Assembly: GCA_905160935.1 (NCBI GenBank)
Contig: CAJHZI010000537.1
Location: forward strand, 65,001-129,000
Reading direction: 5' to 3'
Length of the DNA: 64,000 nt
Source of the DNA: Enchytraeus crypticus
Taxonomy: Eukaryota; Annelida; Clitellata; Enchytraeida; Enchytraeidae
Part shown: one piece after another, positions 1 through 64,000 of the stretch
How the letters are laid out: every line of letters begins with the position of its first letter
How positions within the stretch are numbered: position 1 is the stretch's first letter
Translations under genes and position numbers: made by a program
Notes under the pieces: model-generated
What the model was told of the DNA's origin: nothing
Database searches by the model: none
The model's input: only the letters and a program-made list of their open reading frames with translations

Positions 1-2602
1 CTATGAACGCATCCTGTCTCCGGGGCTTCCCTATCAATCCTGCTTCCGTCACTACTCGCCTCCTTTCTTCAAACGAAATTCTGTCGAGCAGCTCCAACAT
101 ACTCCATGAGTCTCCTTCCAGGATTTCAACATCACTTCCCATGAATTCCCAAATCTTTGCTCATTCGAGAACCTCGGCGCAACAGGGTTACCCTCCTATT
201 CTGGCGAACGACCCTTCTTGTTTTCTATTGAGGCTGAGCCGGCATTGATAAACTCGGAAATCTTTAATACAAAGTCTGGCCTTCCGTTTCCGGGTCCGAA
301 AGCTCCTAGGGGTTCCTCTAATCCAGCTCCAATCCACGTCACTTCCGAGTCTGGATCAGAAGGACTGCAGGTTGTAGGGGACAGCTCAAGGGTGATGGAG
401 GGGCTGAGGAAAGCTCCGAATGAGGAGGATGCAGTGTCGAGGAAGAAGCTTCATCTAGTAGTTCAGAGTGTTGATACAGAAAAGTCCCCTATTCGGGAGA
501 TAGTGCTGAATCAGACGCCACCTGGCTGCAGAACCTCTGATTTATCCAGAGAATCCTCTAATGGGGCCGCTGGAGATTCCACATACATACCGAAAACTGA
601 ATCCTACCAGGAAGATTATTCCAAAAAAGTATTTGTCAAGGACTCTGAAATATGTTACGTCGTCCAGGCTTCTGTGGTAGTCAACGCAGCTCTTACGTTT
701 GTTTCTAATGCTGACCTGGAGGTGGACTCCCCTAGTCGATCTTCCGAACATCAGTTCAATCAACTGATCCTACAGGAATCCTTGTCCGACAAGAGAAAAT
801 CTGGATTTGCCGGTTCTATCCCAGTCAACCAGTCTAATAGTAATTGCATATCCCTGTTCATCGATGATTCCTCATAAGTTAAGGTGGGGAGAGACACTCC
901 GATTTCAATTTTTGAGCAGACACCTCTTTTTGGTACGCCAACTGTGCTCGGTGCGTCAGGGTTAGAAATTGGAATGAAGCCAATGCTACGTGAGTCAGAA
1001 GTGAGTTTAATCTACCCTTTCAAGGACAACTTAACGGCCTCACAGGCGGCTGTTACCTGCATCAAGTCAGTTCTGGGAGAGAGTCAAGGTAGCAACCTCA
1101 CGTATCTAACTCCAGGGTCCGCGGTAAGTGTATCTGACGAGAAGATCAAGGGAAGTACGAAATTTTGTATAGAACAAAGCGATAAGCTGCTAGCATTCAA
1201 GAGAAAAGAGAGAGTAAAACAATTAACGGAAGTTCATGAAAGTGTTCCTAATCAATATGGTGCTAAAGATAATCTTGAACAATATAGTGCTGACGTACAT
1301 CATGAACATCGCTGTGCTGATCATGCTCAGCAAGGGGAAGATCTTCATGAACAGATTGGTGCTGAAGGTTATCATGAACAGCACGGTGCTGAAGATCATC
1401 ATGAACAACATAGTGCTGAAGATCATCATGAACTGCTCGGTGCTGAAGATCACCATGAACAGCTCGGTGCTGAAGGTTTTCATGAACAGCACGGTGCTGG
1501 AAGTCATCATGAACAGAATAGTGCTGAAGATCATCTTGAACAGCTCAACTTTGAAGATCATCATGAACAGCATGGTGCTGAAGTTCATCATGAACAACAT
1601 AGTGCTGTAGATCATCATGAAAAGCTCGGTGCTGAAGATCATCATAAACAGCTCGGTGCCGAAGATCATCATGAATAGCATTGTGCTGGAGGTCATTATG
1701 AATAGTTTAGTGCTGAAGTTCATCATGAACAGCTCGGTGCTGAAGATCATCATGAACAGCACGGTGCAGAAAGTTATTATGAACCGCTCGGTGCTGGAAA
1801 ACGTCATGATCTGCAGTGTGATGAAAATCATCATGAACAACACGGTGCTGAAAATCATCGTCAACAGCATGAGAAGCATGACCGAATTGATAATCGCAGC
1901 CGTCAGACACTTCATAAGATACAGAAGAAGTTGCAGTCGTCGTGCCTTCAGATTCAGCCGGTGCTTCATTTCAATCTCCAGAAGCAAAAACATCTTAATC
2001 AGGGCTTTGATTGACAGCGTATCGTGTTAACCGTGAGCCCACCTGGATCTTCTGGCTCCCTGCCCCCACCGCATTCCTCAACCCACATACCTCTGCAAGG
2101 GGCAGGGCCTCAGCTCTCAAGCCTGGACACTGTGAGTGGTGACTCCGCAGTGAGGCAATCCACGTGGATGTTCATGGGTCGCGTGCGGCAGAACCCGATC
2201 GGCTCACCGGCTGGGTTGACCCCTCAGGTTCATCTGCGTCCTGTCTCCGCCACCGCTCAGCCGCCGCAGGATGGCTTCGCTCAACCCACGGCTGACCTGC
2301 TCTCTCCGTTTCACTTCAACCGTCCGTCCAGTCTAAAGCTCAACGCTCTGATACAGCCTCTCGGTAGAGCTCAGTCTGCTCCCACGAGATCTGATCAGCA
2401 GCAGCTTGGTCCGCCACTGCTACATCAACAACAGCCTGGCGCTACGGGAATGAGGCAGGAGCGCATCAGTCAGCTGATTGGCGGGGAGCAATTTTCTTTT
2501 ATATCGGATTTGGAGATGAGCGAGATGGGAGGGGAATCTGAGCGCACTTCTACCTCCCCGGGTGATGAAGAATCGCACTTAACCATCATCGACAGCATAT
2601 CC
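1..2602 (+). pseudogene. Long exon-like frame of an unrecognised disordered protein, probably decayed
   Basis: One frame (second base of the window as codon start) reads as protein-like sequence from the left edge to about 2602, where a SINE begins. It is interrupted by about five nonsense codons but I see no frameshift, and all the stops could come from C-to-T changes in CAG, CAA or CGA codons. Two stretches of more than 200 codons stay open (218-877 and 884-1678) and a third runs from 2024. The product is rich in Ser, Pro, Gln, Glu and His, without membrane segments. The middle is a nine-residue repeat (see 1230-1872). Near the end, PLGRAQSAP resembles the 14-3-3 site of class IIa histone deacetylases (RTQSAP in HDAC4), but nothing else supports that family, so I give no name. 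The start is outside the window. It could instead be a real gene with unusual stop handling, but a young pseudogene is simpler. Confidence 0.45.
1230..1872 (+). repeat. 27-bp coding tandem repeat (nine-residue unit)
   Basis: About two dozen units of roughly 27 bases encode variants of E-D-H-H-E-Q-L-G-A. The period is a multiple of three, so unit gain or loss keeps the frame. Units differ by single bases, mostly synonymous or Q/L/H changes. The array lies inside the long frame at 1-2602. Confidence 0.85.
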
Positions 2603-2670
2603 GACTGCGGATCAGTGTGTGCGGGGTTCGAGTCCTGGGCTCTCCCGTCACTGACGTCACTTTCTGACGT
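2603..2670 (+). mobile_element. SINE-1 fragment (tRNA-derived)
   Basis: It contains the B-box-like stretch GGGGTTCGAGTCCTGGGCTC followed by the CCCGTCACTGACGTCACTTT body shared by many copies in the window. The 5' part is missing. It marks the right end of the protein-like frame. Confidence 0.75.
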
Positions 2671-2744
2671 CGTACAACGGGCATACATGATATCGAAGAA
2701 AAGGAGATGCGACAATACATTAAAGTCATATTATGTAAAGTTAT

Positions 2745-2747
<3 letters not shown>

Positions 2748-2775
<28 letters not shown>

Positions 2776-2903
2776 AGGTTTAACGTCCGTTTCCTCATCC
2801 AGGGATGATGTCAGGGACGTCCCTAACAGCACACATCACTACAGATCAATTCACCCTGACCAATCTGCAAAAGAAATGTGCTGAGGAGAAGTAAGGTCCT
2901 AAA

Positions 2904-2905
<2 letters not shown>
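2748..2905 (-). mobile_element. LINE 3' end with ATT-type tail
   Basis: An (ATA/AAT)n tract is followed by GGTTTAACGTCCGTTTCCTC, the reverse complement of the LINE 3' end seen at 42760-43175 and 58325-58560. The element is a 5'-truncated remnant, probably CR1/L2-like because of its short tandem trinucleotide tail. Confidence 0.7.
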
Positions 2906-2907
<2 letters not shown>

Positions 2908-2955
<48 letters not shown>

Positions 2956-3315
2956 CAGACACAGTACAATATAATGCATAACGACACAATACATTACTCT
3001 ATAACTAATACATTATGATCATATTATTGCTAGAGAGGTTTACAGTCGTTGCCCTCAGAGGTTTGACTGCTGTAGAGGAGGAACAAGTGCTAACACTTGT
3101 TAACACTTGAAGTTACCGGTACTTGGTTATACAGGTTGTTAATAGTTGTTGGACAATCACTCGATATCTTGTAATCACTTAACTCTCTCTCTCTCCAGTC
3201 AAATCTTCCATCACACTCGACTCTTCTCGTAAGTTGTCAATTCGTGTAGCCAATAATTTATTTATTATTATTTAATAATTTGTGTATATTAATTTACTTA
3301 TATATATTATATATA

Positions 3316-3372
<57 letters not shown>
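2908..3372. repeat. Two (TA)n tracts with unassigned sequence between
   Basis: Alternating TA runs at about 2908-2953 and 3303-3372. The 350 bases between them show no gene or recognised repeat apart from a short CT run near 3184. Confidence 0.8.
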
Positions 3373-3373
<1 letters not shown>

Positions 3374-3394
3374 CCACCTCAGAAGCCACACTTT

Positions 3395-3543
3395 CCCAAA
3401 GCTATAGGCTATAAAAGGTATGGATATGGCATAGACTTTGTGAAGGGATTAACTTGTTGATCTAAGTAGTGCCCTTAAGGAGCGAGAAAACAGACTTTGA
3501 GTATGAATATGAACCTTGAACCTGTCACTTGACAGTGCACTGA

Positions 3544-3589
<46 letters not shown>

Positions 3590-3592
3590 TTA
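3395..3592 (+). mobile_element. LINE tail ending in (GA)n
   Basis: Degenerate sequence ends in TGACAGTGCACTGAAGAGAGAG. It matches the tails at 60125-60255 and 45850-45990, and the C-terminal LINE copies at 6014-6640 and 55266-55640. All end at a GTGCACT-like motif followed by a GA microsatellite, so the microsatellite looks like the element's own 3' tail. Confidence 0.6.
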
Positions 3593-3932
3593 TTACATAT
3601 TAATTTACTTATACTGTATGTCAATAGAGAATTAATTTACTTCTACGCTCAACAAAGAGCGCAGCAACGTTCATTCATTTCAACGCTCCGGTAGATGTTA
3701 TATTTATCATTAAAGCAAATATTATTCACTGAATAAGTTTAATTCGTGTTTTAAATATAAGATTGTAAATGATGTAAATTCAATGAATTAGAAAGTTTGA
3801 AATAAAAATGAAGTATTATAAAGTATTTACGAACGAGTTTTGACGTCTCATTAAATATGATGAATTTCACTAGTCTAATTTTATGAATACAACCGAATTA
3901 GACTTACACGTACTGACAAGTGTGCCCAAATT

Positions 3933-4070
3933 GGCTGGAGCCAGTAGCGAAGGCGGTAAGATATTCGACCCCGAATCAGTAGGTGCGGAGTTCAAATTCT
4001 GGATTCGCCCGTCACTGACATCGCTTTCGAATGAGGAAACTGACGTTTACCTTAGCTTTTACCTTTTTTA
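3933..4070 (+). mobile_element. SINE-1, near full length
   Basis: It starts GGCTGGAGCCAGTAGCGAAG (A-box side), has a B-box-like GAGTTCAAATTCTGG, then the TCACTGACATCGCTTTCGA body and a T-rich end. This is a tRNA-derived short interspersed element. The same consensus recurs about 15 times in the window in both orientations. Confidence 0.85.
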
Positions 4071-4085
4071 AAACTTTTTTTAGGA

Positions 4086-4312
4086 ATGTCTAAATAGCGT
4101 AGGGGTAACGTCATGAAGTTTTAAATGACAAATCCTGAGGTGAATTGAACCCTCGTGGGTTCGAATCCCGGCCGCGCTGATCTGAGAGTAAAATGTCGGA
4201 CATTCACTGGACTGGCTATACGGAAAATGGAATAAATTGCCCAACGGATTAAACATGCGGTATTAAAAAGTGATAGATATCAACATAGTTGATTATTCAC
4301 TATAATGCGTAT
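4086..4312 (+). mobile_element. SINE-2 copy
   Basis: A second tRNA-derived family of about 228 bp. The head is GCGTAGGGGTAACGTCATGA, followed by a B-box-like GGGTTCGAATCCC and a 3' half with GTGATAGATATCAACAT. Other copies are at 19006, 47332, 59471, 63476 (+) and 59100 (-). Confidence 0.85.
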
Positions 4313-4399
4313 TTACTTTTTTTACCAAATGACTTTCATCGAATAACATAAGAGCACAGGGGCGTTTCGTTCCCCTGTAGCCCATGACGAAAAGCGCTA

Positions 4400-4438
4400 C
4401 TTAGGGGGTACCGTACCATAGTACGGTGCCCCCCTAAG
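4400..4438. repeat. 39-bp near-perfect palindrome
   Basis: CTTAGGGGGTACCGTAC faces GTACGGTGCCCCCCTAAG around a short spacer. A related G/C-run segment (GGTGCCCCCGG) follows within 20 bases. It would form a stable hairpin; no element could be assigned. Confidence 0.7.
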
Positions 4439-4439
4439 T

Positions 4440-5018
4440 TTTATTTTCAGGTGCCCCCGGAAAATTTCGTGACGCAAACTGCGAAATCGCTTATATGACG
4501 AAGACACCCCTGTATAAGCATACTGGGTCACAAAGAACAGGATGCTTGTAGAAGACCCATTTACCAAAAACTTAATTAATACTATACACTTTAACATTTT
4601 CCAGTACAAAACCAGTAAAACAAGTACTTAACTAACACAATAGATTCAGTAACCTACGACTTATTTATGTATTAACTAATCTACATAAAATCATAATGAA
4701 CATTTAATGTATATTTAAATATTTTTACAGTTTCAACTCCATATACGGATTTAGAATATAATCTCACTCTGACCATTGATTGCTTTATAAACTCCAGCTA
4801 GGAGTAACTCTGTGTAACACTTTGTAAACTCTCTATTACGCTATTTAGGTTTTAGAATCCATAAGTCATATCACATGTAACATCAAATGTATGTTACAAC
4901 TCAAGGCAGCTTACTCTCAAAATCAAATTACGTAAAAAGCAAACGCTGACAGCTAAGTTTTGCGCCTGCTTCTCAACTACAAACGAGATGTCAGAGACGG
5001 TAAAAAATAACATTCGTA
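4440..5018. other. No gene or recognised repeat
   Basis: AT-rich sequence. I see no splice-supported frame and no known repeat here. Confidence 0.5.
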
Positions 5019-5086
5019 AAAGCTGGTAAAGCTAAGGTTAACGTCAGTTTCCTCACTCGAAAGCGATGTCAGTGACGGGCGAGCCC
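5019..5086 (-). mobile_element. SINE-1 3' fragment
   Basis: AAAGCTGGTAAAGCTAAGG followed by the reverse complement of the SINE-1 body (GAAAGCGATGTCAGTGACGG). The tRNA-like head is missing. Confidence 0.8.
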
Positions 5087-5089
5087 AGT

Positions 5090-6010
5090 AGTAACTATAG
5101 CATTCGCCTTATCAGGCAAGTGCACTATCAAAACGACCATCTAACAGTGCAATCTGTCAACCGAATTGAAACACAATTCGTGCGGACAAGATGTAGTGAA
5201 TGAGCAAACATTGCGCTCAATTGAATGCGTGTACATGTGGCGTGCTATTTGACGCCATATCAATTTAAAACTCAACAACTTTTAGACAAGTGATTAATAT
5301 ATAGCAAACAAGGTGTCTGCCATATAAGATGCCGCCAATATCGCGATCTAATGACTAGCTAATAATATAATATAAAAATTTACGTTTTACATATAATGAC
5401 CAAGTTCTGTCTGTCTGTAGTAACGCTGAAGACAGCGCTATAGTCTGTCGAATATCGTATCAAATGCAGACGCAAATAAGTGTTTATCTTTAAAACAAGC
5501 ATAACACTTTCTTTATTATTATTGTCTATTATCTATTAAAGTTAATAACATTAACCACTCCGCTAGAAACCTTTTACTATTTTTCGTTGTTGTTTTATAG
5601 GCCTATACATTAACATAAGTATAACTATTACACAACGCTATAACATCAAGTATATGTATCACTTTGTATCATGCAGTATCTCACGTGATGGCCATCCATC
5701 AACCTTGACGTGCTTATAATTGATCGATGAGAGCGAGTTGATACAATAAACTGGAGTATCATCTTGTCAAATATTAATTTTTACAAGTAACTCTACTCGA
5801 TCGAGTCTGATACAAACTGTTTCTAGACCCGTACAACTCTATGGTCTGTACCACTCTGTTCGTTTACAATGCAGCTCTTGTAAATTAATTCTCCTTCTTC
5901 AATCGTTAGCATTGATACTTTATTTCAACGATTGAATCGAGAGCTTTCATGATCAGATGCAGGTTCTGTTGAAACGTTTGACGTTAAAGACATAGTCTTG
6001 AAAGTAAGTA
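5090..6010. other. No gene or recognised repeat
   Basis: Unique-looking AT-rich sequence without a supported coding frame. A weak match to the LINE tail begins near its right end. Confidence 0.5.
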
Positions 6011-6013
6011 AGA

Positions 6014-6640
6014 CTCTCTCTCTCTCTCTCTCTCTCTCTGTTTCTGTCTCTCTCTTTATCTCTCTCTGTCTCTGTTTCTGCTCTCTCTTTATCTCTCTCT
6101 CTGTCTCTCTTAGTGCACTGCCTACTGGCAGGTCCAAGGTATATAACGATTCCACTCTTCTCTGTTGTCCGCTTTCCTCTTCATGTCCACATATGAGTGA
6201 GTTTTTAAATCATCTAACATACCAAATCTCGGCCTGCTTCTGCCTCTATTTCTTTCAATTCTACCTTCTGTGACCTCTTTTAGAAGACTTTCCCCGTCAG
6301 AAAGTGTCCTACCCAGCTGTTCTATTTCTTAATACATTTATCAACTGTCTATCTGTACCAACTTTTACCAGAACTTCCACATTTGTAATCTTTTGAGTCC
6401 AGCTAATCCTTTCCATTCTTCCCCCGTATTCATATTTCCAAAGCCTCTAGATTTGTGATATCTTCCATACTCAAGTTACATGTTTCACATCTATATAATA
6501 GCGTGGTCCCTACCAAGGGTTAAACGCATTATCGTTGTGTCTTTCTTTAGACTTTACGTTAAAAGTTCTTTCCGGGAAGAAATACATAGATTAAAATTAC
6601 AATCTATGAGCTCACTAATTGTCGTAACTCTCACATGTTC
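6014..6640 (-). mobile_element. LINE C-terminal fragment with (GA)n tail
   Basis: On the minus strand, broken frames follow the same course as the open frame at 55326-55529: an N-E-E-V-L-x-R-V-G-like region, then G-R-G-R-P-R, then a W-R-x-x-x-P-W-T-C-Q-like end, then GTGCACT and a long (GA)n tract. This is the usual C-terminal end of a non-LTR retrotransposon polyprotein. The copy is frameshifted and 5'-truncated. Confidence 0.6.
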
Positions 6641-6689
6641 TACCATGCTAACAAGTTCTCTCTATTAAACGTTAACTCATATCACTGAT

Positions 6690-7225
6690 ATTTGAGTCAC
6701 TCGATGAAGTAATCGCAAGATGATCAAATCACTAAATGATTTAACCACTAGATGATTAAGTCACTACATGATTCAGTCACTAGAAGATTCAGTAACAAGA
6801 TGAATCAGTCACTAGCTGATTCAGTCACCGAATGATTCAGTCACTAGCTGATTCAGTCACTAGATGGTTCAGTCACTACATGATTCAGTCACTAGAAGAT
6901 TCAGTGACAAGATGAATCAGTCACTAGACGATTCACTCACTAGATGATTCAGTCACTAGCTGATTCAGTCACTAGGTGGTTCAGTCACTAGCTGATTCAG
7001 TCACTAGATGATTCAGTCACTACCTGATAATTCAATGAATGATTCAGTCAATAGATGATTCATGCTCTAGTTGATTCAGAATTACATGATTCAGTCATTT
7101 CCTGATCAAGCACTGTATGATTCAGTGACGAGATGATTCCTGCTCTAGATGATTCAGCATTAGATGATTCAATCACTATATGATTCAGTCAATACCTGAT
7201 CAAGCACTGGATGATACAGAGATGA
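6690..7225. repeat. Minisatellite, unit about 15-16 bp
   Basis: About 30 diverged units of the type TGATTCAGTCACTAGA run through the interval. Divergence increases to the right. No coding role is seen. Confidence 0.85.
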
Positions 7226-7678
7226 GACGATCCAATCAAGCCCTCCTCGAAAGATCGTAAACTAAAAAGATTTCTAAAAAAACTCTTTCCTTGTCGTTTA
7301 ACCTCGTTTTCTATTGCTGACGAAGCTGACAACCTTGAGACTTGACAACAACCTGATTATCATACGACTTCTTCACTTGAATCGATTTCTAGGAATTTTC
7401 TTCTCAAAACAAGAGAGTCAAACTTTCGCATTATAATATACCGGGAAGACTAGACTGTAGTGTCATAGCTGTAGGCTGGCTTGACATCTCGACCACGGTA
7501 TGTAACAGTAACAAGATACTGAAGTCGAGAGCCTTGTGAAATCGAATCCACGCCGGGCTTCTCTTAGAAACTCGACGTGGCGTATGGTTGTGTAGCACAG
7601 CCTATTAGATAAGAAGTCTGCGAGGTAAAAGAAACCAGGGTTGAGTTTAAATGTGCAGACTTTCTCTTCAATTAAATC

Positions 7679-7694
7679 AGTTTTATCTAATCTA

Positions 7695-7739
<45 letters not shown>

Positions 7740-7799
7740 TATAACTAATATATATTAGTTTTATTATATACATATATATTATAAAACTAATATATATTA

Positions 7800-7834
<35 letters not shown>

Positions 7835-7850
7835 TAGATTAGATAAAACT
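7679..7850. repeat. 172-bp palindromic TA-rich element
   Basis: AGTTTTATCTAATCTATGAT at the left is exactly reversed at the right end. Alternating TA and copies of ACTAATATATATTAGTTTTA lie between. It looks like a foldback or MITE-type element or an expanded palindrome. The flanks are CAATTAAATC and AATCCTTGG. Confidence 0.75.
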
Positions 7851-7861
7851 AATCCTTGGCT

Positions 7862-8012
7862 TAAATCCTGGGTTCAAATCCTGGGCTTACCCGTCACTGA
7901 CATAGCTTTCGAGTGAGGAAACTGACGTGAACATTAGCTTTACCAGCTTTTGATTAGTTTTATAATATGTCAGTGACGGGTAAGCCCAGGATTTGAACCC
8001 CGCACATATTGA
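7862..8012. mobile_element. Two SINE-1 fragments head to head
   Basis: A + fragment (7862-7956, GGGTTCAAATCCTGGGC to TTTACCAGCTTTT) is followed by a - fragment (about 7967-8012, GTCAGTGACGGGTAAGCCCA). Together they form an inverted repeat able to fold. Confidence 0.8.
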
Positions 8013-8014
8013 TT

Positions 8015-8404
8015 GTGAATTTTCAAAAAGGCAGGTCTACTGTAATATGTTTAAATATATATTCAAATGATCTTTTTGAATGCTACTGTAAATTCCTCAG
8101 CTAACTATTATAAATCCTAAGTAGTTCAGCTCAATGATTTTACTTAAACTTGTTTTAAATAGCAATATTTTAACATTTTTATTTCTTTAAAATTTTTATT
8201 ATTATAATATTTTTTAAACATTTTTTATTTTTATATTAACCAGCAATACGTAGGATATGATAAACGGAAGCTCTGATCATAGAAATGAGACTCTACGATT
8301 TCCTCAAGGTATCAAATAATCGCACTTGATTTGTGTGCACAAGAAGTCGACTAAATGTTGTTACGTAATTTATTGTTTCCAGTCCAAGCGAGTCCATGGC
8401 CTTT
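8015..8404. other. No gene or recognised repeat
   Basis: AT-rich, with T/A runs around 8170-8230. Nothing supportable. Confidence 0.5.
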
Positions 8405-8650
8405 AAAAGCAATCAATCAATCAATCAATCAATAAATCAGTAAATAAATAAATCAATCGATCAATCAATCAATCAATCAATCAATCAATTAATCAATAAA
8501 TCAATCAATCAATCAATCAGTCAATCAGTCAATCAATTAATCAATCAATCAATCACTCACTCAATCAAACAATCAATCAATAAATCAACCACTCAATCAA
8601 TCAATACATCCATCCATCAATCAATGAAACAATCAATCAATCAAGCAATT
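8405..8650. repeat. (AATC)n microsatellite
   Basis: A long imperfect tetranucleotide array of AATC units with occasional variants. Confidence 0.9.
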
Positions 8651-8654
8651 AATC

Positions 8655-8765
8655 AATAAGAATTTAAAGTCCGGTTTCTCGCCATAGGGCATTGTCAGGG
8701 CCGTCTCTTGCAGAATCTGCTTAAACAGGCGCCGAAGCACCACACCTACAACTATTCGAATCGTT
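8655..8765 (-). mobile_element. Dispersed repeat paired with 63885-63985
   Basis: AATTTAAAGTCCGGTTTCTC...GTCTCTTGCAG is clearly related to the segment at the right end of the window. Both directly follow AATC/AATA-type simple sequence, as LINE 3' ends do when read on the minus strand. The family was not identified. Confidence 0.5.
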
Positions 8766-9119
8766 ACCATCAAATAGCTGTTGATATGTATGCATATAGA
8801 TCTACAAATATTTTACTTATATTGCATAAAGCGAATACAAATTTCAGACTTAATTCAAAGTCACAGTACACTACGTTAGAAAAGGTCTAAGCACTTGACG
8901 TCATTTTGAATACTGAACATTTAGCAACGGTGTCGTACACACGAACTCCGCCTTCCTTCCGCTGTTGATTGGCTACCATAGCACCAGTGGTATTACGTTA
9001 AGATGGTGAGGAAATTTAGGTCACATCTTAAGATGAATTGTATAGCTGTTCAAAACGAATAGCGAATAGATATGTTGCAAGATTTGTCAATGGTGTGGCA
9101 AGAGAAAATATTACAGTAT

Positions 9120-9165
9120 TCTTTCTCACTCTTTCTCTCTCTCTCTCTGTTCCTCTCTATCTCTA

Positions 9166-9200
<35 letters not shown>

Positions 9201-9275
9201 TCCTCTTCCTTTACACTTCTCTCTCTTCCTCTCTCTCTCTCACTTTCTCTCTCTCTCTCTCTCTCTCTCTCACTA
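9120..9275. repeat. (CT)n microsatellite
   Basis: An imperfect TCTC tract. Reading frames across it are simple-sequence artefacts. Confidence 0.9.
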
Positions 9276-9279
9276 ATAT

Positions 9280-10050
9280 TCTGTTATACTATGCTTTAGT
9301 TCTTAACATTCCTTAACATTCTATATAGTATCCCTGCTCATTATTTTCATTACGAAATATGATTGAAATATTGATTAACTGATTTATTGATTGATTGATA
9401 GCGGATTTCAATGAAGCACTCTGAATCACACGTCAGCTTCACACAAACAAATTATCAAACGCAAATGCAAATGAAGATAAAGTTTCACAAATGCACATAA
9501 AGATACACAAATACAATTAAAAATAAATACACAAATAAAAATATTTTAAATATATCGATGTCAATGCAAGAACAAATTCAAATAAAAGAAACAAACAATA
9601 ATAAAGACAAGCATAAATTAGATACAAGTAAAACACAAATACATGCGCAAAGGCAGATACACTTTCACTTGCTCCTCAAAAAGCAAATCAGCATAAATTA
9701 AGAGAAGCTCCATGCTTTGAAATTTAGCCTAAAGGGAATCTCTGCGTTTTCATGTCTAACCTAAACAGAAGCCCTGCCATTGTCACATCTTCTTTGAAGT
9801 GCATCTCTCCAATGCTCGCCGTTGATTGGCTATCAAATAGACTTATATCAAGATGTCAATCTGTTTGTAATCGTAAGGTGTTAGAAACTCTGACTATTGG
9901 GATAGACCTGAGTCGATGGTAGAACTTTACCAAACATTACGTTTAGAATACTTAATTACTGAGTCAGAATACTTCAAGTCAGAACTGTCAGGGTATGAAT
10001 ACTTAGAGTCAGATACTTAGAGTCAGATACTTAGAGTCAGATACTTACTT
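9280..10050. other. No gene; short GAGTCAGATACTTA repeats at the end
   Basis: There is no supported frame. Four or five short direct repeats of AGTCAGATACTTAG occupy about 9985-10050 just before a SINE. Confidence 0.5.
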
Positions 10051-10146
10051 ACTTGCGGATCAGTATGTGCGATTTTCAAATCCAAGGCTCGCCCGTCAGT
10101 GACATCGCTTTCGAGTGAGGAAACCTACATTAACCTTAGCTTTATA
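10051..10146 (+). mobile_element. SINE-1, 5'-truncated
   Basis: It begins at TTGCGGATCAGTATGTGCG and runs through GCTCGCCCGTCAGTGACATC to CCTTAGCTTTA. It ends about 110 bases upstream of the HHEX start codon. Confidence 0.8.
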
Positions 10147-10255
10147 TTCTTAAAAGAATTTATATGAATATGGTACTATTACTTTTTGCAGAAAGATTTA
10201 CTGAACAATTTACACCGGTATTTAAAGTGTTATAGGCGGAAGTCTGTTTCTAGAC

Positions 10256-11621
10256 ATGATAGGACTCTCTACCTCCGCATCAACATCTTCAATACCTCGC
10301 TACTACGGCTGTAAAAATCACATACAGTCGCCGAACAGTGCGACCTCAACATGTGATGAGGAAAGCGGCAGAACCTTAAACTTATCTGGGCACCATTTTA
10401 AAATACACAGAGTTATGAAAGAATACAATCCCTGTCACAATAAGCCGTTGTCTTGTGATTTGTCCAAGTTCAGAATAAAACCGAATTTCCTCCCCAATGA
10501 TCTGAGGGTGTCTTCAGAAAATAGGCCTTCAAATGGCAGCAGTGATATTTCGGGTTCCATCAGGGAAGTTAAGCCTGAAATAGTTGATGGGTACTCTCCA
10601 AAGCCTGAAGCAAGGGGCTTTCCTTCTAATCGACGTTCTCCTGGTAGACCAGAAATATTCGTATGTCTTAATTCTTCGGCATCCCCAGCAAAATCACTCA
10701 ATGTTCGACACACTAGCGAATCGCCGCCCGGTGGTGGGAGGCTGGATAATGTTGCAGCAAGTGGCGCCGTTAAACCAGAGTGCAGCGGCGGTGGTCTACG
10801 TCACTCGTTCTCCATTGATAGCATACTCAGGGACCTGAAGAAAGAGTCGGAACACAGTGACGAATTAAAAGCGAAAGAAATTAGCTATAAATGGAATAAA
10901 TATCCGGAGAGCAAATTGGAGAATATTGAAGTGCAAAACAGAAAAGTTTTTCTAGAATCCAGTTGTGGTAGACACCATGAAGAAAATAAAGAGATTACTC
11001 GGGCAGATTTTAATGAGCCTAATAAATACCCTTATTTCGGAATAGACAGTGAATATTTTAATAGAATTAAAACTGAAACATTTTTGAAATTAAAGGAAGA
11101 TATACAGAAAATACTTCCGAATTGTAATTCAGAAGACAATAAAAATAACAATGAGGAAATTAGCACATCATCTGCAGCTGATGATCAGCAGAATTGTGAT
11201 GCTACCAACTCAGGGTCAACTGAATCAGTTCTGGAGAGGTTAGAGAAAAATAGATCTCCCGAAATAAGTCCAATCTCATATGAGTCGACTTCTGAAGGAT
11301 TAGGGTATCTCCAGAACTGTATTTCTATTCCTCCCAGACTGGAATACCTCTCAACTGTTCCTCCAAACTTTCGAGCATTTCCTCCTCTGTCTCTACCTCC
11401 TCTAATGCCTACTTCCATGCATCCTTACATCAATTTTCCATTTGTACCAACGGCGTACCATTTTTCATCCAATAGTATAAAGGAATCAGAAAGTAGGTCA
11501 GCTATAGGTCAAGGATGTTCGCCCTTGACCTCATTTCGTGATGTAGGTCACAATCAGTCACGTGGTTTAGATGTTTACTACAGAGGGTCTGCCATCAACC
11601 GACCTTTCATCCCATCAGCAG
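10256..11621 (+). CDS. HHEX: HHEX exon 1 (N-terminal domain)
   Basis: Encodes residues 1-455 plus one base and ends at CAG/GTATGA. The region is Ser/Pro/Asn-rich and disordered, with the eh1-like FSIDSIL and a Pro-rich stretch (about 365-400) comparable to the Pro-rich repression region of HHEX. The frame stays open past the donor into intronic SINE sequence, so the open frame alone overstates the exon. Confidence 0.88.
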
Positions 11622-14600
11622 GTATGATCATAGCTTCGTGTCTCAGCCTGTGGCAGCAACGGTTAAGTGTCCGACTGCGGATCAGTATATGCAGGATTCA
11701 AATCCTGGACTCGCCTGTCACTGACATCCTATTTGAGAGATGTGATTTACGTCAACATGTGCATTAGCCTCGTTTAGCCTTTTATTCATTGTGATAATAT
11801 GCTTGCCGGTTATTAATTTTAATTATCATTAATTAATTAATTAATTAATTAATTTGACTGATTATATTAGAGAAATGGTGTGGTGTTTGTTATGAAATTT
11901 CATTCTCATCTTCAAATCCTCGTCGCATGTCACAAGCTTAGTGGCTTGAAAATTACGCAATTGATAATTAAAATGAAATTACTTTTTAAAATTTTTGAGC
12001 AAAAGAAAACTTAGAAATTCAACTCCTAAAATTAAAGTAAAATTTAAGAAATTTCCTTCCGAGATCTTCGTAATTTGAGCTAATAAAGAAAATACAACAG
12101 CTGCATGTGGAGTTCAACGAGACACAGTTGAATATTGTTTGAGAACAAACCAGAAAGTCGAAGACCCTTCAATAAATAAACGGTATAGAATAGGACGAGC
12201 TATGTTTTGTAAAAAGCTATGGACAAAGTTTAACATCAGTTTCCTGCTCAATAGCATATCAGTGACGCGTAAGGCACTAGGTTTGAACCCTGTACCTTCT
12301 GATCCGTTGTCGAGCAACTTGCCAACAAGCCACCGGCTCAGCCCTGTAAACAGTCACTGATTGTTTAAATCTACCACACCATAGCTGTGAACTTGAAACA
12401 GCACTTTATGTTATACCTAGTTATAAATCGATTGACTGATTGATTATGTCATTAATTAATTGACTGATTGATTGATTGACTGGGTCATTAATTAATTGAC
12501 TGATTGATTGATTGACTGGGTCATTCATTAATTGACTGATTGACTGGGTCATTAATTAATTGACTGGTTGATTGAGTCATTAATTAATTGATTGATTGAG
12601 TAATGAATTGACTGATTGAGTAATGAATCAAATAAGGGTGCTGGTTGATAAGCCGTCACGATGGACCAGTGAGTGAGAGCATCCATTAAAATACGAAGTT
12701 GTTTGAGATGAGGGAGAAGTTAGAGAGAGGAGGAGGTGTTTGTTCCAGCAGCACTTGATATAGAGAGTAGGGTTACACAGTGCTTCCTGAATCAACGAAA
12801 TATCAGACGTGGTAACACTGCGTGTAACCCATTACCCATGATATATCTAGCTCCTTGCTATAGTCTCACTGATCAATCAATCAATTTGATCATGCAATCA
12901 GTAAAATAATTCAATGAGTCTGTCCAGTAAATCATTAGCCAGTGAATGAGGCGATCAATCAATTAATTAAGTTGTTAATCAGAGCGACGCTTTTTCTGAT
13001 CTTTCTTGTTTTAATGTTAATACCGCTTCAACTCTGAATGAATAGTGAAAAGTGACATTTAATATTTCTTAGTAAAGAGTCAATTATGTAATTAATTAAT
13101 GTATTATTTGTGAATAAATATTTAATGTATTAGTAATTCTTAGTAAAGAGTCAAATATGTAATATACTAATGTATTAGTCGATAGATATGTAATGTATCA
13201 ATAATTCTTAGTAAAGAGGCAAATATGAGTAACTTTTCTGTAAACTGTTGCTGCCATCAAGGCATTGATTGATTGATTGGAAGGTGAATTTATCGATAAT
13301 CTTCCCTGGATTAGTTGTTAGATTCTCCGCCCTGCACAAACAAGTTATAATGAGGAGAGAGAGAAGTTATCCTCTCGCAGATACATCCCATGCAATGTCA
13401 GACCACTCAAGTATCGAGAGTCTATTGCAACAAATTGCTGTTTCACAGTTTTCTTTGCACTTCTGCGTAGCGGCCACCTAATACACCATCTACCATACTA
13501 GTAATAAATTAGGTCGAAACAATACAAAGAAGTTTAATGCGATGTAATACAACACAATACAGTACCATACGACACATTACGACAGGATACGATGCGAAAT
13601 GATACAATACCGTACAAAACAATACGATACGATACGATAAGATAAGATATTGTAAGATATCGTGCGATACGACAGGATACGATGCGATAGAATACGATGC
13701 AAAGCGATACCATATGATCGATGCAACACCAAAAGATATGGTGCTACTTGTATATAACAAAATAGTGGCAAAACAATACGAAACAAAGCAATAAAATCTA
13801 AAAGACTTAAACCGACTCTAACTTCAGTCTGTCTCCAGAATGAATACAAGTGAAACAGTGCGAGTCGTAATTTTGTATTTAATTTTTTGGTTTATTTTTC
13901 AATTACTTTAATTAAACGCTTTGAGACAAGTTATTGTGATCATGGATGGAATGACACTTAAACTAATTATATTTCTTCCATTCGCAATGTCAGTAAAAGA
14001 CATCTCACTGTTTAATATCTCTACTTTTCTCATCGTTGTCATGGTCAGCGTCAGTCATCAATCCAGGACGACGTTGAGTCGAAGGCTTGCTAAAGGCTGC
14101 CACGAGCTGATTGCTATGAAGCTGATATACTTGGTTGATGCGTCCTGGCTGGAGCCAGTGGCGAAGTCGGTAAGATACACGACCGCGGATCAGTATGTAT
14201 GGGGTTCAAATCCTGGGTTCGCCCGTCACTGACATCGCTTTCGAGTGTGGAAACAGACGTTAACCTTAGCTTTACCAGCTTTTCCTGCAATATTCAGTTT
14301 ATCTCATGTTTTGTTTGTAGTTCACAACGACCCATTGTCTCTGATTCCTCCACGGACATTTTCGGGGGGCGGATACCCCTTACAGGGGCTCCCCCGCAGC
14401 TCAATGCACAAGAGAAAGGGGGGCCAGATCCGCTTCAACTCGAAACAAACGAGAGAACTGGAGAAGAAGTTCGATAGACAGAAGTACCTCACACCCACTG
14501 AGAGAAGAAAAGTGGCAAAGAGTCTTCAGCTTTCCGAGAGACAGGTTAGTCCCTGAGAAACCCCTTGTGCAGATTTGATTTAATTTCTATAGACTCTTTG

Positions 14601-15294
14601 TGAAATTCAGCTATATCTACTAGTTTTGCTAAGTGCGCTGTTAATAAATATATTCAGAAGTAGCGAAACAATAGAAAGGTGTAGCTATTATTGTATGAAT
14701 TTCAACAATTTGAAGCATCCGATCTGGATATTCTTTTTAGTTAGCTCAGCTTAGCTGTAAAGCCTGCAATTGATAGGCCTTAATTATACGTATAATCATC
14801 TAGAACTCTAACTTATTTGACTGAGACTGCTTAGTCCGTTAGAAACCCATTATGAAGATTTGTAAAAATTTAATAGTCTCATAATCATGTATCACGAATG
14901 TCAATATTCTACTCTCTGATCAGCTCGCCCGGGATTCGAACCCATAGGTTTTCAGTTCAGACCAGTAGCGATAATTTCTAATTTCTTGACGCAGTCATTT
15001 AATCAAGTCAGACATTTCTTTAACTCTGAAGTAAATATAATTAAATGAAGTTGAGAAACTTATGTCGGATTATAGACCTACATGTATACTGCCACTGATA
15101 CTTTGCTTGTTATTTGTAGAGTATTACTATATTTATTCATATTTTTTATACTATTATATTTATATAATAGTATATTACTAACGAGCATATTAACGTATTA
15201 TATTTCACTTTAGGTCAAGACTTGGTTCCAGAATCGACGAGCAAAATGGCGCCGTGTCAAACAGGTAAGATTCTATGCAGCATATTATTAAACA

Positions 15295-15339
<45 letters not shown>

Positions 15340-16213
15340 ATGAGTAAATATTTTCAAATCAAACTTTTCCCAATTACTAAAGGTCTAATTTTGGATTAGG
15401 TGGCCAATTTTAATCAATTTTAATACATAGATTAGCCAGTTATGAAAGTTTCAGCAGAGCAACCCCCTTTTTTGAATGAACTGTAAATAAAAATTGTATT
15501 TAATTTTATTTTTTGGCCCCGAAAAGGGTCGTTGTGGTGGTTCAGAAAGAACCGGTTGTATCTGCTAGCTTTACTGACTGTTGGATATTCTTTCCTCCAG
15601 CTGCTTCGCAGGACTGCAGGAGCTTTCGGAACGCTAGGACAGCCTTGTTGATTCCGGCTTAGGGCAGTTTCTCTCAAATTGATTGTAGCACTTCCTTCAG
15701 TTCTGTCTTGTTTTAGGCTTCGACTGGTGTTCCTGATAGAGATGCAGCATGGTTCCCCAGACATGGTAATCCAGAGGATTTTTATCGGGAGAGTTTGGAG
15801 GCCATTAACTCTTCTTGATAAAATGCTGATTTCTCTCGCTGATCCATTCCTGTGCAAGGCGCGATGAGCCGGAGCATCATTCTGCTGAAAGATGAAACTG
15901 TTTGATAGAAGAGCATTGCAATCATCAAACAGCTAGGGAAGCAAAGTATTGACATAAATCTGACCTTTTCCTTCTCGCCAATGAAGTGCAATTTACCCTT
16001 ACCGTTGTAGCAAACGCCATTTTTAGGTAAAAAATGGGGAGTTGTTTGTTGAAACTTGTATAACTGGCCAATCTATAGATTAAAATAGATGAAAATTGGC
16101 CACCCCATCAAAAATTAGTCCTTTAGTAATTGGTAAAAGTTTGATTTGAAAATATTAACAATAGCCTGAGATATTCAAACTTTTTACAGATGTTATGACT
16201 TTTTTTACTCACC

Positions 16214-16254
<41 letters not shown>

Positions 16255-17001
16255 CAGGGGCAAAATAAATCCCCTTGCGAAATCTCAATTACTTTAAGAA
16301 AACTCAAAATATCTCTACGAAATTTTCGGAGCTCCTAGGGGAGGAATTTCTGCGTATATTCTGCGAATTTTATGAAAATATTTTCATTAGTTACGAAATT
16401 ACAGCATTTCAACGAGAAAAATGCTAAAATCAATTTTAACAAGGCTTTTCGAAATGTCAGTCGTTCCTTTTAAAGAAAATAACGACCCTGAAAAGGGATG
16501 TTTACTTAAGTGGTAGAGTTTAAGCCTGCACTACCTTGTTAGCTACTCTAATAAATGATGCTTAAAATTCGTTCTTATGTTAAAATTATTTCTAAATTTT
16601 GAAGAAAATGTCCGGTACTTTTGTTTAAAAAAGCTTGTAAAATTGGTTTTAACATTTTTTTCGAAAAGACGCTGTATTTTTGTTACTTCTGCATAAATTT
16701 TCACCAAAATTGCAGGATACGTGTAGAAATTCCTCCCTTGGAAGCTCCGAAAATTTTGTAAAACTATTTTGAGTTTTATCCAAATTATTAAGACTTTTGG
16801 CAAAAAAGCCTTGTTAAAACTGATTTTGCACTTTTTTACGTAGAAACGCTGTAATATTTTTCCAGCTAAATGGATTTTCATCGAATTTTCAAGACATACG
16901 CAGAAATTCCTCCCCTAGAAGCTCCGGAAATTTCGTAGAGATATTTTGAGTTTTCTTAAAGTTATTGAGATTTCGCTATGGGATTATTATTTTTGCCCCA
17001 G

Positions 17002-17085
<84 letters not shown>

Positions 17086-18535
17086 GCATTTATATTTAGT
17101 TATTTATCTTTTTATATTGAACATTATATATTCACTTCATTACCCCTGTTGAGTCCGGGTTGCTGACGAATAGACCAACCGTGGAGTGCACGTGTCGTAA
17201 AAAGCGACAAAACACTTTGCTCATTGATTGCATTTGGTTCCAGAGTGCTCAATATTGTCATGAACAACAGTATCACTTTTATTCTCTAGTTGTTGTTACT
17301 GAGGTTTAGAATTTCTAGGATATGGCGAGTTAATCTTCAGTAAAGTGGCAAATGCAGCGTATTACAGCAAAAATTCAAGAATTCCATAGCAAATATCAAC
17401 ACAGTTTTTAGGAACAATTTAAATCTTAACAAGATAGTGTTAGACTAATATAATAAGAGCATTTATCAATTCAACGACACGAAATTATACTATTTCTCCT
17501 TTTTAAATACTTGGCTGAAATATTTAAGCCAAGAGAAAAATGACAAATCAGTTATATCAAAATAAAAATTGAACACTTTTAGTTTGTGCGTGGAGAGATT
17601 GCATAAGAATGGTTTTTGAGATGAGTGAGCTAATTTAAAGTTTAATCTAACCCACACAGGATTCTCAATAATTACGTATTTATGCGTCGTGAATGCCTTG
17701 TTCCTCTTGATTTGCAAGTATAGAAAGGGATAGGCGAGACGATTACTTATAATTGCACAATGAACATGTACATGTACAGAGAGATCTGCATAATTATTCT
17801 GAAACAAGTTGCTTCTACATTAAGCTAGCAACACGAGAATACTTCTTTAATTAATTCTTTAGAAATAAAATAAAGGTATATACATCCCTATTTTGCTCAA
17901 TTTCAGCAGAAGTTACTATAATATTATTGATTAATAACATGCTTTTAAGGAAACCAGAATGAGTCGTACTAGTTTCGAAACTACAATGTAGATTGATGGC
18001 TTCTGTAGCTGATAATTAACTGTTAACTGTTTCACTTATTGCATTTACTTGTTTGTTTGCATTGCTTGTGAACTGTACAGGGTTGAATAACCCTTTTTGG
18101 TGATCTAAATAAATAAATAAATAAATAATAGAATATCTTTAATATAAATTTTATAAACTAATTAGTTCTTCCCATTTAATCTCTTCAAGTCATTGGCTTC
18201 ATCTTTCTACGGTTTGATTGATAATCGATTGATTGGTTAAATGATATATTGACTGGACGATTGATCGCTTTATCAATTTACTGATTGATTTGATGTTCTA
18301 AAGTTTAACAGCTTGTTATCTGAGTAATTGGATTATTGATTAATTGGTTGAATGAATGATTGATTGATATCCATCTATGTAGGAGATGCTTTACGGTGAA
18401 GCTAATGATCGCATCTCAGACGGTTGCTATGGTTACGCAGAAAATTCCGCCGGTTTTCCCCATGACGTCACAGTGACGTTACCATCCAAGTCGTCACGTG
18501 ATTGGGAGTCGTCGTCTGATATTTCTGACCTATGA
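10256..18535 (+). CDS. HHEX: HHEX-type homeobox transcription factor, four exons
   Basis: Coding exons are 10256-11621, 14321-14544, 15214-15264 and 18383-18535, joined in phases 1, 0 and 0 with GT/AG borders, giving 597 residues. The homeodomain (about residues 487-546) opens with MHKRKGGQIRF and ends WFQNRRAKWRRVKQE, the HHEX signature. Gln50, Asn51 and Arg53 of the recognition helix are present. Known HHEX proteins are nuclear repressors with an N-terminal eh1-like motif (FYIEDIL in vertebrates); here FSIDSIL lies at residues 185-191 and would recruit Groucho/TLE. The C-terminal exon encodes a Ser/Asp-rich end (SSSDIS). The N-terminal region (455 residues) is more than three times the vertebrate length. 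The start was chosen as the first ATG of the open frame; a further 5' exon is possible because TTTCTAG precedes it. The gene is convergent with the receptor array. Confidence 0.93.
11671..11776 (+). mobile_element. SINE-1 in HHEX intron 1
   Basis: Begins TGCGGATCAGTATATGCAGG about 50 bases after the exon 1 donor. It has a B-box-like GGATTCAAATCCTGG and a diverged body. Confidence 0.75.
11790..12210. other. HHEX intron 1, nothing recognised
   Basis: An AATT run near 11830-11855 and otherwise unassigned AT-rich sequence. Confidence 0.5.
12213..12347 (-). mobile_element. SINE-1, full length, diverged
   Basis: Reading on the minus strand it has GGCTGAGCCGGTGGC, then a B-box-like GGTTCAAACCTAG, then the TCACTGATATG body. 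It is more diverged than most copies. Confidence 0.7.
12425..12640. repeat. GATT/GACT simple repeat with a longer unit
   Basis: TGATTGACT units are organised into a higher-order repeat ending GGGTCATTAATTAATTGACT, repeated about five times. Confidence 0.8.
13060..13225. repeat. Three tandem copies of a ~60-bp unit
   Basis: The segment TTCTTAGTAAAGAGTCAA occurs three times at spacings of about 60-80 bases, with TATGTAAT...TAATGTATTA between. Confidence 0.75.
13520..13800. repeat. ATACG/ATACA pentanucleotide repeat
   Basis: An imperfect GATACGATGCGATACA-type array. Minus-strand frames across it (I/S/Y/R-rich) are artefacts. Confidence 0.8.
14147..14283 (+). mobile_element. SINE-1, full length, just upstream of HHEX exon 2
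   Basis: GGCTGGAGCCAGTGGCGAAG through GGGGTTCAAATCCTGGGTTC to TTTACCAGCTTTT. Its T-rich end lies about 37 bases before the exon 2 acceptor. Confidence 0.88.
14321..14544 (+). CDS. HHEX: HHEX exon 2 (first 44 residues of the homeodomain)
   Basis: Acceptor TTTGTTTGTAG/TTC, donor CAG/GTTAGT. It carries RKGGQIRF, helix 1 (ELEKKF) and helix 2 (TPTERRKVAKSL), ending at SERQ. A SINE-1 copy ends only about 37 bases upstream of the exon. Confidence 0.92.
15214..15264 (+). CDS. HHEX: HHEX exon 3 (recognition helix, 51 nt)
   Basis: A micro-exon of 17 codons, VKTWFQNRRAKWRRVKQ, with acceptor TTTCACTTTAG and donor GTAAGA. The homeodomain is split between Q44 and V45, as in vertebrate HHEX. Confidence 0.94.
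15338..16216 (-). mobile_element. Tc1/mariner-type element, internally deleted
   Basis: Ends in long inverted repeats of over 100 bases (CAAATCAAACTTTTCCCAAT at the left and its complement at the right). The right end is CTCACCCTG, with (TA)n on both sides as expected for TA target duplication. On the minus strand, fragments read QQNDAPAHRAL and WPPNSPDKNPLDYHVWG. The latter is the hallmark of mariner-type DDE/D transposases around the last catalytic region. Frames shift between the pieces and the N-terminal half is absent, so it is dead. Confidence 0.85.
16251..17005. mobile_element. Non-autonomous TA-flanked inverted-repeat element
   Basis: Left end CAGACAGGGGCAAAATAA; right end reversed as CAGACTGGGGCAAAAATAAT. 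TA lies on both flanks. The terminal repeats exceed 100 bases (AAGAAAACTCAAAATATCTC shared) and a third copy of the same arm lies inside (about 16590-16830). No coding content. Probably a Tc1/mariner-related MITE. Confidence 0.8.
17006..18382. other. Rest of HHEX intron 3
   Basis: (TA)n to about 17078. About 17150-17240 is a dispersed repeat with the short hairpin-like GTCGTAAAAAGCGAC, then unassigned sequence, an AAATA run near 18106-18130 and GATT-rich sequence before exon 4. A minus-strand frame at 17490-17807 has no domain or splice support. Confidence 0.5.
18383..18535 (+). CDS. HHEX: HHEX exon 4 (C-terminal acidic/Ser region)
   Basis: Acceptor CTATGTAG/GAGATG; the frame runs 50 codons to TGA at 18533-18535. 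VKQ/E across the junction matches the KQE that follows the homeodomain in other HHEX proteins, and the end DWESSSDISDL is Ser/acidic as in that family. The 3' half is repeated at about 48516-48617. Confidence 0.85.
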   Translation, partial: EMLYGEANDRISDGCYGYAENSAGFPHDVTVTLPSKSSRDWESSSDISDL

Positions 18536-18828
18536 TTCTCACCAGAGGGAGAGAGTTCCTAGGCTAATGTGATCACTTGAAATAGTATACGTGTATTACT
18601 TATAGTAAACTCATCTTTCAGTAACGTTCTCTTCATATCAGAAATATGTAAAAAAAATTAAAGCAACGTTTCATAAATAGGTTACAAAGGCATCACCAGG
18701 TTTCTTCAATTCATCTCATTAGCAGGGTCCATTTGTTCGTATTCCATCTATGTAACGTCGTCTAGATTAAGATATTCGTAGAGTTTTGAATACATCCTTA
18801 GATATGGTTTTGCTTTGCCAACACCACA

Positions 18829-18851
18829 TTAGACTCCATCTTTTACTACAC
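18829..18851 (-). CDS. Receptor A exon 10, short terminal exon
   Basis: GVVKDGV then TAA. Homology to the tail exons of B and C continues to about 18715 (YEYLNLDDVT, a further TAG, MEYEQMD), but it lies beyond the stop. It is either a shortened tail or a decayed exon. Confidence 0.7.
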
Positions 18852-21800
18852 CTGCAATCAAACAATACCAATCTTGGAGACTTAAATGTCCAAATCAAAC
18901 GAAATTAATTGTAACAATTACAATGATCAGGTTTTACCCTAATTGAAACTGTAACAAAGGACATTCGTTTTATATTTTAAATCGTAAGTAAATTTTCTAA
19001 TGTCTTACTAGTGCAGTAGTAAAGTCATGAAGTTTTAAATGACAGATCCTGAGGTGAATTGAACCCTCGTGGGTTCGAATCCCTGCTGCGCTGATCTGAG
19101 AGTAAAATCTCGGACATTCCACTGGACTGGTTACACGGAAATTGAACAAATTGCCTATCGATTAAACATGTGGTATTAAAAGTGATAGATATCAACAAAG
19201 TCGATCATTTCACTATAATGCGTATTTACTGTTTAAGTGAACGGTTTACGGCTAAGGTGTCAACTGTAAGCAATGATAGTACAAACACTAGAGAATGTAG
19301 AGGTGTAATTGCGCACATCTTGTGCCTAATTCTCGATACAATTATTGACGGAATACCTGGACTACAGTAGATACAAGTAAAGAGGATATGGGACACCAAT
19401 GATTGCGGTAGACGAGTGTAACACCCAGTGTATTAATGAGGCTTCCTTGGCTAGGTAAGCTCTCGTCTTGAACAGAAACCCTTAGTGCTTCTGACTTTGA
19501 CGTTAAACCCACATCCTCGAACGATTGATTCGACGGTGAAGTCAATTAGATATCCCTTGATTTCGAATTTAATCGTTTCTAACAAAGTACAAAATTGTAA
19601 GTATTTTAGTTAGGGCATATTTGTCATATGCCATGATGTTTAAAGAAATCTTTCAATATCGACATGTAGGTGATTGTTTCAGTTGTCTGTACATCCTAAT
19701 TGGTGAGGCCATTGGCAAACAATGAATCAAATATCTAACGAATATTAATTATAATGTCAAATAACAATAATAAAATTAAATTACCTTCCTTCGAATAGAT
19801 GGCATTCAGGTTGTTGTTGTTACCTGTACATCCAGATTTTCTTGTCATCGCTGTGCGAAGTCTGAGGGGCCAATGAAACAAATATTTTTATAGAAATATT
19901 ATTGCTTATTTGTCAGTAGTTAATTTTACCGCGTTCAGATAATTATGCAGAAAGTGATGGATGACGTGAATTTTCCGAAAACTGAAATTGAAATATTATA
20001 TAGCAGACTGTTGAAATGTTACAAAGTTGTAAACAACGCGACAAGTTTCATGAGGCGACATTATTTTAATATATCAATGGAAAAGGATAGGATTCGCCGA
20101 GTATGACTGCTCTAAAAGGTCGCTACTTGAATGTAATATAATCGTTTTCAACAAAACTTATAGTTTATGACATAACGGGACAATTGGTCATAGAGTTTGG
20201 AGATCAAAACTAGAACTCAAAGAGAAACTTGATAAGTTATATAATATAATAGAATGTAGAAATTTGCTAAAAGTTGGCTGGAGTCAGTGGCATTGTCGTC
20301 AGATATTCGACTGCGGATCAGTATGTACGGGGTTCAAATCCTGAGCCCGCCCGTCACTGACATCGCTTTCGAGTGAGGAAACTGACGTTAACATTAGCCT
20401 TGCCAGCCTTTTTAAAGAAGCAAACACAATCAGAAGATAAGATATATGATGTATGACTTAAAGCCAATGCTTTAAATCCTATATCATGTTTCGAATAAAA
20501 AATAGGCAAATTAAAACAAGAACTAACCGGTGACGATACAAGACGCCTCTAATAATCCCAGCAATGATAAGGAGCAAGAGAATGATGATTACTGCTATGA
20601 ATGCACTTCTCCATGACTGCTCTGATCTCGCTATAGTAACACCTATCGTAGTATTTCCTGTGATCAAGTCAGTATTGGACAAAAACATTAGAAAAAGTAA
20701 AAGCTTCAAGATGTAAGAACATTAATTATCGACGTTTCATCAATAGATAAAAGAATCTGATAGCTTTAATTAATATTTACAATTATATTTTAAAGCAGGC
20801 CTAACCGATAAATATAATAAAATCTGAAATGTGTTACATTAAATGATTAATTGAACTTTGTTTGATATCTAAACTAATTTGTATGAATATCAATGAAAGC
20901 CTTGAAATATGAGCAATAAAACCTCATCAACTCCTCTTCCAGTTCTTTTCCTTGTAATCTCTTCCTTTTCTTCAAATGGTTCTCGTTTTTCTGAGTTGTG
21001 AATATTATCTCATTTACTCCAATCTAGCCCTATATTTTAAAAGCTCTTATCTGCTCTCCAATTTACAAGTAGGCCTAGTCCACAACTAATTCTTTTTATT
21101 GGCCTGCTTCACACGGTGATCAATTAAAAGGCTTTCAAGGAGTATTATTACTAGAGATGGGAATTTTATGAATTTCCGGAGTTCGGGTTCGGTTCGTTGA
21201 AAATGAAAGTTCGGTTCGGTTCGGGTTATGTTCTAACAAGGGTTCGGGTTCGGGTTCGGCTTGCTTTCCAACTCGCAAGAGTTCGATTCGAGTTCGAAAT
21301 GGTTTGGTTTGGATAATGTTGCAATTGTTTAGCATTACTTATAATAATCATGGTTATGACACACATTTTAAAAATGGTTTATGGTAAATATGCTTAAAAA
21401 TTAATTAAGTCATAATAGCTGCCACATTTTTTCACCTGGGTAAAATTATGACAATGGAAAAAGGAGAGAAGTGGTATTTATTCCTGTACATTTCTAAAAT
21501 TTTTGTTTTTTGAGCAACAAATATTCATCATATAGATATTTAGCTTTATTATTGTATCTGAAATAGTTTCCTTAAATATAACGAGCAAATAGAATGCTTC
21601 ATCAATTTTTTTATTTTTATTGTCACTATAGGCCTATATATTAGATACATTTATACTAAGTGGAAATGTATTGGCTAAAATTTGATCCAATATTTCAGAG
21701 ACAAAGTGCAATTTAGTAACATGAAAATGTCGAATAAGGATGATTTGCTAAACACGTGTACTTCCATAGAAAAATGATCATAATATACACCGTTTGCTAT

Positions 21801-22749
21801 CAACTGACCATTAATAGGCTTCATAATTTACCTTAGGGTTTCAAACTGGAAACTCTCAGATCAATTATGAAGTTACGAAAATAATTATGAAATTATTGCA
21901 TTGCTATAATGCAAAATTATTTACTCCAGATAGTCTTAACATATATAGAATGTCATATTTAATTATTTGTAAATCTGGCTGAAAAAATATTAAGGTAGCA
22001 CACTAAAATTTGAAAAAAAAATCATAATTTGAATTTCACAAGAACAAATCCACCTAGATTGAGTCAAGCATTTTCAGATTTTTATGGGATACTCTCATCA
22101 CTTTTGTCTCTTTGATGTTAATCTTCATTCCATATTCCAATGCCGTATCATTCAGACTATCCTATATCGTTTGTAGGCCCGTCTCGCTTCCCACTACCAT
22201 TCCTTTGTACCGCTACCATTTTAAAAATTTTGTCGGAACCAGCCTTACCTGAATAGATGCTGTTAGATACTGTAAGACATGTAAATGCAAAACTAATATA
22301 TATTTGCATTGTTCTAACTATCTTTATTTAATGTCAGGCTGGTGAAGAAGAAAGGAACTCCAAGAGTTTGGTTCAGTTCGGTTTGGACAAAGGCTGGGTT
22401 CGGGTTCAGTTCGGGTTCGGCCAGAGTCTGGGTTCGGTCAAAATTCAAGAGTTTAGGGTACGGTTAGGTTCGAGTTCGGTTCGATTCCCATCTCTAATTA
22501 TTACATAGTATTGTCTCTTACACTACAGTATCTTATAAAAATTAAAGTCGGACCCTGTGTAGCACTGATGTTGTTATACGAGCAGTCCTGTTGATCAGAG
22601 TTCAACACGTAGCCCAAGTAACAGGAACATTCGTACCCGCCAATGAGATTGTGGCAAATATGTTGACAGTACTTGGTCGTTAACTCTAGGGAACATTCAT
22701 TCACATCTGTAACATAACAGCCGATGTGATTATATGTATGTACACATCC

Positions 22750-22800
<51 letters not shown>

Positions 22801-22832
22801 ATACTATATATATATATATACATCTATATACA

Positions 22833-22876
<44 letters not shown>

Positions 22877-25800
22877 CTGGTTAGATAAGCTTTAATAGGG
22901 TCTCTACCGAGGAATAGATTTAGCTTCGGGAGGTTTCATTACCTACAGGCCTATAAAATTTTGTTTTGTCGCCTCTTAATTACGACATGTGCAGTAAACG
23001 ACTATCTTATTCTCATTTAGTTCCAGCACAATATATCAAGTATTTTAATTTAAGTTATCAGTAAAATAAAATTGCGTGATTTCTAGGCAAAATTAATATC
23101 CAAAGATGACTCAAAACGTGCATATTCAGATAAGAATAACTGTGACGGATGACTCTACACACCAGAGCATTGGTATCCATCAGATGAGAGCTCATAGCCA
23201 GCCTCGCAGGAACAGCTGTAGCCGTTCAACTTGTTGTGACAATTGTGCTCACAGAGATTTGTGTCTTTAGACAGGCATTCGTCCACATCTGTTAAAATAT
23301 TTAAGAATATTAAGCTTCTTCTTATCGTGTCCTCATACAGCATTAATCCGGCGCCTGTCACAATCTCTCGCCCGATCATTGAACTCTGCTGAATTCATAA
23401 TTAGATATCATGCAATTGTTTAATGTCTAAATTAAAATATTATATATGCAACGTATATTTTAATTAGTTTTTTTCATTTTCATCTCTCTACACCGCTGTT
23501 CTAACTAGTGGTAGGTGCATGCGATAAAGGCTGGAGCCAGTGGCGAAGTCGGTAAGACGCTTTACCGCGGATCTATATGTGCGGGGTTCAAATCCTGGGC
23601 TCTCCCGTCACTGACATCGCTTTTGAGTGGGGTAACTGACGTTAACCTTAACATTTTCAAAGAGACTGCCTTACAGATCCGTGAGAAATTTTTTGTCTTC
23701 TAATCCTTTCAAGGATCAATTAACTTAACTATAGCTTAACTATATTTGCTGTTGAAAAACCAAATGGCTGTAAGGTATACGATGTATTAGTTACCTTCTA
23801 GATGAACTAGGGTGATACCAAATTCTGGTTTCCTGACCTATGCCTTGAACTTACTTTCCCTAAGAACAGCCTTTAGAGATGAATACTCTTAACGATACGA
23901 GTCTTCTCATAGCAATATAGTAAATAATTTTATTTGATATAAGTACCCTCGAGACGTGCAAATATCTTAATGCCTGCATTTCGAACTGCTTAGAACTTTA
24001 GTGAGATTATGCATCACGAGAGGCACAAAAGACGGGCTGAACAGCGGGATATAGAAGTTGAGATTTGAAAGGTTGAAGGAACCTTTTTATGTTTTTTAAA
24101 ACTGAATTCAATTAAATTGAATTGAGGCTATAGAGCGGGGAAAAAGAAGATGGACTAAAGTGCGGGTACATATGCTGAACTCAAATGCGAGCACTGCTGA
24201 TGGAAAAACTGCGGCGTGGTCGTGTGAGCAGATATAACTTTGCAGTCAAACTTAAATTATATTTATCAGCTAAACATTATTGACAGGAGACGTTACATAC
24301 CTGAACAATTGAATCCATAAGATGAGAGCTCATAGCCAGCCTCGCAGGAACAGCTGTAGCCGTTCATCTTGTTGTGACAATTGTGCTCACAGAGATTTGT
24401 ATCATTAGACAGGCATTCGTCCACATCTGTCAAAAGTATTTGCTTTTACTATGTAATTAAAGTTAAAGGAATGATAGAAATTATTATTATTTGGTCGTAT
24501 GGTTAAACACATGACAACGGCATGTGTTTAACATTTTCATTTCTTTGGCTGCTACTTCAGTTGTTTTCTTTATTCTTTTTTCGCCTTCGTCTTCATGGCT
24601 ATTAGTAATCGTTGCCTTTGTTGGCAAATCAATTGCAGATATTGTCAGCAGGCGATCTTCTAAGGTGGTCATCCACAAAGTACTAGCCTGGGCGCATTGA
24701 ATCTTAAAATTCGTTCAATTGACGAATAGCTAAATCAAGTGAGCAAAATCTCGTCCCAAGATTATTAGCCTGGAATGCTATATCAGAGTACTATTAATAT
24801 CTTTCAGAGTAATTAAGATTATTTTATAAGTATAGCTATTAAATTTATGCAGAAATTCTAATTATAAAGGCAACTTAAATTTTAATGAGTTATTTGCATT
24901 TTATCTCTCTCCTTCTTTCTTTCCTCACTACCACTGTACTACCTAATGGAAGATCCATTTGATACAGTCTCTTTTCATAGTTATCTCCTCAGAATTTCGG
25001 CTAATATTTACATACCAAAGCTCAATCAGATCATCCACTACCCTAAGTCTAGGTCTTCCCGCACGCATTTCACTCCATTCATTTATCTCTTATAATTAAA
25101 TGTACATATTTTCGAACGTCTGTTTCATACAAAATGCATGCAAAGAACTACTGAGGGTTTGGACTAAAATTGATGTCATTGATCTCATAGTATGCTTTGT
25201 TATTTACAGCTGTGCTTATTGAGCCTAAGTTAATATGTTACTTCAAATTTTAGTCAAATTCAGTAAATTTCTATAAATGCTAACATCCTAATATTGGAGC
25301 CACTGAGTCGCTTTCTCATCGATTTGGCACCGAAACTACATTAAAAATTAAATGCGAGTCTAGTCTTTTGTCTATAATCTAATAAATTTGAAAATGTTAT
25401 GATTTGAACCGTCAGAGCAGGTAGGTCCCTTCCACTCAGCGGCACAAGTCCGATTTGGACAAATCCCACTCCTCAAGCAAGGCCTGGAGTCCTTACAGTT
25501 GCACTGATTCTCACAGTAGCGTCCAAACCAGCCTTTAGAACAAACTGTAAACAGTGAATATAATAGTTAATGTAAGATATAATATAAAACTCACAATGTT
25601 AACGCAAATCAGTCAAATATGTCTGGAATTCTAGAAGTAACTAGTCTTTTTCTTATATAGAATAATGAAAAAGTAGAATAACTTCAATACCTCGAAGCTT
25701 CAAAGCCCTTAAATGTGAATTCCTAATTCTCCAGAACCTATAAATTGATACTTCTTGACCCTCGATAACTAAGAAATTTAAGAGTCTAGTAAATTAAGAT

Positions 25801-25933
25801 AAAACCATGTAATATTGCACAACGAAGAAATATTATACCTTTGGATTCTTCATCAAAAATGATGTCAAGGATTAGGACACTCGAAAAACAGGGCCTCCAA
25901 AAACTATGCCACTCAGTACACCTATAGAGCATT

Positions 25934-25967
<34 letters not shown>

Positions 25968-26001
25968 TATATGTACATGTATATATATAATATATATATA
26001 T

Positions 26002-26041
<40 letters not shown>

Positions 26042-26128
26042 ACCTGCCAGTAGAAAAGTCATTAAGATATATATACATGTATATATATAAATATATAAAG
26101 TATTTTCTATATACAGTATATATACATG

Positions 26129-26165
<37 letters not shown>

Positions 26166-26189
26166 TTACCTGCCAGTAGGCAATGCACT

Positions 26190-26234
<45 letters not shown>

Positions 26235-29160
26235 GTATTTATACATATATACTCGTATATATATACATATACATGTATGTAGGATATTCAAATAACAAAC
26301 AAGGATAATAGCTACTCAAATTTCTAGGCTAGTTACCCGTGTACACGCTGTTTCTCAGACTTCCACCACACTTCTGTGTAATGTTTCCAGCACAGGTATT
26401 ATTACATTCGCTCTCAGGTGTCCTTCCGTACCTATCATAGTACTCTCCACAGTAACATTCTTGTGAGAACTGTGTCATACAAAATAAAGCGAACATCTGC
26501 TTCATCTGAGGACTCTATGGCTTGTAATTATATATTTGATATTTTGTGTTTCTGATCGAAATTCCTCGTAAAAGTGTGACGATTAATTGATTAATTAATT
26601 AAGATTGAACGATAAAGCCAATAGGAAATAAGTAAACAGAAGGTGAAGGCCAGACGCAGTTTGTTGGCACACAAATGCTGTTTTTGTATTGTCGATATTA
26701 GCAGTTTGATCATAAAAGCACAAGATAATCGTTTTCATGTGTTTCTTTCTTATTAGAAGATAGGAAACGAAAAAAATTCTTTGGAGCCGTATGTAATCAT
26801 CAGCTTCTACGGGGTAAATACCAATATAAATGTCAATTTAAGGAACATTTAATAATTTATCCTGTATTTATCATTGTGTTCAATGCACTGTTACTCTGCA
26901 AACGACTATCATCTGTAGCAACGCGTAACGTAATGACTTTTATACCCAATTGGGCTGGTTTGTTGGCACAAGAGCTTCTTTGGGGTTTTGGTTATCTCAC
27001 CAATCTTAGACCATTCCAGGTTTTGTTCCTCTTTAAAATATATCTCTACAAATCAGTTTGGGTGAATCGGTTGATAGGATGTGGCTTGTGGAGACGTGAG
27101 TGGCATTATCTTTGAAGGAAAAATTTCGCCTCTGCTATGATAGGGGATTACTTCAGGCAGGTATATGGATATTCAATGAAAGGCCAACTACAAATTAAAT
27201 TAAGAAAGCTGAAGTTCCTTTCGCAGTCGGACGCACATACATATAGTCGGTGATAGAAATCATCATCATCTTCCCTTAAATCCCAGGTTAACCAGGGTCG
27301 GGATACGAATAGACTTATTTATCCATTAGTTTAAGTTTTGTGGCAATTACTGGAGCCTAGGCGCTCACCAACCGAATGTCCTTTCTGACGTTGGTATGGA
27401 TCTTAGTGCGTTAGTCGCCTTCTACGACACGTGCAGTCACCGGTTGGTCAAATTCTTCAAACGACTCGGACACAATACGGGGAAGTCGGTGATAAAAATA
27501 AACTAAATAAAATGTTTTGCATTCTCCTAGCAAATGATCCATTAGGCCTAGATCCTACTGAATAAATCCTACGAAAATAGAGATCTTACAAATCGAACTG
27601 CCCTAATAACTGAATACTATAGATACGAACTTGTGTTCCGAAGTACGTATTCTCAGTTTTGATGAAGCAGTTCGATTGACACAGTTGCGGAGTAAGTGTT
27701 AATTTCATTTCAGTATAACTCCCAAGCAGTGCCCGTGGTTCACCATCACGATAGCATCCGACATAGTTCAATGAGATATCTCCAGAATCTTAAATGAAAT
27801 AAAAAAGTCGTATGGCCTTAAAGCTTTAAGTTTGCTTGACATGACTTCGACAAGCAGAAATATAAACAGTTACTTAGATATAGCAAATTAAAAGTTGTAA
27901 CAACCTATAAATGTATTACAGACAATTACTTAAGGCTATACTTTGCTTGACATGACTTCGACAAGCAGAAAAATTAAAGCTTGTTACAACTTTTGAATGC
28001 TATATCTATGTAACTGTTTATATTTCTGATTGTCGAAGTCATGTAAAGCAAAGTATAGCCTTAAAGCCATTGTCTGTAATATATCTAAAGCTTGTTACAA
28101 CTTTTAATTTACTATATCTATATAACTATTTATACTTGCTACTTGATGTTTAGTTGAATTCACCCACTCTATCTTAAAGAAATATAATATATACCTTTTA
28201 AAATACTATGAAGATCAAAGTCATCTCATTAAGTATTAGTTAAAAGTCACAAAGCTCCTTGCAAGAATAATATTAGTTACTTTAACTAATATTATTCTTG
28301 CAAGGAGATTTGTGACTTTTAACTAATATATAATTTAATCAGATGACTTTGATCTGCAAATTTGAAGACATTAAAAAAATTTTCATTCAGACGCAAGGAG
28401 GATATAAAAGATTTAAAAAAAACTCCCATCAACCTTCTAAGTCTCAGTTATATTTCTATTTCTTACTGCTCATATACAGTATTATCCATATACTCTCTAT
28501 GCGAACATTCATATGTATACATAATCACAAATTTTAATAATTTACTGGCTGTTGTTTAGCCAGTGGCGAAGTCGATAAGACATTCGGCTGCGGATTAGTG
28601 CGGGGTTCCAATCCAGGGCTCGCCCGTCACTGACATCGCTTTCGAGTGAGGAAACTGACGTTAACATTAGCTTTGTTACTCCCGCTTTGAATTGGCCTAT
28701 TTTATACTATTGACATAAATATATTATTGACGTTAAGATAAATTAATGACTTTTCACAAATATTTGGCAACAAGTTTGCAAAACTTAACTTCCATAGAAT
28801 TGCATCAAGAGCGTTCTCTATCTTTAATGGAAATGCTAAACATCTTAAAATTAACTTTTAGTTTAAAATAAATTTCTTAAATTAACTTCACTATGAATCC
28901 GCTGATTAAATTCTCACTGAATTGTTCTGAAGTTAATTTGAAGTACTCTTCTTTCGGCTACTCTGAGTTTGAATCCTTGTGAGAAAAGGGGCGTCAAATA
29001 ATTATGGCATTGACCGAAGACTCAATAATTTGTAAATGACGGTTCAAGACATATTAAATCGGTACTTACCGGTCGCTTCTATTTGAAAGGTTAGAGCAAG
29101 TAAACCGAGGAGTACGTGTATTTGAGCAGATATCATCGAGCCTCTTTCTCTTCTCATCAT
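18829..29160 (-). CDS. Receptor A: WSC-EGF-3x cbEGF-TM protein
   Basis: Ten exons on the minus strand in order 29070-29160, 27631-27788, 26337-26469, 25410-25544, 24301-24426, 23163-23288, 22554-22706, 20528-20657, 19785-19861 and 18829-18851 sum to 1152 nt, exactly 383 codons plus stop. The product has a signal peptide ([13 protein letters not shown]), a WSC domain (YVGCY, YFGTQ, ECYCGE), an EGF-like domain, three Ca-binding-type EGF domains (D-V-D/N-E-C starts), a membrane segment and a tail of about 30 residues. WSC domains bind carbohydrate in other proteins; ligand binding at the cell surface is inferred. The tail stops at GGAGTC-TAA, where copies B and C have TAC, so tyrosine motifs further along the same exon are not read. 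A hAT-like element, SINE and LINE pieces lie in its introns. Confidence 0.85.
19006..19233 (+). mobile_element. SINE-2 copy
   Basis: TAAAGTCATGAAGTTTTAAA, GGGTTCGAATCCC and GTGATAGATATCAAC are in order. It lies in the intron between the last two exons of receptor A. Confidence 0.82.
19235..19784. other. Receptor A intron, nothing recognised
   Basis: Small frames on both strands lack splice or domain support. Confidence 0.5.
19785..19861 (-). CDS. Receptor A exon 9, juxtamembrane tail
   Basis: [19 protein letters not shown]...SKEG, 77 nt, phase 2-1. The N-rich stretch comes from AAC repeats and varies between copies. Confidence 0.78.
20276..20413 (+). mobile_element. SINE-1, full length
   Basis: GGCTGGAGTCAGTGGCATTG through GGGGTTCAAATCCTGAGCCC to TTGCCAGCCTTTTT, in a receptor A intron. 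Confidence 0.85.
20528..20657 (-). CDS. Receptor A exon 8, transmembrane segment
   Basis: GNTTIGVT, then [20 protein letters not shown] and a basic stop-transfer LYRHR. Donor CACCG/GTTAGT, phase 2. A, B and D share this donor and C has GTGAGC. Confidence 0.88.
21152..22496. mobile_element. hAT-like non-autonomous element, copy 1 (1345 bp)
   Basis: Terminal inverted repeats TAGAGATGGGAAT / ATTCCCATCTCTA are flanked by an exact 8-bp target duplication ATTATTAC (21144-21151 and 22497-22504), the hAT signature. Both subterminal zones are packed with GGTTCGGGTTCGG-type repeats facing inward. No transposase frame. The matching intron of receptor B (about 40655-40690) has GAGTATTGTTACATAGTATT without the insertion. 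Confidence 0.9.
22554..22706 (-). CDS. Receptor A exon 7, cbEGF domain 3 (second subtype)
   Basis: 153 nt. [29 protein letters not shown], and a linker NNISATQG before the membrane. The same subtype occurs in B, not in C or D. Donor GG/GTCCGA is non-consensus. Confidence 0.82.
22755..22870. repeat. (TA)n tracts
   Basis: Alternating TA interrupted by ACATGTATATAC and ACATCTATATACAG. Confidence 0.9.
23163..23288 (-). CDS. Receptor A exon 6, cbEGF domain 2
   Basis: 126 nt, phase 1-1. [17 protein letters not shown] and [13 protein letters not shown]. Nearly identical in layout to exon 5 and to copy D, so these exons multiply by duplication. Confidence 0.88.
23529..23657 (+). mobile_element. SINE-1, full length
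   Basis: GGCTGGAGCCAGTGGCGAAG, GGGGTTCAAATCCTGGGCTC and GTCACTGACATCGCTTTTGA in order, in a receptor A intron. Confidence 0.88.
23660..24300. other. Receptor A intron with weak similarity to copy D intron
   Basis: GAGATTATGCATCACGAGA near 24004 matches 60319 in copy D, so it is old duplicated intron. No other feature. Confidence 0.5.
24301..24426 (-). CDS. Receptor A exon 5, cbEGF domain 1
   Basis: 126 nt, phase 1-1. [17 protein letters not shown]... ending in a C-S-G boundary. The D-x-D-E-C start and the later Y-S-C-S-C are the calcium-binding EGF signature. Confidence 0.88.
24890..25110 (-). mobile_element. LINE C-terminal fragment
   Basis: Minus strand reads [18 protein letters not shown], parallel to GRGRPRLGMLDDLKTHSY of the copy at 55266-55640. 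Short, truncated remnant in a receptor A intron. Confidence 0.6.
25410..25544 (-). CDS. Receptor A exon 4, EGF-like domain
   Basis: 135 nt, phase 1-1. [17 protein letters not shown] starts a laminin/MEGF-like EGF domain ending [13 protein letters not shown]. Donor GACG/GTTCAA. Confidence 0.85.
25925..26240. repeat. (TA)n complex with two LINE-tail scraps
   Basis: TA/TACA repeats are interrupted twice by CCTGCCAGTAG motifs (about 26042-26065 and 26167-26192), which are the reverse of the LINE end that normally precedes (GA)n. I infer two LINE termini whose microsatellite tail is TA-type. Confidence 0.6.
26337..26469 (-). CDS. Receptor A exon 3, WSC second half
   Basis: 133 nt. [19 protein letters not shown], then [11 protein letters not shown] and NSVYTG. 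This completes the WSC fold with its C-G-G motif. Acceptor ACACAG, donor GTAACT. Confidence 0.88.
26870..27480. mobile_element. Old repeats in WSC intron of receptor A
   Basis: 26960-27110 resembles the LINE 3' end (TGGGTGAATCGGTTGATAG...GGAGACGTGAGTGGCAT) and has relatives in the same intron of C (about 52960-53070) and D (about 63180-63300). 27250-27480 contains the dispersed repeat with GTCGCCTTCTACGACACGTG. Confidence 0.55.
27631..27788 (-). CDS. Receptor A exon 2, WSC first half
   Basis: 158 nt. It contains [15 protein letters not shown], then L-T-x-x-x-C-x-x-x-C and TYFGTQ. Donor CAA/GTTCGT is non-consensus but shared by B and C. Confidence 0.88.
27810..28130. repeat. Inverted-repeat element with duplicated arm
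   Basis: TTGCTTGACATGACTTCGAC occurs twice in direct order, then reversed as GTCGAAGTCATGTAAAGCAA. The arms continue through ATATAAACAGTTAC and AAAAGTTGTAAC. A distant relative lies at about 46862-46905. MITE-like, no coding content. Confidence 0.75.
28213..28354. repeat. 142-bp near-perfect hairpin
   Basis: GATCAAAGTCATCT at the left end is exactly reversed as AGATGACTTTGATC at the right. The inner arm (ATTAGTTAAAAGTCACAAAG...) is reversed across a loop of a few bases at about 28283. Foldback element in receptor A intron 1. Confidence 0.85.
28556..28676 (+). mobile_element. SINE-1, slightly 5'-truncated
   Basis: GCCAGTGGCGAAGTCGATAA through GCGGGGTTCCAATCCAGGGC to TTAACATTAGCTTTG. Confidence 0.85.
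29070..29160 (-). CDS. Receptor A exon 1, signal peptide
   Basis: MMRRERGS, a hydrophobic core and IEAT, with donor ACCG/GTAAGT (phase 1). Upstream ATGs in the same frame exist (to 29226); the MM pair or the inner M-I-S-A-Q would give a normal signal peptide. This is the only signal exon found for the four copies. Confidence 0.8.
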
Positions 29161-29311
29161 TCTTGTTCTGCTCGTGCTGTGCTTATCTCTGCTGACTGTA
29201 CATGGAGTATCGAGCTGCGGATTCAAATGTGATGATAAATTATTAATAAATTATTAATAATTATAGTATTCTTTACACCGACTATGTGATATTGTAATAG
29301 GTTACAATGAT

Positions 29312-29455
29312 AAAAGCTGGTAAAGCTAAGGTTAACGTCAGTTTCCTCACTCAAAAGCGATGTCAGTGACGGTCGAGTCTAGGATTTGAACCCTGCACAT
29401 ACTGATCCGCGGTTGAGTATCATGCCGACTTCGCCACTGGCCCCAGCCAGTTGCC
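29312..29455 (-). mobile_element. SINE-1, full length
   Basis: AAAAGCTGGTAAAGCTAAGG at the left, GGATTTGAACCCTGCACATA in the middle and GACTTCGCCACTGGCCCCAG at the right. A short + strand scrap (GCCAAGTCGGTAAGATAAG) follows directly. Confidence 0.85.
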
Positions 29456-29469
29456 AAGTCGGTAAGATA

Positions 29470-31715
29470 AGATGACTAAATGTATTAGAAGCCTTCTTAT
29501 GTAAGTTTTATAACATTGTGCACTCCAAAATACAATATCTAAGCATAACAATATAATATATTGTAAGTCATACAATAGGTATATATTATATTAAGACGCA
29601 ATATATTATATTTTAAGACGAAATCTAAATGTTTAATTGGAAATATAATGTCCAAATGTTCGCTCGATCACTGGAACTTCAGCAACATTTGTAGGGAGAG
29701 AAAGCTAGTGCTTCAGTATTTACTGAATTATTTACTAGTGTAAATTATTTACATTTTATTACAGCGATAGTCAAATTTATACTTGAAAATGTATAATCCG
29801 TAAACTTTGAGTTAAAATAAAGTATTTATTTTTTATTCAATTGTCTTTATCTTTTGCAGAACCGCATATCTCACGTTATATCGCAGCATCCCAGTATAAT
29901 GAAACTGTTGTTGCTGTTGATTCAACTTGAGGCATCTGTCATTTCACCTCATGAAGACGCGTAGCTAATATTGTTCAGTGTTATATATTACTTCTATATT
30001 ACTAGAAAACAGGCACCTGTATTTGAAAATGATGGCATATTTCGAGCAGATTTAGTCGAAATGCAAGAGTTAAGCGAAAAAGAAAGGATACATTCATATG
30101 CGATGTACATGTATGTGTGTTAAATATAATCGACGTTTAGAAGAACACATTTAAAAACCCTGGAGCGCTCGCTGCTCTTGGATGAGAAAATAGGCAGTAA
30201 CTGGACCCCTCTAGTCGGTTTATAAATTTTTGTAAGGAGAGATGCTGCGTGAATTTTTAATTTTACTAACTATATTTTAACTCAAGAAATCAAACAATGT
30301 TACAGTTGAAATTGCTTTAAGAATCAACACTATATTGATTATAAATCGCCCGGTAGTTATATTTGTTAAAATAAATATAGTAATTTTGTAGACGAACTTT
30401 TTCATACATCTTTGATTTTAAAATTTTTCGATATTTAGCTTTTATTTGCGAGCACTTGAAATTTTCTTTCAAAATTGTTTTTGCAGACCCCGCCTGCAGC
30501 CATTGCGATAGTAAGCAGATTTCGTTACTATAGGCCTATATTTAAAAATAAAAGGATTCTAGAGATGTTATTATAAAGTCAATTAGTAGCGCAGGAAGAT
30601 TCGGACAAAAGAGCCATACTAACTAGGAGCGACTTAGAAATATTTAAAATCAGCCATTACCTGAAAGTCGCAGATAGAAAACTTACCAAATATAGTATAT
30701 AGCCTTATATATACATGTGTATCGCTGGTAAGGTATAGATTGCTAATTACGCAAAAAATTTTAGCATGTCAGAACAAAACCTGGAGGCAAAGGTTTGAAA
30801 TAATGCGTTAGAAGTAAAAAAGCTTGGTAGTTGATTCGTGAATAGAGCTAATGAAAAATGAACCAGCTAGCCTTCATTCTTATACACATATATACCTAGA
30901 GGCTAGCTTACATGGATGAGCGACAATACCAGACACAAAGAAAACAAAATTTTGAAAGTTTTCTTGCTTATATAAAATTTTACCGTCACGAAAAATTCTG
31001 AATTAAAGCTTAGACCGAAAAAGAGGGGGAGGGGAGTTGCATGACTATAAAAGCGCGTAGGGTTGAACTGATTGCCCTGATGTACCCTCTCATTTAACTC
31101 ACCTCCCCTCATTCCAGATATCACGGCTCCAATTCTTCTACCCAGTAATACCTGTAGAAATCTCAGGTAAGGAAATTGATAAAAGGCAGTAGCCTATTTC
31201 ACTTTACTCTATGCATTGCGCTGGTAATTATTAAGGCATATGTATTAAACTATATAAATGTATCAAATGTTAAAAATGAGGGCCAGTTAAATCAGAGGTT
31301 CAAACCAAATTCACAATCTGCAAAACGCTCGTCAATTGATGCTCTCTTTAATTCTTAGGTAGTAATAATTCTGTCATTTATAAACACATAAAAACGTGTT
31401 TGGAAAAGCTAAGAATAAAATGTTCCAGTCAACTGCAGTATATTAAATGCAATTAGAGATTTAAAAGCGTACTAAAAGCGACACAGGTATTACTCAAGAC
31501 CAATAGAGGAAGCTCCAATTGTTCACTTCCAGGTAAATTGTCTACTGGAAAGGCTATTTTAAACATGAAGACAGTTTGGAGTGAAGTGTTGCAAGAGTCT
31601 TTATTCTTACGGATAAAACTCAGAACTTACAGACAATCAAATCAGAATGCCGTGTGAAAAATTTAACTGGAGTCAGTCGAGTGTGAGTATTCGTCGAGGT
31701 GGAAAGGTACCAACG
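29470..31715. other. Intergenic between receptors A and B, no gene
   Basis: AT-rich. Small frames (such as 30903-31124 on the minus strand) have no domain, conserved splice site or paralogous counterpart. The receptor A promoter should lie at its left end, but I cannot point to a motif. Confidence 0.5.
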
Positions 31716-31719
31716 AATT

Positions 31720-31848
31720 AAAAAGATAATGTTAGCGTCACTTTCCTCACTCGAAAGCGATGTCAGTGCCGGGCGAGCCTACGAATTGAACCTCGCACAT
31801 ACTGATCCGCGGTTGAATATCTTACCGACATCGCCACTGGCTCTATCC
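31720..31848 (-). mobile_element. SINE-1, full length
   Basis: GTCACTTTCCTCACTCGAAA, GAATTGAACCTCGCACATAC and ATCGCCACTGGCTCTATCC in order. Confidence 0.82.
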
Positions 31849-32229
31849 ATTATTCAATTATTAATCAATTAGAAAAACCTAATTTCGTAACCGTTTATGT
31901 AGTTTGGTTATGGCAGGAGTGTAGATAGGAATTGCAATAGGCCTATATGTTTTAGTCAAAATGCAATAGACTCGTTACTAGCATCAAAAGGTGACATTGA
32001 GCAATACCGAATGGTTAAGAACTTTATTTTAATAGACTCTTTAGTCATCACGAGGAATGTTCACAGCATGGCGCTCATAAAGCAGTGTTACCAGGCCCGA
32101 TGTTGAAATAAATAACTACTGTATATCTTTTCGAGTAACTTCTATAGTTGGTCTGTATTTAACTATAAAACATGCATTGAATCCATTGCTACAGCCCACT
32201 CCTAATGGATCATATACAAACAATATTCT

Positions 32230-32600
32230 TTCTCTCTCTCTCTCTCTCTCTCTCGTTTTCTCTCTCTCTCTCTATCTCTCTCTCTCTCTGTCTCTCTCTC
32301 TCTCTCGTAGAAGTGTTCTGCCAAGTGGCAGTTCCAAGGTTCCAAGGTACATATTCAGGCTCAAGAGCCTGCCTTCACACTGCATATACAATATATGAAT
32401 CCAAATATCAACACGCTAATCCCTTCACAAAGGCAATGCCTATACCAAAACTTTATTTAGCCTATAACTTGGTAAAATCTGGCTTCTAAGGTGGTTTCTC
32501 TTTGCATTACCCAGTTTTTCTTTTTCTCCTCTTTCGACACGTGCAGATACCGTTTGGTTTATTCTTCGGTTCCCAACATAACACTATACTAGATTTCATG
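32230..32600 (-). mobile_element. (CT)n-tailed LINE remnant plus dispersed repeat
   Basis: A CT tract (32230-32305) is followed by a degenerate LINE tail related to 3395-3592, then TTTCGACACGTGCAG, part of the dispersed repeat with the short hairpin. Confidence 0.55.
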
Positions 32601-32609
32601 GCAAAGGCT

Positions 32610-33300
32610 GCTACTTTGTTCTTTAAATACACATGTTATTTGCTAGTCAAAGGCTGCTACTAAGTTTACAAGCATCAAATCTTGTTTGGCAGCTTGTAGG
32701 TTCTTTATATATTTAACAATTAAAGACTCGAAGGAATAACTCCGCTCTCACGGATCCACCCTTGTTTGTTATTAATGCCTGACGCAGAAGATTTTTAACG
32801 GGAAAACACCACAATTATGAGATGAAAGCGATTTATATATTTATCAACCGTCTAATTGTCATTTAGCTCCATACATTGAAAACCATCTAACAGACCGCAA
32901 CTTATGATAACGACGCAATGCTATTATGCCAGAATATCTTAATAGCACATTTAGCGTAAACTGTCATTAAAATTATGACTCTACTATCATTAAAATTATT
33001 ACATATTCGATCCTTACAGGCATGCGTAACCGAAAATAAAAAATAAAAATGATTGCTATGACATACATGAAATTAAATCTTCTAATTTATTTTAGAAATT
33101 AATGTAGATCCTCTTTTACTTATACAACGATAGCATTGCACTAGTCTACTCTGTGAAGAAGAAGAAGTTGAACTGAAATCTTCAAGAACCCCGGCTTTTC
33201 AAAATATTCTCTACGTATATATTCCAAGCTCACAAATCTTTAACAAAACATTTCCTAGAATTAGCATATCTTTGAAGAATTATTCTCTAGATGTTATAAG
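32610..33300. other. Duplicated intergenic DNA matching 47750-48060
   Basis: AAGGCTGCTACTAAGTTTAC, GCAGCTTGTAGGTTCT and GAAAACACCACAATTATGA have clear counterparts at 47880-48020, downstream of receptor C. The duplication unit therefore extends past the 3' ends of the receptor genes. Confidence 0.65.
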
Positions 33301-33309
33301 TCAACTTTT

Positions 33310-34615
33310 TCAAGATTAAATAATAATAATAATAACAATTAGAGTGCTACAGTCATCAATGACAACATCGAGCACTATTGAGACAAAATCAAGCCGGCGA
33401 GCAAAAAGAAGGTCCAAAAACGGTGCAAATTCCAAAATACGGATAATCAGTCCAAAGTAAAGGGAATTAAAGAAAAGGAGGTTTAGGCGCAGGTCGCTGC
33501 TCATGGACACTAAATGGAAAAGAGAGGTGGAAAAGATAGGTCTTCAACTGCCTATGGAACTGCTCATAGGAAAGCAAAGGCTGATGTGATTCAAATGAAG
33601 ATTTCCGAAGATTAGATGGAAGAGAATTCCAGATCTGCGGTGCAGCATGCTGGAAAGAACGATTAGATAGCTTAGAGCGCGAAGGTAAGCTAGGTTTTAC
33701 AAAAGTAATTAATTTGGAAGACCGAGTAACAGCAGGCTGCATCACTTTAAGAGCAAGAGAATTCTGAACAAACTGCAATCGATTTATCTCACAGCCAGGG
33801 AGATTTAAAAACACGGAATTGCAGTAGTCCAACATCACATTGCACAATTGCAATGAGCACAAGCAATGAGCGATTGCACAAGAGCAGCACCGATTGTAGT
33901 GGCTGTTTCACGTGACAAATATGGACGTATTCGACGAAGGTCTCGGACATGAAGGAAACATGCTTGTGAAGTTTTAGTTGTTTGTTAGTGGAAGGTTAGG
34001 AATTTATCCAGGATAACACCGATATTTCTCACAGAAGAAACAGGTGATATTGTAATACCAGAAAATAACGAAAGAGTTCTCCCATTCAGCTTCAAAAGCT
34101 GTCGAGGTGTCCCAACCAACAAGAATTCAGTCTTAGATGGATTAAGTGCCAAAAATTAGCAGACATCCAAGAGGATAGAGACTGAAAACTTTGTGGTAGG
34201 AGGGTTTCAGCATCAGAGTAGGAGTTAGGGGTGAAACAAGTGTACATTTGAGTGTCATCAGCATATAGTTCATGATGAATAGAATGAGAAGATAATAGTG
34301 AGTTGAAAAGGATAGAACCAAGAACGGAGTCTTGAGGCATACCATACTTTAAGTGGAAAGGCGAAGATATGTACTCCATCACTTTCACACTAAAATAACG
34401 ATCCGCCAGATAGGAGGAGAACCAATCAAAAACAATTCCACCAATAACAAACCAGGAAGAAAGACGTTCCAGAAGAATGTTGTGATCAATGGTACCAAAA
34501 GCGGCCGAAAGGTCAAGCATACATAATCCAGTTAAGCGTTGCGTGCACATGACATTAACAATAGAATTGCACAGAGATAGAAGCACTGTTTCTATCTGTG
34601 TGCAGTGGTTCTAAT
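33310..34615 (-). mobile_element. CR1/L2-like LINE, 5'-truncated, reverse transcriptase part
   Basis: Minus-strand frames encode LDLSAAFGTIDHNILLERL, GMPQDSVLG and HELYADDTQMY (the Y-A-D-D active site), then after frame breaks DYCNSVFLNLPGCEINRLQ, QFVQNSLA and a final IWNSLPSNLR...FHRQLKTYLF, in the usual order of CR1/L2 reverse transcriptase C-terminal halves. It ends in an ATT-type trinucleotide tail near 33315-33335. Endonuclease and the first RT motifs are missing. It sits about 50 bases downstream of the receptor B stop. Confidence 0.88.
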
Positions 34616-34667
34616 AAATCTAAGTTGAACATACGGTACAAAACCAAGTCCAGTTCTTTACGTTACC

Positions 34668-34879
34668 TCATTTACCTAGATCTATTTTATCGCATTCCAT
34701 CTCTGTAACGTTACTGACGTCACCTTGATTCAAACACGTCATCTCATTATCTGTTTCAATTTTATCGTATTCCATATCTGCAACGTCATCTGCATTCAAA
34801 TAGTCATATACTGTGTGTATTTCGTTCTGAGAACTGTTTGTTCTGTCAATACCGCAGTAGACTCCTTCTTGCGTTGCTC
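34668..34879 (-). CDS. Receptor B terminal exon with tyrosine motifs
   Basis: 70 codons from GATQEGVYCGI to DKIDLGK and TGA. It contains a repeated unit of about 30 residues: ADDVADMEYDKIETDNEM and GDVSNVTEMECDKIDLG. In the second unit the tyrosine is Cys. The full-length reference against which A, C and D can be compared. Confidence 0.82.
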
Positions 34880-37800
34880 CTACAACAAAACAAAACCAAA
34901 ATTCGAAGGCAATAAATGAAAAGAGATATTAAGGAAGGAAGATAGCAGGAGATTAAAGGCATTTAAACTGCGGATATGGAGAAACATGAACATGATTATA
35001 TGGACTCAAAAAGCTACAAAAAGAGTTCAGAAGAAAGTAGGCACAGATAGACAGTTGATTAATGTATTAAGAAATATGAAGAAGAGCTGAATAGGACCCA
35101 TTCTAAGGGAGGAAGTTATTAAAAAAGGTCATAGAACGTAAAATGGAAGTAAAAGGCTAAAAAGCTAAGGTTAACACCAGTTCCTCACTCAAAAGCGATG
35201 TCAGTGACGGGAGAGAAAAGGCAGAGGCTGACCAAGGTTAAGAATGTTAGACGCTTTAAAATATACTCATAGGTTTAAAAAATATATGGACATGAACATA
35301 AAAGCGGAAGACAGACAAGAGTGGAGGCGTTCCATGCCATGGACCTGCCAGTAAGCGGTGCACTAAAGAGAGAGAGAGAGAGACAGAGATTAAAATAAAT
35401 ATTCTATCAAATTTAGGCTTTCACTCTAAAATGCAATTACTCTCAGCATAAAAACAATCAGGGTTCATCCTACTGGGAAACTGTAATAAACAACAGCCGT
35501 AGCTGATCATAGACGACGATAATTCAGGTGCTAGATGAAGTAGGGGCTAAATTTGGCATAAAATTTGGTAATTTTCGACGTCTTTATAACCGGATTCGAT
35601 ACAAGTACATGTATATTGGTGATGTGTCGCACGTGACGACAGTTGCTAGAAGTCATGGTGCTGTGTGCGGGAATTGTAAAATTAAAAAACCTGCATGCTA
35701 TTGGTCATGTCTTTTTAGTAGAGATGGGAATCGAACCGAACCCGAATCGAACCGAGCCCTAAAATCTAGAATTTTGAACGAACCGAACCGAACTCGAACC
35801 CAGACTCACTCTGACCGAACCGGAACCGAACCCGAACCCAGACTCTGGCCGAACCGAACCGAACCCGAACCCAGACTTCGTCCAAACCGAACTGAACCAA
35901 ACTCTTGTAGTTCCTTTCTTCTTCACCAGCCTGACATTAAATAAAGATAGTAAGAACAATACAAATATATATTAGTTTTTACATTTAGGGGAGAGCGGGG
36001 CAGGTTGATACGAGGGTAGATTGATACAAGTGGCATAAAATTGCCAGTTTTAATTTCTTTCCAACGAGAGGCCGTCTACATATAGTCCCAGTACTTCTAC
36101 TTCTTCACACATTTCCGTCAGAAAATGAAATAAGAGGTTTAGCCAAAAATTAGAAAAAATTGTTTTTATTCACTCATCTAAAATATTCAGGAATGTCTTC
36201 ATAAGCTTGTACAATAATACGTTAAGCAAAATTATTAATCTTTTTATATTAAAGTAAGCCTAGTTATACAGTGTATGGACTGTGCTGTTACCGTTAATCT
36301 ACTAATAAACGCCAAATTGCTATTAATTTTTTTATACACGAGTGTAGATAGGGCTAGTTGATACATGGTGCGTGGGGCAAGTTGATACATGTATCAACAT
36401 GCCATTTTAAAATATAATAACAAGAAAAAGGTGGATATCGCTATTGAGGGTTAAATGTGGGCACAATATGCTTGTACAAATAAAAATCAGCACTTCATTT
36501 GTCCAAATTGCAACTCTTTTGATACAATATAGCCACAGAATTTCAAAAATAAATTTCACGATGATAAATTCATATGTAGTAACACGTAGATGTACCGTAT
36601 GAGAAAAAATCCATAGATTTAAGCAGTTTTCTCTAACTATTGACTTTTCTGAATAATATAAAGCTTTAAGTATGACTATCTTGCAACAATTCAATCAGCT
36701 AATGGTATGTGTATCAACTTGCCCCTCGTCAGTATCAACTTACCCCGCTATGGGGCAGGATGTTACAATTTTGGTTATGGTATTTGAAGTCAATTTACTG
36801 TTAGTTGTTTATTTTTATCAGAGCGGTTATGCATTGAATATATAACTGAAATATGTCGCTAAAATCATATATAGATTGGAGTGTTCATATCCTAATAAAT
36901 TATTGTAATATTGGCAAAACGTTAAAATAGTATCAACTTGCCCCGCTCTCCCCTACATGTCTTACAATATCAAACAGCATATATTCAGGTAAGGCTGGTT
37001 CCGACACAAATTTTAAAATGGTAGTGGTACAAAGGAATGGTAGCGTGAAACGAGATGGGCCTACAGAAGATAATGGATAGTCTGAATGATACGGCATTGA
37101 AATATGGAATGAAGATTAACATCAAAGAGACAAAAGTGATGAGAGTATTCCTTAAAAATCTGAAAATGCTTTACTCAATCTAGGTGGATTTGTTCATGTT
37201 AAATTCAAATTATGAATTTTTTCAAATTTTAGTGTGCTACCTTAATTTTTTTGCAACCAGATTTACAAAAAATTATATGACATTCCATATGTGTTAAGAC
37301 TATCTGGAGTAAATAATTTTGCACCCTAGCAATACAATAATTTCGTAGCTTCATAATTGATCTGAGAGTTTAAAATTTGAAACCCTAAGGTAAATTATGA
37401 AGCTCATTACTGGTCAGTTGATAGCAAACGGTGTATATTATGATCATTTTTCTATGGAAGTAAACGTGTTTACAAAATCATCTTTATTTGACATTTTTAT
37501 GTTACTAAATTGACTTTGTCTCTGAAATATTGGATCAAATTTTAGCCAAGACATTTCCACTTAATTATAAACGTATATATTATATAGGCCTATAGTGACA
37601 AAAAAATTAAAAATTGATGAAGCATTCTATTTGCTCGTTATAATCAAGGAGACTAGTTCAGAAACAATAATAAAGCTAAATATCTATACTATGAACATTT
37701 GTTGGTCAACTTACAATATTTTAAGAAATTTACAGGAATAAATATCACTTCTCTCCTTTTTTCATTGTCATATTTTTACCCAGGTGAAAAATGTGGCAGC

Positions 37801-40800
37801 TATTATGAATTAATTGGCTGGAGCCAGTGGCGAAGTCGGTAAGATACTCGACCGCGGATCAGTTGATGCGGGTTCAAATCCTGGGCTCGCCCGTCATTGA
37901 CATCGCTTTCGAGTGAGGAAACTGACGTTAACCTTAGCTTTAGCTTTTTAGCTTTTAATGAATTTTTAAGCATATTTACCATAAACCATTTTAAACATGT
38001 TTGTCATAACCATGATTATTATAAGTAAAGTTAAACAATTGCAACATTATCCAAACCAAACCATTTCGAACTCGAATCGAACTCTTGCGAGTTGGAAAGC
38101 AAGCCGAACCCGAACCGAACCCGAACCTTTGTTAGAACCGAACCCGAACCGAATCGAACTTTCATTTTCAACGAACCGAACCGAACTCTCAAATTATCAA
38201 CTGCTAACCGAACCCGAACCGAACCGAACTTTCATTTTCAAAGAACCGAACCAAACCCGAACTCTGGAAATTCATAAAATTCCCATCTTTACTTTTTAGT
38301 AGAATGCTTGAATTAAAATGAGACCTTTTAATTTGAAAATCAAGGTGATTTTTCAAATGTATTTCATTTTTGTAACTGAGGCGCTTAATGAGAAGAAATG
38401 AGCGAAATATCAAATGAACTATGAAAATAAATAAATATTATTATTATAATTACTACCACTATTATATCACCTTCATATTCGACGTTGAGGTTGTTGATGT
38501 TGTTGTTACTTCCCCAGTTGATTGTCCTCGCTGGGTAAAGGCTGAGGTGAATATAGAAAAGAAACAGTAATGATATCATAAAAGTGTTGCTGTTTTAATA
38601 ATAAGAGTTAATTTTACTCGTGCAGCCAATTATACTCGAAAGTGAAAGGCCACGTAAAGTTTCGAAAAAATTCCATGAAAGATGCTATATTGAAGACTTT
38701 AGACAAAAGTAGACCAAATGGTGTTAGAAAGTTGTAAACAACGCAGAAACCTATCGTTTCAGTTTTGCAAAGGGAAAACATATGATACGCTAAACAAGCA
38801 TACTCTAAAAGGCTGCTACTGGACCGTAATGGCGTAATATAATGGTTTTCTTCAAAACGTAGTCTGTCATTTTTGATATAACGAGGGTATAGTAACTTTT
38901 AGAGAATTTCCACTCTGAGCTACTAAAATGTTTACACACTGGTAGACAGTTGTACAATGGCATCCTTATCGCAAGTATATCCGCTTAGCAAATGTTTCTA
39001 AATTTGCTTAACCTTGTTTGTTTTTCTTAATTACTAGAGCACGATTGGGCCAATAGGTAAGCTTAGAGTAAACGAAAACTTACATCCCTGAATGCAAACA
39101 GGAGAGTATTTTTCTTGTCATAAAAGCTGCCATATCTTCTTTATATCTGAAGACATTATCACGACCATTTAAGTCCGCTTTCAGTTTTATTAGTACATTA
39201 TTTGTTTATTTCACCAACCGAATGGTAATAGGCCTACAAATTGGGCATTTTACGAATAGGGAAAAAATTCGAATTCAAAACAATTGTGAGCCTAAAAGTC
39301 TTTGGTGGAAAGCGCATTGTTGAGAGGGAGTCTGGATTTTGATATATGCATGGCCTTTGCATGAAACCTGCTTCACGGTTATAATAACCCGCATCATAGA
39401 CGTTATATACTGTATATGAAGACGACGTTTCCCCGCTTTCCCATAGCACTCTAGCCCTGCTTGATTTGGTATAGTCTAAGAAATAATGTAATGAGTTTTA
39501 CATGCAGTCATGCAATTCTTTATAATAATTTTAAGGATATTCTAAGTTTTTGTTCTCTCGCAATACGAAAACCTTGTATATTTTTACGAATAGGTATTTT
39601 ACGAGTAGTTAATTCTTATTTAACAACAATCTAACATTTTAAATGAAAATTTTTCTAACTAGAACAAAATTAACACTTATAACTTTAAAGCATATTAAAG
39701 CGTATACTGGTTTTCGTATATAATAAAATAAAACCTTTTGCAAAGTGAATAAATCAGAAATGTAAACTTAATGTAAAATCCAAAATTTTAATTAAAGAAA
39801 GATAAAAAAGTTAAATTTAGAAGTTAAATTAAAAGTTTAAATGTTAAAGAATTAAGTTTAAAAGTTAAAGTTAAAATTTAAAAGTTACAAATTGCACGCA
39901 AGAACCTCCAAGCATTACGTCGTGTGTGGAGAATGAGAAAAGAATTGGAAAGAGAACTTGATAACGCATACTGTATTACAAGTTAAGGTGCTCTAGTTTA
40001 CTAAAGAATGCCAATGCTCCAAATTATGTGTCATTTTTCAAATTAATCTAAATCGAGAACTAACCGGTGGCGACAGAGGGTGCTAATAACAAGCCCAGCA
40101 ATGATAAGGAGCAGTAGAAAGATGACTGCAGCTATGAAGGCATATATCAAGGACTGATCGGATGGTACCTTAGCAACCCCTATCGTAGTAACAATATAAA
40201 TGACCAAATATATTGGAAAATTAAAACTCCCGAAATAGAGACAGCATGCATTGATGCATCTCTAACAGATAAAAGAATCCGATAGATTAAGCCTATAATT
40301 TACACTAACGGAATAGCATCATAAAATACTGCCTGGATCAAATTAACTGATCAATTAAACTAAGATATCGAAATTACTTAGTACGAAAATCGATGAAAGC
40401 ATAGAAATTTAGAGCTGGAAAGCTCATCAACTCTTCTTCGAGTACTTTTTTCATCATAGTTTCTTCCTTTTATTCAAAATGATTCACGACTCATATAAAT
40501 TTTAATATCCATCACTTACTCCAAACTAGCCTAATTTGCTAGCCCATTTGATGGGTGTCTCCGAACCAAGTTTCTAAGCACTTGGTGGAATGATCAAGTT
40601 AAACAACTTTAGTGAAGTATTACTACATGGTATTGTCTCTTTCAAGGACGGCTTTCAACGAGTATTGTTACATAGTATTGTCTCTTATATTATAGTATCT
40701 TAAAGAAAGTAAAAGTCGAACCCTGTGTAGCACTGATGTTGTTATACGAGCAGTTCTGTTCATCAGAGTTCAACAAGTAACCGAGGTAACAGGAGCACAT

Positions 40801-43276
40801 GTAACCGCCAATGAGATTGTGGCAAACATGTTGACAGTGCTTCGTGGTTAACTCTGGGACGCATTCATTCACATCTGTAGGATAATAAAACTATCATTTA
40901 TATGCCAATACAGCTTGATTCACTTTATCTAAAGGTTAAACTGTCTAATTTTGAATGAAGCGAGAATTTGCTACCACTCTTACGAAATCTTTCTTTTAAT
41001 TATGCACCACAGAAGTCTTTGCTTTCCTATGAACAGTTACTTAGGCGATTAAACATTTACGCCGTCGATGCCTCTTCCATCAAGTGTTGCGACCAACACC
41101 CTGTCAACAGGAAGTGAACTAGGAGAGAGAGAGAGAGAGAGAATATGATGAGATAAACAAATGAAGACTAATAGGGTAAATATACTATAAGTTAGCTTAT
41201 TGATTGATTGATAGAACGGTTCTTCTTTGGAATACAATGTCAAATCGTTTAGTATCAACTATCCATAAACATTAATAACCACATGTATATCGATGCAACT
41301 AATTATTTATAGCAACGTTGCACGGGCAGAAAACATTTCTTTGTAGATTAGGCCTAATTGTGCATGAACTAATTGAAAAAGTCTCCAAATCTATCTCTCT
41401 ATCTCTCTCTCTCTCTCCCTCCCCCTCTTCCTCTCTCTCTCTCTCTCTCTTTATTTCTCTCTCGTCAAGTTAACTACGTAGTGCGAAGGGCTATTAATAT
41501 AACGAAAGCGCTTGAATGTTTAATATGTGATCTAATTAATTATCTATTGGTGCCGCTTTCTTTATCGGTTGTATTACTGCTAGCACACCTGTGCATGTAC
41601 ATTACGTCTGTATTGTAACTTTCTGGGAATGTCAGATTTCGACGATAAAAACGAATATATTAAATTAGATAACGTCAAAAATATCCTGCATTGACACGCC
41701 CTAATGCAGCTTTTAACTTGGAATAAATAAATTTTCTTCGGTTACATTTTATTTGGTCACCTCCTACGACTCGTGCGATTATAACCAGTGGTTTATTTTT
41801 CATCGGTTCCAGCATGTCCAGACTGCTTCTAAGCAAAAACTAATATGCAAGGATCATCTAAAACTTAAATATTCGGATAAGCATGATTATGATCAGTTAC
41901 TTAACACACCGGAGCAATGGAATCCATCAGTTGAGAGCTCATACCCAGTCTTGCAGGAACAGCTGTAACCGTTGAACTTGTTGCGACAATTGTGCTCACA
42001 GAGATTTGTATCTTTAGACAGACATTCGTCCAAATCTAGCAGAGCAAACAGAATCATTTCGTAATTCTAATTAAAGGCAATCCAAAAATAGTGAATCTAT
42101 TTAACAATAGCAGAATTGGCATAAATAACGTAAAATTACTGTTTTTTAATTTTCTGATTTTTTACTTCTCTTGCAGAGAATTGTTTAGTAGGAATCTGAT
42201 GTCCATGGCTGAGGCCTCTACATTATCATCATACCTCTCTCCTCGGCTTTATCCTTATGAGCAGAAACCAGTCAGTTAGCAAATCAGGTAATATTCTAAG
42301 TCTGCGCGCTTTCTCATAAATCTCGTTTCTTAATTTTCATAGCTTTAGGCCTAAGGCAAATATTATTTAAAACGATATTCATTTCAGTGACAATCTACAG
42401 AAGATAGCAAGCATTGAAATCAAGTCGCTTGCTTAGCTCAACTAAGATAACTATCGCAATTTGAATAAAGCTAACGAAGTTTAAACTATCGATAAGCTTA
42501 ATTTGCCCACAATCCAATGAACTTGATAATGTTATGATTTGAACCGTCTGAGCAGGTAGGTCCTGTCCAATCAGCGGCGCAAGTCCGATCCGGACAAGTC
42601 CCGATCCTCAAGCACGGCCTGGAGTCCTTGCAATGACACTTTTTCTCACAGTAGCGTCCATACCAGCCTCTAGCGCAAACTGCAAACAGTGAATATACAT
42701 GTAGTCTATAGTCTATTGCTAACCAATCAAACAATCAAGCAATCCAATCAAACCTTAATTAGCAACAATAGCAGCATAAGCAAGTGAGCGGTTATTTCTC
42801 TCTGACATCGTCCCTGGATGAGGAAACGGACGTTAAACCTTTATTATTTATTTTTTATTTTCTTACGCAGCACCTACAATCTGAAACTCTTACCTGCTAA
42901 TCTTCGCTCTTGTTCTTCTCTTTCAACATTCTCTAGCAAGCTTAAGACTTACCTTTTCCCACCGTAGACATAATCAATCTACCCTGACCATTTTTTGATC
43001 ACCGGACTGGCTTTCGTTTAGGACCTTACTTCTCCTCAGCACATTTCTTTCGCAGATTGGTCTAGGTGAATTGATCTGTAGTGATGTGTGCTGTTGGAGA
43101 CGTCCCTGACATCATCCCTGGATGAGGAAATGGACGTTAAACCTTTATTATTATTATTATTATTATTATTATTTTTTTTTATTTATTTTTATTTTTTTTT
43201 TTTTTTACCCCGGTGTAAAGAACCTGGGGTTTGATAAAAACGATTCAAGCAATACGTGCTGAATCGCCGCCCGGCG

Positions 43277-43309
<33 letters not shown>

Positions 43310-45627
43310 ATTATTATTATTATTATTAAAAATATTTATGTATTACATGCCTAGTGAGCAACCCCCACTTGAGGTTTTCTAAATTCTGGGCGATTCTAAA
43401 GCGGCATTACTGCCACTTGCTTGTGCGTGACGAACTAGGTTTACAATCCATATGGTAAATTGAACTCTTGGTGTAAAGTAGTCTCGAAAACCGATATCTT
43501 CTAAACTGCTATAAAAGTTTATGTTTTTAATAATAATAAAACTGGTGATAAGCGCGAAAAATCTTTTCTGTGGCAGCGACTGTCTATTGCTCTCCAGCGA
43601 TTCAATGCAGTCTGCTTCAGTGGCACTTTGGCTAAAGCGGCTTTCCAGAGTGCAGAGGAATTATTTTAATCGCTTTTTTAAAAACTTTTAATTCAATAAA
43701 GTCTCTTTTATCTTTTTTTTAGCCCAGGGCCCTTTACAGCCCAGGGCATTTAAATAAATAATTAATAATAATTGTTATTATTATTATTATTACTATTATT
43801 ATATTAAACTATTGTAATGCTCAAGAAGATTCTCATCTCAATGACTATCAATTGTAATACTAAGAAGAATAGTTTAAGCCTTCGGTTTCGTCATCCAAAT
43901 TAGACTTATGCCATCCAAATTATGTCAAAGCTGAACCAACTAGGCCACCAAAGAGCTAGTCTACTCAAATAACTAGTCTATTTCAAATATTTAAGCCTCG
44001 CAAAGAGCTAGTGAGCCAAACAAATAACTATAATTCATTACATAGCAATTTTCGGTCACTTACATAATTAGATCACTCAAATAATTAGGTCGTTCAAAAA
44101 CTTAGGCTACTGAAATAACAAGGTTGGTTACCAGTATACACACTGTTTCTAAAGACACCTCCACACAGCTGAGTAGTGTTTCCTTCACATTTAAAATTGC
44201 ATTCGCTCTCAGGTGCCTTGCCGTATCTTGCATAATTCTCTCCACAGAAACACTCATTTGCGTACTGTTTTATGCAAAAATAAATTGCACAAATTTTACA
44301 TTACGCAGATGCTTCAGCATGTCCGTAGGATATTTGAGATATGACATTGTGCCTGTGATCTAAACTGAAGTTTTGTGTATATAAGTATGCTTATCAGTGT
44401 ATATGTAAGTAAGCAACTACGTATGTATGTATGTATGTATGTATGTATGTATGTATGTCTGTGTGTGTGTGTATGTATGTATGTATGTATGTATGTATGT
44501 ATGTATGTATGTATGTATGTATGTATGTATGTATGTATGTATGTATGTATGTATGTATGTATTATGTATTATGTACTATGTACTATGTACTATGTACTAT
44601 GTACTATGTACTATGTACTATGTACTATGCATGATGCATCATGCATCATGCATCATGCATCATGCATCATGCATCATGCATGCATGCATCATGCATCATG
44701 CATCATGCATCATGCATCATGCATCATGCATCATGCATCATGCATCATGCATCATGCATCATGCATCATGCATCATGCATCATGCATCATGCATCATGCA
44801 TTCATGCATCATGCATCATGCATCATGCATCATGCATCATGCATCATGCATCATGCATCATGCATCATGCATCATGCATCATGCATCATGCATCATGCAT
44901 CATGCATCATGCATCATGCATCATGCATCATGCATCATGCATCATGCATCATGCATCATGCATCATGCATGCATCATGCATCATGCATCATGCATCATGC
45001 ATCATGCATCATGCATCATGCATCATGCATCATGCATCATGCATCATGCATCATGCATCATGCATCATGCATCATGCATCATGCATCATGCATCATGCAT
45101 CATGCATCATGCATCATGCATCATGCATCATGTGTAAATAGCGATATACTAATTACAAATTAAATTATGAAATCTGAAGTTCGCTTCGGTATGGGCCAAA
45201 CAAAAGCGGCTATTAGAATAAAAAGTGAAAAATTGCTGACTTCTATTTGTAGCTATAAATGGATGATGCAGTGCTACACTCATATGTAGACATTTTTAGA
45301 TATAAATGTAAATTTTAATGTAGTTTTATGTAGCGCTTTAATATAGAAATCTATCTTTAAAGTAGTATCCAAGACCAATTTCGGTCAAGGCACTGCTATA
45401 CCAGTTTTCGTTGTTAAAAATAAAAATATTAATACAATCAAATGTGAAAATACTATCGATCGTACGAACTTGTGCTCCGAAGTATGTATTCAAAGTGCTG
45501 TCTAAGCAGAGCGCTTGACAACTTTGCAGGGTCAACTTATTTCTTAAAACAAATGAATCTCCATCCAGTGCCCGCCATTTAAAGTCAGCATAGCATCCGA
45601 CGTAGTCCAACGAGCTCTCTGCAGCGT
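34668..45627 (-). CDS. Receptor B: WSC-EGF-2x cbEGF-TM protein with full tail
   Basis: Exons on the minus strand: 45470-45627, 44132-44264, 42545-42679, 41910-42035, 40722-40874, 40065-40179, 38471-38541 and 34668-34879 (1103 nt; the signal exon was not found, so the 5' end is incomplete). All phases agree with copy A and the frame closes on TGA at 34668. Domains: WSC, EGF-like, two cbEGF, transmembrane, and a cytoplasmic part of about 95 residues, the longest intact tail in the array. The tail carries VYDYLN, DMEYDKIE and EMECDKID. Y-x-x-I/L sites of this type bind SH2 domains in other receptors; that is an inference here. Its 3.6-kb last intron holds the nested hAT-like element and two small nested elements; a heptamer satellite lies inside the WSC intron. 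Confidence 0.84.
34920..35390 (+). mobile_element. LINE C-terminal fragment with (GA)n tail, carrying a SINE-1 insert
   Basis: The + strand reads pieces WTQKATKR, VGTDRQLINVLRN and, after a SINE-1 fragment, REKRQRLTK... then ATGGACCTGCCAGTAAGCGG, GTGCACTAAAGAGAGAG. It is colinear with the copy at 55266-55640. Frames are broken. Confidence 0.65.
35157..35212 (-). mobile_element. SINE-1 3' fragment inside a LINE remnant
   Basis: AAAAAGCTAAGGTTAACACC then CTCAAAAGCGATGTCAGTGA; LINE sequence resumes on both sides. Confidence 0.75.
35988..36953. mobile_element. TA-flanked inverted-repeat element (966 bp)
   Basis: Terminal inverted repeats GGGGAGAGCGGGGCAGGTTG and CAACTTGCCCCGCTCTCCCC. TA on both sides, and the empty site (ATTTACATG, as in hAT copy 1 near 22278) shows a TA duplication. 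Inside, the GTTGATAC motif is repeated several times near both ends. No transposase frame. Confidence 0.88.
37816..37953 (+). mobile_element. SINE-1 nested in hAT-like copy 2
   Basis: GGCTGGAGCCAGTGGCGAAG through GGGTTCAAATCCTGGGCTCG to AGCTTTTTAGCTTTT. Copy 1 of the hAT-like element lacks it at the equivalent site (near 21400). Confidence 0.9.
38471..38541 (-). CDS. Receptor B juxtamembrane tail exon
   Basis: RLYPARTINWGSNNNINNLN then VEYEG, phase 2-1. Acceptor CACCTCAG, donor GTGATA. Confidence 0.78.
38545..40064. other. Receptor B intron, paralogous with A, C and D introns
   Basis: Segments such as CTAAAAGGCTGCTACTGGACCG (split pieces near 38810) recur in the other copies (about 20110, 57665). 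A minus-strand frame at 39234-39449 has no counterpart and no domain. Confidence 0.5.
40065..40179 (-). CDS. Receptor B transmembrane exon
   Basis: [25 protein letters not shown] then LCRHR. Acceptor TACGATAG lies 15 nt further into the exon than in copy A. Confidence 0.84.
40722..40874 (-). CDS. Receptor B cbEGF domain 2 (second subtype)
   Basis: DVNECVPELTTKHCQHVC, GGYMCSCYLGYLL and the linker NNISATQG. 153 nt as in copy A. Donor GG/GTTCGA. Confidence 0.83.
41100..41470. repeat. Two GA/CT microsatellites
   Basis: (GA)n at about 41122-41141 and (CT)n at about 41390-41465, in the intron between the two cbEGF exons of receptor B. Confidence 0.85.
41910..42035 (-). CDS. Receptor B cbEGF domain 1
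   Basis: [20 protein letters not shown] and GYELSTDGFHCSG, 126 nt, phase 1-1. Confidence 0.87.
42545..42679 (-). CDS. Receptor B EGF-like domain
   Basis: [20 protein letters not shown] through CPDRTCAADWTGPTCSDG. Donor GACG/GTTCAA as in the other copies. Confidence 0.86.
42770..43175 (+). mobile_element. LINE 3' end with (TTA)n tail
   Basis: Degenerate C-terminal coding (a Y-L-F-P-like end), then GGAGACGTCCCTGACATCAT, GGACGTTAAACCTTTATTA and a TTA array. A shorter copy of the final part lies directly in front (42800-42850), so two insertions of the same family are stacked. Confidence 0.75.
43176..43345. repeat. T-rich run, 75-bp repeat and (TTA)n
   Basis: TTACCCCGGTGTAAAGAACC then CTGGGGTTTGATAAAAACGA and TGCTGAATCGCCGCCCGG is repeated almost exactly at 50032-50102. 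Both lie between TTA microsatellites in receptor introns. Confidence 0.75.
43350..44131. other. Receptor B intron with short tandem motifs
   Basis: A TTA run near 43770-43800 and, from about 43950, diverged repeats of CACTCAAATAACTAG leading to the WSC exon. The same kind of array occurs at the same intron position in C and D. Confidence 0.6.
44132..44264 (-). CDS. Receptor B WSC second half
   Basis: YANECFCGENYARYGKAPES, then [11 protein letters not shown] and NSVYTG. Acceptor AAACAG, donor GTAACC. Confidence 0.87.
44422..45132. repeat. (GTAT)n passing into heptamer satellites
   Basis: Three blocks in order: (GTAT)n to about 44560, a 7-bp ACTATGT block to about 44628, then about 70 copies of the 7-bp unit ATGCATC to 45132 with a few 4- or 5-bp slips. 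It is inside the WSC intron of receptor B. All frames across it are artefacts (Met-His-His-Ala-Ser-Cys-Ile cycles). Confidence 0.95.
45470..45627 (-). CDS. Receptor B WSC first half
   Basis: [30 protein letters not shown] and TYFGAQ, 158 nt. Acceptor TTACATAAG, donor CAA/GTTCGT. Confidence 0.87.
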
Positions 45628-45639
45628 CTTATGTAAAAT

Positions 45640-46687
45640 AAAGAGATTAATCATAGCCTACTTGCTAGACAATATTCTGTCGAGATAGTTCGTATAGATA
45701 ATTGCAATGATACGAAATGTTTATCCGTGCTGTGTGCAACCACTGAAGAGTAGACCAATCGTAAACTGCAAGTGTCGTACGAGGCGACTGAGCAAGAACT
45801 GAAGGTGTAAAGGGAAACAATCTTAGAAGCTATATTATTCCCTAGCTATAGCATAAAATAAGGTGTGGATAAGCATAGCCCTTTATAAAGGGATTAATCT
45901 ATGGATTGCTCGATCTTTATGGAGCGCGAAAGCAGAATATGACTAAGAATATGTGCCATGGACCCGTCATTAAACAGAACACTATACATGTAGAGAGACT
46001 GAGTAACGTGTACAGAAGTGTACGTGAACTCCAAACTCGTCTCATTCGAGCTACCGTTACAAAAATATTTTAAAAACCATTTTTTAACAGTTGGTAGCTT
46101 TATACATTCAGCACGGTTACTTTCTGATAGATTCAATATTTAAACCTCCAAACTAAAATGGTATTAACATCTTTTGTCAATCATAACAACTGTTTAGTCA
46201 TTGTTTTTTATTTTTTCGTTTATTAGACTCTGTTCGTCTTGACTCTGGTGCATAAGAGGTGTTCAACTAGATAGAACGGGTCGCTTTCTCTATGATGGCC
46301 TAGTGTTCGGGTATTGACTAATGATTGGATTGTTACATTGTTTGCGCTTATTTTGTGCTCTTTTTGCCTGATTGAATGCATTTTGTGTACTCTTTTCTTT
46401 TATTAAATAGACCTAGGGCCATATTCATCCTCCACCTCGTTACCAATACTACGTTATCCAAAAACATTGTAGCCCCATCTAATAAAATCACGCTGCAGTT
46501 TAATACTGCACTGTGAGTGAAAAGTTAGCAATGCGTTAGAAATATATTAAGGTTATATCAACGAAATATATTTAAAGAGATAACAACAAAGAATACCTCA
46601 TCATTACTTCACTGAAAAGGCAGCCTATTAATTTTATTTTATATTAAGGCTACACTGAATCTAGGTCATATATAAATTATATATATA

Positions 46688-46726
<39 letters not shown>

Positions 46727-47330
46727 TGAATATCCTGAAATATCGAATGTTTAAACTTAAAAACATTACTTTTAAATTATAGACAGCTGTATAGATAGGC
46801 CTATAGCAAGCTGTGATTTATAGCAATCTATTAATATATTACAGGAAATAGTGTATAATGGCTATACTTTACTTGATTTGCCTCCGACAACCAAAACGAC
46901 GCATAATTTAACTAATATAATTCTTTCGTGAAGCATTTTGCTGCTGAACTAAAATAATAAAATAGTAAATTATAAATAGCTCAGTAAACGATATTAAATA
47001 AACAGAAAATCTAAATTTAATTTCCATTCAGATTAGAGAGACTGTTTAAGGAACTCTAAGGGCCTATTGAGGGCCTATTGAGGGCCTATAACGGCCTGTT
47101 AATTAAGCTATTTGTACGTGTAGTCTTATCAGTCATCTGAAAGCGTCATTTCTGCAACAAGCAGCCATTCAGTATCAGCTAATGAAAATTCTATAGGCCT
47201 ACTAGACTCTTATTAAAGCAAAACCTGCTATCTACCAACTTAGCAGGGAGTTACTTCAATTCGAGGTATTTGATATAAATGGCGATTGCTTTCAACATGA
47301 AATCACTTATATTACAATAGTTTAGCCTTG
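45640..47330. other. Between receptors B and C; no gene found
   Basis: The receptor B signal exon should be here or further upstream but was not found. Contents: the short-hairpin repeat (about 45740-45800), a degenerate LINE tail (45850-45990), a (TA)n run (46690-46725) and unassigned sequence. Confidence 0.5.
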
Positions 47331-47331
47331 T

Positions 47332-47562
47332 GGAATGTCTTTAGAGCGTAGCGGTAACGTCATGAAGTTTAAAATGACAGATCCTGAAGTAATTTGAACC
47401 CTCGTTTGTTCGAATCCCAGTCGAGCTGGTCTGAGAGTAAAAGCTCGGACATTCACTGGACTGGTTATACGGAAAATGGTCTAAATGCTTAACGCTTGAA
47501 TCATGTGTTACTAAAAAGTGACAGATATCAACAAAGTTGACCATATCATTATACTGCGTGTT
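47332..47562 (+). mobile_element. SINE-2 copy
   Basis: AGCGGTAACGTCATGAAGTT, TTGTTCGAATCCCAG and GTGACAGATATCAACAAAG in order. Confidence 0.8.
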
Positions 47563-47749
47563 TTTCCACAAAAAGTCAAGAGTTAGAGTTAAGCCACGTT
47601 CTTACTGTAACAAAAATCAGTATTGCACTAGCGGACTCTGACTTATAAAAATTATAACATTTAATGGAAGCACTACTACAGGTTTTGGTCTATGTATATA
47701 GCCCTGCTTGTCACAAAGCTGCCAACTGGATTCAAAACAGTGGTTTTGA

Positions 47750-48480
47750 TTGGTGTTGAAGTAAGCTGCTCTGTTCTTTAAGAACACTTATTTGCTTATT
47801 AAAGATTGCTACTAAGTTAACAAATACTTGGTTTCTCCTTGCTAAAGGCTGCTACTCCATTTTTTATACAAAATATTTTATGTTATTAAAGACTGCTACT
47901 CAGTTTACAAGCACCAAGTCTTGCTTGGCTGCTTGTAAGTTGTAGATTCTTTTTAACATTGTGTTGTTACAGAATTCCTGTGTCGGTAAAACACCATAAT
48001 CTTGCAGTGAAAGCGATTGATATACTTATTAGTCACCAAATTTTCACGTATCTCAAATCTTAAATTGTCTGTTGAGGGTTTTTGTAGTTAATTATACAGG
48101 TAACAGGCAGAACCTCACTGAATATTTATTTTCTAAAGTAGTAAAATTTTCCTCCATAAGCTTTGAAAGCCATATGGTTTCATTTATCGACAGATTCATT
48201 GATGACTGTTTGTTTGGTATGATTGCTTCATTTATCGACAGATTCATTGATGACTGTTTGTTTGGTTTGATTGCTTCATTTATTGATTAAATTATTTGAT
48301 GATACAGTTGTAATAACTTGATTTGTCGGATTTAAAGGATTGTTGATTGATTGATTGGTTCATTGATTGATTAACTTATTCTATTGAATAATTTAATTGA
48401 TAAATTGCTTAGTTTGTTTCTTGATTGGTTGATTGGCTGTTTAATATCGATATAATAGATGCTATTTTGATATACTAATT
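47750..48480. repeat. Duplicated intergenic DNA with a 52-bp tandem repeat and GATT-rich part
   Basis: 47750-48060 matches 32610-32880. At 48180-48290 the unit TTCATTTATCGACAGATTC...GTTTGTTTGGT is present two and a half times. GATT-rich sequence before 48480 resembles the stretch before HHEX exon 4. Confidence 0.7.
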
Positions 48481-48493
48481 ATTGTATCTTAGA

Positions 48494-48617
48494 GATGTTG
48501 CTATGGTTACGCAGAACAAGACACCGGTTTTCCCCATCACGTCACAGTGACGTTATCATCCAAGTCGTCACATGACTGGGAGTCGTCGTCTGATATTTCT
48601 GACATATGATTCTCACC
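48494..48617 (+). pseudogene. Second copy of HHEX exon 4
   Basis: From TTGCTATGGTTACGCAGAA to ATTCTCACCAGAGG it matches 18420-18548 at about 92% identity (10 differences in about 125 bases by eye). The frame GYAEQDTGFPHHVTVTL...WESSSDISDI stays open to a TGA at 48615-48617. The exon's first third is diverged with small indels, and the homologous AG acceptor is gone, though a new CTTAG lies just before AGATGTTGC. No homeobox exon is near, so it is an orphan exon duplicated with the receptor C unit, or an alternative last exon of HHEX. Confidence 0.75.
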
Positions 48618-48619
48618 AG

Positions 48620-49270
48620 AGGTCTAGAGTTCCTAGGCTAATGTTACCACTTGAAATAGAAATGAATATGACTCACGTGTATATGTTTTAGTAAACGATC
48701 ATCAATGATGACATTTAGCACATTATATAAAATCATTTGTTTAAACCGTTGGACAGTTATGATGAATTGTGATGAGTTATGGGGTGTTGTAGATATCACC
48801 AGTGATGCAAAAGCTCTAAATTTTTTTTCTGATCTGCTCTCTTTGGAATCGATCCCATTATTTTAAGGGCAGTCGTTTACAGTTCCATGAAAATAGCTGG
48901 AGCTCTGCGCATAGTTATAAATGTGCAGATTTGTACAGTAATGGTACTTTGCATATATAAACAAACATTAACTTAAAAATCTTCTAGCCAGCACAGATCT
49001 TCCGTATGGCAATTGTTAGATATTACAGATCCAGTACATAATGTTCTCTAGTTTTCATAATTCTTTCACGAAGTACTCTTAATATTTGACTAATCTTTAA
49101 CGCAATATTTTCCAGGTGTAAAATTTTGTCACAAAATGGGATCTCTGTATTACAAGTTTTTCTTCACAGTCAGGTTGAATAAATACAAGTATGTTACAAA
49201 AACAACGCCAGATTTCTTCAATTAATCTCATCAGCACGGTTTATTTTAACGTATTTCATCTAAAGTAGGC
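48620..49270. other. 3' flank shared with HHEX/receptor A junction
   Basis: GAGTTCCTAGGCTAATGTTA and CACTTGAAATAG match 18553-18582, so the duplication continues beyond the exon. The rest is unassigned. Confidence 0.6.
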
Positions 49271-49383
49271 CTATTTATATGTACTGGATTTATATGTCTC
49301 TGGATTCACATATTCATAGCAATTGTGTAATTCGTCCTGAGATGGTTTGTCATTACCGCAGTAGACTCCTTCTTTTGTTACAC
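49271..49383 (-). CDS. Receptor C terminal exon
   Basis: [20 protein letters not shown], then CYEYVNPE and [11 protein letters not shown]. Colinear with the start of the B tail exon but ending before the M-E-Y-x-K-I repeats. Confidence 0.78.
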
Positions 49384-49959
49384 CTGCCATCAATCAGTAC
49401 AAATTTTGCAGATCAATATAAGAAGAGAACTAAAACCTCTTTGACATCAGTTGATATTTAATTAATCAATCCTAATCACTAAATATTCTATTGAATCAGA
49501 CTCTAAAACTTTAAGGTGAAATAATAATAAAAACATTAATAATACTTGTGCTTCATCATAATTTGAAAATGTAAAACGACAATCATAAGCGATGACGGCC
49601 ATGACGTAGATACCTGATGAGGTAGGGCCGTAGAGGATAAATTGCGCCATCGATGTTTAATTTTCGAAACATTTATTGCCGGATTCGATACAAGTGTATA
49701 GAATATGGACACCAGTGAACAAAGATTCTCAGTGGGTTGTGCGACAATTAGCAAATTTAAACAACGATAACTGTAAGCATTTTGATGAGAACATTTTTCT
49801 AAAATGCTTAAATTTCAAAGAAATCCTTCAAAATCAAAGTGATTTTTCAAATGTTTATCTTGATTCGCTGATGAAAGTAAATAGCCAGCAGTGAATGGAT
49901 TATCGAGCGAATAATAACATTTATATCGAATACCAATAATTAGTTATTATTATTCTTAA

Positions 49960-49995
<36 letters not shown>

Positions 49996-50127
49996 TTTAT
50001 TATTATTATTATTTTTTAAATTATTTTTTATTACCCCGGTGTAAAGAACCTGGGGTTTGATAAAAACGATTCGAGCAATACGTGCTGAATCGCCGCCCGG
50101 CTACTCGAGGTCATCAATCGGCTAAGC

Positions 50128-50160
<33 letters not shown>

Positions 50161-53100
50161 ATCACCTTCAGCGACAAAGACGGCGTTGATGTTGTTGCTG
50201 TTGCTACATCCAGAGTTTCTTGTTCTCACAGGACAAAGGCTGAAGGGTAAATACAACACAAATCAGTAATACACAGTTCATGTGCTTCGATAGAAACATA
50301 CAGACTCTAGTCCTCGAGAACTGCTGTGGAATCGGGTTTTGTCGACCTTGGTCTTGATCTCGAAGTTCTGGTCTTGGTCTTGAGCGATTGATCCCGATAT
50401 AATTTTTATATCACTACATTTTCTTTTGACTATTTTCAAGAAATTGTGATTTTAAAGAATCATACACGTAATACAATGATTGTACAATGATTGTACAATG
50501 ATTGTACAATGATTGTACAATATTTTAAAATGTCTTCCTCTTGCTGAATGTTTGTTGTATGGGCCTACCCCAACATGACTAAGGTAGCTGAGAGTCTGAG
50601 TGTGGTAGACATACATAATTATGGTATATTCGCTTGCGGTATACGCACTACGAAGCCGAAATACCCAATCCTCAATAATATGTTCGCTGGCAAATATTTC
50701 TAAGTTGTGTTAGCCATGCTTGCTTTTATAAATTAAACGAATACGATTAGCGTGACTAAAAAGCTTAGCGTAAACGACATAAGACATCGTTGAATTCTAG
50801 CAGGAAAGTGTTTGTCTATGATAGCACTGAAAACTGTAACTCAAAAATTAAAGTTACGGCCAGGACATATCGGGTTTATTATTTATTTATTTTACCAACC
50901 GAATTGTAATCAAAACTTTACATTTTACAAGCACGAGATCTGAAGTTTGCTACAGAAACAAGGACGCACTGAAGAAAAGATAGGTAAGTAGCGTACGCAC
51001 AAATCCAAAGCTCCAAATGCTCTGTCACTTTTCTAATTAAACAGTGAAAGAAAAGGTAAAGCTCACCGGTTACGACAGATGGCACAGGTAATCATCCAAG
51101 CAATGATAAGGAGCAACAGAATGATGACTACGGCTATGAAGGCATTTCTCCAGGACCTGTTAATCGTAATTACCCCTAAGATATATGAAAAATTATATTA
51201 AACATACACGTAAGAAAAAGTATAAGCTTCATATAATAAAGTGAGAATGTATTGACGCGTCACCAATAGATAAAAATATCTGATAGATCAAACTGATGCT
51301 TTAAAATAACGAATAAATATCATAAAATAACTCATGGATAAAATTAACTGATAAATGAAACTTTTATATCGAAACTAATTAGTATAAAAATCTTTGAAAG
51401 GCTTGAAATTTACTGCTGAAAACTTCATCAACTTCTTTAGGTTCCATTCCTGATAATTGCCTCCTTTTCTTCAAAATGATTCGCGATTCTCCTAGATGTT
51501 AATATCGCTCATTTACTGTAATCTAGCTGTTTATATTATTAGCTGTGATTAGCTTTCTCATTGTATAAGTTGGCTCCGAACAAATATTCTAAACACTTGT
51601 AACGGAGATCAAGTTAAACGACTTTAGTATAGAATTACCGACTCCAAAAGGGTCTTTATATTTACCTCCAACATTTACTTTTGTTGCATTCACGCATACA
51701 TTATTTTAAATACATTCACATCAGTGACTTTTTTTACATCAGATAGAAGCATTCTAATCAGACAGCTTAGGATTGCTTGCCCAGCTGTTGTGCATAGAAA
51801 TTAACGTAACATAAGGATTTCGTTTTTTGATAAGATATGTGAATCATCTACCCTGACGGCCGATGTTTCAGTTTTTATAGACTGTTTGATACCTGTATTT
51901 CTGGGAATTTTTAATTTCATTTCTTTTAAATGGTTATTTATATTTATATTTGTCAGTGATTTGGTGTTGATGCTGAAATAAACACTCTCTCTCTCTCTCT
52001 CACTCTCTCTTGCCCACAAACTAATGAACTTGTAAATGTTGTGATTTGAACCATCAGAGCACGTAGACTCCGTCCAGTCAGCTGCAGAAGATCCGTTCAG
52101 ACAAGTCCCATTCCTCCAGCAAGGCCCGGAGTCCTTACAATGACACCGTTTCTCACAGTAGCGTCCATACCAGCCTCTACTGCAAACTGTAAACAGCGAA
52201 TACCAGCTGATCAATCCTTGACTCCCTTCAGCCTGTTTGACAAAGCTAGAATCAAAGATCAGTTAGAATAGTGGAATATGTAAAACTGAAGAATGTTATG
52301 TCTTCAATATCTTGAAGCCCTTACATTAACTATGACTAATGAAATACCAGAAGTTGATATATCTCAACTATTGAACATATTTAGAAGATTCGCTACATGT
52401 AATTAATGAATTAAAGACAAAATTGCAATTATAAAAAAGTGGTAGTCTTCGGTTTCGTCATCCAAAAATGATGTCAAGGAATAGACCTCTCCATTCGCCA
52501 AACCTCTCATATAATTTGACCACTCAAATATCTAGGCCACTGAAATAACTAGGTAAGTGAAATAACTATAGCCAACTCAAATAACTATAGGTCACTTGTA
52601 CAACTAGTCCACTCACGTAATTAGTTATTCGAAAAAATTAAACTACTGAAATATCAAGGTTAGTTACCGGTATACACGCTGTTTCTCCATGCACCTCCAC
52701 ACAGCTGAGTAGTGTTTCCATCACATTTAAAATTGCACTCGCCCTCAGGTGCCTTTCCGTATTTATCATAAATATCTCCACAGAAGCAATAATGAGAAGC
52801 CTACACAGAATAAAGCGAATAAATCTGCCACAGATAGAAACTTCAGTTTCGTGTTAAATATTTGGGAGATGTGTATGCAGTCTAAACTGGACGGTTTAGT
52901 GGCGCGAGCCGTTTTGTACGATAATCAGTATTGTGTTGGTTATTTTTTCCTTCCTACGCCATTCATATTCTTCTTTCACTTACAATTTATCCTTGACAAT
53001 CAGTTCGGCTGAATCGATTTATATGGACGTGTGTTGTGGAAACGTGCCTGACATCGTCTCTGCACGAAGAGGTCAGTGTATGCCCATGCGCACTGAGCAA

Positions 53101-53619
53101 TTCTTCTGGCAAGAGAACAGATTTTTATATGTGTAGACTAACCGTGTATTGGACTTGTCGTAAAAGGCGACAAAGCACTAGTGTGACACCAAAGTCAGAA
53201 AGGTCATTCGGTTTGTGAGCGTCTAGACTCGAGAAATTTCTACAAAATTTTCTAATCTCCACCATGTTTAACATTTATATATTTACAATCGCGGAAAATA
53301 CAAATGCTATCCGTAGCCTTTATTAACCGTTTCACTCTTACTTACGGAATGCTGCTTTCATATTCCTGTAAAATGTTCGATCACTTTTATATGTGTATGA
53401 TGTGACAAATGTAATAAGTAAAATAAAAAAAATAAAATAAAAAAATACTTTCGACACGAACTTGTGCTCCGAAGTACGTATTCAGAGTGCTGACTAGGCA
53501 GAACGCTTGACACAACTGCAGAGTCATGACACCTTTCCCATCGACAAAAACTCCATCCAGTGACCGCGGTAGGGTATCATCATAGCATCCGACATAGTCC
53601 AACGAGATTTCTGATGCAG
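49271..53619 (-). CDS. Receptor C: WSC-EGF-TM protein without cbEGF domains
   Basis: Exons on the minus strand: 53462-53619, 52668-52800, 52052-52186, 51067-51175, 50166-50239 and 49271-49383 (722 nt; signal exon not identified). Phases match A and B. The EGF exon is followed directly by the membrane exon; since both join in phase 1 the loss of cbEGF exons keeps the frame. The EGF domain has Ser-Ser (GSSAADW) where the others have a Cys (RTCAAEW), so one disulphide is lost. The tail is short but intact: [20 protein letters not shown], then [17 protein letters not shown] and TAG. The frame of the first exon is open back to an ATG at 53680 (MILIYLYGILSISILCNFL), which could act as a signal peptide by reading into former intron. 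Confidence 0.82.
49930..50155. repeat. (ATT)n with the 75-bp CCCCGGTG repeat
   Basis: ATT arrays flank a near-exact copy (50032-50102) of the repeat at 43203-43275, extended here by CTACTCGAGGTCATCAATCG. Confidence 0.8.
50166..50239 (-). CDS. Receptor C juxtamembrane tail exon
   Basis: [20 protein letters not shown], then VFVAEG. 74 nt, phase 2-1. Confidence 0.78.
50245..51060. other. Receptor C intron; short TACAATGATTG repeat
   Basis: Four to five copies of ACAATGATTGT at about 50470-50522. Paralogous segments with the D intron (GGGTTTTGTCG near 50335 and 57451). Confidence 0.55.
51067..51175 (-). CDS. Receptor C transmembrane exon
   Basis: [27 protein letters not shown] then ICRNR, 109 nt. 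Acceptor ATCTTAG, donor GTGAGC. Confidence 0.85.
51180..52050. other. Receptor C intron lacking cbEGF exons
   Basis: I looked for D-x-D/N-E-C exons on the minus strand in this interval and found none. A CT run is at 51985-52010. Confidence 0.6.
52052..52186 (-). CDS. Receptor C EGF-like domain with a lost cysteine
   Basis: [34 protein letters not shown] and CSD. The fifth-position Cys of the other copies is Ser. Confidence 0.85.
52230..52660. other. Receptor C intron with diverged CACTCAAATA repeats
   Basis: GTTTCGTCATCCAAAAATGA, then CACTCAAATATCTAGG-type units, homologous to introns of B and D. Confidence 0.6.
52668..52800 (-). CDS. Receptor C WSC second half
   Basis: [20 protein letters not shown], then [11 protein letters not shown] and NSVYTG. 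Acceptor TGTGTAG. Confidence 0.87.
53462..53619 (-). CDS. Receptor C WSC first half
   Basis: [30 protein letters not shown] and TYFGAQ. Acceptor CTGAAAG, donor CAA/GTTCGT. Confidence 0.87.
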
Positions 53620-53624
53620 CTTTC

Positions 53625-55260
53625 AGAAAATTACACAGAATGCTGATAGATAATATTCCGTAGAGATAGATTAGGATCATAATGCAGATAGTTCCTAAGA
53701 CGGCCTTTTAACATAGGCAGAAGTGAACGAGTTTAATCCTTGAGAAATTGATACTTTGAGTTATCGTTAAATAAACCAGTTTCAAATAAAGTGATTAGAA
53801 TAAAAAGTTTAAAAGTTAATTCTTGAGCGAAATTCCGAGAGAAGAAAGTCGTACGATATTTTGCATAAAATTACTACCGTAGGTTGATAAAGATCTGGGT
53901 TAGGGAAAAGTTTAAGTAACACGGTTAAAAGCTACAGCTCTTTCACGGAAAGATCTCACTTTTTTAATCAAATGTTTTGGATAGCTTAATGGAAAGCGAC
54001 TTTTCACTACTCCGTAAGGAAACGAGATACGAAACCCAGGCAGGAGAAGACAAGTGCAGAGGACAAGGTTAACAAACCAACAAATAATTTAAAATATGGA
54101 AACTACTATAATATCATGTCATGAATCAATACCAAATGAAAAGCATACGTCGACCTACTTGCTGAGGAGGCAATTCCAAATTCGCAAATAACAAATTTGA
54201 AACATATTTTAAGCTATAAATTAAATTAAATATAAATATTCGTTCATAGAACCGTAGACGAACCGTCTGACTGCACTGTTTTCGATCTCATATTAGACTG
54301 ATTTAGGCTACTACTCATTCTGCTTCCTACTCGCAGCTTGCATCGTGTTAATACTATATTAGCCGGTTGAATTAAAACGGCTAAACCCACGTTAAATGTG
54401 ATTTTAGCTGATTTATACGATTATATGGCGAAATTTTCTATATACAAAGATTAACAGATTGGCAAAAATATTAAGTGTTAAACTTTTACTGGTAGAAACC
54501 AATAGGCTACACTCTGAAAAGTCAGGCATACGCAGATATGGGAAGAGGCGTTGCTCTTTAATGTCTCATAGGGTGTGGTTAACACGTCAAATTAGTTCCA
54601 CATTTCAATGATAACTTAATAGCCGCAATGTTAGTTAAGGGTTACTAAGTAATTTTGAACAATTATCGTCTTACAGCCAGTAGATATATTATATAGGCGG
54701 TTGCCTAAAGTAGGCAGATTTTTAAGGCCACATAATTCAATTACTATAGTTATGTTTTAAAATAAGAAATTGTTTAGACACCTTCCATATTTTACATGGG
54801 ATCGCAAAATATATTGGGCCCCTCAGTAATTTGTATTTTTATAATGTCTTCCCCCCAACGCCTGAGACAGATCGCCTCCATTAGCTAAACATAGCAATGA
54901 CAGTGGGAGTCGGTGGTCGGTGCTTAAATAATTATCTACAGCAACAAACGACCAAGTCCGGGTCATCAGTCGAGAGAACTACCAGATGAACATATGAATA
55001 AACTCATTGAACTTTCCCTAAGCCGAGCTTTATCTCGTACAAAACAAAAACTCTAAAATACGAAATTAACTTTTGAATTCAATATTATTTTCAGAAGAGA
55101 ACTATTTTCTTTCCCCTATGATTAAAATCGATCGATACAAAGATGAAATCTCAGCTTCTCGTCATTCCCCTCTTGCAACTAGTCAGTGACGGTGTGAGTA
55201 TACTCTAATTTTAAATTAGCATCGACTAATCGGACAGTGTCGTATCCGTACTACAAACGC
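53625..55260. other. Upstream of receptor C, no gene found
   Basis: A separate signal exon like 29070-29160 was not found. AT-rich unassigned sequence. Confidence 0.45.
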
Positions 55261-55264
55261 ATTC

Positions 55265-55265
<1 letters not shown>

Positions 55266-55316
<51 letters not shown>

Positions 55317-55640
55317 GTGCACTGTCTACTGGCAGGTCCATGGTATATAACGCCTCCACTCTTCTCCGTCTTCCGCTTTCCTTTTCATTTCCACATATGA
55401 GTGGGTCTTTAAATCATCTAACATACCTAATCTCGGTCTACCCCTGCCTCTTTTTCCTTCCATTGTACCTTCTATGACCTCTTTTAATAGACCTTCCCCC
55501 CCCCCCCCCTTAGAATATGTCCTATCCAACTCTTCTTCTTATTTCTTAATACATTTTTCAACTGTCTATCGGTACCAACTCTCTCCAGAACTTCCTCATT
55601 TGTAACCTTTTGAGTCCAGTTAATCCTCTCCATTCAGTAA
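55266..55640 (-). mobile_element. LINE C-terminal fragment with long (GA)n tail
   Basis: Minus frame 55326-55529 reads EGLLKEVIEGTMEGKRGRG, RPRLGMLDDLK, MKRKAEDGEEWRRYIPWTCQ and stop, followed by CAGTGCACTAAGAGAG and about 50 bases of GA. Upstream parts (NWTQKVTNEEVL, VGTDRQLKN) are in another frame after a C-run. It is the best-preserved member of this family here. Confidence 0.75.
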
Positions 55641-55644
55641 TATC

Positions 55645-56075
55645 ATTAACTCTTGACGGATGCGCTGTTTTTAATTCATTTCTCATCCCGCTACTGATGT
55701 TGATATATCATCATATATGGAAACAGCAAATGAAGCATTTAATGATTACAGCAATCTTTATTTGCATCATATGATTATACTAATTAGCTAACATAGCGAG
55801 TTGTGCAATGTACATGTTACCGGTCCTATGAATATCCCAGATTTTATTTTCTGATGAGCTCTACGGGGAATTGATACCAGAACCTCAGAAAAAGGCATTG
55901 AAAATTTCATGACGTTAAGTTTCCATGAACTGTCAAACAGTTGTCTTAGAACAGTGTATGTAGATTAGCAAATTAACATTTTAATGTAAAATCATGGACG
56001 TTTTAAAAAGGCTTAAGTCAAGTTTAACGTTAGTTTTGTGTCTCGCTAGCATTACAGTGAAGTTTCAAGGTTAAA
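55645..56075. other. No gene or recognised repeat
   Basis: AT-rich sequence between the LINE fragment and a minisatellite. Confidence 0.5.
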
Positions 56076-56077
56076 CA

Positions 56078-56318
56078 AGTACAGTATTGACAGGTTATTG
56101 AGAGGTTGAACACATACAGTATTGACAGGTTATTGAGAGGTTGAACACATACAGTATTGACAGGTTATTGAGAGGTTGAACACATACAGTATTGACAGGT
56201 TGTTGAGAGGTTGAACACATACAGTATTGACAGGTTGTTGAGAGGTTGAACACATACAGTATTGACAGGATATTGAGAGGTTTAACAAATACTGTATTCA
56301 CAGGTTATTGAGAGGTGA
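56078..56318. repeat. 35-bp minisatellite, about seven units
   Basis: Unit ACAGTATTGACAGGTTATTG then AGAGGTTGAACACAT, with one or two changes per unit, just beyond the 3' end of receptor D. Confidence 0.92.
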
Positions 56319-56360
56319 ACCAAATAAAAATGACTGTTACAGAATCATCACCAGATCTCT

Positions 56361-56580
56361 TTAATTCATCCTATCATCAGGGTTTATTTTAGCGTATTCC
56401 ATCTCTTGAACGCTACCGACGGCAATTGCACTCAAATACGTCAGCCTATCATCAGGGTTTATTTTAGCGTATTCCATCTCTTGAACGTAATTGACGTCAT
56501 CTGGATTCAAATTCGACATCTCACCATCAGGCTCTATTTTAGTGTAGTCATTCTCAAGCTTCAAATACTCGTGCATTTTT
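56361..56580 (-). pseudogene. Unread tail region of receptor D with three tyrosine motifs
   Basis: Open frame from M at 56576: HEYLKLENDYTKIEPDGEMS, then EMEYAKINPDDR twice, then N and TAA. Homologous to the B tail exon but in a different frame from receptor D's exon start and beyond its stop. The repeated unit was duplicated within the exon. It could still be used through another acceptor. Confidence 0.65.
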
Positions 56581-56605
56581 GGTAATTCGTCCTGAGATGC
56601 GACCG

Positions 56606-56643
56606 TTATTCAGTATTGCAGGAGGATCCTACTTTTGCTACAC
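56606..56643 (-). CDS. Receptor D terminal exon, short reading
   Basis: VAKVGSSCNTE and TAA if the conserved acceptor (TTTCAG) is used. See 56361-56580 for the region beyond. Confidence 0.6.
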
Positions 56644-59600
56644 CTGAAATCAAACAGTACCAAATTTGGAGATCAATGTAAGAATAGAACTAAAACCTAT
56701 TTGAAATCGGTCGAGATTAAATTTGATCAATCATAATTTATTGGATTTTTTTAGTTTTTGTTATAATTTGTCTTTAGAGTTTTAGAGTCTAAATCGGTTG
56801 AATCTGACTCTAAAACTTTAAGGTGAAAAAATAAAAAAATAAAAATAAATATTGTGCACCAGCCTAATTTAAACTCTAAAAATTACAATCATGGGTAGTG
56901 ACACAGATAACGTAAAAACTGTTGTAGATAAAAGTAGCGCATATATTGTACATATTTTTGATGTATAATTCCCGAAAACTTTATTACAGGATTCCATAAA
57001 AGTGTATAGGATATGATGCACCGGTGAAGAAAATTGCTCAGGAGGCTGTGTGAAAATTAGCAAATTTAAACAACAATAATTATATGCATTTTGATGCGGC
57101 CATTTATTTGTTAAAAGACTGAATTTCAAAGTAATGCTTCAAGATCAAAGTGACTCTTTCAAATGTATTTCCTAACTCACTGATGAGAGTAATGCCGAGT
57201 AATGAGTGAACTATCGAATGAATGAGAAAATTGATAAAGAATAACAATAATTAATTATTATTATTATTCATATTATTATTACATCACCTTCAGTGACAAG
57301 TACGACGTCGAGGTTGTTGTTGTTGTTGTATCCAGAGTTGCTGTGTCTCACAGGGCAAAGGCTGTAGAGGAATAGAAAATAAATAACTGCTATTTTGATA
57401 GAAATAGTCAGACTCGAAACCTGTTCCCAAGCTCAAGTCTGCATGTGATCGGGTTTTGTCGGTCTTGATCTTGTTCTTGATCTCGATATTTTCGGTTTGG
57501 GTTAGGGTTTTAAGCGCTTGGTTCCGAGATATTTATAATATTATTTCGTTAAATTAATTTTGTTGAAGTAAAATCAGAAAGTAAAACGGCGAGGTCGTGA
57601 TGCACATCAAAACGACAAGTTTGCCGGTGAAAAAACATAATATACGCTGAGCGAACATACTCTTAAAGGTCGCTACTTGGCCGTAATATGACGGTTTTCA
57701 TAAAACCTAAGCAATCTTTATGATGTAGCAGGTCGAAAATATAATTAGACATTAACACATCGACGCTATTATTATGTTTACACATTGCTAGATCATTATG
57801 TCAGTCGAGTTGCCTAATTCTCCAGACTATGTCCGCTTAGAAAATATTTCTAAATTATGTTAACCTTGTTTCCTTTTCTTAATTAAACAAGCACAATTGG
57901 TATAAGAGAAATGATTAGAGTAAATGACAAAATACGTCACTGAATGCAAACAGGAAAGTGTTCGACTGACCTACATAACTACTCTAATAGCAGGCCTATG
58001 TCTGAGGTGTATCTGAAAACACTAACTAGAAAAGATAAGTTACGACTGTTTGGGCAAAATATTCAATTATTTCACGAACCCAAAGCCAAAGCACTCATAT
58101 CAATGGCATACAAAACATTACTTAGTATTTGATGAATGGGATAAGAATTATGAAGAGAAACTGGAGAAGAGGTTTGACAAAATGCGTTAGTTTGTTTCGT
58201 AAGCAAAAACAAGCCAGGCCGTTGTTATCGGTTTCGTAGTCCGGTCGCCGGTCATAATACTGCTAATGTCGGAGGCCTCTATTTTCATCAGTATAATTTA
58301 GAACTAACAAGAGAAAGGATAGGCTTTGTACGGCTCAAGACTCTTGCTCTAAACACATCTCTTCCCACCATAGACTTTTTCATCTTGCCTGACTGTATTT
58401 TGATCACCGGACCGGCACCGTTTAGGATCTTTTTCTTTCTCTTCAGCACATGTTTTTTCCGGTCGTTTGGGGTGAATCGATTTGTAGTGACATGTGATGG
58501 GTACGTCCCTGACATCATCATTGTAGGAGGAAGCGGACATTAAACCTTTATTAATATTATTGTTATTATTAATTTTATTATTATTAATCCTGTATGGTTT
58601 TCCAAATTGAATAATAAAATAAACCGTGAACTAACCGGTGACGACAGAGAGCGCCAGTAATAATCACTGCAATGATAAGTAGCAACAGAATGCTAATTAC
58701 TGCTAAGAAGGCACTTCTCCAGGACTGATCTGATGTCACCGTAGTAACCCCCATGGCGGTTTTATGCTCTATGACACCTGAATAAATATGCATATCGTAT
58801 AAAAATATGAAAACAAAATACAAGCTTCAGGAATTAAAGACTAGAGATTTAGGCGAATCTCCAATATTTAAGGCATATTTAATGGATTAGACTGATAGCT
58901 TAAACTAATTATTGTATCTGATAGCTATTATGAAATATCTGATGGACTGAATTAAGTGATTAATTAAACTTTCATAGTTAAGCTAATTAGTATGAAAATC
59001 GACGACAGCCTTGAAATTTCATTAGAGCTTCTTCATAAATACTTTTCTTTATAGTTTTTCTTATATTCAAATTTACAGGCGTTTCTGTAAGCCGACAAGA
59101 TCCCTCACCTAAATGTAAACGCGCATTATAGTGAAATGATAAACTACGTTGATATCTATCACTTTTAGTACCACATGTTTAAACCGTTAGGCAAGGTAGA
59201 CCATATATCCGATATTTTACTCTCGGCTGGGATTCGAATCCTCGAAGGTTTAATTCACCGCAGGATCTGTCATTTAAAACTTCATGACGTTACCCCTACG
59301 CTATTGAGACATTCTACTAGACATTTCACATACTCCAATCTGCATTTAAAAATAATCTACGAAGCCGATGTTAACGTCAGTCTCTTCTCTCCAAAGCCAT
59401 AACACTGACGGACTTATAATCACGGTGTAGTGCCAAAAATTACACTATAGATTTGTAAGCAATTATAATTTGGAATGTCTCATTAACGTAGTGGTTAGAG
59501 GTGTAGATAACGTCATGAAGTTTTACATGACCGATCCTGAGATAAATTGAACTCTCGCGGGTTCTAATTCTTGCTGCCCTGATTAAAGAGTAAAACATCG

Positions 59601-59921
59601 GACTTTCACTGGACTGGATACTGGTAAAATTTAATTAATTGCTATCGGATTTAACATGTGTAATAGATATCAACGTAGTTGATCGTAGCGCTGCAATGTA
59701 TGTTTTCTTATTCTACCTCTTCTTCTTATTCTTCTACTTCTAGTAAATATCATTCGAAATGTCAATTGCGTAACACTTAGATATACATACCAGAGCAACT
59801 GAATCCACCAGATGAGAGCTCATAGCCAGTCTCGCAGGAACAGCTGTAACCGTTCAACTTGTTGTGACAGTTGTGCTCACAGAGATTTGTGTCTTTAGAC
59901 AGACATTCATCCACATCTATC

Positions 59922-59959
<38 letters not shown>

Positions 59960-62900
59960 CTAGCAATTTTAATTAATGTACTATGCAACAATTAAGTTTC
60001 AAATATTACATGTTACATAGAGTGGAACATAAATTTAATTAGCTGTTTACGTTTTCTCTCTGCTATTGAAGAAAACTTAGTATATTACACAATTGGAATT
60101 GCTTAAGCCTTTTCACACAAAGCAGAGTAAAATGGATAAGGCGTAGACTTTTTGAAATGATTAACTTATAGATCTAAGGAGTGCTCCTATGAGCGAGAAA
60201 GCAGACTTTGAGTATGAATATGTACCCTGAATCTGCTACTTGGCAGTTCACTGAAGAAGATACCACAATTTAGTGCAAACCTGTTAATGACTGTACTTCA
60301 ACGAGCCTCGAACTTTATTGAGATTATGCATCATGAGATGAAAAGACTAATATAAATAATAACTTATAAGGCTCTAACGTCCGCTTCATCATACAAGGAT
60401 GATGTCGTGGACGTCCCCCCAATCAAATGCTACTACAAATCGATTCACCACAAACGATCTGAAAAAATATTTGCCGAAGAAAAAGTAAAAGATTCTAAAC
60501 GGTGGCGGTCCGGTGATAGAAAAACAGTCAGACTATAAAATAAACCACGAGGTACAGATGACGGAGTAAACTGCGAAGCACAGATACTGAACGAAATTAC
60601 GGGGCATAGATGACAGACTAAGGTACTGGGCACGGATACTGAAAAAGTTCGGAGGAAAAAATGATGGCAAAAGCTGCGATTTAGGCAGATATAAAATTTG
60701 CAATAAAACTTTAACTATCAGCTAAACATGATTGTGACCGATGACTCTACGTACCAGAGCAACTGAATCCATCAGATGACAACTCATAGCCAGTCTCACA
60801 GGAACAGCTGTAACCGTTCAACTTGTTGTGACAATTATGCTCACAGAGATTTGTGTCTTTAGACTGGCATTCATCCACATCTGTCAAAAATATTTGTTAT
60901 TATTATGTAATTGTTGTTATGTTATTTAATGTTAGGTGTGGAATACAAATGTTGATCTAAAGTTCGAGGCATAAATGATGGACTAAACTACTAAGCTCGG
61001 ACACTGAAAGAAAGTTCGGAGGCAAAAATGATGGAAAAGACTGCAGGTATAAAATTTACAATCAAACTTCAATAATCAGATAAGCATGATCATGACGGGA
61101 GACGTTAAATACCAGAGCAATGGTATCCATCAGATGAGAGCCCATAGCCAGCCTAGCAGGAGCAGCTGTAACCGTTCAACTTGTTGTGACAGGTGTGCTC
61201 ACAGAGATTGGTGTTTTTAGACAGACATTCGTCCACATCTGTCAAACAACTTATAGCTCATTTAATATTAGAAACTCTTATTTATTTAATATTAGAACTT
61301 ATTGCTTAGAGATTTGTATCTTTAGACAGGCATTCGTCCAAATCTTTCATAAAAAGTGTATCTTATTTTACAATTAAAATTAAAATAACTAGAGAAATAG
61401 GAAAAATTATACTGAAATCTATATTGTACAACTAACTGTTTTCTAGTTGAGCTCTCTCTCATAGCATAGTGTTATACCTACAGTAAGAGGTTTATGATAT
61501 AGAAATTTTCAATATACTTTTTTTCGGCTTTCTTTTTATATTCCGATGAAAATGAATTACCACACAATACAAAAGTAACACTAATTACATCTCAGACATA
61601 TGGTGAGTATACATTTTTATTTAATCGCAGCGTCATTTTTATATTTTCTAAACACCAAAGCTAATAAAAACTCTATCATTTGTAGAGTAAAACTCTATGG
61701 AGACTAAGAATTTAATCCAAGCCTCATACTTGTAATCCCAAAAGCAAGCAAAATTTCATTTATAAGAAATTTTTAGATATTGCTTTCTTGAGAAATGTAT
61801 GGTACATTGGTAGAACGTCCGCCTTATGATTAAGAGGTTAATGTTCAAGTCTAGGTTCAATAAAAAGAGGCCATTTCTCTTAGATGTTTGCATTTTTGTA
61901 CACGCGAATATCTACAGTAGTTCTAGTATCGTATAAATCTAGGTATCCAACCTACTATATTTTCATTCCATATATTTATTTCTGTTTGCGCGTACATATT
62001 ATTTGAAATAAATAAAATTTCACGACTACCAGCAACAGAGACTAATCTCATTGTCTGAGAGCAACAACTGCTGGTACGGCGATTATGCAACGAAAGTAAC
62101 GCTATATAAAGTAAAACGTTAAACTTTTTTAAATTTCTTATTTCTTGTCTATTTATGTGAGTGTTTAATGCTTTGTCTATTAATGAACTTAATAATTTTA
62201 TGATTTGAACCGTCTGAGCATGTAGATCCCGTCCAGCAAGCGGCACACTTCCCATTCTGACAAGTCCCGTTCCTCCAACACATCGAGGGTTTCTCACAAT
62301 GACACTGTTTCTCACAGTAGCGTCCATACCATCCTTTAGCGCAAACTGTAAACAGTTAATACAAGCTGATCAATCCTTTACTCATTCCAGCGTGTTTAAC
62401 AAAGCTATATTTATTATTCAATTGATTGCATAGAATACAACGACACTAAATTGTTATATCTGCAATGCTTTGCAGCCATTAAATGTGAATCCCTAATTAC
62501 TTAGAAATCATAATCTGACACTTCTTGACTCCTAATAGCCAAGACATTTCAGCGCTTAGTTAATTAAAAAAGTTGTAAGCTTTCGGTTTCATCATCAAAA
62601 ATGGTGTCAAGAATTACGCCACTCAAATAACATGATCAGCAAAACGACTAGTCCACTTAACTAGCCATGCCACTCAGAGAGCTAGGCCACTCAAAAAGCC
62701 GGGCCACTCAAATAGCCAGGCCACTCAAAAAGCCAGGCCACTCAGAGAGCTAGGCCACTCAGAGAGCTAGGCCACTCAAATAGCTAGGCAAGTCAGAAAA
62801 CCTAGTCACAAATATAATTAGGTAACTCTGAAATCTAGGCTACTGAAGCAGCATGGCTAATTACCGGTAAAAACGCTGTTACTCTGATCTCCACCACAAT

Positions 62901-62997
62901 TTTGAGTAGCATCTCCATCACAGGCGGCTCGGCATTCGTTCACAGGTACCTCTCCGTACCTATTATAACTCTCGCCACAGAAACATTGATGATGGTA
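56606..62997 (-). CDS. Receptor D: WSC-EGF-3x cbEGF-TM protein (5' end outside window)
   Basis: Exons on the minus strand: 62865-62997, 62211-62345, 61113-61238, 60755-60880, 59791-59916, 58636-58777, 57288-57361 and 56606-56643. The first WSC exon and signal exon lie beyond 64000. It has three cbEGF exons of the first subtype, no second-subtype exon, and a membrane exon with a longer linker (GVIEHKTAMGVTTVTSDQ). In the terminal exon a 5-nt length difference from C shifts the frame, so the protein ends VAKVGSSCNTE and a large motif-bearing region (56361-56580) is left unread. Alternative splicing, a sequencing error or real decay could explain this. Confidence 0.8.
57288..57361 (-). CDS. Receptor D juxtamembrane tail exon
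   Basis: RLCPVRHSNSGYNNNNNLDV then VLVTEG. 74 nt, phase 2-1. Confidence 0.78.
58325..58560 (+). mobile_element. LINE 3' end with (TTA)n tail
   Basis: CCACCATAGACTTTTTCATC, TGATCACCGGACCGG, GGTGAATCGATTTGTAGTGA, ACGTCCCTGACATCATC and GACATTAAACCTTTATTA in order, matching 42770-43175. Confidence 0.78.
58636..58777 (-). CDS. Receptor D transmembrane exon
   Basis: [20 protein letters not shown] then ITGALCRHR. 142 nt. Acceptor TTATTCAG, donor GTTAGT. Confidence 0.86.
59100..59325 (-). mobile_element. SINE-2 copy, inverted
   Basis: AGTGAAATGATAAACTACGT, TGGGATTCGAATCCTCG and AAAACTTCATGACGTTACCC: the reverse of the family consensus. Confidence 0.82.
59471..59705 (+). mobile_element. SINE-2 copy
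   Basis: GAATGTCTCATTAACGTAGT, GATAACGTCATGAAG, GCGGGTTCTAATTC and GATATCAACGTAGTTGATC. With 59100-59325 it forms an inverted pair in a receptor D intron. Confidence 0.8.
59791..59916 (-). CDS. Receptor D cbEGF domain 3
   Basis: [20 protein letters not shown] and GYELSSGGFSCSG. 126 nt. Acceptor ATGATAG. Confidence 0.87.
60125..60255 (+). mobile_element. Degenerate LINE tail
   Basis: GGCGTAGACTTTTTGAAATG, GAGCGAGAAAGCAGACTTTG and ACTTGGCAGTTCACTGAAGA match 3420-3550. Confidence 0.6.
60365..60530 (-). mobile_element. LINE 3' end fragment
   Basis: CTAACGTCCGCTTCATCATA, GATGATGTCGTGGACGTCCC and CAAATCGATTCACC are the reverse of the 58325-58560 family. Confidence 0.7.
60755..60880 (-). CDS. Receptor D cbEGF domain 2
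   Basis: [20 protein letters not shown] and [13 protein letters not shown]. 126 nt. Confidence 0.87.
61113..61238 (-). CDS. Receptor D cbEGF domain 1
   Basis: [20 protein letters not shown] and GYGLSSDGYHCSG. 126 nt, phase 1-1. Confidence 0.86.
61300..61350 (-). pseudogene. Remnant of a fourth cbEGF exon in receptor D
   Basis: GATTTGGACGAATGCCTGTC and AAAGATACAAATCTCT encode [12 protein letters not shown], then diverge into a stop. It preserves the 5' end of a cbEGF exon, only about 60 bases upstream of the intact domain 1 exon. Confidence 0.75.
61793..61875 (+). other. tRNA-like fragment
   Basis: GTACATTGGTAGAACGTCCG resembles a tRNA A box and D arm. A possible anticodon stem-loop and CAAGTCTAGGTTCAAT follow. 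The acceptor ends do not pair, so it is a pseudo-tRNA or the head of another SINE, not a gene. Confidence 0.4.
62211..62345 (-). CDS. Receptor D EGF-like domain
   Basis: [40 protein letters not shown] and CSDG. It has an extra Cys (A-A-C-W) compared with A-A-D/E-W in the other copies. Confidence 0.86.
62620..62850. repeat. Intronic tandem repeat, unit about 16 bp
   Basis: GCCACTCAAATAGCCAG and GCCACTCAGAGAGCTAG units repeat about eight times close to the WSC exon of receptor D. Shorter diverged versions lie at the same place in B and C. Confidence 0.85.
62865..62997 (-). CDS. Receptor D WSC second half
   Basis: YHHQCFCGESYNRYGEVPVN, then C-D-G-D-A-T-Q-N-C-G-G and NSVFTG. Acceptor GACGCAG, donor GTAATT. 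Confidence 0.86.
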
Positions 62998-62999
62998 CT

Positions 63000-63470
63000 G
63001 CGTCATACAGAATAAGACAAATATTTACTACGATTAGAGGCTCAGCAGGTCGATTAGATATCTGAGATAAGTGTACATGATGCAAACTGCATTGACTTAT
63101 TTGGTGACGATAGATGTTCTATGAAAATAGTTTTAATTACCACTTCAATCTTATGAAGTTCAGGGCTTTGTTTCTCTTAAAGTATATCTTCTGCAAATCA
63201 GTTCCATGAAATCTATTTGTGTGCAGTGAGCTGTGCAGAAAGTTTAGTCGATGCGTATTATGGAGACGTGACTGACATCATCTCAGAAGGAAGAGTTTTG
63301 TGTCTGTTTAAACTGAAGATTATTTCAGGCACGTGACCAGACATATAATACGATATCAATTACACATTAAATCAAGAAAAGTGAAGTTCCCTTCTGAGTC
63401 TTCGTCTTCGGAGTGGAGTCTTCGAATAAACAAAGTAGACGATTGGAATTAAATATGAAAAATGCTAGAG
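63000..63470. other. Receptor D WSC intron with old LINE 3' end
   Basis: CTTCTGCAAATCAGTTCCAT and ATGGAGACGTGACTGACATC (about 63185-63285) match the corresponding introns of A and C. Confidence 0.55.
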
Positions 63471-63475
63471 TTTTT

Positions 63476-63720
63476 TAGAATGCCTTAATACCATAGGGAT
63501 AATATCATGAAGTTTTAAATAGCAAATCCTGAGGTGAATTAAACTCTAGTGGATTCGAATCCCAGCCGCGCTGATCTGAGTGTAAATCAGATCAGCGCGG
63601 CCATTCAATGGACTGGTCATAAGGAAAATGGTTTAAAATACCCAACGGTTTAAACATGTGGTATTAAAAGTGATATACGTATATCAACATAGCTGATCAT
63701 ATCACTGTAATGATTGTTTA
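63476..63720 (+). mobile_element. SINE-2 copy
   Basis: TAATATCATGAAGTTTTAAA, GGATTCGAATCCCAGCCGCG and GGTATTAAAAGTGATA in order. A small palindrome CGCGCTGATCTGA...TCAGATCAGCGCG has formed in the middle. Confidence 0.82.
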
Positions 63721-63884
63721 CTTTTATCTTCTAGCTAGGAAAAAATAATCCTGCTACTCCAACAGAAGAAAACCTACAAAAATGAGAGATCCTACAAAAA
63801 TAGAGATCTTACAAATCTAGCAGGCGATTCGGGGGTTTTACCATACCATAATACTGAAACCCAATTCAATGATTCAATCAATAA

Positions 63885-63985
63885 AAATTTAATTTCCGTT
63901 TCCTCATTAGAAAGCAATATCAGGGACGTCTCTTGCAGCATCTACAAAAGCAGAGGCAAAAACACCCCACGATTGTAACTGAGTA
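63885..63985 (-). mobile_element. Dispersed repeat paired with 8655-8765
   Basis: AATTTAATTTCCGTTTCCTC and GGACGTCTCTTGCAG; related to the copy at 8655-8765, again beside AATC-like sequence. Confidence 0.5.
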
Positions 63986-64000
63986 AGCGAAAACCACAAG

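Follow-up and report, generated by a model that had tools for sequence, protein, structure and literature searches.

Draper and MEGF10 are described as EGF-type receptors in which Src kinases phosphorylate an ITAM that is bound by Shark or Syk (PMC8092387, PMC4503800). CgIgIT2 of the oyster is described as a single-pass ITAM receptor with five Ig domains outside the cell (PMC11999971). The WSC domain has been reported in Kremen, which is composed of Kringle, WSC and CUB domains (PMC3927609), and in a trypsin-WSC fusion (PMC6767649). We analysed a window of 64,000 nucleotides (C444:65001-129000 within a 524-Mb assembly), whose sequence supports a tandem array of five predicted type I membrane receptor genes, A to D inside the window and E just outside it, on a common build of WSC, eight-cysteine EGF, zero to three cbEGF, a membrane helix and a short tail. 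Kremen is not known to carry EGF or an ITAM, and the usual ectodomains of receptor-type tyrosine phosphatases are of the Ig, FN3, MAM or CA-like kind.

The predicted receptors resemble Draper, MEGF10 and CED-1 in being type I and EGF-bearing, and the likeness extends to the ITAM of Draper and MEGF10 and to an NPxY motif, present here in the tail of a relative at 123k of contig C786. As described, the known receptors combine EMI with nimrod or other EGF repeats, whereas A-E have WSC and an eight-cysteine EGF followed by cbEGF or by none. Pfam scans of A-E (C and D as models without their first exons) gave no EMI match, and a run of nimrod or MEGF EGF repeats was not found, each of the five genes having one such EGF exon. 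ITAM and NPxY are both present in the 123k tail and do not occur together in B or E, neither of whose tails contains NPxY. Orthology to Draper/MEGF10 was rejected on the missing EMI.

Kremen 1/2 are likewise described as type I membrane proteins, and Kremen-1 is the closest solved WSC by sequence (E 5e-11). In the window genes the WSC domain is spread over two exons with a phase-0 join, and a phase-0 intron within WSC is also described for frog Kremen-2 (PMC3927609). Kringle and CUB, part of the Kremen build, are missing from our Pfam output, and orthology was rejected on this ground. CgIgIT2 shares with the array the form of an invertebrate single-pass receptor with an ITAM, but its ectodomain is of Ig domains, and the description available to us names no WSC or EGF. 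A relative on contig C447 resembles the receptor-type tyrosine phosphatases in carrying a tandem PTP after an array-type ectodomain exon series, whereas no PTP follows the membrane helix in the window genes.

By precomputed Pfam domains, WSC and EGF occur together in 0 of the 22 homologues listed (6+1+15), among which there are proteins with the one or the other domain, in a search that requires shared five-residue words and may miss relatives. The literature searched, a limited set covering few subscription papers, contained no described WSC-EGF receptor family, which agrees with the first-pass annotation, where the architecture had not been recognised by name. Proteins of this build may well carry names in the automatic annotations of related genomes. 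The genes probably work like an ITAM-type receptor family, on a scaffold not otherwise described in the sources searched.

The predicted genes of the array

The four window genes lie on the minus strand, with splicing placed on conserved sites: A at 18829-29160, B at 34668-46936, C at 49271-53680 and D from 56606 to 62997 and onward. The extent of 18829..62997 assigned by the first-pass annotation is exact, running from the stop of the A tail to the end of the first in-window exon of D. Donor sites are weak in places (gttcgt, gttcaa). An alternative WSC1 donor, gtattt in place of gttcgt, was rejected on its phase misfit with the next exon in all copies and on the match of TYFGxQ-x4-C to the WSC repeats of P0007.

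Gene A comprises a candidate signal-peptide exon (29070..29160), WSC exons 1 and 2 (27631..27788 and 26337..26469), an EGF exon with eight cysteines (25410..25544), three cbEGF exons (24301..24426, 23163..23288 and 22554..22706), a membrane exon (20528..20657) and tail exons 1 and 2 (19785..19861 and 18829..18851). Gene B has the same order with two cbEGF exons: candidate signal peptide (46873..46936), WSC (45470..45627 and 44132..44264), EGF, again with eight cysteines (42545..42679), cbEGF (41910..42035 and, as the last, 40722..40874), membrane (40065..40179) and tail (38471..38541 and 34668..34879). All WSC and cbEGF exons of A and B are matched by Pfam.

Gene C encodes a shortened protein. 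The scan gave no signal exon; WSC exon 1 (homologous part 53462-53619) can be read further 5' up to an ATG in the same frame, beginning with hydrophobic residues, and this candidate start would make the exon 53462..53680. WSC exon 2 (52668..52800; both WSC exons are matched by Pfam) and the EGF exon (52052..52186) are followed by the membrane exon (51067..51175) with no cbEGF match between them, and the tail exons lie at 50166..50239 and 49271..49383.

Gene D is a pseudogene. WSC1 and its signal exon fall outside the window (at C444:129110-129285 and 129932-129995), followed by WSC exon 2 (62865..62997), the EGF exon (62211..62345), a dead cbEGF exon with an in-frame stop (61113..61238), two cbEGF exons matched by Pfam (60755..60880 and 59791..59916), a membrane exon (58636..58777) and tail exons (57288..57361 and 56606..56643). 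Its three lesions are a stop in WSC1, inside an inverted repeat, the stop in the dead cbEGF exon, and a last exon that is out of frame. Gene E (C444:135809-145168), the fifth gene, is intact and has three cbEGF. All ectodomain exons found in A, B, C and E stay open. The four minus-strand genes had been said to share WSC, EGF, cbEGF, membrane and tail exons; the common order holds, with C lacking cbEGF and D reduced to a pseudogene.

Constancy and change in the ectodomain

The WSC profile (PF01822) matches A, B and C above the curated cut-offs (E 2.3e-16, 2.5e-16 and 1e-14) and is also matched in E, and EGF_CA/cEGF exceeds the Pfam cut-off in A, B and D. In none of the four window genes does the EGF exon reach the cut-off, its best match being DSL at 20.1 bits against 24.2, with teneurin EGF and stabilin EGF among the other weak best matches. 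The profile search proposed at first pass thus bore out WSC and cbEGF in three genes each and left the EGF exon without a match above threshold. Each window gene model has one strongly hydrophobic helix (3.15-3.28), as expected from the single membrane pass proposed for them.

Identical exon lengths had been claimed throughout, and this is true of part of the gene. WSC1 is 158 nt in A, B and C (164 in E), WSC2 133 nt and the EGF exon 135 nt in A-D, and the cbEGF exon 126 nt, with a last cbEGF exon of 153 nt in A and B. Both length and phase are preserved in WSC1 (A, B, C) and in WSC2 and EGF (A-D), whose copies give ungapped alignments. The remaining exons differ among A/B/C/D: 130/115/109/142 for membrane, 77/71/74/74 for tail-1 and 23/212/113/38 for tail-2. 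The mean identity of the 36-nt exon flanks is 40-57% in 11 of 14 cases and 69-79% in the other three.

Among A, B, C and E, dN is well below dS in the EGF (w 0.18-0.41, six pairs) and cbEGF exons (w 0.21-0.35, three pairs). WSC2 ranges more widely (w 0.17-0.73), and amino-acid change is far faster in WSC1 (w 0.54-1.81). Nonsynonymous change differs between WSC1 and cbEGF by Fisher test in A-B (p 3e-8), A-E (p 5e-9) and B-E (p 0.009), and synonymous change does not (p 0.34, 0.35 and 0.63 for the same pairs). Taken together, the w values across exons and these tests identify the first WSC half as the fastest-changing stretch of the ectodomain. We also considered positive selection on WSC1, which is not established with the roughly 35 synonymous sites that each pair offers. 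Constraint is loose as well in the membrane exon (w 0.30-0.71) and in tail exon 1 (w 0.40-0.86, one pair saturated).

Cytoplasmic tails and relatives in the genome

Where both halves survive, the predicted array tails have in common a module with two tyrosines: Y[DE]Y[LV] and, after nine residues, Y-x-x-[IVM]. Among the window genes only B carries a strict ITAM (Yxx[IL]-x6-12-Yxx[IL]), as YDYL-x9-YDKI in tail exon 2; the strict pattern is absent from the A, C, D and E tails and appears in 2.1% of 100,000 shuffled B tails. The E tail, YEYL-x9-YDSV, ends in V and fits a relaxed ITAM, a pattern that shuffling produces in 8% of cases from the E tail and in 5% from the B tail; loose ITAM patterns are frequent in random frames of this AT-rich DNA. 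The C tail keeps one YxxV before its stop and has lost the second half of the module. In A, the last exon has two premature stops: the first falls at the tyrosine position of B, and beyond it lie a homologous tyrosine region, untranslated to about 18705, and the second stop. In D the tyrosine repeats run in another frame, down to about 56370, with no in-frame acceptor reaching them and a stop upstream in that frame. A and D therefore no longer encode the module in frame. The Y-x-x-I tails ascribed to all four genes are found in B and in part in C (the one YxxV), so that the description is true of one of four, because A stops before the tyrosine region and the last exon of D is out of frame. 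The motif wording itself was too loose, the strict form being an ITAM.

Between B and E, tail exon 2 has dN 0.34 and dS 0.34, and there is therefore no purifying selection on it overall. In A-D, as in the 123k gene of C786, the membrane-to-tail join is in phase 2. The conserved block 18402-18585 / 48475-48659 was considered as a coding last exon and rejected: read by eye, its differences do not fall on third positions, and the only long frame of one copy contains a stop.

A PF01822 profile search of the genome itself found at least 80 WSC matches on 30 contigs among the best 150 of 182 candidates. The EGF exon yielded 25 matches on 11 contigs (61/61 candidates scored), five of them the array itself, and for 16 of the 25 WSC is matched on the same strand no more than 10 kb upstream, as compared to 0.02 expected. 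The nine without an upstream WSC are on C395, C299, C696, C447 and C564. On C765, one stretch and two short loci have WSC without an array-type EGF. Three stretches of C750 hold eight EGF matches beside WSC matches, which are matches and not delimited genes. The earlier view of a receptor cluster, with copies unlike one another in tail and in length of ectodomain, is upheld, and the cluster forms part of a far larger genome-wide set.

C786 has at least seven genes or gene parts of the WSC-EGF kind, and the tails of three genes on it, at 123k, 142k and 153k, were read. The 123k tail contains NPTY and ends in YEAL-x10-YTPL, a strict ITAM; shuffling this tail produced an ITAM in 0.3% and NPxY in 1.7% of cases. 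The 142k tail ends in YETL-x13-YTEL, with the aligned tyrosines 13 apart, and the 153k tail in YEVL-x11-YTQM, with a final M; neither fits the strict ITAM. Identity between the 123k and 142k tails is 28% (E 5e-11), and the 153k tail has no significant pairwise match to either. In a MAFFT alignment all three tyrosines of the 123k tail fall on tyrosines of the 142k and 153k tails, and two of the three form the C-terminal YExL...Y pair. Further along C786, WSC is matched at 262k and PTP at 235-243k, both on one strand.

The relative at C447:30535-50840 has WSC1, WSC2, EGF, eight cbEGF-like exons (identified visually, and two of the eight also by tblastn) and a membrane helix, after which come phosphatase exons that contain WPDHGVP and HC|SAGVGRTG and then a second set, as in a tandem PTP. 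Five of the seven pieces scanned match PF00102, and exon phases are compatible wherever readable. By order, strand and phase, the C786 and C447 exons are in each case predicted to form single genes. None of the 150 PF00102 matches listed (the best 150 of 236 candidates) is on C444. A 14-row family tree separates the C786 genes from the rest and leaves 7 of 11 forks open, and for this reason no family history was drawn.

A recognition-receptor reading and its rivals

The spread of these genes suggests a large recognition-receptor family of this build in the genome. The reading we prefer, with a probability of about 0.45, is that these genes form a lineage-specific family of WSC-EGF receptors for recognition, in which some members have ITAM-like tails and at least one is a phosphatase, and which would work in the manner of Draper and MEGF10 while standing outside their family. 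We infer an immune or self-recognition use, and what is said here of signalling, ligand, expression, cell type and kinase is likewise proposed.

The tyrosine motifs might have another role. If these were endocytic scavenger or clearance receptors, the motifs would be YxxPhi sorting signals for adaptor complexes and pass on no kinase signal. YDYL, YDKI, YEYL, YEAL and YTPL fit YxxPhi as well, one C786 tail has NPTY, and the spacing of the tyrosine pairs ranges from 9 to 13. We nevertheless regard this as somewhat unlikely: paired tyrosines recur, in B, in E and in three tails of C786, and the presence of at least one phosphatase relative points to phosphotyrosine signalling. The lesions of D, the stops in the last exon of A and the shortening of C, with no signal exon found in the scan, might also mark a decaying local duplication, the C444 array consisting mostly of relics that retain little function. 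This is improbable given the open ectodomain exons of A, B, C and E and the w values of 0.18-0.41 in EGF and cbEGF. We judge it very unlikely that the genes are distantly related to Kremen and act in development as Wnt-type or adhesion receptors with no link to immunity. The WSC similarity to Kremen-1 and the phase-0 intron within WSC would fit such kinship, but Kringle and CUB gave no match in the Pfam scans, and a conserved developmental gene would not be expected to show dozens of clustered WSC matches and local pseudogenes.

As WSC-EGF recognition receptors, these proteins would be placed on a surface facing cells or particles, with the fast-changing first WSC half as the putative ligand contact. 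In B-type and C786-type tails, clustering may allow a Src-family kinase to phosphorylate the paired tyrosines, to which a Syk/Shark-like kinase with tandem SH2 domains could then be recruited, resulting in engulfment or activation. The tail-less A might bind without signalling, and the C447 phosphatase relative could set a threshold against the ITAM forms. Carried further, this would be a paired-receptor system in which a single WSC-EGF-cbEGF family supplies activating ITAM-like tails, a decoy with a cut-off tail and a restraining tandem phosphatase, and recognises self, microbes or dying cells without immunoglobulin domains; we consider this extended form unlikely.

The best-known expanded recognition families of invertebrates rest on Ig, SRCR, lectin or leucine-rich domains. 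The array supplies named genes and exons for testing pairing on a WSC scaffold, and an ITAM-like family headed by WSC, together with a phosphatase bearing the same head, would show that activating and inhibitory pairing arose on quite another scaffold.

Conserved sequence beside the EGF exon and behind genes A and C

In the four minus-strand WSC-EGF receptor genes A, B, C and D, the 36 bases directly 3′ of the EGF exon (25374-25410 in A, 42509-42545 in B, 52016-52052 in C and 62175-62211 in D) have a mean identity of 79%, equal to the conservation of the exon itself. The reading frame continues from the exon into this flank as GSNH[NK]I.. and reaches a stop in A, B and D, while the same read-through in gene C enters a longer open frame. 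Gene E, the fifth array member just outside the window, has a similar sequence at this position. This conservation would reflect a soluble isoform or else a splicing element within the intron. A 185-bp block, apparently noncoding, lies downstream of A (18402-18585) and of C (48475-48659); its two copies are 88% identical, a conservation exceeding that of most array-gene sequence.

Repeats and other genes in the window

The intron of gene B between WSC1 and WSC2, the two WSC-domain exons, carries a long GATGCAT-type satellite (44635-45138). Immediately behind the tail of this gene are retrotransposon-like frames (33470-34610, minus strand), which we take to be reverse transcriptase-like. On the plus strand, a protein-level tandem repeat of the HHEQLGAEDHHEQHGAED type lies at 1227-2026 within long open frames, and a homeobox gene occupies 10226-14553, the start of its homeodomain presumably resembling HHEX.

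Relatives on other contigs

Elsewhere in the genome, a predicted receptor tyrosine phosphatase gene (C447:30535-50840) would combine WSC, EGF and eight cbEGF-like exons, with matching phases where readable. On C750, at least 19 WSC matches, a count of matches and not of genes, span ∼104 kb (835334-938970), and an EGF match adjoins several of them in the three stretches read.
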